This document shows positions 1-64,000 of a stretch of 64,000 bases of DNA, piece after piece. The notes beneath the pieces were generated by a model, which had not been told where the DNA came from, ran no database searches, and saw nothing but the letters and a program-made list of their open reading frames with translations. The position numbers were made by a program, and so were the translations under genes. Position 1 is the stretch's first letter. Each line of letters opens with the position of its first letter. The stretch comes from Branchiostoma floridae (Eukaryota > Chordata > Leptocardii > Amphioxiformes > Branchiostomatidae): assembly GCF_000003815.2 (NCBI RefSeq), contig NC_049991.1, positions 13,538,529 through 13,602,528 on the forward strand, written 5' to 3'.

Positions 1-727
1 TTATCGACGTAATGCAGTATAGTGATAAGTATATTTGGAGTTTGCAACATCTGACAGAGGACACTTCTAGTAGTTTTTAGAAGAGGACCGCCGGCGATGC
101 AGGAAATAAAAAGTATTAGACTGCACATTAGTTTTATTGTAGTTGATTCACTTCCGATAAGCAGGACACAAATAAAAGAATAATGAATGGAGGTTGGGGT
201 AGAAAGGAATAGAGAATGATGGTGTGAAGAACTTGGCGGATGAGAGTGGGAGAAGTAAGGATGAGAGTGGGAGAGAACGATAGAGTCAAGGAAGGTTAAG
301 ATGAGATTGGGGATAGTAGGAGGTATGGATATTTATGAACGATGGAGTGAAGGAAAGTTAGGATGAGATTAGGAATAGTAGGAGGTATGCATATGTAAGA
401 AGGAAGAATAGTAGCGCCAATATTGTATAGTGATTGTTATGGTAGGTCTGGACCACCACCCCTATAAGTGGTAGAGTTCGCTAGTGGTTACGTCACGCAC
501 TGTGTGGTGCTGGTTGTTTACCATCATGGAACGGTTCCATAAGAAGTTGTCAATAGACTATGTTGAGTATGTTGACTATGCGTCCACTGTCGTCCTTGAG
601 TATACACCGCACGCGTTCCCTATTAGCGTGGAGTCAGCGGTTGGTCTCCTAGAACCCACACACGCACCAAGAAGCTTGGATGCCACGCAACTCAGGTAAT
701 GATACTAAAAAGAAGAGGCGCGACGGA
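1..727. other. Intergenic, no gene supported
   Basis: I see no supported gene here. Short open frames exist (for example 484-699 on the plus strand), but none has a recognisable domain or splice context. The stretch at about 180-400 is purine-rich. It contains an imperfect tandem duplication with a 61-bp period (277-337 and 338-398), recognisable by the shared word AGTAGGAGGTATG. Confidence 0.5.
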
Positions 728-1112
728 AGGCACCACCCCATAGCTTCATATGGATGAGCCAATCACTGCGCAGAAAGAATAGGTAACTATCTTTCCTGCG
801 CTGTGATTGGCGATGCCTATATTAGGCGAAGACCCAATCCCATATAAAGGCAGGATAGACTATTCACATGCAGTTTGACGGACTCATCCGCACAGCCTGG
901 AATCCGTCGAAGACGTGAACATGGGATAGAAGGAGTGGGACAAGGGAAAAGAGGTAGGCACGATGGAGTGCAGTTTTTCTTTTTCGCCCGCCCGCCCACC
1001 CACCCACTCAGTCTGGGGAATGTTATATGTATCACATCTTCGCGCGACTCCAGGCACCACCCCATAGCTTCATATGGATGAGCCAATCACTGCGCAGAAA
1101 GAATAGGTAACT
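728..1112. repeat. 61-bp direct repeat pair with hairpin
   Basis: The 61 bp at 728-788 recur identically at 1052-1112. The first copy continues into an imperfect palindrome (759-810) in which CCAATCACTGCGCAG pairs with CTGCGCTGTGATTGG. The second copy lacks the right arm. The arrangement looks like a partly deleted or duplicated MITE-like insertion. Copy two ends just before a possible ARPC1 polyadenylation signal. Confidence 0.65.
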
Positions 1113-1113
1113 G

Positions 1114-1119
1114 TTTATT
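1114..1119 (-). promoter_or_regulatory. Candidate ARPC1 poly(A) signal
   Basis: The minus strand reads AATAAA here, about 180 nt downstream of the ARPC1 stop codon (1301-1303). It is the first canonical hexamer I noticed after the stop. No cleavage site can be proven from sequence alone. Confidence 0.45.
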
Positions 1120-1300
1120 GTACTCTCCTCATGTCAAGTTGTTAGGTCTTCTGCCTACCATAAGTATAACATTCCGTCTTTACACTGTGATATCTCATAC
1201 AAACTGTATATCATTTTATATTCCTTCAGTATGTCTATCACATGATAATATTGTACATGTGAAGAGTTAAGAGCAGTTGTCTGCTGATGTTGTCTCTTGT

Positions 1301-4300
1301 CTACATCAGCTTCAGGCCTTGGATAGACTTCTCCAGGGACTGGAAAAGAAGCAACAAGTGATTATTACATTACCCAGATGATATGATAATAGTACAGTGG
1401 AACACAAAAAAGGTGTAATTACGATGTCTTAATGTAATGTGTGAATAAAACATATTCAAATGTGCAATGCTTGTCACAGTGCTTCACTTTGCAATGAAAT
1501 CTGAAGGGGCATAAAACATGTCAGCATCCTCCACATGCTATTTGAAACTTTTTGTTGGCTGGGCGTGAATGTAGTGTTTTGCACACATAATGGCATACAT
1601 TCAATGATATGTTTCCGCATCTAACTGTGGACAATCTTCTCCCTTTTAAAATGCTGAATCAGCAGTTTTTCACAGTTTGTAAGAACATGGTTTGACGGTA
1701 CCTTGAAGTCCCAGATGACCATCTTGCCGTCCATAGCAATGGTGACAAACTTCTCACAGCCGTCCTTGGTGCCAGTGTGCACCATCACCTGACTGGGAGA
1801 GATAAAGGAAAGTTTAACAAAGTCGCTTCAAAAACACACTTGGGAAAAGTTGATCATCAAACCAAACACTTCAGTTTCATCTTGTTGCTTAATTTTTTTG
1901 TGTAGCAGCATCTCATGCTAAAGAGCATGCTTCATTTGCAACACAGCAAGTCTATTATGTCTTGCAGAACTTGTAGAGATGTTTGATTTAATACTTTATT
2001 AGATTTTCCCATTCTTGTAAGCAGCCAACACTAGAGTAATCATGAGTACACTAGAGTACATAAAATTACAACATGAATCTGCCAATAAAAGTCCCTTAAG
2101 CTGACTGGCACTGTGACTGTGGCACTGCCATACTGGGAAACTTTTGCGATGGTTGCATTTTTTACGTCTACTGTACTACAGAATTGTTTCAGTCGTGAAT
2201 TCTAAATACCACGAGATTTACGTTTCCAACATTGTTACATACGTGATGGTGTTCTGGTGGATGGTGTTGGGGTCGGTGGTGGACACCTCGGTGGCAGCCA
2301 TGCGGTCCATGGTCTGGAAGCGCTTCATGGCGGAGATGGTGCTGTCGCCCGACGACTTGCTGCTGCTCTGGTCCAGCTTGTTCAGGAAGGTGATGTTTCC
2401 CTGGTCATCGTGGAGGTACAACATCGGCAGGCAGCCGTGGCCCTGGGAAAACAAGCAAGACTCATACATTAACATTTTTGCTCTCTACTGTCACTGTGTA
2501 TGTATGTTTTTAATTGTAATGTGTAAATATGAATGAGTAGACCACAGGAAGAATAGCCTCTTATGAGGCTAATTGTGGATCTAAATAAACTCAACTCAAC
2601 AATCAGGAACTTCCAGTATGATATTGGAGATTTCAATTGTACACATGTCAAAAGTTATTGGACATACTGGGCTGACCTAAAGTCTGCTCTTCATTTCAAC
2701 TTGACTGATACTGTAGTAAATCAATGGTGATTTTATATGGCCTCTCTCAGTCAATATTGACTGCTCTGGTCATCAGTACTACAGCATTGGCTATGACTAA
2801 ACAGCTCTATACAAGAATGACAGTCTCTGCCACATAAGGCACATCTGTACGTTGATCTACAAATGTAGCTCTGTAGCAAAGTTGGTGATGTGATTATCTA
2901 CTTCTACTGCTAAATGGGAATCATGTCATCAGAAATGTTTATGGCCAAGAATATATTCTATATGGAAAAAGGAAAGACTTTTCTCATCATCCCACAATTC
3001 CCTTTACAACGTGCATTTGTGAACTTACCGCGACCACCAAGCTGTTGTTGGTGACCCAGGTACAGGACAGGAAGGGGAGGAACTCAGTCTTAGTGGAGGA
3101 CTGGACCATGCCGTTAGCTGAGTCCACCACAGACAGGCTGCTGTCATGGCCCACCCAGCACAGCTTCTCTCCAGAACCACTGAAGCACACAGAGTGCACC
3201 CAGCCACCTGTAGCATTGGGGAAAGTTACAGAATGGTCTTCATTTTCGTTCCTTGTTTATTTTGGTAAAGTCAACCAAAGTAGTAAAATGTTAAACAGTT
3301 CCTTGCAGTGTATACTACCATATCTGTTTCAGTCAGTCTATAATGTTTTAGATTAGGACAAATACTATGCAACAAAAAAAAAGTTGTTTTTCTTTTTTAC
3401 AGTACAAAATGTTCAAAAAATCTTCATCATTGTCATGTTTTAGACACACTACAGTGACCAAAATACAACAATGTACATTTTGTATTAGAGATATTTTAGA
3501 AATGTTTACACAAGTTTATATTTCCTAGGTAGTTCAATATGTATTTATCTGTCTTTGAATTTTTGTTGAAAGTTGTTTTGTAGAAGTAGACAACAGTTAG
3601 ATGATCCAAACATCCCAATGGTAGGAAATTTATGTTTCCATGTTTAACACAGTCTTTCCATGTTGTGTGACTGGTACTCACCCCCATATGGTGAGTTGGA
3701 GAACTCCGACATGAGGTTACCAAAGGGCATCTTACTGCCCCAGCTGGTGGGGCTGGGCTTCTTCTCCACCTCCTTCACATAGGCTGAGAACACCCTGAGA
3801 AAAAAATAAACAACAACAGCTGAATCAGTGCATGTCCGACCAATACGGACAAACACATCACTACAGTTTAGACATTCAGTCACATTCAATATTAAAATTC
3901 ACAGGCTAATTATTTCTTTGAAAGTCTAATTTCTAAAAAATTATTACAATGCAAACATAGCTAAACTGTTTGTGTCAATTTTACTGTTGATGTGTGATAT
4001 CAAAATTCAACACCTAATCATTCCTTCGAAAGTCTAAGTTTCCATACATTACAACAATGAAAATTCAGGACTGTTTCTGCCAAATTTACAACTGATGTGT
4101 GACATAAAAATTCAAAAGCTAATCATTCCTTTGAAAGTCTAATCTTTGACACAGTACTGAAATCAAAACATAACTAATTCGGGGCTGTTTCAGTCAAATC
4201 TACAGATATTGTGTCTTATTTACTCTTACCTTGCCTTGAAGTCCGATGACCCAGCAGCCAGCAGAATGTTGTTGGGGTGCCAATCCAGACTAAGAGAAGA

Positions 4301-7300
4301 AAATTCAATATGAAGCTGAGGTATTAAACTTCTTCCCTAAAAGCCTCATCTAAAATAGACACTCTTCTAGAACTGATTAAATCACATTTGATGATGAGAT
4401 ATGTCAATTTTGATAGCATATTTAGATTCAGCATGTTCCAAAACCCCCAAGATACAAAGTTTGTTGCAATTGATCAAAGCATTTGAGAAATATTGAGATT
4501 TTGCATATTTAATGAGGGGACTTAGAAAATTTTGTGACAGTCTCGTTTGGCGTACCGGCAGGAAATGTAAATATTTGCTATAGTTCAGGATTACGTAGCT
4601 CAGGAAGTAATGATGGGACATGGCTGTTTTTTGTACAGGATTTAATATCACCACAATAAAGTCATGTAAAGGTGAATTGCTGACTGTGTGATGTTCTATT
4701 CTTACGATATAACAGTTTGAAAAACGAGAAAAATGGCATATCTAACAAATGCGTAAAATCCGAGGCCCAAAAATTGAAACTTACATTGCCAATATCTCAG
4801 CTATACAACATCCAATTTACTTCAAACAAAGACCATTTTGTTTCTTTCAGTGAGCTCTTTCTGATTAGCTAAATTGTGAATGGCATACAACAACTTTAAT
4901 TTTTTGTCCAATACCCCTAATTGTAGTCTCTTTTGAATTTTGCTCTCAGTTAGATTTTCATCAGCATTTGAGGCTGAAATACCAGCAAAATGAATGTGCA
5001 AAAATCTATATTTCCCCCTACTTCCTGGGACAGTAAAAATAATGAAGTTCTCCTCACCATGTGATAGTGGATCTGATTGGCTTCTTGATGTGCTTGCTGA
5101 CCCACCAGTTGTTCTCCTCCTCAAAATAGCAGACCGAGATGAGGCGGGACCCGCTCCCAACCGCAAACTTGTTCTCTAAACAGATAAAGACTTGTTAGCA
5201 TTGCGTTATTCTTGTATAAGCGTCTTCAGGTATTTTATTTGTACTATTATCATCATTCTGTTGAAAGATTCCCAAACTTTCCTGTTTTTTTTGTTCTTTG
5301 AAACATAAAAAAAAGACTTGTTAGTATCACACTTCTTTGAAACATCTAAAACTAGCCTGCTGGTACTACAATAGTACAAAATACCACCAAATACATTGTA
5401 CATTGGTCCACAAAGACTAGTACTACCAGGAGTTTCAAAACACAAGGCCACGGGAGACCCCCAAAGCACTGGAAGGACCAAATTACCATAGACACTAGAA
5501 TGAGTCTTAAGTTTGTTGAAACAAGTGCAAAGGACTGTCCTGATGGAGAGGAGCAAGGGGCCAGTCCCTGTCACTTAGGCAGGGCAGGCAGGTACTTGTA
5601 AGTGGCTGATACCAGGGCAATACTGACCTAGGGGAGACCACTTGTAAGTGGCTTATACCAGGGTAATACTGACCTAGGGGTGACCACTTGACGCAGGTAG
5701 CAGCACGGTTGATGCGCAGGATAACCAGGGTCGGGCGCCAGGAGCCGTCCTGGAGCACCCACACATAAGCATTCCGGTCCTGCAGAACAACACAACTTTC
5801 TCACATTACCGGTCATGTTAGCATGGAAGCTCATCTGTGTTGGTAGTAATCTTAGTACAATGCTAAACTTTCTTCCAACACAAAGGTATACATGGATCAA
5901 TTTTGGCTTCTTCCGATCCTGAAAACGATGACAGTGGTCATTGAAAATTTGACCTGTGTACCCCTTAGTGTACTATGATTGCCAGTTATGACTGACACTG
6001 TACCTGCACATGAGCCCTTGTAAATATATTATTTGTTTAACCAAATATATTCAAGTATTAATTAACTGCATTTCTGTGCTATGCCAATGCTTCAAGGAAT
6101 TGCTTCTATAAACTCAGAAGTCATCATACACATGTACTAGTACTTAACATCCAAAGAATATTGATTTGTTATATTTTTTTGATATCCTAGAATTTGCTTT
6201 TTTCAATGGTATGTTTGAGTTAAAGACAACAAATGTCTTTCTTCTGTTTCTTTTTACAAAGAAGCAATACTCACAGCACCACATGTCACAATCCGGTTGG
6301 AGTTCGGGGCCCAGTCGATGCCGGTCACGCACTGGCCGTGCTGAGAAGAAAACACAAACAATCATTAACATGCATGTTCTAATCATTCATTTTCAAGCTA
6401 TACATCATGGGAAAAGTGAGTAATCCATAACAGCGCAACTATCTACCAGCACATTGCCTATTGTCCATGGTAGAAAGTAGACAATGTGAATGTAACTTAC
6501 ATCTACCAAAAATAAGATATTTTCTGACCAAAATACACCTTTTAAACAATTACATTGTACTAGAATTTCACCTATCCAAACAAATGTCAGACATGCACAC
6601 ATGCATTACAGAGGAAGTCTTTGTGGTAAGTCAGGTTCAGTTAATATGCAATGCATATACAATGTATGAGTGATTTATAAATGAAAACTTAGTCGAATGA
6701 AAGCATGTACCCGGTATCTAATGTACTTAAGGTTGAGGAAAATACCTACATTGAACTCACAAACATAGTACTTAGTAGTCAGTTAGAATCAAAATACACT
6801 TGCTGTCTTGAGTTCTAATCAAAGCCAAAAGCTCACACATTTATGCAAGTAAGTTAGTAACACTGCAAAATGTTAGTACATTATTTTTAATGGCATTACT
6901 ATTAATACTATTAGATTCTAGAAATAATATCTCAAGAGAGTACTGAGAGAAAGGAAGAAAGAACAATAACATTGTATGGCTACCACTAAAGAAAGATTAT
7001 TAAAAACCAAAAACCAGGCCGAGGGGATGCAACACTCTACGAACACACGCAGTAGCGAGTCAAGAGAAGAGAAATCCGTGACTTACTGCATTGTTGTGCT
7101 GACCAAAACCACAGTGTGTGCAGAGAGACAAAGAAAAGACAGGAAAGGCACAAGGAATGAGACGGAGATGCAGGGAGGACACGGGAGACAGAGGGTTCAG
7201 ACGAGGGGAAAAAGTTACCAGGAACAAAAAGAGACAACAAAATGAATTCTTGTAACACCTGCACAGTGCACACACATACTTTTGTATAAACTATTTTTGC

Positions 7301-8575
7301 AATAATCAACCATTGAAGAATAGTTGTAAAAATTGGTTTTACTTTTCACAATTAATATACCATCCTGGATGTAACCAATCAAAACTATTGTAAAATCAGA
7401 GTTATATTCAGGCAAATTATTTCTCAAATTTGTCTGCAATTTTCATTCATTGAAATATTGATAACAGATGCATTGATCAATACATGTATAATCTACAAAA
7501 TATAATACAGTTTGTGTACTAGATTCAGAAAATTGATTATAATAACAATGTCCATTTCTGAATGGTTCAACTCAACAAGCCTTTCAAAACTTCATAAAAT
7601 ACAGTTTCCCGATACTTCATGTAGACATCAAGATCAAACTACATGCCATCCTTACCTCCTTTAGCTCATGGATTTTCTCCCAGCTCTTCCCACGTGACTC
7701 ATAGATGTGGACCTCGCTGTTGTTTGGGGACAGAGCCACCTCTGCAACATAAATGAGAACTTCATCAGTTATTTTCTCCTGTATAATTCTCATCAATATC
7801 ATGGCATAAGAGGTAACATAAATTGTGTTGAGATGGCATGAATGTACAAACATAACCAGGGCTCGAAATACCACCTCACCTGCATATGTAGGTTAGTGCA
7901 GGTAAAATTGGAGCTGTGCAGGTATTTCTGGTGTCTACCTGCACCTAACCTGCACTGGTCCAAACTGAGTTTTATACACAAATGTCCTGTAATGTAGGTG
8001 TATGTGGATTGTTATCAGCTGCATTGAATGTTACCACCTATAAAGTATAAAAGAAAAAATAGCAATGGTTCCTGAATGTTTTTTGTATGATCCATACTTC
8101 GGAGTTCCTAATTCAGAGTGGTGCAGGTAAAATTTGTCTGGTGCAGGTAATTTTCAATGTTACCTGCACCAGTGCAGGTATGCAGAAAAAAGTATTTCGA
8201 ACCCTGATAACCTACAGGAACCAATGTAAACAAATACAGTAAATGGTTTAACTTAACTCTGTCCTGAGTTATTATCATGTATCAGGGGTAGCAAACAAGT
8301 TTTCTATATGAGTATGATCAGGGTAGGATCTTTGTTGCATATCCTCTCCACCCCTGCTGGCTGATTCAAGTTTAACTTGAATACAGAATCAGCCAGCAGA
8401 TGTTGGAGAGGATATGCAACAAAGATTCTATCCTGATTCATACTCATATAGAAAACTTGGGATAAATCCTTAGAACCATAGCTCTATTTGAGTATGTTTT
8501 ATACATACGTGAGCAGTCCTTGTTAAAGGAAGCACAGGTGACAGGGCCGTACCCAAAGATGTGCTGCTGTGTCAT
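1301..8575 (-). CDS. ARPC1: Actin-related protein 2/3 complex subunit 1
   Basis: Seven-blade WD40 subunit of the Arp2/3 complex, which nucleates branched actin filaments in the cytoplasm. Eleven coding exons: 8509-8575, 7656-7741, 6275-6340, 5674-5779, 5058-5175, 4230-4289, 3682-3794, 3029-3207, 2243-2442, 1702-1792 and 1301-1339. All junctions are GT/AG with matching phases and sum to 375 codons including the stop, so 374 aa, against about 370-372 in vertebrate ARPC1A/B. Family landmarks are [10 protein letters not shown] (exon 2), VTGIDWAP and NRIVTCG (exon 3), [13 protein letters not shown] (exon 4), [10 protein letters not shown] (exon 5), LDWHPNN (exon 6), [18 protein letters not shown] (exon 7), [12 protein letters not shown] (exon 8) and [11 protein letters not shown] (exon 10). 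The start ATG at 8575 gives an N terminus ([14 protein letters not shown]) that aligns with the family. The exon 10 donor (GTACCG) is weak; reading through it would give an unrelated tail. Vertebrates have two paralogues; only one is visible here. Confidence 0.96.
3890..4219. repeat. Intronic minisatellite, about 105-113 bp period
   Basis: Three imperfect tandem copies (about 3890-4002, 4003-4105, 4106-4219) lie in the ARPC1 intron between exons 6 and 7. Each carries an AAAATTCA start, a CTAATCATTCCTTTGAAAGTCTAA-like core (shortened here) and a CTGTTTCTGTCAA-like end. Divergence between copies suggests an old duplication. Confidence 0.6.
5594..5685. repeat. 46-bp tandem duplication at an ARPC1 splice donor
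   Basis: Two 46-bp copies (5594-5639, 5640-5685) differ by a few substitutions. The copy nearer the exon contains the working exon 4 donor (exon end 5674). The other copy, inside the intron, repeats the same CTAGGTCAGT donor context, so a decoy donor sits 46 nt downstream of the real one. Confidence 0.7.
7087..7098 (-). other. Candidate 12-nt optional microexon in ARPC1
   Basis: Between ARPC1 exons 2 and 3 the minus strand has ...GGTCAG, then 12 nt (CACAACAATGCA), then GTAAGT, an ideal donor. Including it would add HNNA in frame at a phase-0 junction. Skipping it gives a protein with the same length as the family at this position ([12 protein letters not shown]), so the constitutive form probably lacks it. 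The polypyrimidine tract is only moderate. Confidence 0.3.
7857..8206. mobile_element. MITE with CAGGG(C/T)TCGAAATAC-type TIRs
   Basis: A roughly 350-bp element in ARPC1 intron 1 begins CAGGGCTCGAAATAC and ends GTATTTCGAACCCTG, an inverted pair with one or two mismatches. The interior is rich in GTGCAGGTA repeats in both orientations. ATAACC occurs at both edges (7852-7857 and 8207-8212) and may be a short target duplication. No open frame for a transposase is present, so it is non-autonomous. Confidence 0.65.
8296..8459. mobile_element. Near-perfect 164-bp hairpin (MITE-like)
   Basis: Both halves of this stretch are reverse complements over about 75-80 bp. The ends are CAAGTTTTCTATATGAGTAT and ATACTCATATAGAAAACTTG, and the loop is near AAGTTTAACTTG. 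It lies in ARPC1 intron 1. A young foldback MITE is most likely; a hairpin RNA origin cannot be excluded. Confidence 0.6.
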
Positions 8576-8714
8576 CGTTGTTAGAGGGTGGAACAGTCAC
8601 ACTTGTTCTTGTAAATATGTTACAATAAATACTGAAACAACAGTAGAAGCAAAGTGTTTTTCCAAGTTTTAAAAATAACTCAAGAATGCAATGAATTTGC
8701 CAAAGATTCTGAGG

Positions 8715-8967
8715 ATAAGCTCTTTTGCTGATTTCACTGCACATGTGTGTGCGACAGTAAATCCGGGTAATAAGTCAAAGATAAAGGCCCCTGAATGTAA
8801 AGGTTCTGTCATTATGCAGGCACCATCACTTTCCTGACATTCTTATGCAAAATCTTAACAATGGTCAAGACATGTCTGTTTACATCTGAGGGGCCTTTAC
8901 CTTTGACATATTACACAGGATTCCTTGTCACCCGCATATGCGTAGTGAAATCTGCGAAAGAGCTTAT
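8715..8967. mobile_element. MITE upstream of ARPC1
   Basis: Inverted arms of about 85 bp run from ATAAGCTCTTTTGCTGATTT at the left to AAATCTGCGAAAGAGCTTAT at the right. Both arms contain the words AAAGGCCCCT and TCAAAG. The element lies immediately 5' of the ARPC1 start codon. Its TIR has the same general layout as the larger element at 9082-11761, so the two are probably related families. Confidence 0.6.
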
Positions 8968-9251
8968 TCTGGGACTCTTATTCTGTATATGTACTTACAT
9001 ATATATGTTGCAAAGATCATATGTTATGTAATCTATAAGTATGCATAATCATGCATATGAGACAAGCCCGGAAGAGGAGTTATAAGCCTTCTCACATTAG
9101 TTAGGACGCATGTGCGGCGACAGGAATTCTAGGTAATATGTCAAAGGGTAAGGCACACAAAAAGTAAACAGTCCTTGTCTTTATCATTGTTTCGATTTGC
9201 ATAACAATGTCCAGATGGCTTTTGTTTTCTTTCTGTGTGCCTTACCCTTTG

Positions 9252-9729
9252 AGGTCTCATAACACAGTAATTATCCGCGACCCCCGTCCCCAAAAGTAGT
9301 TCGGGTTAAAATAGTGCATCGCGGTACTTGCAAAGGCCGTATTCCTTCTTCCGTGCACGACAGCGAGGTGGAATCTATGGTGAATAGTAGAGGAATACAT
9401 CGGTGTTCATACTGTATAAGTTGGATTACGTCGCTTTTTCGGCCGGCGGGAATTTGCGCCTTGATATGTTACCGGCACTTCCTGTTCGCCGCCTGCAGTT
9501 CCATGACCTCCGCTGGGGGTCAAATCAAAGTGTCTGTTATAGAAAAACGAGCCGGCAAATCTATGCTCATCTTCAGATATTTTGTAGCTTGTACCCTCAA
9601 CTTCAACATACTAAATTCTTGTGAATTGTATCTGCACCCTACTATAGGTTTTGAGTCGTCGAACCACCTCACTTTGGGGTCCTTAACCATGTAAATCCCC
9701 ATACCCGAAAAACTGTGTTCTGAGACCTT
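9252..9729. repeat. 478-bp module, copy 1
   Basis: First of three modules bounded by AGGTCTCA and TGAGACCT inverted ends. The 126-codon plus frame and its 73-codon overlap are the same in all three copies. Confidence 0.75.
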
Positions 9730-10240
9730 CATCCACAGCGTGAATTCCCCAGGGACGGACAAGCACATTAAATTTGACCGACATATTAGTAATTGACCTC
9801 GGCTGACTTGAACTGTAACATTTTCGTTACCGTCTGACCCGCCGTTACCATGGCAACGGCCGCCTAGACCGTTCCCTATGCTTAAGTATAGGACTTAGTG
9901 CGGTCTAAAGCCCGCTCGACTCCCCCCCCCCCCCTTTTTCCGCCCTAAAAAGGACAAACCCCCAACCCCAACCACTCAAAACGGTAGAATGTGGTCTGGC
10001 AAGCTCCTTATAACAGAAAAAGTCAACCAGAATATTAAATTTGTTGAGATAATGAGACCAATTAGCGGCCCCTCAAATAGTCCTTGTACAGTGCCGACAC
10101 CTGTGCTAGGCGCCAAAGTGCAAAGTTGGCCATAGGGTAAGGCACACAAAAAGTAAACAGTCCTTGTCTTTATCATTGTTTCGATTTGCATAACAATGTC
10201 CAGATGGCTTTTGTTTTCTTTCTGTGTGCCTTACCCTTTG

Positions 10241-10718
10241 AGGTCTCATAACACAGTAATTATCCGCGACCCCCGTCCCCAAAAGTAGTTCGGGTTAAAA
10301 TAGTGCATCGCGGTACTTGCAAAGGCCGTATTCCTTCTTCCGTGCACGACAGCGAGGTGGAATCTATGGTGAATAGTAGAGGAATACATCGGTGTTCATA
10401 CTGTATAAGTTGGATTACGTCGCTTTTTCGGCCGGCGGGAATTTGCGCCTTGATATGTTACCGGCACTTCCTGTTCGCCGCCTGCAGTTCCATGACCTCC
10501 GCTGGGGGTCAAATCAAAGTGTCTGTTATAGAAAAACGAGCCGGCAAATCTATGCTCATCTTCAGATATTTTGTAGCTTGTACCCTCAACTTCAACATAC
10601 TAAATTCTTGTGAATTGTATCTGCACCCTACTATAGGTTTTGAGTCGTCGAACCACCTCACTTTGGGGTCCTTAACCATGTAAATCCCCATACCCGAAAA
10701 ACTGTGTTCTGAGACCTT
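10241..10718. repeat. 478-bp module, copy 2
   Basis: Second module, 989 bp after the first. The spacer following it (to about 11220) repeats the spacer after copy 1 but then diverges where copy 1's spacer runs into the second 106-bp hairpin. Confidence 0.75.
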
Positions 10719-11222
10719 CATCCACAGCGTGAATTCCCCAGGGACGGACAAGCACATTAAATTTGACCGATATATTAGTAATTGACCTCGGCTGACTTGA
10801 ACTGTAACATTTTCGTTACCGTCTGACCCGCCGTTACCATGGCAACGGCCGCCTAGACCGTTCCCTATGCTTAAGTATAGGACTTAGTGCGGTCTAAAGC
10901 CCGCTCGACTCCCCCCCCCCCTTTCCGCCCTAAAAAAGACAAACCCCCAACCCCAATCAATCAGAACGGTAAAATGTGGTCTGGCAAGCTCCTTATAACA
11001 GAAAAAGTCAACCAGAATATTAAATTTGTTGAGATAATGAGACCAATTAGCGGCCCCTCAGATAGTCCTTGTACAGTGCCGACACCTGTGCTAGGCGCCA
11101 AAGTGCAAAGTTGGCCATATCTCAGGAACCATTTGGATTTCTGATCTAAAATTTGGTACGGTTTTGTATCTTGACTAGTTTTATTGTATGAACGTAAAGA
11201 AATCCAAGGTCAAGTTGGCTTA

Positions 11223-11700
11223 AGGTCTCATAACACAGTAATTATCCGCGACCCCCGTCCCCAAAAGTAGTTCGGGTTAAAATAGTGCATCGCGGTACTT
11301 GCAAAGGCCGTATTCCTTCTTCCGTGCACGACAGCGAGGTGGAATCTATGGTGAATAGTAGAGGAATACATCGGTGTTCATACTGTATAAGTTGGATTAC
11401 GTCGCTTTTTCGGCCGGCGGGAATTTGCGCCTTGATATGTTACCGGCACTTCCTGTTCGCCGCCTGCAGTTCCATGACCTCCGCTGGGGGTCAAATCAAA
11501 GTGTCTGTTATAGAAAAACGAGCCGGCAAATCTATGCTCATCTTCAGATATTTTGTAGCTTGTACCCTCAACTTCAACATACTAAATTCTTGTGAATTGT
11601 ATCTGCACCCTACTATAGGTTTTGAGTCGTCGAACCACCTCACTTTGGGGTCCTTAACCATGTAAATCCCCATACCCGAAAAACTGTGTTCTGAGACCTT
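11223..11700. repeat. 478-bp module, copy 3
   Basis: Third module, 982 bp after the second. It abuts the right TIR directly, so the minus-strand frame that continues past the module in copies 1 and 2 is cut short here. Confidence 0.75.
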
Positions 11701-11761
11701 GACATATTACCTAGAATTCCTGTCGCCGCACATGCGCCCTAACTAATGTGAGAAGGCTTAT

Positions 11762-13200
11762 TTTTATAGTGTACAAAATGTGAGACGAAAAAATTATGGT
11801 GATATACTACTACAGGATTCTAACCGTTATCTTTTACAAACAGAATTTCTCATTGGTTTATCACATTCATGGGGTTGCTCATATTAGTAATTTGTTTGAG
11901 CTCAACCCAGGTCCAGCCAAACGCTGAAAGGTGACCGAAGCCAGGAGCCAGGCAGGAAGTCATAAAATATTACATCGATTTTTTAAACATCTTTGCAGAT
12001 ATAATCTGAAGCTATAATGCTGCAAAAGTCATCTCTTCTCCATTATCTACGTCTTACCTCGATATTGCCGAGAAATTCTTCTGGAAAGTCGGTAAAATCA
12101 GCCAAGATCCGCGGACTCTGGACAGTCTACACGAATCTCGGGGCAGGAAATTTCAGGAGGAAGTGGGTGAGTTCACTTCCGGTCAGCTTCCCATCATGCC
12201 TCAACATGGACTAGTCCAATATGATACGGGAGGTGAGAACGGGAACGAAAAAAATGTGTATGTGAAACTGTGTCAACTGATGATAAAAAATGTCTAGCAT
12301 TTAGTATTCGTTAGAAAACTGGTACTGTTGTAGTAGAAATTGTACTTAAGTAACAGATCTACACTTACACTTTCTTATTCCACCACCCCTACACAAATGC
12401 AACATTCCTTAAGGTTAACCCTTGCAGCAGCTGCCACTCACCTAGCGCGACAGGGGTGGTACAGGTGTGTACGTGCAAGGTACTTAGGTAGGGCTTGTGC
12501 TGTCATCATTGCTGTAAGTATGTTGCTTTGAGCTCCTCACTCGTATGGGGCATTAGCCTTGAGTTTTTAGCAAAGGTATTTTTAATTACAGCGACGGCGT
12601 ATATAGTCAAAATATGTTTGAAAACTTAAAGGCTGGCGCACGTAATACATGTATTTACTGCCGCAGTGAGCGTACTAGAGAAAAAAACAGCTCTGGTACC
12701 GGTCGAACAAACGCTCTTGACTTAATGATGTTGCATGTACGATATCTTTTAGTGCTTGTGGCTCAAAATACCGTCTTACAGTTGTCAAATATTTGCGTTT
12801 GGGTAAAACATAAGTCAAGGTGCCCGCGGCCTTACGGCCCTATGCCACAAAGTGATCTCAATAACATAAACTTGAATCGTATTAAGTTAAACCGTTAGAA
12901 TAGGATTTTGCTGCTTTAGTCTCCTGTCTATCTGGAAGTCCATCGGTTTCAATGAAGGCCGATTTAGTCTCTTTAATACTAAATGCACAAACACCATATA
13001 TATATATATATAAACGTCTAGTCTCCAAGTCAGAGTTGGACACTGTATTTTTAATATTGTAAACACATTAATTCAGGAAATGGCGGAGTGAAATGTTCCT
13101 TTAAAACACCAATTTTGAAATCAATGCATATAGTAACACGGAGATTTATAGAATATGCTCCCCATTATATCGCGCATGATCTCTGTGTGTGAATTCGGTT
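11762..13200. other. Intergenic, possible MPST promoter region
   Basis: No gene is supported. At 12174-12182 the sequence CACTTCCGG matches the ETS-type element common in housekeeping promoters. Eight nt before it, GAAGTGG|GTGAGT resembles a splice donor. A 5' untranslated MPST exon ending near 12166 could splice to the acceptor at about 15056 (CTACATTACAG). A short (TA)n run lies near 12995-13011. This is inference only. Confidence 0.3.
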
Positions 13201-13239
13201 CATAAAAGAATCTGAAGTGCACCGCGGTGAGAATGTTGT

Positions 13240-14180
13240 GTTTTGCCATCATTTGCCTCGCACAGGACCACCGTAATAGTTTGTATTGCGCCTTATAGGA
13301 ACGGGTTGTCTAATAGATTTTATGACAAGAACAACCGTTCAAATACAGCCATGATATGTCGATGAAGGGTCGGACATTCAGGTAGTAAGATACACCAAAT
13401 AGAAGTTTAGTAATTGCTATTTGGTGTAAAGAGTTCCATGACACCACTGAACCCGAACCGACCTTGAACAACCATTGAACAATACAGGATGACTAAGCAG
13501 AATGACGAGATCAACTTCAGCGTAATGTACACCGTATCACGTTCCGATCTTTGTATAGAACAGTACTTTTGCAAATTATTTCCCACTAATCATTCTGTTC
13601 CCTACTTTACTTTCCAAACGTTCGCACGACCCTTTACAGTCCGACCATTGACCCTTTAGGTACAACACAAATAGAAGGTGACCCTTGCAGCCCCAGGTAA
13701 CCGCGAACTGTGATCAGTGGTTATTATGATAAACGCCACGAACTAGTCAGTAAGGTAACCTTTAATTGCTTTAACAATTGCTTTAATAGTAAGATGGTAG
13801 CCGTTAGTTTTATCCAATGTAACAGTGAATGTTTTGCAATTCTATGGCATTGTTTCGCACAGGACCACCCGTACGGTTTGAGTTACGACTGACGGGAACA
13901 GTTTGTCTAGAGCAGTATATGGGATGGTCAGCTTTCACTTCTGTCAAATAAGTGCAGAGTCCCATGAATTATTGAGCCAACCGACCTTGAACATCCTCGA
14001 ACAATACATGTACAGTGTAGCGAAGCAGAATGCCGAGATCAATTATTTCGGCGCAATTTGCGTTCTTTCACGTTCCTACCTTTGACATGGGTAGGAAAAC
14101 ACTTTTGCATTTTCCACTTATTATTATTATACGGCACGAGTCGTTTTCATTTCTGCTTGCCAAACCTTCACACGACCGTG
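13240..14180. repeat. Diverged tandem duplication upstream of MPST
   Basis: About 13240-13640 and 13835-14180 share ordered blocks: CGCACAGGACCACC, CCGACCTTGAACA, GAACAATACA, AGCAGAATG(A/C)CGAGATCAA, CACGTTCC and (C/T)TTCGCACGACC-like. The offset is roughly 550-600 bp with many substitutions. No coding potential was seen. Confidence 0.55.
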
Positions 14181-15088
14181 TAGTTTATCCATTGTTCACT
14201 CGCCTCGAGTTCAGTGACCTCTCCGTCACGTCTGCAGTTCAGCGTCGAGATCTCACTTCAAAGTGCATACACCATTAGCTGCCTCCACTTTCACAAACCT
14301 CCAGTAATCTCATACTAGCCCAAGGCCACAAGTTTGATCCCTCTGCAGTTTAACTGTATGTGTTTTGTCGCCTGTCTATGGCAACAAAGCCGGTAATTTC
14401 TGTTATAGACCAAATGGATGCCCTCTCGAATATTTTGGGCAGAAAAATAATCTAACCCTATGGCAATCTTCTCTATGTATATTTGAGCTGTAGTTGTTAA
14501 AGAAACAATTGGCCAACTGTTTGTTACGCGGCGATTATGATATTTACATCACAAGCCTTAAGAACTAAGTGGTATGGCATCTGTATCTCATTAGCTGGTG
14601 GAATTAGGTGAAATTAGATCGAAAGGTAACTTAGGAATAAGGGATAAGGAATAAGGGTTTTAAAGCTAAAGGTGGTTTCGCATTGCACTTTGGGCACCGG
14701 TACGGCACTGCAGGGTTCAACGAATTTCAGAGATAAAGAACGAATTTTCCGACGCTATATGTATTTTTGTCCTCTAAGTCATACTTTTACGTATTACGCA
14801 ATATCAAAATTACAAAAAATCGGCGAAAATAACACAAACGTGCCGCAGTGAACGAACCCAGCAGTGCCACACCGATGCCCTAAGTGCAGTGAGATACCAC
14901 CTTTACAGACTTGAAAGATATGAGGATTAGCGTGGGAACCATGCAGGTGCGTTCCAAAATTTGCTCCTCAAGGACACACAGCAGATCAAGTCACTGAGAC
15001 AAAAGATGATAAACATGTTTCCATGACGTCCCTTTTCGTGCTTTTCTACATTACAGGGGCTAAGTTGGAATAAAAATCTCGTCGGAAC

Positions 15089-17637
15089 ATGTCGTCGGTG
15101 TCGACCCTGGTGACCGTGCCGTGGCTGGCGGAGCGGCTGGCCTCCCCGTCCCTGTCCTCTCGGGTCATCCGCGTGCTGGACTGCTCCTGGTACCTGCCCA
15201 AGCAGAAGCGCGACCAGCGGGGCGAGTACAAACTGCAACACATCCCGGGAGCGCTCTTCTTCGATCAAGAGGTCTGAATATTTTTTTCTCGGCTAAGAAC
15301 CAGTTACTAGTCATTCTCAGTGGTCAAGATTTATGCGACAAATCAGCTGTCGACATCTATGTGGTTGTAAAGAGGATTGCATTTTGGCCAGTACAATATT
15401 TTGATAATATCTGTGTGTCTTTGTAGGGACAAGGACAAGGTAGGTATGTAGGTAGGTGTGTCTTTGTTCTCTCCAAGCGTCCGACCATTTAACGATTAGA
15501 AATTCTACTTGTGGTTGAACATATTAGCCACATCACATGTATGTTACAGGAATGCTGTGACAAGGCCAGTCCGTACGAAAACATGCTGCCGTCTCCGGAG
15601 GACTTCGAAAGTTACGTCGGTAGTCTAGGCGTGGACAACAACACGCACGTGGTCGTGTACGATGGTTCAGGTCAGTAAAAGCAAGTTACTATCAAAGCAG
15701 CACGTTTGCCTCTTACAGTACACTTGTATCTGGAAATTGTATGATTACTTTCTTATCAATAGAATGAAGTTACCTTTGCGTTCTTAGTAGATGATTGGAG
15801 ATCAGATTTCAAAACAATCATCTAAAAGTGTTTCTGTGTTTCTGACTTCACAGACATGGGCCTGTTCTCTGCCCAGCGTGTGTGGTGGATGTTCCGTGTG
15901 TTCGGGCACCCCCTGGTGTCTGTCCTGAACGGTGGGCTGGGCAAGTGGCGCGCAGAGGGGCGCGGGGTGTCCAACGAGATTCCCAAGGTTTGTGCAACAA
16001 AGGGCTGCTGACGTGAAACGCTAATAAGTCACACTTTGACTCTCAGATTTGGGGAATGTTCAGCTCCGTCTGAGTTTACAATTGCTTTTACTGTTTTAGA
16101 CTAACAGGCCTATGGGTTATAAAGCGAATTTGTCTCCCGAGCTCACAAAAATGCCGGGGAATAGCACCTTGTTTGTAGCATAGGTACCATCCTCTGTACA
16201 TGTAGTACTGGCTCAATCGTTTCGCCGGCTAATCGTGAATCAATCGTATTTGGCCAGGGAAAAGATTGAGCCAGTTGTTACTACAGAGGATGGTACCCAA
16301 GCTACATTGTTTGTTTTGAACTGACAAATGATAAAATATTAATTTCTCGTTCATATGAACATTTCTAGGTCGATAAAGCCACCTTCAAGGCCACCTACAC
16401 ACCCGCCCTCGTGCGCGACTTCGACTTCATGACGACTAACCTGGCCGACAAGACAGCGCAGGTTGTGGACGCCCGGCCGCCTGGCAGGTTCAACGGGACA
16501 GAACCAGAACCAAGGGCAGGTCAGTGCTGTGTAACAGTGGAGTTCAAGCACCGCCAAACGACCATTCCAAATGTCTTTCAGCCTTTTAGCGTCATCGGTT
16601 GCGTGTTTGGTTTGTGACCTGACGGCCCGGCTTCGAATCCCGAGAGTCAGCATGTTGTTTCTTTCTGTTTCTAGTCATTTCTTACAACTATCAGGCCTTA
16701 GGTGTTCCGGATATGTGAACACGTTGGTGCCTGAGGAAAACAGCTGACATATAATCAACACATACAATGTTCAGCATTGGAGAAGATAAAGTTTTAAAAA
16801 TACTTTCGTCCTTTTTTTCACACCCACTAATATATCTGTATGTCATATTCAACATTTCTCTTCGCTGAAGACCTGATGATGACAATTGTCTTGTTTTTAC
16901 TTTTCCCTCTCCATAGACTGCGAACCTGGTCACATCCCGAACAGTCTGAACATGCCGTTCGGTAAGATCCTGGACCCGGAGAGTAAAACCGTCAAACCTC
17001 CGGAGAAACTTCGGGAAGTGTTCGCGGCTGCAGGTATGCACGTGCTCTAAGAAGTTCTTTCTGTCGAGGTAACATTAGCAAAAGCGGTATACATGCTTTT
17101 GTGTTTCTTATGTCTTTCTCACGAGTGAAACCTCTCTTATTGTATCTCTATTATTTATTTTAGGAATGTAGTCCATAACACCAGATTACAACAGGGCACA
17201 AATGTGACTGCAGATACTGAGAACATATAACAACAGTTGTGTTGGATTATCATACGCCATTTGTAGACTGTTGTAGTGATGCCAGAAGTTAGTGAGTGTG
17301 AAGGAGTAATAATGCGTTTTATAATGGCATAGTGTGAGGGGAAGATGCGATTGAAAAGGGTATCTTCTTCATAATTACAAAGAGTAATCTGAAGGCAATG
17401 TTGTTACAATGAAACCATACTTAATCGTACTTCCACCCCAATCTTCCCACCTCACCAGGTGCAGACCTATCTGGCCCGATGGTAGCGACCTGTGGTTCAG
17501 GCATGACGGCCTGCGGACTGGTGCTGGCCGCCTATCTGTGCGGGAAGGAAGACGTGCCGGTGTTCGATGGGGCATGGGTCGAGTGGTTCAAACGTGCCAA
17601 GCCGGAGAACATCATTTCTGAGGCTAAAAAAGAGTAG
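15089..17637 (+). CDS. MPST: 3-mercaptopyruvate sulfurtransferase
   Basis: Tandem rhodanese enzyme that transfers sulfane sulfur from 3-mercaptopyruvate to acceptors in cysteine catabolism and H2S production. Six exons: 15089-15271, 15550-15670, 15854-15987, 16369-16519, 16917-17033 and 17459-17637, with all phases consistent, 885 nt, 294 aa (human about 297). Landmarks are [13 protein letters not shown] and HIPGALFFD in the first (non-catalytic) rhodanese domain, [15 protein letters not shown] and LNGGLGKW, then [29 protein letters not shown] and the catalytic loop CGSGMTAC with Cys247. The CGSG(M/V)T loop is the MPST form; thiosulfate sulfurtransferase (TST) has CRKGVT, so TST is less likely. 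The exon 1 donor (GAG|GTCTGA) is weak but the family alignment requires it. An acceptor-like CTACATTACAG at about 15056 suggests a 5' UTR intron. No clear mitochondrial presequence is seen. Confidence 0.95.
16172..16312. mobile_element. MITE-like inverted repeat in MPST intron 3
   Basis: The blocks GGTACCATCCTCTGTA and ACTGGCTCAATC near the left end reappear inverted near the right end (GATTGAGCCAGT and TACAGAGGATGGTACC). The total length is about 140 bp with arms of about 50-60 bp. Confidence 0.55.
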
Positions 17638-19110
17638 CGGGGTCTCAAGATTCAACAGTCAGTCCCTCATGGGATGGGGTTGTAAGTGAGCCTCGTCATT
17701 GTGTTGCCAAACAAGAGTTGCAGTATCGTAAAGTATATTTTTCCTTGTAGCTGGCACACTGCGGTTATCATAACCAGGAATGTAGAAATGCACTATCACT
17801 TGCTTCAACAGGGTCAATTTTATTGGAACAGACTAGAAATAGGACAAGAAGAAAACAGACCTTTGTGCCTTTTTATAAAGATGGACTGGGGTGACATATC
17901 GATTGAGCTTTGAAATATTTTTGACAGTTGATCGTCCAAATTTAACCGCAATAATTAAATGGTGCGGTTGCCGGAAAGATGGATGCGGCGAGCCAGTGAA
18001 GATCCTGATCACTACTATCTCTGCGACCCAATCTCTGCTTTGAGAATAGCAAGATTGGTTAAATTCTTAATTTTCAAGTTGTATGACAAAAGAAACCTGT
18101 CTGGTGTACCATAACTACATGGACCAGCCCTCAAGTACTAGTACCTCACGTGACTCAAGTTAATGGTTGTATTCTATCTGTCAAAAGAAGAGGATAAGTT
18201 GGAACAAATTATCTAAAATCCACAGCGTGTAGAACGCGCACTTGACAAAGTTGCAAAGATGTAAATTTGCTTTCAAAGCGAGTCAAAATGCAATCTGATG
18301 TACATGATCATTTGAGTTAAACTGAACAGATATATCTAAACAATTTCAGTCATTATTTAGTGACAACACTGTTTTATGTATCTAGAACTGTATACATACT
18401 CACGATTCCTGTCAATGCACGTATTGTAACGACTAGTTTTTATCACTTTCCGTCACTTGTGAATGAATAAATCATATGCAAAACGATTTTCATGCTTGCA
18501 TTTCCAGCCACACGTGCAGCTATAATACATGTCCATCACATATTTACACGTGTTGATATGATAATAAGGAGTTGCATTGAATTGAATGTGACCATACAGA
18601 AGTACAACTTTCTGTGTGATAAACCATTCGGGCATTCAATACCCAACGTGTAGCTCACTGTCTATGCTAATACTACTAATAATATTGACTTTAATACATT
18701 CATCTTCACAATCCGCAGTGGTTTTCAAGCACATAGAAAACATTATGTAAATATAATGTCCTTGATGTACCAGAAATCTGGAATAGATATGCAAACGTAC
18801 TAGTCACGCTGAGACATGAGTTCGAGATTCACTTTACATCTTGTAGGGGGATGGGCGCAGGAGATGCAATATCTTGTATACATTATGAACGTACGGAGAC
18901 ATTTGGTGCAATGGTATTCAAATGAGAAACATTATAGTGTATTCGTTTTGTGTAATGCCTGGTTAAGCCAGGAACAGAGGGTGGTATGATTCCATCATAT
19001 CTATAACAATGCCACTAACAATAACACAAGATTAATAATCATCAAATATTCAAACTAAGTCGCTGTGATACGGGTACTGAAAGTCCATTTAGCGACTTTA
19101 GATAGCGAGT
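17638..19110. other. Tail-to-tail spacer of MPST and NLR-A
   Basis: No gene is seen. From about 18130 onward the sequence is recognisably similar to 46800-47701, the 3' flank of NLR-B (shared blocks such as AAGTTGGAACAAA, CTAAAATCCACAGCG and TTTTATGTATCTA), so it is the NLR-A 3' UTR or flank carried along in the NLR duplication. A plus-strand AATAAA at 18466-18471 could serve MPST. Confidence 0.5.
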
Positions 19111-19785
19111 TTAGGAAATGGAAAATTTGATATCAAGGTCGTCACGTACAGACGAGAACATTTCATCTACTAGCTCCTGGTCTACCTCGTCCTCACACCT
19201 AAAGCCCATAACTGAAAACTCTGTCAACACCATGTTTCTCTGTGTCGCCAATGCCAACTGTTCAATGGCAGGTTTTGACACCGTGACGTGCCATGACTTA
19301 TCGTTTTGAGACAACATTGTGCTGACCCGTTCACGGCTAGCGCGTCTCCAGGGATCGTCAGCTTTGTGGAAATGTAAACATCTCAGCGTAGTGTTTGTGC
19401 TGACGACGTTTCCTAGGGCGCGGAATACTTCGTCAACGTTCTCTACTCCAGATAACGAAGCGTACCAACGGCCACCAGCTTTGGCTCTATACAGAATCAC
19501 AGAGAGTTTAACTGTGTGGAGTGTACTATTACCACTCAATGCAAGGATGGCAGCGGCCATTCTCTGGACAGACTCAGGGCTTTCCGTGAGGCAGTACTTA
19601 AATGTGAGATTCAGCTCATGCAAGACTGTGTTACATTGGAAGACAGATGCGATAGAGGGCCAAAGGCGATCCTGATCTGTCTTTTTAAGGCGATTGCCGC
19701 CGAGAGTTTGACTCTGGTTGCTTCCGGCTTGGCATGGTTGTTCGGTAGCTTCGTCTTCCTCACTTGAGGAATCCTCTTCGTTTCT
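19111..19785 (-). pseudogene. NLR-A, C-terminal part severed by transposon
   Basis: Encodes the C-terminal 222 codons of an NLR gene whose 5' part lies at 41738-45705. It shares long stretches with the end of NLR-B (47702 onward), such as DRLWPSIASVFQ/VRFWPSIASVFQ, LNLTFKYCLT, SPESVQRM, ADDPW and SVMGFRCEDE/SVSGFSCEDE. The repeated pattern N-x-x-L-x-x-L resembles divergent leucine-rich repeats. It starts in an acidic linker (RNEEDSSSEEDEATEQPC) next to the 8-bp target duplication at 19778-19785. An open frame continues upstream into the transposon end and offers a fortuitous ATG at 19824. The original start lies on the far side of the insertion. Confidence 0.85.
19778..19785. repeat. Target-site duplication, left (TCGTTTCT)
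   Basis: These eight bases abut the transposon end GGCAGATGTTC. The same eight bases follow the inverted end at 41738-41745. They also recur at 24276-24283 in the redundant copy. Confidence 0.85.
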
Positions 19786-20032
19786 GGCAGATGTTCTATG
19801 TAAGACATCACGAAATCGCCGCAAAATACAGCTGACCGCGCGGGTCGGTTACAACACCGACGCCGACGCCGTGTAAGACATTTTGCCGTGACCGTGTCGA
19901 GATCGTGTATGACATCACGAAGTCGACGCAAAATGCATCTAAGCCCGCGGGCCCGTTGTAACACCATCGCGGAAGCCATGCCAGGTATTTCGCCGCAACC
20001 TTGTCGGGATCGTGTGTGGCATCTAGCCCTGT
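19786..20032. mobile_element. Foldback-type transposon, left outer terminal domain
   Basis: GC-rich terminal segment beginning GGCAGATGTTCTATGTAAG. It contains about two diverged 107-bp tandem units starting CATCACGAA at 19806 and 19913, with a third partial start (CATCTAG) at 20020. The reverse complement of this segment forms the right ends at 37941-38196 and 41484-41737, so it is the outer part of a long terminal inverted repeat. It runs directly into the 104-bp satellite. Confidence 0.8.
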
Positions 20033-20772
20033 TGTAGGAATCCTACATAATCCTACAACTGGTGATGTAGGTATTTGTAGGCTGATTGGACATGAAGAAC
20101 AAACCATCCAAAATTCAACTGTAGGAAGTGTAGGATTGTAGGAATCCTACATAATCCTACAACTGGTGATGTAGGTATTTGTAGGCTGAGCGGATATGAA
20201 GAACAAACCATCCAAAATTCAACTGTAGGAAGTATAGGATTGTAGGAATCCTACAAATCCTACAAATGGTGATGTAGACATTTGTAGGCTGAGAGGACAT
20301 TGGGATCGGACCATCCAAAATTCAACTATAGGAAGTGTAGGATTGTAGGAATCCTACATAATCCTACAATTGGTGATGTAGGTATTTGTAGGCTGAGCGG
20401 ACACGAAGAACAAACCATCAGAAATTCAGCTGTAGGAAGTATAGGATTGTAGGAATCCTACATAATCCTACAATTGGTGATGTAGGTATTTGTAGGCTGA
20501 GCGGACATGAAGAACAAACCATTGGAAATTCAGCTGTAGGAAGTGTAGGATTGTAGGAATCCTACATATTCCTACAACTGGTGATGTAGATATTGTAGGC
20601 TGAGCGGACATGAAGAACAAACCATCCGAAATTCAGCTGTAGGAAGTGTAGGATTGTAGGAATCCTACATATCCTACAACTGGTGATGTAGACATTTGTA
20701 GGCTAAGAGGACACAGGGAGCGGCCCATCCCAAATTCAACTGTAGGAAGTGTAGGGTTGTAGGAATCCCCCA
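20033..20772 (+). repeat. 104-bp satellite array, forward, first contig
   Basis: About seven units of a 104-bp minisatellite that contains the palindrome GTAGGAATCCTAC, then GGTGATGTAG, TTTGTAGGCTGAG and a GAAGAACAAACCATC block. The array ends at an N gap and is therefore truncated by assembly. Unit 1 here is missing from the otherwise matching start of the array at 24531. Confidence 0.85.
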
Positions 20773-20872
20773 NNNNNNNNNNNNNNNNNNNNNNNNNNNN
20801 NNNNNNNNNNNNNNNNNNNNNNNNNNNNNNNNNNNNNNNNNNNNNNNNNNNNNNNNNNNNNNNNNNNNNNNN
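20773..20872. other. Assembly gap (100 N)
   Basis: The gap is followed by sequence that repeats the contig before it (20893 onward equals 16395 onward), which suggests unmerged overlapping contigs. Confidence 0.95.
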
Positions 20873-20892
20873 GCGATAGCCCCTTCAGGCCC

Positions 20893-22135
20893 CTACACAC
20901 CCGCCCTCGTGCGCGACTTCGACTTCATGACGACTAACCTGGCCGACAAGACAGCGCAGGTTGTGGACGCCCGGCCGCCTGGCAGGTTCAACGGGACAGA
21001 ACCAGAACCAAGGGCAGGTCAGTGCTGTGTAACAGTGGAGTTCAAGCACCGCCAAACGACCATTCCAAATGTCTTTCAGCCTTTTAGCGTCATCGGTTGC
21101 GTGTTTGGTTTGTGACCTGACGGCCCGGCTTCGAATCCCGAGAGTCAGCATGTTGTTTCTTTCTGTTTCTAGTCATTTCTTACAACTATCAGGCCTTAGG
21201 TGTTCCGGATATGTGAACACGTTGGTGCCTGAGGAAAACAGCTGACATATAATCAACACATACAATGTTCAGCATTGGAGAAGATAAAGTTTTAAAAATA
21301 CTTTCGTCCTTTTTTTCACACCCACTAATATATCTGTATGTCATATTCAACATTTCTCTTCGCTGAAGACCTGATGATGACAATTGTCTTGTTTTTACTT
21401 TTCCCTCTCCATAGACTGCGAACCTGGTCACATCCCGAACAGTCTGAACATGCCGTTCGGTAAGATCCTGGACCCGGAGAGTAAAACCGTCAAACCTCCG
21501 GAGAAACTTCGGGAAGTGTTCGCGGCTGCAGGTATGCACGTGCTCTAAGAAGTTCTTTCTGTCGAGGTAACATTAGCAAAAGCGGTATACATGCTTTTGT
21601 GTTTCTTATGTCTTTCTCACGAGTGAAACCTCTCTTATTGTATCTCTATTATTTATTTTAGGAATGTAGTCCATAACACCAGATTACAACAGGGCACAAA
21701 TGTGACTGCAGATACTGAGAACATATAACAACAGTTGTGTTGGATTATCATACGCCATTTGTAGACTGTTGTAGTGATGCCAGAAGTTAGTGAGTGTGAA
21801 GGAGTAATAATGCGTTTTATAATGGCATAGTGTGAGGGGAAGATGCGATTGAAAAGGGTATCTTCTTCATAATTACAAAGAGTAATCTGAAGGCAATGTT
21901 GTTACAATGAAACCATACTTAATCGTACTTCCACCCCAATCTTCCCACCTCACCAGGTGCAGACCTATCTGGCCCGATGGTAGCGACCTGTGGTTCAGGC
22001 ATGACGGCCTGCGGACTGGTGCTGGCCGCCTATCTGTGCGGGAAGGAAGACGTGCCGGTGTTCGATGGGGCATGGGTCGAGTGGTTCAAACGTGCCAAGC
22101 CGGAGAACATCATTTCTGAGGCTAAAAAAGAGTAG
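20893..22135 (+). pseudogene. Redundant partial copy of MPST (exons 4-6)
   Basis: Identical, as far as I compared, to 16395-17637 at a constant offset of 4498 bp, introns included. Exon 4 is cut at its 5' side (20893-21017); exons 5 (21415-21531) and 6 (21957-22135) are complete. It has no start codon, no exons 1-3 and begins exactly at a contig edge, so it is most likely an assembly duplicate and not a second gene. Confidence 0.8.
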
Positions 22136-23608
22136 CGGGGTCTCAAGATTCAACAGTCAGTCCCTCATGGGATGGGGTTGTAAGTGAGCCTCGTCATTGT
22201 GTTGCCAAACAAGAGTTGCAGTATCGTAAAGTATATTTTTCCTTGTAGCTGGCACACTGCGGTTATCATAACCAGGAATGTAGAAATGCACTATCACTTG
22301 CTTCAACAGGGTCAATTTTATTGGAACAGACTAGAAATAGGACAAGAAGAAAACAGACCTTTGTGCCTTTTTATAAAGATGGACTGGGGTGACATATCGA
22401 TTGAGCTTTGAAATATTTTTGACAGTTGATCGTCCAAATTTAACCGCAATAATTAAATGGTGCGGTTGCCGGAAAGATGGATGCGGCGAGCCAGTGAAGA
22501 TCCTGATCACTACTATCTCTGCGACCCAATCTCTGCTTTGAGAATAGCAAGATTGGTTAAATTCTTAATTTTCAAGTTGTATGACAAAAGAAACCTGTCT
22601 GGTGTACCATAACTACATGGACCAGCCCTCAAGTACTAGTACCTCACGTGACTCAAGTTAATGGTTGTATTCTATCTGTCAAAAGAAGAGGATAAGTTGG
22701 AACAAATTATCTAAAATCCACAGCGTGTAGAACGCGCACTTGACAAAGTTGCAAAGATGTAAATTTGCTTTCAAAGCGAGTCAAAATGCAATCTGATGTA
22801 CATGATCATTTGAGTTAAACTGAACAGATATATCTAAACAATTTCAGTCATTATTTAGTGACAACACTGTTTTATGTATCTAGAACTGTATACATACTCA
22901 CGATTCCTGTCAATGCACGTATTGTAACGACTAGTTTTTATCACTTTCCGTCACTTGTGAATGAATAAATCATATGCAAAACGATTTTCATGCTTGCATT
23001 TCCAGCCACACGTGCAGCTATAATACATGTCCATCACATATTTACACGTGTTGATATGATAATAAGGAGTTGCATTGAATTGAATGTGACCATACAGAAG
23101 TACAACTTTCTGTGTGATAAACCATTCGGGCATTCAATACCCAACGTGTAGCTCACTGTCTATGCTAATACTACTAATAATATTGACTTTAATACATTCA
23201 TCTTCACAATCCGCAGTGGTTTTCAAGCACATAGAAAACATTATGTAAATATAATGTCCTTGATGTACCAGAAATCTGGAATAGATATGCAAACGTACTA
23301 GTCACGCTGAGACATGAGTTCGAGATTCACTTTACATCTTGTAGGGGGATGGGCGCAGGAGATGCAATATCTTGTATACATTATGAACGTACGGAGACAT
23401 TTGGTGCAATGGTATTCAAATGAGAAACATTATAGTGTATTCGTTTTGTGTAATGCCTGGTTAAGCCAGGAACAGAGGGTGGTATGATTCCATCATATCT
23501 ATAACAATGCCACTAACAATAACACAAGATTAATAATCATCAAATATTCAAACTAAGTCGCTGTGATACGGGTACTGAAAGTCCATTTAGCGACTTTAGA
23601 TAGCGAGT

Positions 23609-24283
23609 TTAGGAAATGGAAAATTTGATATCAAGGTCGTCACGTACAGACGAGAACATTTCATCTACTAGCTCCTGGTCTACCTCGTCCTCACACCTAA
23701 AGCCCATAACTGAAAACTCTGTCAACACCATGTTTCTCTGTGTCGCCAATGCCAACTGTTCAATGGCAGGTTTTGACACCGTGACGTGCCATGACTTATC
23801 GTTTTGAGACAACATTGTGCTGACCCGTTCACGGCTAGCGCGTCTCCAGGGATCGTCAGCTTTGTGGAAATGTAAACATCTCAGCGTAGTGTTTGTGCTG
23901 ACGACGTTTCCTAGGGCGCGGAATACTTCGTCAACGTTCTCTACTCCAGATAACGAAGCGTACCAACGGCCACCAGCTTTGGCTCTATACAGAATCACAG
24001 AGAGTTTAACTGTGTGGAGTGTACTATTACCACTCAATGCAAGGATGGCAGCGGCCATTCTCTGGACAGACTCAGGGCTTTCCGTGAGGCAGTACTTAAA
24101 TGTGAGATTCAGCTCATGCAAGACTGTGTTACATTGGAAGACAGATGCGATAGAGGGCCAAAGGCGATCCTGATCTGTCTTTTTAAGGCGATTGCCGCCG
24201 AGAGTTTGACTCTGGTTGCTTCCGGCTTGGCATGGTTGTTCGGTAGCTTCGTCTTCCTCACTTGAGGAATCCTCTTCGTTTCT
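23609..24283 (-). pseudogene. Redundant copy of NLR-A C-terminal part
   Basis: Same sequence as 19111-19785 with the same 4498-bp offset and identical translation. It ends at the same transposon junction (element start 24284). Either an assembly duplicate or a very recent segmental duplication that also carried the MPST 3' exons. Confidence 0.8.
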
Positions 24284-24530
24284 GGCAGATGTTCTATGTA
24301 AGACATCACGAAATCGCCGCAAAATACAGCTGACCGCGCGGGTCGGTTACAACACCGACGCCGACGCCGTGTAAGACATTTTGCCGTGACCGTGTCGAGA
24401 TCGTGTATGACATCACGAAGTCGACGCAAAATGCATCTAAGCCCGCGGGCCCGTTGTAACACCATCGCGGAAGCCATGCCAGGTATTTCGCCGCAACCTT
24501 GTCGGGATCGTGTGTGGCATCTAGCCCTGT
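24284..24530. mobile_element. Left outer terminal domain, second copy
   Basis: Repeats 19786-20032. This copy is continuous with a long satellite array and with core copy 1, so it gives the best view of the element's left half. Confidence 0.8.
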
Positions 24531-27483
24531 TGTAGGAATCCTACATAATCCTACAACTGGTGATGTAGGTATTTGTAGGCTGAGCGGATATGAAGAACAA
24601 ACCATCCAAAATTCAACTGTAGGAAGTATAGGATTGTAGGAATCCTACAAATCCTACAAATGGTGATGTAGACATTTGTAGGCTGAGAGGACATTGGGAT
24701 CGGACCATCCAAAATTCAACTATAGGAAGTGTAGGATTGTAGGAATCCTACATAATCCTACAATTGGTGATGTAGGTTTTTGTAGGCTGAGCGGACACGA
24801 AGAACAAACCATCCGAAATTCAGCTGTAGGAAGTGTAGGATTGTAGGAATCCTACATAATCCTACAATTGGTGATGTAGGTATTTGTAGGCTGAGCGGAC
24901 ATGAAGAACAAACCATTGGAGATTCAGCTGTAGGAAGTATAGGATTGTAGGAATCCTACATATTCCTACAACTAGTGATGTAGGTATTTGTAGGCTGGGC
25001 GGACATGAAGAACAATCAATTCGAAATTCAGCTATAGGAAGTGTAGGGTTGTAGGAATCCTACATAATCCTATAACTGGTGATGTAGACATTTGTAGGCT
25101 GAGAGGGACATAGGGAGCGGGCCATCCAAAATTCCGCTGTAGGACGTGTAGGGTTGCGGGAATCCTACAGAATCCTACAACTGGTGATGTAGGTATTTGT
25201 AGGCTGAGCGGACACGAAGAACAAACCATCAGAAATTCAGCTGTAGGAAGTATAGGATTGTAGGAATCCTACATAATCCTACAATTGGTGATGTAGGTAT
25301 TTGTAGGCTGAGCGGACACGAAGAACAAACCATCATAAATTCAGCTGTAGGAAGTGTAGGATTGTAGGAATCCTACATAATCCTACAATTGGTGATGTAG
25401 GTATTTGTAGGCTGAGCGGACATGAAGAACAAACAATCTGAAATTCAGCTGTAGGAAGTGTAGGATTGTAGGAATCCTACATAATCCTACAACTGCTGAT
25501 GTAGACATTTGTAGGCTGAGAGGACATCGGGAGCGGACTATCCAAAATTCAACTGTAGGAAGTGTAGAATTGTAGGAATCCTACATAATCCTACAATTGG
25601 TGATGTAGGTATTTGTAGGCTGAGCGGACATGAAGAACAAACCATCCGAAATTCAGCTGTAGGAAGTGTAGGATTGTAGGAATCCTACATAATCCTACAA
25701 TTGGTGATGTAGGTATTTGTAGGCTGAGCGGACATGAAGAACAAACCATCAGAAATTCAGCTGTAGGAAGTGTAGGATTGTAGGAATCCTACATAATCCT
25801 ACAATTGGTGATGTAGACATTTGTAGGCTGAGCAGACACGAAGAACAAACCATCTGAAATTCAGCTGTAGGAAGTGTAGGACTGTAGGAATCCTACATAA
25901 TCCTACAATTGGTGATGTAGGTATTTGTAGGCTGAGCGGACATGAAGAACAAACCATCAGAAATTCAGCTGTAGGAAGTGTAGGACTGTAGGAATCCTAC
26001 ATAATCCTACAATTGGTGATGTAGGTATTTGTAGGCTGGGCGGACATGAAGAACAATCAATTCGAAATTCAGCTGTAGGAAGTGTAGGATTGTAGGAATC
26101 CTACATAATCCTACAATTGGTGATGTAGGTATTTGTAGGCTGAGCGGACATGAAGAACAAACCATCTGAAATTCAGCTGTAGAAAGTGTAGGATTGTAGG
26201 AATCCTACATAATCCTACAACTGGTGATGTAGACATTTGTAGGCTGAGAGGACATCGGGAGCGGACTATCCAAAATTCAACTGTAGGAAGTGTAGAATTG
26301 TAGGAATCCTACATAATCCTGAAATTGGTGATGTAGGTATTTGTAGGCTGAGCGGACATGAAGAACAAACCATCCGAAATTCAGCTGTAGGAAGTGTAGG
26401 ATTGTAAGAATCTTACATAATCCTACAATTGGTGATGTAGGTATTTGTAGGCTGACCGGACATGAAGAACAAACCATCAAAAATTCAGCTGTAGGAAGTG
26501 TAGGATTGTAGGAATCCTACATATTCCTACAACTGGTGATGTAGATATTGTAGGCTGAGCGGACATGAAGAACAAACCATCCGAAATTCAGCTGTAGGAA
26601 GTGTAAGATTGTAGGAATCCTACATATTCCTACAACTGGTGATGTAGACATTTGTAGGCTAAGATGACACAGGGAGCGGGCCATCCAAAATTCAACTGTA
26701 GGAAGTGTAGGGTTGTAGGAATCCTACATATTCCTACAACTGGTGATGTAGGTATTTGTAGGCTGGGCGGACATGAAGAACAATCAATTCAAAATTCAGC
26801 TGTAGGAAGTGTAGGGTTGTAGGAATCCTACATAATCCTACAATTCGTGACGTAGACAATTGTAGGCTGAGAGGGACATAGGGAGCGGGCCATCCAAAAT
26901 TCCGCTGTAGGACGTGTAGGGTTGCGGGAATCCTACAGAATCCTACAACTGGTGATGTAGGTATTTGTAGGCTGGGCGGACATGAAGAACAATCAATTCG
27001 AAATTCAGCTATAGGAAGTGTAGGATTGTAGGAATCCTACATAATCCTACAATTGGTGATGTAGGTATTTGTAGGCTGAGCGGACACGAAGAACAAACCA
27101 TCAGAAATTTAGCTGTAGGAAGTGTAGGATTGTAGGAATCCTACATAATCCTACAATTGGTGATGTAGGTATTTGTAGGCTGAGCAGACACGAAGAACAA
27201 ACCATCAGAAATTCAGCTGTAGGAAGTGTAGGACTGTAGGAATCCTACATAATCCTATAACTGGTGATGTAGACATTTGTAGGCTGAGAGGACATCGGGA
27301 GCGGACTATCCAAAATTCAACTGTAGGAAGTGTAGAATTGTAGGAATCCTACAGAATCCTACAATTGGTGATGTAGGTATTTGTAGGCTGAGCGCACATG
27401 AAGAACAAACCATCCGAAATTCAGCTGTAGGAAGTGTAGGATTGTAGGAATCCTACAAATTCTACAATTGTTGCTGTAGATGT
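24531..27483 (+). repeat. 104-bp satellite array, forward, about 28 units
   Basis: Uninterrupted array with a measured period of 104 bp (ATTCAGCTGTAGG at 25651 and 25755). Units fall into subtypes, for example AGCGGACATGAAGAACAAAC versus GAGAGGACATCGGGAGCGG. These recur in higher-order order, as expected from unequal exchange of blocks. The last unit ends in ATTCTACAATTGTTGCTGTA (from 27459) before unique sequence. Some subtype blocks recur almost unchanged several units apart. Confidence 0.9.
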
Positions 27484-30400
27484 GACAAGGGTATATCCAC
27501 TGTTCGTAAACTACAATGCCGGAATTCGACAGACTCCGCAGATCGCGCATTGTTCCTTAGCTGGCTATATTCTTCTGGCCGGCTTGCTCCTCTATTTGTT
27601 TCATTTCTACGATTTTCCCAGCGATCCGGAGTCTGGTAGAGACTACGTATTCATACCGTTTTGGCCCCCAAACTGTGTAGACTCCGGATCACTGATTTAT
27701 TGCTTAGATGATCTGAACTTCGAAGCTACTTTCTTTGTGCAGAAAATGAGCGGATTACTTTTATTGCCTTTCATCAAAGCGACAGTCGACAGACTCCGCA
27801 AATCGCGTACTGTTCCCTAGCCGGCTATATTCCTCTTAACGTGGGATTTTAAGCCGCATGAGTTCCGTTTTTAAGCCGCATGAGTTTTTAAGCCGCATGA
27901 GTTTTTAAGCTGCATGAGTTCCGTTTTGACATTTTTCGACATTTTGACTAATTTCTTCAATACGCGGCCGCACGCACAAGTCGCACCTCAAACTAATTTG
28001 AATCGTTTTAGAAAGTTTCACGTGCGGAGGCAAACGAAAATATACGCATAGTTCGCCTAATAGTTTTGGACATGCACAAAACTATCATTCGTACGCAGTT
28101 TGGTGGCCAAAACGTTATGGATATGCAATACAGTGGTCCCACGTCGGTCGATTGCGCTATGGAGACGCTACATGTTTGCGCTTTATATGCGGATATCGCG
28201 GTATTGCGAGTACATAGCGTTCTTACGTCGCAGACACAACGCACCATGAACGACCGTATAACGAATGCACACATAGATCACGATTTAGTACCGTACGTTC
28301 TGCGACCGGGTTGCGCATACTATGCGTACTGAAAGCGTGATCGACGCAGACTCCAGATTTGGAATAAATACGAAGGTGCATCTGAGTCCAGAAAAAAAAG
28401 ATCATCTCAAGATGCCAGATCTAGGCCAGGATGAATTTGTACCGGGGGCAGGGAGAGATGGTCACAACTTGCAGGACACCATCAATGCGACTGGTCCCAA
28501 CGGAGCCTCCAGGGAAGGGAAGATGCAGAGGAACCTGCTGATTAGCACTGGGTCAATTTGTGTAACACACGTGTCATTTTGTGTAACAGATATTAGACTT
28601 CATTTGCTGATAATAGTACTTTTTTGTGTGTAGAACCACATGATGTAAAAGTACAATATAGAGCCATATTACAACTTTGAAAGAGGGCGTAAGGTTTCAT
28701 AATTGTTTAATTTACGAGTACGTAAAGATCTTGAATACGTTTTGTGGTGTGTATGAGTGTGATTTTTATAGTAGTTGAAATAGTAAGATGATAGGGGAAA
28801 TCATTAAGGACAAAGTGAAAACAAACACAATCTTAACAGTGCATATATTTTTAAGGTAAATGATGGCCCACAGTACTGTAAAAGTACAGTGTTACTGCTT
28901 CACTGCTTCGCAAATAAATACAAAAAAGCTCTTCACTGTCTACTTATTAATGTTCTACTTGCACTGCCTGTAAAGAAAAGTATACGCAGTACAAAGTGTT
29001 CCTCTAACAAAAATACTCTATTGGCAATGCTCGCAAACAAAAGTATATGTAACAGAAACTGTTCCTCTGACACACCTGAAATGCAGTTAGCACCAGGTGC
29101 GTCAGGCATGCGGTCGGTGGACGTTGTGTGCGTCCGGAATACGCCCAACATTGTACCCCATACGCATCTATTCGCAGTACGGAAAATTTTTTTGCGCATT
29201 TCAGAAGCAATCATACGCTGAAGTCGTAATTCAAACGCCACATGTGCTCGACGTACAATTTAATTTATTCCAGAAAAATTCCAAATGTTGGGCATTCGGC
29301 CGCGTATTGACAAAATTTCATGCGGAAATCATGCGCACTTAAAAATATACGCAGGTGTGACCCCACCTAGGCCTTTAGCCTGCAGTCCAGACTACAAACT
29401 GCGTACGAATGACAGTTTTGTGCATGTCCAAAACTATCGAGCGTATACTGGGCGTATATTTTCGTTTGCCTACGTACTTGAAACTTTCTAAAAACGATTC
29501 AGATGCGTTTGAGGTGCGTCTTGTGCGTGCAGTCATGCGGCTTGAAAATATACGCAGGTGTGACCCCACCTTTATGCCCATTTTCCACTAGACGGCGATT
29601 GCGCTGCGCTCTGACTGCGACCTACATAAGATATGTTTAACATTCACTTTCATACTAGGTATATCATACAAAATGTAAAAGCGTGACCGAGAATACAACA
29701 AAACGCGCGAATAAAAAAATCGTTTCTTTTCTATACAATTTGTTGAGCGATCTGTCAAATTTTAGGTTGCAGACAGCGCGCGGAGAAAGGAGATACTCAA
29801 AGTTTTTCTACATGTATGGTCACACTAGCCTGATTTAATCGCGCTTCTTTATAGGCCCGTCGTACATTGCCCCGCGGGGAGGAGGCTACAAGCTCCGGAG
29901 TACGGAGTTAGCGTTACACAGACTATGGTCACATCAAGTAATTAGTATGAATGGCATCCTATTCAGACAGAAAAATTAATGAGATAGGGCGAACAAGAAC
30001 GAGATGGGTTAAAAAAAACAAGATGACTAGATTTTCAAAATAGTCACCATGAACCGTTATTGAAGTGACGAAACAGGGTAGCACATACAACAAATGAAAT
30101 CATTCATCCCTGCAGGTGGACCTCATCGGGCTTAAACTTCCCGGGGCGCTGATAGGAGATCGGGCGGGCCTTACTGTCCTGGTCCACCGAATAAACTGTC
30201 GACATGTCCTAGCTGCCCGATCCTGGCTGGCTCCCAGGGTAGTATTCAAGAAGTTAACTAGTACTTTTTAGTATAGCGTAGTGACTAGTGGTAGACGGTA
30301 TCACTTATCAAATTGGCAATACACTCATAACTACCAAAGTGTAGAGCCAATGAAAGTGGTACAACTTTTGCAACCGTACATCTATTAATTTCATTTCTAC

Positions 30401-30808
30401 AACTACGGTCATGGCTAACATACTAGTGTCACTTCTTCTGCAAGGACAAGACAATCATTAGGGTACAACACAACAATTATTATATTTTCCTATGTTGGTA
30501 CTTTCTCTCCACGTTGACCTTCTCGGTAGTACAGTAAGTCAGAATTTCCTTTTTTCTCCTGAAATCTTGCGGAAACTTAATGAGTACGTGGATGTCATCC
30601 ATATAATCTATTTACTGTGGCCTAATCCTGGGTATGGCACCGCCGTGTGAAAAGCCTCCGCATTGTTAGCCTTTTCCTGTCACATAGGCCTAGGAACCGT
30701 AATTTTGTTGTTGTTGTTGTTATTGTTGTTTTGTTATCGATAAAGAGAGATAAAAAAAGTTCCTTTCGTTTATTTGCTATGTCTTTAGCATGGATATATT
30801 TTGTATTG
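27484..30808. mobile_element. Transposon core, copy 1
   Basis: About 3.3 kb of non-satellite DNA between a forward and a reverse array. I recognise no transposase. The longest frames (27482-27820 plus, 28933-29241 minus) overlap internal repeats: 27526 and 27784 share a 50-bp block, and GATCCGGAGTCT pairs with AGACTCCGGATC within the first frame. Nested inside is a TIR element with ends near 27850 and 29572. The empty piggyBac target TTAA is at 30385-30388. Confidence 0.7.
27850..29572. mobile_element. Nested TIR element inside core copy 1
   Basis: About 150 bp at 27960-28110 (ACGCACAAGTCGCACCTCAA, ... GGCAAACGAAAATATACGC, GGACATGCACAAAACT) recur inverted at about 29385-29535. Outer AAGCCGCATGA words (tandemly repeated at 27851-27925) pair with TCATGCGGCTT near 29540. 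The word TACGCAGGTGTGACCCCACC occurs at 29351 and 29555. No transposase frame is seen. An equivalent copy lies at about 32801-34522. Confidence 0.55.
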
Positions 30809-31869
30809 GATTTCGTATGATTTGTTCTTCATGTACGCTCAGCCTACAAATACCTACATCACCAATTGTAGGATTATGTAGGATTCCTACAATCCTACAC
30901 TTCCTACAGTTCAATTTTGGATGGTTTGTTCTTCATGTCCGCTCAGCCTACAAATATCTACATCACCATTTGTAGGAATATGTAGGATTCCTACAACCCT
31001 ACACTTCCTACAGTTGGATTTCGGATGGTTTGTTCTTCATGCCCGCTCAGCCTACAAATACCTACATCACCAGTTGTAGGAATATGTAGGATTCCTACAA
31101 TCCTACACTTCCTACAGCTGAATTTCTGATGGTTTGTTCTTCATGTCCGCTCAGCCTACAAATACCTACATCACCAAATGTAGGATTATGTAGGATTCCT
31201 ACAATCCTACACTTCCTACAGCTGAATTTCGGATGGTTTGTTCTTCATGTCCGCTCAGCCTACAAATACCTACATCACCAATTGTAGGATTATGTAGGAT
31301 TCCTACAATCCTACACTTCCTACAGTTGAATTTCTGATGGTTTGTTCTTCATGTCCGCTCAGCCTACAAATACCTACATCACCAATTGTAGGAATATGTA
31401 GGATTCCTACAATCCTACACTTCCTACAGTTGAATTTCGGATGGTTTGTTCTTCATGTCCGCTCAGCCTACAAATACCTACATCACCAATTGTAGGATTA
31501 TGTAGGATTCCTACAATCCTACACTTCCTACAGCTGAATTTCTGATGGTTTGTTCTTGATGTCCGCTAAGCCTACAAATACCTACATCACCAATTGTAGG
31601 ATTATGTAGGATTCCTACAATCCTACACTTCCTACAGCTGAATTTCTGATGGTTTGTTCTTGATGTCCGCTAAGCCTACAAATACCTACATCACCAATTG
31701 TAGGATTATGTAGGATTCCTACAATCCTACACTTCCTACAGTTGAATTTTGGATGGTCCGCTCCCTATATCCTCTCAGCCCACAAATACCTACATCACCA
31801 GTTGTAGGAATATGTCGGATTCCTACAACCCTACACTTCCTACAGTTGACTTTCGGATGGTTTGTTCTT
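30809..31869 (-). repeat. 104-bp satellite array, reverse, about 10 units
   Basis: The same satellite as at 24531-27483 but on the opposite strand (CCTACAATCCTACACTTCCT). It follows core copy 1 directly and stops at an N gap. Opposed arrays around the core form the inner part of the inverted repeat. Confidence 0.88.
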
Positions 31870-31969
31870 NNNNNNNNNNNNNNNNNNNNNNNNNNNNNNN
31901 NNNNNNNNNNNNNNNNNNNNNNNNNNNNNNNNNNNNNNNNNNNNNNNNNNNNNNNNNNNNNNNNNNNNN
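31870..31969. other. Assembly gap (100 N)
   Basis: Satellite orientation flips from reverse to forward across this gap. The contigs on either side therefore cannot simply be adjacent parts of one array. Confidence 0.95.
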
Positions 31970-32433
31970 TGTACGACTGTAGGATTCCTACATAATCCTA
32001 CAACTGGTGATGTAGGTATTTGTAGGCTGAGCGGACATGAAGAACAAACCATCAGAAATTCAGCTGTAGGAAGTGTAGGACTGTAGGAATCCTACATAAT
32101 CCTACAATTGGTGATGTAGGTATTTGTAGGCTGAGCGGACATGAAGAACAAACCATCTGAAATTCAGCTGTAGGAAGTGTAGGATTGTAGGAATCCTACA
32201 TAATCCTATAACTGGTGATGTAGACATTTGTAGGCTGAGAGGACATCGGGAGCGGACTATCCAAAATTCAACTGTAGGAAGTGTAGAATTGTAGGAATCC
32301 TACAGAATCCTACAATTGGTGATGTAGGTATTTGTAGGCTGAGCGCACATGAAGAACAAACCATCCGAAATTCAGCTGTAGGAAGTGTAGGATTGTAGGA
32401 ATCCTACAAATTCTACAATTGTTGCTGTAGATG
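31970..32433 (+). repeat. 104-bp satellite array, forward, about 4 units
   Basis: The terminal units match those at 27000-27483 closely, ending in the same ATTCTACAATTGTTGCTGTA junction before core copy 2. Confidence 0.85.
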
Positions 32434-35400
32434 TGACAAGGGTATATCCACTGTTCGTAAACTACAATGCCGGAATTCGACAGACTCCGCAGATCGCGTA
32501 TTGTTCCTTAGCTGGCTATATTCTTCTGGCCGGCTTGCTCCTCTATTTGTTTCATTTCTACGATTTTCCCAGCGATCCGGAGTCTGGTAGAGACTACGTA
32601 TTCATACCGTTTTGGCCCCCAAACTGTGTAGACTCCGGATCACTGATTTATTGCTTAGATGATCTGAACTTCGAAGCTACTTTCTTTGTGCAGAAAATGA
32701 GCGGATTACTTTTATTGCCTTTCATCAAAGCGACAGTCGACAGACTCCGCAAATCGCGTACTGTTCCCTAGCCGGCTATATTCCTCTTAACGTGGGATTT
32801 TAAGCCGCATGAGTTCCGTTTTTAAGCCGCATGAGTTTTTAAGCCGCATGAGTTTTTAAGCTGCATGAGTTCCGTTTTGACATTTTTCGACATTTTGACT
32901 AATTTCTTCAATACGCGGCCGCACGCACAAGTCGCACCTCAAACTAATTTGAATCGTTTTAGAAAGTTTCACGTGCGGAGGCAAACGAAAATATACGCAT
33001 AGTTCGCCTAATAGTTTTGGACATGCACAAAACTATCATTCGTACGCAGTTTGGTGGCCAAAACGTTATGGATATGCAATACAGTGGTCCCACGTCGGTC
33101 GATTGCGCTATGGAGACGCTACATGTTTGCGCTTTATATGCGGATATCGCGGTATTGCGAGTACATAGCGTTCTTACGTCGCAGACACAACGCACCATGA
33201 ACGACCGTATAACGAATGCACACATAGATCACGATTTAGTACCGTACGTTCTGCGACCGGGTTGCGCATACTATGCGTACTGATAGCGTGATCGACGCAG
33301 ACTCCAGATTTGGAATAAATACGAAGGTGCATCTGAGTCCAGAAAAAAAAAGATCATCTCAAGATGACAGATCCAGGCCAGGATGAATTTGTACCGGGGG
33401 CAGGGAGAGATGGTCACAACTTGCAGGACACCATCAATGCGACTGGTCCCAACGGAGCCTCCAGGGAAGGGAAGATGCAGAGGAACCTGCTGATTAGCAC
33501 TGGGTCAATTTGTGTAACACACGTGTCATTTTGTGTAACAGATATTAGACTTCATTTGCTGATAATAGTACTTTTTTGTGTGTAGAACCACATGATGTAA
33601 AAGTACAATATAGAGCCATATTACAACTTTGAAAGAGGGCGTAAGGTTTCATAATTGTTTAATTTACGAGTACGTAAAGATCTTGAATACGTTTTGTGGT
33701 GTGTATGAGTGTGATTTTTATAGTAGTTGAAATAGTAAGATGATAGGGGAAATCATTAAGGACAAAGTGAAAACAAACACAATCTTAACAGTGCATATAT
33801 TTTTAAGGTAAATGATGGCCCACAGTACTGTAAAAGTAGTGTTACTGCTTCACTGCTTCGCAAATAAATAAAAAAAAGCTCTTCACTGTCTACTTATTAA
33901 TGTTCTACTTGCACTGCCTGTAAAGAAAAGTATACGCAGTACAAAGTGTTCCTCTAACAAAAATACTCTATTGGCAATGCTCGCAAACAAAAGTATATGT
34001 AACAGAAACTGTTCCTCTGACACACCTGAAATGCAGTTAGCACCAGGTGCGTCAGGCATGCGGTCGGTGGACGTTGTGTGCGTCCGGAATACGCCCAACA
34101 TTGTACCCCATACGCATCTATTCGCAGTACGGAAAATTTTTTTGCGCATTTCAGAAGCAATCATACGCTGAAGTCGTAATTCAAACGCCACATGTGCTCG
34201 ACGTACAATTTAATTTATTCCAGAAAAATTCCAAATGTTGGGCATTCGGCCGCGTATTGACAAAATTTCATGCGGAAATCATGCGCACTTAAAAATATAC
34301 GCAGGTGTGACCCCACCTAGGCCTTTAGCCTGCAGTCCAGACTACAAACTGCGTACGAATGACAGTTTTGTGCATGTCCAAAACTATCGAGCGTATACTG
34401 GGCGTATATTTTCGTTTGCCTACGTACTTGAAACTTTCTAAAAACGATTCAGATGCGTTTGAGGTGCGTCTTGTGCGTGCAGTCATGCGGCTTGAAAATA
34501 TACGCAGGTGTGACCCCACCTTTATGCCCATTTTCCACTAGACGGCGATTGCGCTGCGCTCTGACTGCGACCTACATAAGATATGTTTAACATTCACTTT
34601 CATACTAGGTATATCATACAAAATGTAAAAGCGTGACCGAGAATACAACAAAACGCGCGAATAAAAAAATCGTTTCTTTTCTATACAATTTGTTGAGCGA
34701 TCTGTCAAATTTTAGGTTGCAGACAGCGCGCGGAGAAAGGAGATACTCAAAGTTTTTCTACATGTATGGTCACACTAGCCTGATTTAATCGCGCTTCTTT
34801 ATAGGCCCGTCGTACATTGCCCCGCGGGGAGGAGGCTACAAGCTCCGGAGTACGGAGTTAGCGTTACACAGACTATGGTCACATCAAGTAATTAGTATGA
34901 ATGGCATCCTATTCAGACAGAAAAATTAATGAGATAGGGCGAACAAGAACGAGATGGGTTAAAAAAAACAAGATGACTAGATTTTCAAAATAGTCACCAT
35001 GAACCGTTATTGAAGTGACGAAACAGGGTAGCACATACAACAAATGAAATCATTCATCCCTGCAGGTGGACCTCATCGGGCTTAAACTTCCCGGGGCGCT
35101 GATAGGAGATCGGGCGGGCCTTACTGTCCTGGTCCACCGAATAAACTGTCGACATGTCCTAGCTGCCCGATCCTGGCTGGCTCCCAGGGTAGTATTCAAG
35201 AAGTTAACTAGTACTTTTTAGTATAGCGTAGTGACTAGTGGTAGACGGTATCACTTATCAAATTGGCAATACACTCATAACTACCAAAGTGTAGAGCCAA
35301 TGAAAGTGGTACAACTTTTGCAACCGTACATCTATTAACCCTCAAGCACCCGACCTTTTTTTGCGACTAAAATGACCGAGTGGGGTCCAAACGGACCCCA

Positions 35401-36612
35401 AAATGCTATGTTCATAAAATCTCAGTACCATTTCTTATCGGCAATCATTGTATATACATTGCTTCGTCAATGTAAGAGGAAGATTTTGAGATGTTAGGGT
35501 ATTGCTAATTCCAACTCATTATCATAATTTATGCAAAGGTTCAGAAGGACCGCGTTTTGCACTAAACCTACTCCGACCAGATAGGGGAATTTTGAGGCCC
35601 TCAGCAACATTTATGTCGCATAACTCATGAACGGCTAGAGCTAAAGCTACGAAACTTGGTAATTTATCACAAAATATTGTTTGCAAAGGTTTTTGGTCAA
35701 AAAAGTAAATTTTTCATTTTTGAGGGTTGCCATGGCAACCATATTCTAACAGGCATATTTTTGCCAAAATTTGACAATTTCAATTTAAACAAGGTTTTCT
35801 TGGTAAACTACACCTGTTTTCTGACAACAATTAAATTCTATGAAATTCAATGTAATTTTCATGACTTAAAATTTATAATTTATGCTAATTTCATGACGTC
35901 ATTGGTCAAAATCTAAGATGGCCGCCCTGATTAGGCAAATTGATGTCATAATGTCGTCACATTACATGTTGATGACACAGAAATTTTGGTGATGATTTAG
36001 GTTTACATTCTTATTATTGTCTGAAAGTTTGGTAGTCATACTGTAAGTGGTTAAGGAGTTAGCCTCCAAAGTTTGTTTTAAAAACTGCACATTTTTGCTG
36101 GGGTCCGTTTGGACCCCAGAGGGACTGAACACAAACTTTCTTTATAATTTCCACATTATTGTACCAATCTTTGCGAAAACTTGGGAGAAGGTATAAGACA
36201 TATTGACTGACAAAGTCACGGAAGGATTTTTTCTTCAGATCAAAAATGTTCAAATGGCACTTCAAAATGTACGCCTGGGGTCCAAATGGACCCCACTCGG
36301 GTGTTTGAGGGTTAATTTCATTTCTACAACTACGGTCATGGCTAACATACTAGTGTCACTTCTTCTGCAAGGACAAGACAATCATTAGGGTACAACACAA
36401 CAATTATTATATTTTCCTATGTTGGTACTTTCTCTCCACGTTGACCTTCTCGGTAGTACAGTAAGTCAGAATTTCCTTTTTTCTCCTGAAATCTTGCGGA
36501 AACTTAATGAGTACGTGGATGTCATCCATATAATCTATTTACTGTGGCCTAATCCTGGGTATGGCACCGCCGTGTGAAAAGCCTCCGCATTGTTAGCCTT
36601 TTCCTGTCACAT
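32434..36612. mobile_element. Transposon core, copy 2 (with piggyBac insertion)
   Basis: Matches core copy 1 at about 99.8 percent. I saw about five substitutions, a 2-bp deletion, one A-run length change, and a 973-bp insertion at 35339-36311. It ends at an N gap at the position equivalent to 30685. The copies are thus distinct molecules: alleles or two insertions of the same family. Confidence 0.75.
35339..36311. mobile_element. Non-autonomous piggyBac-type element
   Basis: A 973-bp insertion flanked by TTAA on both sides (35335-35338, 36312-36315), with 15-bp TIRs CCCTCAAGCACCCGA and TCGGGTGTTTGAGGG. Core copy 1 has the unoccupied single TTAA at 30385-30388. TTAA duplication with CCC...GGG ends is the signature of the piggyBac superfamily. 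No transposase frame is present (the longest is 86 codons at 35656-35916). Three near-palindromes GGGGTCC-NAANN-GGACCCC-like occur at about 35385, 36100 and 36278. Confidence 0.9.
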
Positions 36613-37607
36613 NNNNNNNNNNNNNNNNNNNNNNNNNNNNNNNNNNNNNNNNNNNNNNNNNNNNNNNNNNNNNNNNNNNNNNNNNNNNNNNNNNNNNNNN
36701 NNNNNNNNNNNNNNNNNNNNNNNNNNNNNNNNNNNNNNNNNNNNNNNNNNNNNNNNNNNNNNNNNNNNNNNNNNNNNNNNNNNNNNNNNNNNNNNNNNNN
36801 NNNNNNNNNNNNNNNNNNNNNNNNNNNNNNNNNNNNNNNNNNNNNNNNNNNNNNNNNNNNNNNNNNNNNNNNNNNNNNNNNNNNNNNNNNNNNNNNNNNN
36901 NNNNNNNNNNNNNNNNNNNNNNNNNNNNNNNNNNNNNNNNNNNNNNNNNNNNNNNNNNNNNNNNNNNNNNNNNNNNNNNNNNNNNNNNNNNNNNNNNNNN
37001 NNNNNNNNNNNNNNNNNNNNNNNNNNNNNNNNNNNNNNNNNNNNNNNNNNNNNNNNNNNNNNNNNNNNNNNNNNNNNNNNNNNNNNNNNNNNNNNNNNNN
37101 NNNNNNNNNNNNNNNNNNNNNNNNNNNNNNNNNNNNNNNNNNNNNNNNNNNNNNNNNNNNNNNNNNNNNNNNNNNNNNNNNNNNNNNNNNNNNNNNNNNN
37201 NNNNNNNNNNNNNNNNNNNNNNNNNNNNNNNNNNNNNNNNNNNNNNNNNNNNNNNNNNNNNNNNNNNNNNNNNNNNNNNNNNNNNNNNNNNNNNNNNNNN
37301 NNNNNNNNNNNNNNNNNNNNNNNNNNNNNNNNNNNNNNNNNNNNNNNNNNNNNNNNNNNNNNNNNNNNNNNNNNNNNNNNNNNNNNNNNNNNNNNNNNNN
37401 NNNNNNNNNNNNNNNNNNNNNNNNNNNNNNNNNNNNNNNNNNNNNNNNNNNNNNNNNNNNNNNNNNNNNNNNNNNNNNNNNNNNNNNNNNNNNNNNNNNN
37501 NNNNNNNNNNNNNNNNNNNNNNNNNNNNNNNNNNNNNNNNNNNNNNNNNNNNNNNNNNNNNNNNNNNNNNNNNNNNNNNNNNNNNNNNNNNNNNNNNNNN
37601 NNNNNNN
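36613..37607. other. Assembly gap (995 N)
   Basis: It separates core copy 2 from the next reverse satellite contig, whose linkage to it is inferred only by the scaffold. Confidence 0.95.
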
Positions 37608-37940
37608 TACCTACATCACCAATTGTAGGATTATGTAGGATTCCTACAATCCTACCCTTCCTACAGTTGAATTCGGATGGTTTGTTCTTCATGTCCGCTC
37701 AGCCTACAAATACCTACATCACCAATTGTAGGAATATGTAGGATTCCTACAATCCTACACTTCCTACAGTTGAATTTCGGATGGTTTGTTCTTCATGTCC
37801 GCTCAGCCTACAAATACCTACATCACCAATGGTAGGATTATGTAGGATTCCTACAATCCTACACTTCCTACAGCTGAATTTTGGATGGTCCGCTCCCTGT
37901 GTCACTCTCAGACTACAAACATCTACAGCAACAATTGTAG
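37608..37940 (-). repeat. 104-bp satellite array, reverse, about 3 units
   Basis: Ends with ACATCTACAGCAACAATTGT (37919 onward), which is the reverse complement of the junction seen at 27459-27483, then AATTTTTTAAG and the GC-rich terminal domain. Confidence 0.85.
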
Positions 37941-38196
37941 AATTTTTTAAGCAGGGCTAGATGCCACACACGATCCCTACACGGTTGCGGCAAATGCCTG
38001 GCATGTCTTCCGCGATGGGCTTACAACGGGCCCGCGGGCTTAGATGCATTTTGCGACGATTTCGTGATGTCATACACGATCCTGACACGATCACGGCAAA
38101 ATGCCTTACACGGCGTCGGCGTCGGTGTTTTAACCGACCCGCGCGGTCAGCTGTATTTTGCGGCGATTTCGTGATGTCTTACATGGAACATCTGCC
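37941..38196. mobile_element. Transposon right outer domain, copy with foreign flank
   Basis: Inverted copy of the left terminal domain, ending CATGGAACATCTGCC at 38196. The flank (GGTATGAC) differs from the NLR-A target duplication, so this end belongs to another insertion of the family or to a misplaced contig. Confidence 0.75.
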
Positions 38197-38219
38197 GGTA
38201 TGACCTACCATTTGTAGCC

Positions 38220-38829
38220 ATGTCGGTCAACACAGAATCAGACAGACATGTTTCAAACATCAGCCACTCGTGCACACATGCCTGGGAAGATGTAACAGGT
38301 GTTAAGGTAGTACTGGGGGGAGACACTACTCTGCAGATTGTTCCCATGGGTGTAGACAAGTCCTACCAACCCCAAACCATTGCTGTAGTTGTGTCAGGTA
38401 TTATAATGGCAGATGATAATCACAGAAACATGTCGTATTCTGTTGGCCATGGCAGAAATATCAGCACATTTAGTCATGAAGAAATGCTGAATGTGACGTG
38501 TCATGTCGACACCGTCCGGGGGGAGACATACCGACATGTCTTCACCACACCCGTGTCCAGTACCCCTGATGGCACACAGTGTACAGGAAAGGTGATCCCG
38601 GTCACAAGAAATGCAACCACCATCATCATGACAGCCGAGGCCCCCCTAAACCAGACGATCACAGTCACAAATGAAACTGTGACAGCGCGACCGGTAAAAG
38701 AGCAAATCACATGTTACTGTTATGCATGCCTCATATACAGCATCACATTGTCAGCTGTAGTAGGGATTGAGCATATAGCGCTGCTAGTAGCATGTGCGTA
38801 TACCATCATAAAACTGCGTAGTTGTTCTC
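38220..38829 (+). CDS. Unrecognised membrane glycoprotein fragment
   Basis: An open frame of 203 codons that runs into an N gap. I do not recognise it. It has seven N-glycosylation sequons (NIS, NMS, NIS, NVT, NAT, NQT, NET), scattered cysteines, beta-strand-like alternation in the first 160 residues, and a hydrophobic stretch near residues 170-200 (ITLSAVVGIEHIALLVACAY) followed by basic residues KLRS. This fits a type I membrane protein exon that lacks its signal peptide. The frame stays open upstream of the ATG to the transposon end at 38196, so the exon's 5' side may have been cut by the insertion. Further exons would lie in the gap. Confidence 0.4.
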
Positions 38830-39361
38830 NNNNNNNNNNNNNNNNNNNNNNNNNNNNNNNNNNNNNNNNNNNNNNNNNNNNNNNNNNNNNNNNNNNNNNN
38901 NNNNNNNNNNNNNNNNNNNNNNNNNNNNNNNNNNNNNNNNNNNNNNNNNNNNNNNNNNNNNNNNNNNNNNNNNNNNNNNNNNNNNNNNNNNNNNNNNNNN
39001 NNNNNNNNNNNNNNNNNNNNNNNNNNNNNNNNNNNNNNNNNNNNNNNNNNNNNNNNNNNNNNNNNNNNNNNNNNNNNNNNNNNNNNNNNNNNNNNNNNNN
39101 NNNNNNNNNNNNNNNNNNNNNNNNNNNNNNNNNNNNNNNNNNNNNNNNNNNNNNNNNNNNNNNNNNNNNNNNNNNNNNNNNNNNNNNNNNNNNNNNNNNN
39201 NNNNNNNNNNNNNNNNNNNNNNNNNNNNNNNNNNNNNNNNNNNNNNNNNNNNNNNNNNNNNNNNNNNNNNNNNNNNNNNNNNNNNNNNNNNNNNNNNNNN
39301 NNNNNNNNNNNNNNNNNNNNNNNNNNNNNNNNNNNNNNNNNNNNNNNNNNNNNNNNNNNNN
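38830..39361. other. Assembly gap (532 N)
   Basis: The gap interrupts the glycoprotein-like frame. Confidence 0.95.
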
Positions 39362-40242
39362 CCTGTATAATAACCCCTCTGCTAACCGTCCCATCCATTA
39401 GCAAACATACAGTAGACATACGTGAAGTAAAAGCTGGAAACCTTCACGCCAAAACATGTCATTACCAGGCCTCAAGCCCCATCATTGTCAAATCTCAAGC
39501 CGACGTCTTGGAAAGACCACATGCACGGTCTAAGAACCTGTAAAAGAAGAGCAGGGAAGGGTTGGTAACGCCAAGTATAAAAGCTTCTTTTCTATTAAAT
39601 CTCCTTGGTAACGCTTAGTTTACCTTTATCCGCGGGTAACCTAACCTATATCCACCATATTTAGATTTTCGAAATATCAAGTTGATGGCCGGTGGTTTCA
39701 ATTGCAATATTTTCAAAACCTTGTCGTTACCCACTGAAATGGTTTATGATGCTTTATAACAGTCTTACGTAGGGGGAGAGACAAGCAATCTATTTCTGCT
39801 CCAGGTGAAGTGAACATGTAAATCATCTTTCATTCTCAAACATGAAGTTACCGACACATTATTTCATATGATGGCCCTCAATCTAACCCTGAGTTGCCCC
39901 AAAATTTGTGAGACCCCACCTAATGCCACATACCTGTGCCACATTTATCTGTATCTGGAGGCATTGAGCTTTTTAGATCTCTGGTCAGCTGGATAAGTCT
40001 GCACATATGTACGCAGGCAGGCACACAAACGCACACGTACACTCTCATGCATGCACGCACTGCAAGTACTTCGTCTGCTGTTATAACCTCTTTCTACTAG
40101 GACGGCGCTCTCATGATCACCGCTCTCTGTCTCTGACTTAAAATTTGACATATCGCTCAGCAAATTCTATAGAAAATGATAAACATTTTTTTAACACTTT
40201 GCACTTTACACAAATCTTCTCAGTCACACTATAACGTTTGAT
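39362..40242. other. Short contig, no gene recognised
   Basis: I find no gene and no resemblance to the surrounding transposon. A CA/CG-rich alternating stretch (CACACAAACGCACACGTACAC, shortened here) lies near 40020-40060. Placement rests on scaffolding only. Confidence 0.5.
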
Positions 40243-40342
40243 NNNNNNNNNNNNNNNNNNNNNNNNNNNNNNNNNNNNNNNNNNNNNNNNNNNNNNNNNN
40301 NNNNNNNNNNNNNNNNNNNNNNNNNNNNNNNNNNNNNNNNNN
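40243..40342. other. Assembly gap (100 N)
   Basis: The gap precedes the contig that carries the true right end of the NLR-A insertion. Confidence 0.95.
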
Positions 40343-41483
40343 ACAGGATTCCTACAATCCTACACTTCCTACAGCTGAATTTCTGATGGTTTGTTCTTCA
40401 TGTCCGCTCAGCCTACAAATACCTACATCACCAATTGTAGGATTATGTAGGATTCCTACAGTCCTACACTTCCTACAGCTGAATTTCAGATGGTTTGTTC
40501 TTCGTGTCTGCTCAGCCTACAAATGTCTACATCACCAATTGTAGGATTATGTAGGATTCCTACAATCCTACACTTCCTACAGCTGAATTTCTGATGGTTT
40601 GTTCTTCATGTCCGCTCAGCCTACAAATACCTACATCACCAATTGTAGGATTATGTAGGATTCCTACAATCCTACACTTCCTACAGTTGAATTTCGGATG
40701 GTTTGTTCTTCATGTCCGCTAAGCCTACAAATACCTACATCACCAATTGTAGGATTATGTAGGATTCCTACAATCCTACACTTCCTACAGCTGAATTTCT
40801 GATGGTTTGTTCTTCATGTCCGCTCAGCCTACAAATACCTACATCACCAATTGTAGGATTATGTAGGATTCCTACAATCCTACACTTCCTACAGCTGAAT
40901 TTCGGATGGTTTGTTCTTCATGTCCGCTCAGCCTACAAATACCTACATCACCAATTGTAGGATTCTGTAGGATTCCTACAATCCTACACTTCATACAGTT
41001 CAAGTTTGGATGGTTTGTTCTTCATGTCCACTCAGCCTACAAATACCTACATCACCAATTGTAGGATTATGTAGGATTCCTACAATCCTACACTTCCTAC
41101 AGTTGAATTTCGGATGGTTTGTTCTTCATGTCCGCTCAGCCTACAAATACCTACATCACCAATTGTAGGATTGTGTAGGATTCCTACAACCCTACACTTC
41201 CTACAGTTGAATTTTGGATGGTCCGCTCCCTATATCCTCACACCCTACAAATGTCTACATCACCAATTGTAGGATTCTGTAGGATTCCTACAACCCTACG
41301 CTTCCTACAGCTGCATGTCGGATGGTTTGTTCTTCATGTCCGCTCAGCCTACATATACCTACATCACCAATTGTAGGATTATGTAGGATTCCTACAATCC
41401 TACACTTCCTACAGCTGAATTTTGGATGGTCCGCTCCCTGTGTCACTCTCAGACTACAAACATCTACAGCAACAATTGTAGAA
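40343..41483 (-). repeat. 104-bp satellite array, reverse, about 11 units
   Basis: Right-hand array of the element inserted in NLR-A. It ends in the ACATCTACAGCAACAATTGT junction (from 41460), as in the contig at 37608. Subtypes alternate, including the GGTCCGCTCCCTATATCCTC variant. Confidence 0.88.
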
Positions 41484-41737
41484 TTTTTTAAGCAGGGCTA
41501 GATGCCACACACGATCCCTACACGGTTGCGGCAAATGCCTGGCATGTCTTCCGCGAAGGTGTTACAACGGGCCCACGGGCTTAGATGCATTTTGCGACGA
41601 TTTCGTGATGTCATACACGATCCTGACACGATCACGGCAAAATGTCTTACACGGCGTCGGCGTCGGTGTTTTAACCGACCCGCGCGGTCAGCTGTATTTT
41701 GCGGCGATTTCGTGATGTCTTACATGGAACATCTGCC
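41484..41737. mobile_element. Transposon right outer domain inserted in NLR-A
   Basis: Inverted partner of 19786-20032, ending CATGGAACATCTGCC at 41737. It contains the same two diverged 107-bp units. It is followed by the target duplication TCGTTTCT (41738-41745) and then NLR-A coding sequence. Confidence 0.85.
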
Positions 41738-44700
41738 TCGTTTCTTGAAACACCCACATCAACATCGTCGTCAATGAATAATTCAAATGTCCTCAGGGTC
41801 CTATTTTGAGCCAGAGCATCCATCAGCCTGAAGATGTGAAACCGAGTTAACTCTCTGTAAGTGATAGGATTATCTCTGCCCTTTTGCTTATGATAAAAAG
41901 AAAAATGTAGCACAATGTGCCGAAGAACTTCAGTAACGGATATAATGTTAGCCAAGATACTTGGAAGGTTCTTGGTATGCCAAAAGACAGTGCACCTGTA
42001 CATCAACCTCAAGCTAAAGGTTTTGATGGTCTTTGACTCGCAGAGAAGCCTTCCAATCGACTCATTGAAAGCCCGGTCATCAACACTAGTTGGGACGTAA
42101 TCTTCCAGCTCATCTCCACCGTCTGAGTCTGGCTCGTAGTAGTATTCTTCTGGGTGATGTTGTAACGCTCCATAGATCCAAAGCTTGAATGTGCTGAGTG
42201 TGCTCGACGAAGCTAAGAGGTCAAAAGGCAGGCGAAGCTTGCGAAGCGGCGCACCAGAAAATATGGACTCGTGCAAGTACGACTGCAACGAGGCGAAGCT
42301 TACTAACAAGTGGTCTTCATCGAGAGAAAGCGAACCAGGGAAATCGAAATCAGACTCCTCCATGTGCAGCTTCAGTATAATAGAGGACAGAGGTGTGCAA
42401 ATGGACATGGCACGAAATAGTTTGGTCATCAGTACGAAGTCTCTGTCACTAGTTGTAAGCCCGAGGATTTGGGCGAAGAAGACACGAATAGACTGCGCCC
42501 TTTCCAATACGTCCCAGAGAGGAACTCCTCCATATGCAGCTTCCTGGTCCTCGATATTCAAGCCAGGAAATATCATAACATCTAGTTCAAGCTTTGTTAT
42601 TGAGAGATGTGTCACAAAGCGGTTTCTTACCAATGCTGAAGCCACCTCTTTCGTCATGGGATGTGTCGATAGGTTTATATCAACTCGGGTTACACCTGGA
42701 CACTCTGCGTTTAAAAGCAAAGGAAGACCAAAACGCCAGATGTCACCATGCACATATGCAAAGAGATCTGAAACATCAATAGTCTTCGGAAAACAGGGGT
42801 AAAGCACTCTCACTAGATCTAGGTCACTTTCACTCTCAATCAGACATTTGATGCAGAACGCAAACAGAGCTCTGAACTGGTCTTTTGCATCACTGTCGCC
42901 ACTACTTTGCAACGCCAGGAGACGGCTACGGAAGCATTCAAATACTGCTCTTGCGCGAGTCTTCAAGGTGCCAACGAGAAACAAGCAAACTTGGTGCAAG
43001 TTATCGTCTTCCAACGAACGCAAGACACGTTCTTTAAAAGTAGGCACGGTTTCAGACACATTTGCCCGTAGTCGCCTGGCTCGTGGTTCCACCAGAAAAA
43101 GCTGGTGTGGGATGAACTCAAACATGCCAGTTGACACAGAGCCACTTAAGCCCTCCTGGACAGCGGCATCTGTAGACAGGAAAACTGCAGCAAAGTACTC
43201 TTGGAAGGTTTTGTGCAGAAACGACCAAACAAAAGAAGCTTCGATGCGGGATGCTCCCAAGTCTTTTGTGAGAAATCCAAGTTTGAACATCTCCATGCCC
43301 CTGGTCACGGACTGAAAATCAGCCTCATCAAAGTTTACCTCATTACGGAGAAGGCCTTCCCAGGCAACTCGGCCCATTTCTACAAGCTGAGTAAATACAT
43401 TGCCAGGGATCTCTGTGCCAGCAACATTTATGTCGTTCTTGCTGCAGTAACGCTTCACAATGCAGAGAACCAAGCTAGAGAATAAACCTGTGATAGTCGA
43501 TGGAAGTGAACCGTCATTGTCTTCCCAAACAATACAAAGTAACATGGTGTTGAGGGGATTTGTGGCAAGTTCAAGTAAGTTTTTGTCTCTAGCTATCCGC
43601 GATCCAAGACTGTTTGCGAGGTGAGGGCGCTCACTAAAGTATTTGTGAATGTATTCTTGGCTATTCGCCTCTGTGTAGCCTGTGATATTGCAATGTAACG
43701 GACAACCCTTTAGGTCTGCAGTACACTCGTGAGGACGGGAGGTAACTACTACAGTAGCATCGGTCATGACCCTTTGCTGTATCAGCTTTATCACGTCAGA
43801 AGACTGTCTAACCTGAGGTTTCAACTCATCCAAGCCATCTAGGATGAACAGCACTTTGGGCTGATTGGCGGCTTGTCTCATGTATGACCATAGACCCTCC
43901 CTGTCTATGTCTGTGTCCTCGGGCAAGAGCTGGTCGAAAACGGCATCTTTGGCGTTACCATCAAAGTAACGCAGTTGCAAGAGGAAAGCGAATTCGAATT
44001 GTTGGAATGAATCACTGGACCAGTCGCACGCCAACTTACGACACTGGATACTTTTACCTATGCCCGGTGGACCCTCAATCCTTATTCTCTTTGGCTTCTC
44101 CGTTTTCTCATCCTGAAATACCCCATGATCTTCAATCTTAATAATCTCTCCATTTCTATTTACATCAAATATCTGCTCTATCCTGATAAGCCCGGGGGCC
44201 CCCCCAGAAACTCGAGGGTTACTACCAAACCGTTTCCCTGTCTCCCCCCTCCCTGGCCGTCTGAATGGTAGGTCCCTATCTGCCCTGTCCTTCCTGACTA
44301 TTTGAAGGTTTGTGTACACATCCTTCAGTTGAAGATGGAGGTCGTCGAACCAGGGAAGAGGCTGGAACTCCCCCAGCTTCGTCCTGTAGAGCCGTTTTAG
44401 ATGCCACTTCAGCCACTCTAGCTGCTCTGTGGAGGGAAGCTGAGCCTGAGGTCTGCGCACTGAAAAGACAAATAAACACAATGAATTGTTGTAAAATGTA
44501 CATATAATTAGTATAAATTTTAGTTCAATAAGAGCACTACTGCTTGGATCTTATTGGGCGTCTCTAATGGACGATATCATGTTAATAAAATAATGGATAG
44601 GCTCAGATATACATGTGCAATATATAGAAGTGTTCATAGTGCAAGTCAATGATTGGTCTTCACATCCATAAATATGACAGCTTGCATAAGAGAACAGCAT

Positions 44701-45705
44701 TCCCGTTATTATTGTCAATCCACCAACACACAAAAATATCGTGTATCAACTATGAACTGTGTATGTTTGCAAGCAGTAATCGATTGTGAATGCTTAATAA
44801 CACACAAAAAACACGTTTGCTTGCACTCACATCTGTTTCGAAATTTCTTGTTGACATAGTTTTCAAAACAGGTGCCTTCAAGTTTCCAGTAACTTCAGGA
44901 AAAGATGTGCAGCAGAAAATATAACGTCGATACTCCATTGTTGTTTTTGCATGAGAGATAACGTTACCATTTGTGAGCGGGCGACCTGTGGGGATGTTGG
45001 CTAAGCTTGCTATGTCGTCCAGTCTGTCGATATCTGCTGAGTGTGTCTGGTGTCTCAGACCTTCCTCGCCAGCATCATACGTCACTTCGGTTCCTACGTA
45101 AAACACATGAAAACATATAACAGCAGTCTTTGTTTTGCAACAATAACAGCTGCAGACTATTGACAGCAACCAACGTTATTGTTTTGGGGCGAGAGAACAT
45201 ATTTTTTTTAACAAACATGCAAACGTTTGCCACTCGCCTGACCGGCATTGACTTTGCGGGCTTTGTGAAAACTGATCCCCTACACCCATGATTGTTGTTG
45301 ACACTCACCGTCCTTATACGTTACGTGTGTGACGTGTTGGATAAGAGGGCTGTTGAAAGTTAGCTCGCAGTTGGCCCCAGGCTGCAGTAGGACGTTGTCC
45401 TTGCCCTCCACGTGACCAGTATAGCTGATGCCCTGAACAGTGCCTGGCTGTTGACAGGCCAGTCTGAGCTGCAAGTCACCTAGGTACGAATGAAGTAGAA
45501 AATCAGCGTAACTTTATAACAAATAGCCCCAAACAGTGTATGTGGCCCAATTTGTGACATTGAACTCACCTTCATATGCCTGAGCATCTCTGGACGAGAC
45601 TGCAAGTTCCCCTGGGTTAGCTTGGCGGCACAGAGCTCCCGTGTCGTCATCCGAGCTGTTGCTTGACGACCGCCGAGCATAAACTTTAGGACGTGCACCA
45701 GACAT
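41671..45705 (-). CDS. NLR-A: NACHT-domain immune receptor, 5' part, transposon-truncated
   Basis: NOD-like receptor protein, a cytosolic sensor in which the NACHT ATPase oligomerises. Exons: 45570-45705 (ATG at 45705), 45309-45479, 44968-45093, and 44459 into the element. Coding sequence from the gene ends at 41738; the frame runs about 22 codons into the transposon and stops at 41671, giving 1073 aa. Residues 1-144 are a serine-rich start, a module with LRLACQQPGTVQGISY, and a short acidic exon; no death-fold is recognised. The pre-NACHT block is LGEFQPLPWFDDLHLQLKDV. NACHT motifs are Walker A GPPGIGKS (about 274), Walker B VLFILDGLDEL (about 347) and VVVTSRPHE (about 382). Beyond lies a long winged-helix/LRR-like region. 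The severed C terminus is at 19111-19785. Exon lengths with the element removed sum to 1274 codons in frame. Confidence 0.88.
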
Positions 45706-45947
45706 TTGTGGTGCCGTTACGGTGGGTGGCGGCTGTTCAAATGGTACGTCGCAAAAACACCTCTCATCGAGGTCATCAAGTCTGCAGGTCAGAGAGCATA
45801 CAGCTGTCGGCACAGAAACGTGATCATCGGTATACAGATATGCTAGAAGTGCGATTCAACTATTCTGTCCCTCAACAATCAACAAACCCGAGGGTCAGCC
45901 ATTTTGAACAAGTTAGTCGTCATGTTACACGTTAAGACTTACCTGGT

Positions 45948-46085
45948 GCACCGAGGTCTCTTGGGTATCTGTATGTCTTCTATGGAGTATCTTCACTCTA
46001 GGAAAGAGCTCCAGGAGCCCAATTCCTGGGTCACTGATGTGTTTTATGGTGAACGAACACCTCACGCTCTGCCCCACCTGGTACA
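45948..46085 (-). other. NLR-A probable 5' UTR exon
   Basis: The minus strand has a donor CACCAG|GTAAGT at about 45947, and an acceptor TTTGAACAG lies just upstream of the ATG exon at about 45733. The block 45948-46085 is conserved in NLR-B (about 52493-52622), including GGTGCACCGAGGTCTC on the plus strand. This supports a transcribed non-coding first exon in both genes. Confidence 0.5.
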
Positions 46086-46120
46086 TGCAAATGAAGAAAA
46101 ATAGTCGGGTATTTCCATGC

Positions 46121-46140
46121 GGGGATTCCCCATGACGTCA
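46121..46140. promoter_or_regulatory. kappa-B plus CRE sites upstream of NLR-A
   Basis: GGGGATTCCCC (46121-46131) is a full palindromic match to the NF-kB consensus GGGRNNYYCC. It is followed two bases later by TGACGTCA (46133-46140), the perfect CRE/ATF palindrome. The pair lies about 40 bp upstream of the proposed first exon and is conserved at NLR-B. An octamer-like ATGCAAAT is at about 46085. Confidence 0.65.
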
Positions 46141-47701
46141 CCCTTTGAGAGCGGACGTTGACCTTTCCATCCAGCTTTTATAGCTTAATAACGTTCCGTT
46201 CCCAGCTATAAGGTATGATAACAATCGATTCATGTGAGGACTATTTACTTACAAACCGTTCCTTGCGGCACGGTTTAACGTTTAGTTTATGATAACGTAA
46301 TGAACTGATCTGATCTGATCTGACCCTTGTAGTCAACGCGTTGGTTTCGATGATGTAATGACCGAAAGTAAAAACAACAGGTTGGCTCGATTTGTAATTG
46401 TGGGAGGGGTGTGTGAAAAACGAAAAAGCTTTGGTAGCACCTAATTTTCCTGACCAGTGCATTTATGACATTATTGTCATCCATGATGCTAACTACCTTC
46501 GCCAAGGCCGGGGCAGTTTGCTGGAACGAAAAGTAAGATATGAAAGAATTCAAAACACACGAAACGTAAAAAAATAGTCATGGGCATTACGATGTGTATA
46601 TTTCTTGACATACACTTTATTTTTCTTTCCCGCAAACAACCTGGCTGGGCCCCGGTTAGGAAATGTGACTCTGTCATAACAAAGATTGAGACTGGATGAG
46701 GGGAAGTTGACCTTCCGCATGATAACATACATTGAAGGGGATTTGTCTGGCAACCGGAACCATGCCTGGTGTAGCATGAATACGCTGACTAGTCCGCAAA
46801 TAGATCCATCACACGTGATTTAAGTTAATGATTTTATTTTATTTGTCAAGATAAAAAGACAAGTTGGAACAAAGGATCTAAAATCCACAGCGAGTAGAAC
46901 TCGTAAATTACAAAGTTATAAAGATGTAAATTTAGATTTGCTGTCAAAGTGAGTCAAAATGACGCCTGTTGTACATGATCATTTCAGTAAAGGTTAACAG
47001 ATATCTAAACATGGTCAGCTATTCTCCAGTGACATCACTGTTTTATGTATCTACAGTTGTATACATACACACGATTCCAGTCAACGCATTGTAATGACTA
47101 CTTTGTACCACATCCACTTGTGGAGACATACATCATCTGTAAAACCAGCTCCATGTTTACATTTCTAGCCAAAAGTTCAGGTATTATATAGATTCATCAC
47201 TTACATACACATATGACCATACAAAAATGCAATTCTCCGCATAGTAAACCACGTTGGCATTCAATAAACCACTGTCGATGCTGCTACTATGAATGATATT
47301 GATTCTATATATATATAATCTTCAGTGGGTTTCATGCATCAGAAATCTGCAACACATGCGAAACGCAAGCTGGAACTTTAGGTTTAAATTCACTTTATAA
47401 GAGATGTGTATAGATGCAAACAACATCACGAACTCGTGATATTATTTCTGCATATTCTGAATGCACGGAAATATTGGGTGCAAAGATTTTCAAATGATGA
47501 TGATTGATGGGGAAATATTGTGGAGTGTATTAGTTTGATGTCATACTTGGCTAAGTCGGGAGCCAACGGATTCCATCACATTTATAACAATACTAATAAC
47601 ATTGACACGAAATCGTTAAGTACCAAAATTGTATAGGTACTTAAACTCCATATGAACTCCATACTGAAACTCCACTTGGCAATTTTATTTTGATAGTCAG
47701 G
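46141..47701. other. Spacer between NLR-A promoter and NLR-B 3' end
   Basis: No gene is seen. About 46330-46480 is similar to the far 5' flank of NLR-B (shared AAAGTAAAAACAACAGGTTG), and 46800-47700 is similar to the NLR-A 3' flank at 18130-19110. The boundary between the two duplicated gene units therefore falls near 46.5-46.8 kb. Confidence 0.55.
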
Positions 47702-50700
47702 CTAGGGAATTGAAAATGTGATATCAAAGTCGTAACGTGCAGACGAAACGATTTCATCTACCATCTCTTGGACTCCCTCGTCCTCACAGCTAAAGCCCGA
47801 AACTGATAACTCTCTCAACACCATGTTTCTCTGTGTCGCCGATGCTAACTGCACGACGGCTGGTTTTGACACCGTTACGTGCCATGTTTCATCGCTTTGA
47901 ACCAGCTCTGTGAAACTATGGAGCTCGCGCCTAGCGCGCTGCCAGGGGTCGTCAGCTTTGCGGAAATGTAAACATCTCAGGGTTGTGTTTCTGCAGACAA
48001 CATTTCTTAGAGCTTGGAATACTTCGTCAACGTTCCCTATTCCATTTACCGAAGCGTTCAAGTCCACATGGCTACTAACAGTGGATCTATACAGCATCAC
48101 AGCGAGCTTGACTGTGTGGAGTGTTCTGTTACCACTCAACGCAAGTATGGCATTTTCCATTCTCTGTACTGATTCAGGGCTATCAGTGAGACAGTACTTG
48201 AACGTGAGATTCAACGTATGTAGTACTGTATTGTTTTGGAAGACAGATGCGATGGAAGGCCAGAAGCGAACCTGATCTGTCTCTGTGCAGGAGACGCTAC
48301 AAGGGGAATGCCTCTGACTGCTTCGGGATTGCCATTGTTGAGACGGACGTTCGTTGGGATCTGCTTCAACGTCCTTATTTGACGAATTCCGTTCGCCTTT
48401 ATAATGCTGGGGTGTCCCGTCAACATTTCCTACAGTAACTACATCTGAATCAGCGTCGTCAAGAATAGCGGGACCAGCCCAAGAACCACGACTTCTCACA
48501 TTATTACAAGCATTACTGGCTGTAGGTTCGTCAGCGCTATTGGGAAACAAACTGTAGGTAGTTGAAGTCCTCTCGTCATTCACATCTTCCTCCATCTCCG
48601 TGAAGGCATCATTTTTTGTCATGTCATCACCATCACCACCACCATCATCATCATTATCATCATTATCATCATCATCATCATCAATGAATAACTCAAATTT
48701 TCTCAAAGTTTTGTTGTGAACCAGGGCCTCCACCAGGCCGCAGACATGCAACCGAGTGAGCTCTCTGTACGTGAGGGGATTTTTTAAGTCCCGCTGTTTG
48801 TGATAGAAAGAAAAATGTAGCTCAATATTCCGAAGAACCGCAGTACTAGATATTGCGTGAGCCAAAATACTTGGGAGATTTTTGGCATGTTCAAAGACGA
48901 CGCACCTGTACACCATATGTAGACTGAAGGTTCTGATGGTCTTTGATTCACAAAGAAGCCTTCCAACGGACTCATTAAAATCATTGTCATCAACACTTTG
49001 ACAAACGAAATAGCCAAACCTGTCAACAATCTCACCGAACCTTCCAATTCTGTTACCTGAGCCTTCCATGTCGTAGTACACATTTGTTATGGCATGATGG
49101 CGAAATGCTCCATAGATCCAAAGCTTTACGGTGGTAAGCGTGCTCAACGGGGCTAAGAGGTCCACAGGAAGTCGAAGTTTTCCAGTGCAGTCAGTGAAAG
49201 TTCTCCTGAGGTGTAGCTTCAACATTGCTGACGATAAATGTGTGCTTTTGGACATGGCATGCAACAGTCTTCTGATCAGCTTGACTTCTCTGTCATCTGT
49301 TGTGATTCCCTGGATTCTGGCATAGAAGCGCAGAGTTGACTGGGCTCTTTTCAAGACTTCGAAGAGAGGAAAGTCCTCCTGCTCCGTATCCAAACTGGGA
49401 ACCATTACATCATCAAGGTAAAGGTTGGTTATTGATAGATGTGCAACAAAGAGGTTTCTTATAAATGCCTCAGCCAGATCCTTATCCATCTCATGTGTCG
49501 ATAAGTCCATATCAACACGTGTAACCGATGGACACTGTGCGTCTAAAATGAATCTCAGACTGGAAGACCATGTATCATCATACACATGACCAAAGAGATC
49601 TGAAACATCGATAGCTGTTGGAAAACAAGCACTCGCACTAGATATGAGCCGTTTTCACTTTCAATCAGACATTTGATGAAGAACCTGAACAGAAATTTGT
49701 ACTTGTTCCGTGTAGCATCGCCAGCACTTTTGCTCAAGACCCTGAGATGACTACCAAAGCATTCAAATACTGCTCGTGCTTTGTACTTTAAGATCCCGAC
49801 AAGAAACAAGAACACCTGATGCAAATTATCGTTGTTCAACAATTGCAACACACGATCTTCGAAAGAGGAACCAGGTGTATTTGAAGACACGCATGCCTGC
49901 TGTCTTGAAACACATGATTCGACCAGAGAAAGCTGCGGTGGAATGTATGTAGACTTGCCCGTTGGCACAGTGCCACCAAACACCGCCTGCATTTCTGCAT
50001 CTTTAGACAGGAAAACTGCAGCAATGTACTCTTGGAAGGTTTTGTGCAGAAACGACCAAACGAAAGAAGCTTCGATACGGGATGCTCCCAGGTCCTTCGT
50101 GAGAAACCCAAGTTTAAGCATCTCCGTGCCTCTGTCCACGGACTTAAAATCAGCCTCATCGAAATTCACCTCATTACGGAGAAGCCCTTCCCAGGCAATT
50201 CTGCCCAACTCTACAAGCTCATCATGTACATTTTCAGGAATTACGGTGCCATTTACAGCTATGTCGTTCTTACTACAGTAACGCTTCACAATGCAGAGGA
50301 CCAAGCTAGAGAATAAACCCGTGATAGTCGACGGAAGTGAACCGTTATTGTCTTCCCAAACGATGCAAAGTAACATGGTGTTGAGGGGATTTGAGGCCAG
50401 TTCAACTAGGCTCTTGTTTCTAGCTATCCGCGCCAAAAGACTATTTGCAATCTCAGGACGCCCTTTGAAATATTTGTGAATATATTCCTGGCTATTCGAC
50501 TTTGTGTACCCCTTAATGTTGCAATGTAAGGGACAACCCTTCAGGTCTGCAGTGCACTCGTGAGGACGGGACGTAACTACTACTGTAGCATCGGTCATGA
50601 CTCTTTGCTGTATCAGCTTTATCACGTCAGACGTCTGTCTAACCTGCGGTTTCAACTCATCTAAACCATCTAGGATGAACAGCACGTTGGGCTGGTTTGT

Positions 50701-52250
50701 AAGTTGTTTTATGTACGACCAAAGTTCTTCCCTATCTATTTCTGTGTCCTCGGGCAAGAGCTGATCAAAAATGGCATCTTTGACGTCGCCACTAAAGTGC
50801 CGCATTTGCAGGAGGAAAGCAAAGTCGAACTGCCTGAATAAGTCACTGGACCAGTCAAACGCCAACTTACGACACTGGATACTTTTACCCATGCCCGGTG
50901 GACCCTCTATTCTGATTCTCTTTGGTTTCTCAGTTTCCTCATCTTCAAATTCCCCTTGATCTTCTATCCTAAGAATCTCCCCATTCCTATTCACATCGAA
51001 TATCTGTTCTATCCTGATCAACCCAGAATCGTCTCTGGAATCTCGATAACTACCATCAGATACTTCCTCAGTCTCCCCCCTCCCTGACCGTCTGAATGGT
51101 AGGTCCCTATCTGCCCTGTCCTTCCTGACTATTTGAAGGTTTGTGTACACGTCCTTCAGTTGAAGATGGAGGTCGTTAAACCAGGGAAGAGGCTGGAATT
51201 CCCCCAACGTCGTTCTGTAGTGCCGTTTTAGGTGCCGTTTCAGCCACCCTAGCTGCTCTGTGGAGGGAAGCTGAGGCCTACGTACTGTAAAGAGATAGAC
51301 ACGTAACTCACACTCATGACAATGAAATGTACATCATGAAAGGAAAATGGCAAACGCTACAACAATGTAGCGCTACCCAATGTTGCCCGAATTGTTCAAA
51401 ATTACATTTTCGTTAGAAACGCGCGGACCGTGAAGCCAAATGCTTAACCCATTTAACGAAATATCAACTCTTCTACAAAGAAAAATACATGGTCTGTAAA
51501 GTTTTGTCAACGTGAATTCATGGTGAAACGTAATGTTCTATGCTTGTTTTTTGTCCCATAAGTAATATTACCTCTCGTGGGCGGGTGACGTGTTTGGCAA
51601 ATGGCCAAGCTTTTCAAGTCGTCCAGTGTGTCCACAGCTGCTGGGTTTGTCTGGTGCCGCGAAACGTCATCATCATCATCGTCATATCCCACGTTAGTTC
51701 CTACATGAACAAAGATACATGATGATCTCGTAACAACAGTAGACATTGAACTGGGGATGTATATGTATGGCATTGTTGTTTGCTAGACACGGTTTAATAA
51801 CAGGTCCGCCATGCACATGGGTTCTGTTGACACTCACCGTTAGTATTCGTGACATGTACGTGTTGGACCAGGGGGCCTGTGATTGCCATTGTGCAGTTGT
51901 CTCCCTGCTGCAGTGCGACGTTATCCCTACCATCCACCTGATAGTTGATGCCCCGAACAGTGCCTGGCTGTTGACAGGCCAGACTGAGCTGCACGCCATC
52001 TGCGTACAACAGAAGTAATGATTCAGAGTGAGTAACCTAATAACAGACCACTGTATAAACAAAACAGTCCAACACACTGACACAACACTGATCCCCATTT
52101 GCGACCGATCTCACCTTGATTTGCCTGAGCATCTCTGGACGAGACTGCAAGTTCCCCCGAGTCAGATTGGCGGCACAGAGCTCCCGTTTCCTCGTCCGAA
52201 CTGCTGCTTGACGACCGCCGAGCATAAACTTTAGGACGTGTACCAGACAT
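47702..52250 (-). CDS. NLR-B: NACHT-domain receptor with a 7-bp frameshift
   Basis: Tandem paralogue of NLR-A in the same orientation. Exons: 52115-52250, 51838-51999, 51572-51700 and 51284-47702. The same N-terminal modules occur (VQLSLACQQPGTVRGINY; an exon with a run of six aspartates), the same pre-NACHT block (LGEFQPLPWFNDLHLQLKDV), Walker A GPPGMGKS, Walker B VLFILDGLDEL and VVVTSRPHE. Near 49627 it lacks 7 bp present in NLR-A, so the frame breaks after LVRVL. The rest continues in another frame from about 49610 to the stop at 47702. Without the 7-bp loss the exons would total a multiple of three (about 1338 aa). An acidic linker of Asp/Gly/Asn (48620-48690) precedes LRR-like C-terminal repeats. 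It may be a pseudogene, an allele or a base-calling error. No transposon interrupts this copy. Confidence 0.85.
48622..48690. repeat. CAT/CAC trinucleotide microsatellite in NLR-B coding exon
   Basis: On the plus strand (CAT)n/(CAC)n/(TCAT)-like repeats; read on the minus strand they encode the Asp/Asn/Gly-rich linker (about residues IDDDDDDNDDNDDDGGG). NLR-A has a much shorter acidic linker at the same place, and that is where the transposon inserted. Confidence 0.75.
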
Positions 52251-52492
52251 AGGTGGTACTGTGGCGGCTGTTCAATACAGGTACGTAGCAAAAATGCCCT
52301 TCATCACGCCTGCGGGACAAAGAGTGCACAGGTATCGGTACAGAAACGGTGTCGGTGAAGGTCGGTATGCAGACATGTTAGAAATAGGAATGCGTTTCAA
52401 CAATTCTCTCCCTCGAAATCAACAAGCCCACATGTCAGCCATTTTGAACAGGTTAGTAATGAAAACTGTCACGTCAAAAAAGTTACCTGGTG

Positions 52493-52622
52493 CACCGAGG
52501 TCTCCTGGATATATGAATGTCTTCTATGAAGTATCCTCACTCTTTGAATTAGCTCCAGGGGCCCAGTCCCTGGGTCCCTGCGGTGCTTTACACTGAAGAC
52601 CTCGCGATCTGCCCCACCTGGT
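52493..52622 (-). other. NLR-B probable 5' UTR exon
   Basis: Homologous to 45948-46085 of NLR-A, with the donor CACCAG|GTAACT on the minus strand and an acceptor TATTGAACAG before the ATG exon (about 52275). The shared block includes GATCTGCCCCACCTGGTAC-like sequence at its upstream end. Confidence 0.45.
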
Positions 52623-52669
52623 ACGTGCCACAATTATGCACGACGAAATACATTCGGGTATTTCCGTGC

Positions 52670-52689
52670 GGGGATTCCCCATTACGTCA
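52670..52689. promoter_or_regulatory. kappa-B plus CRE-like sites upstream of NLR-B
   Basis: GGGGATTCCCC (52670-52680) followed by TTACGTCA (52682-52689), in the same order, spacing and context (TATTTCC before, GGAGCGGACGTTG-like after) as at NLR-A. Flanking sequence is more diverged than the sites themselves. Confidence 0.65.
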
Positions 52690-53675
52690 CTATCCCCTTG
52701 GGAGCGGACGTTGAACTTTCCACTTTTGTAATAGCCTTCTATAGTTCAACGTTGCCATTCAAGATATGATAACAATCGATGCACTTGAAGAATAAGCACT
52801 TTCCTACCATTCCTTACGATCCGGTATATAAATTTAGTTAATGTTAACGTAATGACATGATATGCCTTAAACCAAGTTGATGAAAGCTCCTTGCAAAAAC
52901 ACTGCGGACGTTTGTAGGCAACGTGTTGGTTTCGGTGATGCAATGCTCGAAAGTAAAAACAACAGGTTGACTCTAGATCGGAACCAGTATTTGTATTTGG
53001 TGGGGTGCATGTGCTGGGTGTGAGGAAAATAAAATGCTTAGGGAGAACCTAATTTTCTTTCACAACTGTCGGACCAGCACATTTGTAACATTGTTGGCAT
53101 CCATTACAAAGGTATCCTGCTCCTATCTAGTTGAAGGTTGCAGAAGTGTTGCCAGTAAAAGAAAGCAATTTCTATTCAAAGTCTCACAGTACAGTATATG
53201 TATATCGAACATATTGTTTTATTTGTTATGAATATAATCAAATAGTACATACACCTTGAATATAGGGCGTTATATTATCGTAACATGTCGCTTCATATTG
53301 TTTGGTACTATTATGTATGTAATGGATGTGTAATGGCGTTTTGAAGATACGTACAATGTTTGAAAAATTTACTCCTGAATACTGGAAGACAGGACAATTC
53401 AGCTTCCTGAGAAAAAAGGACCCCAAAATGACCTCAGGATACAATAGAGGGTAGACCTCATGTAAAGTATACAACCAAACATAATGCGTTTACTATTGAT
53501 TACATTAAAATGATATGTTTATCTAGTGCTCTATATATGACAAAGCATATTCTATGCCACTCAATTACAAAAAATACAAATGTTGAGCGCATTTTACTTC
53601 TTTCTTCTTAAGTATCACACGACTCTCCTGTTCTTCTTTTGCCTCTTAGATAAAAGTACAATGTATCAAACTAAA
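52690..53675. other. Spacer between NLR-B promoter and ABC transporter 3' end
   Basis: The first about 400 bp resemble 46140-46480, the NLR duplication flank. The remainder is AT-rich with no gene. A minus-strand AATAAA (53218-53223) is a possible distal poly(A) signal for the ABC gene. Confidence 0.4.

Positions 53676-64000
<10,325 letters not shown>

What the first reader, a model, noticed from the sequence alone, without database searches (positions are those of the whole stretch)
19778..41745. A giant transposon splits an NLR immune-receptor exon, proven by an 8-bp target duplication
The C-terminal codons of NLR-A (19111-19785) and its NACHT part (41738-45705) are both bounded by TCGTTTCT and then by inverted copies of GGCAGATGTTC. 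Removing the element plus one TSD copy gives exon lengths totalling 3822 nt, exactly 1274 codons in frame, and the junction falls in an acidic linker matching NLR-B. So roughly 22 kb of scaffold (less if contigs are redundant) is a single-locus insertion that inactivated or remodelled an innate immune receptor.
Basis: partly seen in the sequence, partly recalled or inferred. Interest (0 to 1): 0.88.

Follow-up and report, generated by a model that had tools for sequence, protein, structure and literature searches.

The report
Foldback transposon inside an immune-receptor exon
A roughly 8-10 kb non-coding jumping gene with long, tandemly repeated inverted ends sits in the middle of a coding exon of an innate immune receptor gene, probably cutting off the end of the protein, while the claimed 22 kb length appears to be a genome-assembly error that mixes in part of a second copy from another gene.

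Summary
The core observation is right. NLR-A's coding exon is interrupted by an inverted-repeat element with a perfect 8-bp target duplication (TCGTTTCT, 19778 and 41738). Joining the flanks gives one stop-free 1,159-codon frame, with homology to paralogue NLR-B on both sides of the junction.

The size claim is wrong. The 22 kb is four scaffold pieces. Piece 1 overlaps piece 2 (16377-20768 = 20878-25269) and repeats the left end. Piece 3 (31970-40242) is part of a different copy: its right end (38196) is followed by an LRR-receptor-like exon, not by the NLR duplication, and its probable left half is at C2:386,341. The NLR-A insertion is about 8-10 kb (8,981 bp if the sequenced parts abut).

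The element is a foldback-type DNA transposon: ~246-bp termini, inverted arrays of a 104-bp repeat, a 3.3-kb non-coding middle. 85 near-exact termini occur in the genome (reversed-pattern control 0). 13 of 24 paired copies have an exact 8-bp duplication. No transposase was found with five Pfam families.

At least five copies lie in coding exons, three of them in NLR or LRR genes, but enrichment over background is not established. It is a new member of a known kind.

The parts
41738..44550 (-). NLR-A upstream coding part (NACHT, PF05729), ends at target duplication
   Evidence: stop-free frame; Pfam NACHT 2.4e-20
41738..41745 (.). target-site duplication copy (TCGTTTCT)
40343..41737 (.). right end of the NLR-A insertion: 104-bp repeat array (40345-41485) plus ~246-bp terminus
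24284..31869 (.). left part of the NLR-A insertion: terminus 24284-24529, 28-copy 104-bp array 24530-27479, middle 27480-30805, inverted array 30806-31869
24276..24283 (.). second (redundant) copy of the left target duplication
19786..20772 (.). redundant copy of the left end, from the end of scaffold piece 1
19778..19785 (.). target-site duplication copy (TCGTTTCT)
19111..19785 (-). NLR-A C-terminal coding part (224 codons plus stop, duplication included)
   Evidence: genome matches are itself, its redundant copy in the window and NLR-B at 79%
20878..25269 (.). redundant overlap with 16377-20768 (assembly artefact)
31970..40242 (.). probably misplaced scaffold piece: part of a different copy of the same family (array, middle, right end at 38196) with LRR-receptor-like coding sequence after it
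35339..36311 (.). 973-bp inverted-end insert flanked by TTAA, nested in the misplaced copy and absent from the NLR-A copy
38197..39401 (+). 3' part of an LRR-receptor-like exon (interrupted by a gap) following the misplaced right end; probable left half ends at C2:386340
47702..51333 (-). NLR-B paralogue, uninterrupted at the matching site (read in two overlapping frames)

Best explanation
A non-autonomous foldback-type DNA transposon moved by cut-and-paste into the coding exon of NLR-A, in an acidic linker beyond the NACHT region, and duplicated 8 bp of target. It carries ~246-bp termini, long inverted arrays of a 104-bp repeat and a 3.3-kb middle without a recognised transposase, so it was presumably moved by a transposase encoded elsewhere (inferred). 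Read-through from the upstream exon adds 22 residues (the first from a codon shared with the duplication) and then stops, so about 220 C-terminal residues are probably lost (inferred). The apparent 22 kb arises because the assembly repeats a contig end and inserts part of a second copy that sits in an LRR-receptor-like exon.
For: Perfect 8-bp duplication and in-frame empty site. Paralogue NLR-B matches on both sides of the site. Family: 85 termini, control 0. Of 24 pairs (paired by place and orientation; the window pair added, one re-paired), duplications are 8/8 in 13, 7/8 in 5, 6/8 in 2, and 5/8 or fewer in 4. Inverted 104-bp arrays. No frame over 137 codons in the middle. No match of the KDZ, IS1595, PF21787, MULE or hAT genome searches falls between paired ends (compared by eye). 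Misassembly: dovetail overlap and a foreign flank at 38197. The C2 left flank plus the window right flank give a stop-free 374-residue frame with a 7/8 duplication, GGCATGAC/GGTATGAC.
Against: The two NLR-A flanks are not linked by continuous sequence. The right arrays of pieces 2 and 4 do not overlap above 95.5% identity. Four of 24 pairs lack a good duplication. The NLR-B alignment does not cover the linker at the junction under the stricter scoring. The C2/window pairing has one mismatch, the C2 sequence leaves the terminus after 47 bases and enters a gap after base 78, and that gap (at least 2.18 kb) hides what follows. No expression data. Transposase unidentified.
Confidence: 0.85

Rival explanations
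1. The element is spliced out as a new intron (introner-like), so NLR-A still makes a near-normal protein. The termini carry a donor-like CAT|GTAAGA at +14.
For: The +14 donor-like site is in four of five exonic copies; NLR-A (four combinations) and C12a (two) have in-frame stop-free solutions with weaker sites. A frame crosses the junction in all five empty sites. Introners with an 8-bp duplication that add residues are described in PMC9860276 (passages seen).
Against: With the +14 donor no in-frame, stop-free product arises in any of the five cases; C3a, C5a and the C2/piece-3 copy have no in-frame solution at all at the thresholds used. In C5a the crossing frame stops about 49 codons after the junction. 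Introners listed in that paper have median lengths of 30-654 nt, whereas this is ~9 kb.
Confidence: 0.07
2. The whole 22 kb is a real nested or tandem insertion at one locus (two elements plus a duplicated NLR tail).
For: It is how the assembly is drawn. Both left ends carry the same duplication.
Against: The overlap is identical outside the repeat array apart from a poly-A at its start, runs from the start of piece 2 to the end of piece 1, and lies at a 100-bp gap. The 38196 end is flanked by a receptor-like gene whose probable left half is on C2.
Confidence: 0.06
3. NLR-A N- and C-terminal parts come from two different NLR genes that each carry an element, and were joined by the assembler.
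For: The assembly here appears to join different copies of this element.
Against: 8/8 duplication, in-frame join, and the paralogue has both parts in the same order. The genome searches with the two halves find no other NLR of this type apart from NLR-B.
Confidence: 0.04

Closest known systems
Tetris, foldback transposon of Drosophila virilis (PMC4079207, passages seen)
   Same: Flanking terminal domain, then arrays of long tandem repeats in inverted orientation, then a non-coding middle; 8-9 bp duplications in its complete copies; no autonomous copy found
   Different: 104-bp instead of ~220-bp repeats; other termini and host; up to 28 repeats on one arm here; no sequence comparison made
Galileo / Foldback of Drosophila (search listings and abstract openings only)
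   Different: Galileo is placed in the P superfamily by its transposase; no PF21787 match (a P-type domain by my recall) lies between paired ends of this family
Sea urchin foldback elements (mention seen in PMC4079207; the TU name and 8-bp duplication are recalled)
   Same: Deuterostome foldback elements
   Different: No sequence compared
Tm1 Mutator/Foldback elements of root-knot nematodes (PMC3169594, passages)
   Same: Composite tandem-repeat termini, 8-10 bp duplications
   Different: 13-15 bp repeats, mostly 9-bp duplications, a transposase-encoding member known
Introners (PMC9860276, passages)
   Same: Elements with inverted ends in exons; duplications of 3-9 bp in some families
   Different: No consistent splice solution here, far larger

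Membership tests
DNA (cut-and-paste) transposon | terminal inverted repeats at both ends, repeated at many loci | tested here: met
   85 termini with at most 3 mismatches, control 0; arms 94.3% identical over 246 bp
DNA (cut-and-paste) transposon | fixed-length target-site duplication | tested here: met
   8/8 in 13 of 24 pairs, 7/8 in 5, 6/8 in 2, 5/8 or fewer in 4
Foldback-type element | long inverted termini made of tandem repeats | tested here: met
   104-bp arrays, 28.4 copies left, 10.2 and 11.0 copies on the right pieces, in inverted orientation
Foldback-type element | middle domain variable, often non-coding | tested here: met
   longest frame in the window middle 137 codons; middles only partly shared among the copies fetched
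P-type / hAT / MULE / Merlin (IS1595) / KDZ superfamily | matching transposase inside a copy | tested here: not met
   genome matches of PF21787 (3), PF05699 (33), PF10551 (27), PF12762 (3), PF18758 (12) all lie outside paired ends (compared by eye); six-frame first-look searches, and several copies contain gaps, so absence is not proven
Introner | clean removal by splicing in frame | tested here: inconclusive
   weak-site in-frame solutions in 2 of 5 exonic cases, none with the shared +14 donor; no RNA data
NLR (NACHT) receptor | NACHT domain | tested here: met
   PF05729 2.4e-20; no Pfam match at E <= 0.1 in the C-terminal 224 residues

The most novel reading that the evidence does not exclude
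A recently active foldback transposon family inserts preferentially into coding exons of expanded, redundant receptor-like families (NLR, LRR) and acts as a switch generating presence/absence variation in innate immune receptors.
Probability: 0.12. Interest if true: 0.65.

Novelty: new member of a known kind. Interest (0 to 1): 0.33.

Why it matters
It is a concrete, testable case of a transposon breaking an innate receptor in what I take to be amphioxus, whose NACHT families are expanded (PMC2575513, passages). It defines a foldback family for which the held papers give no hit ('amphioxus' + 'foldback' + 'transposon': 0 papers). It also points to an error in the reference sequence: a gene on C13 and probably one on C2 are scrambled by copies of the same repeat, and gene models made there are likely to be wrong.

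Tried and rejected
22 kb single insertion: rejected. Transposase search by five Pfam families: nothing between paired ends. Two 8.7-8.9 kb copies with flanks (L040, L041) and 9.9 kb of a 15.4-kb copy (L096) were read for ORFs: frames of 203 codons or fewer, apart from a 1,211-codon LINE frame (RVT_1) in L096. Introner idea: no shared solution. Exon preference: a stop-free frame of 186 codons or more crosses the junction in 4 of the 20 pairs with a duplication of at least 6/8; the next longest is 121. Background coverage by frames of at least 180 codons is 0 of 7,836 non-N bases in 12 random 992-bp stretches (12.8% at a threshold of 150), 11.5% in outer flanks of fetched loci and 17% in the window outside the element. 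P(4 or more of 20) therefore runs from 0.016 at 5% to 0.45 at 17%. One search used n=21 by mistake; one search repeats it with 20. The subset with GGCAGATGTTC-type termini (4 of 9) was chosen afterwards. Dating by arm divergence was not attempted, because arms need not be identical at insertion.

Dropped before counts: of 83 termini at 60 named loci, 37 loci have only one end under one name and are not in the pair counts, except that the window's two ends were joined by hand and C5:1649644 was re-paired from 1656509 to 1657873 because the latter matched. Two of the 85 termini were left out: 24284 in the window (redundant) and C13:9783688 (flank N). Degenerate ends seen only (right end of L018, both ends of L019) were not used. 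The C5e pair, counted as 2/8, shares 6 bases if shifted.

Full report
Setting. The window is C13:13538529-13602528 of a 513-Mb genome in 431 contigs. Size and gene content suggest an amphioxus; that is my inference, and no call names the species.

The insertion. TCGTTTCT lies at 19778-19785 and 41738-41745, each abutting an inverted copy of GGCAGATGTTC. On the minus strand the upstream part (44550-41738) holds a NACHT domain (2.4e-20). The downstream part (19785-19111) ends in a stop. Joined with one duplication they read 1,159 codons without a stop. The neighbouring paralogue NLR-B aligns on both sides of the junction at residue ~938 and has no element there. With permissive scoring the stretches are 586-950 (50%) and 937-1158 (63%); with stricter scoring 579-926 (50%) and 970-1158 (71%), which leaves the acidic linker at the junction unaligned. 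Genome searches with either half find only NLR-A itself (the C-terminal half twice, both in the window and both with the element) and NLR-B. So no uninterrupted NLR-A allele was found in the assembly.

What the 22 kb really is. Gaps cut the region into pieces. Piece 1 (to 20772) and piece 2 (20873-31869) overlap over 16377-20768 / 20878-25269. The overlap has 87 differences: 3 in a poly-A at its start and 84 from 20086 on, in the minisatellite; between these it is identical. It is therefore best read as a redundant contig end, not a second insertion. Piece 3 (31970-40242) shares the middle of the element with piece 2 (99.7% over 2,910 bp, then 100% over 301 bp) but carries an extra 973-bp TTAA-flanked insert. 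It ends at a right terminus (38196) followed by GGTATGAC, not TCGTTTCT. What follows is the 3' part of an LRR gene with a hydrophobic, membrane-like stretch (judged by eye): paralogue L030 has a 781-codon frame with the junction at residue 357 and LRR_8 at 3.3e-48. A matching 5' part ends at a left terminus on C2:386341 with GGCATGAC. The two halves join to a stop-free 374-residue frame. On C2 the first 47 bases match the terminus, then the sequence departs and enters a gap after base 78; none of the 30 genome matches to this 3' part lies near there. So piece 3 probably belongs to C2. The NLR-A element is then piece 2 from 24284 plus piece 4 up to 41737: 7,586 + 1,395 = 8,981 bp if they abut, about 0.8 kb less if the arrays overlap in their best register (95.5% over 784 bp), more if repeats are missing. 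Paired ends elsewhere span from about 0.3 kb (C1a) to about 20 kb (C235a), with C12a (which holds a 2.8-kb gap) and C3a near 10.3 and 10.8 kb.

The element family. From the end inwards: ~246 bp of terminus (arms 94.3% identical); a 104-bp tandem repeat (28.4 copies left; 10.2 and 11.0 on the right pieces); and a middle of 3.3 kb whose longest frame is 137 codons and which contains a ~1-kb high-copy repeat near 28411-29368. The 32-base terminal pattern occurs 85 times, reversed control 0. Of 24 pairs, 13 have 8/8 duplications, 5 have 7/8, 2 have 6/8 and 4 have 5/8 or fewer (0.0004 exact matches expected). None of the matches to five transposase families lies between paired ends. This architecture is that of foldback elements such as Tetris (passages of PMC4079207). 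Membership in a transposase superfamily stays open.

Exonic copies. Besides NLR-A, empty-site frames cross the junction in C12a (200 codons; NHL 9.3e-7 on the right side, only 0.027 on the left), C3a (287 codons; FAM198 profile 2-102 on the left and 109-188 on the right) and C5a (186 codons; LRR on the left; the crossing frame stops about 49 codons after the junction, and LRRs go on in another frame). The C2/piece-3 gene is a fifth case, and the end at C12:17473452 abuts an Ephrin_rec_like exon. Whether this exceeds background is not settled. The mostly open flanking frames fit recent, possibly heterozygous insertions, which I could not test.

Mechanism. Shown: inverted termini, 8-bp duplications, exonic site, open frames on both sides. 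Inferred: movement by a transposase in trans, and loss of about 220 C-terminal residues by read-through to the stop at 41671-41673. Splicing out as an intron was tested on five exonic cases. The best donor (+14) never gives an in-frame stop-free product. NLR-A (four combinations) and C12a (two) have weak-site solutions, the other three none. Splicing is thus unlikely as a family trait but not excluded for NLR-A.

Novelty. Foldback transposons and exonic insertions are known. I saw no description of this family in my paper searches (listings only), but Repbase-type libraries were not available. The most useful result is the corrected structure.

Noticed in passing
47702-51333: NLR-B reads in two overlapping frames (49555-51333 and 47702-49654): a frameshift or an assembly error.
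   Followed up: no
9142-11700: Three near-identical (98.8-99.8%) tandem copies of a ~990-bp unit, the third partial.
   Followed up: no
35339-36311: 973-bp element with inverted ends flanked by TTAA, in piece 3 but not in piece 2; piggyBac-like by its TTAA (recalled).
   Followed up: partly
28411-29368: About 1-kb stretch of the middle matches a very high-copy repeat (4434 first-look candidates for the query, 40 scored, mostly ~89% identity).
   Followed up: partly
19797 and 24295: The left terminus has T at its 12th base, where 81 of 83 termini have C. On the gene strand this makes a new AG 10 bases from the element's end. It gives no in-frame product with the +14 donor.
   Followed up: partly
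L061 / L062 (C12:17473452 and C12:17524112): Two ends 50.6 kb apart with a 7/8 duplication (CAGAGGTT/CAGAGGTG), not counted among the pairs; the left one abuts an Ephrin_rec_like exon. Could be a very large copy, chance or a scaffolding effect.
   Followed up: no
L096:6181-9813: A 1,211-codon LINE reverse-transcriptase frame nested in the C15 copy.
   Followed up: partly
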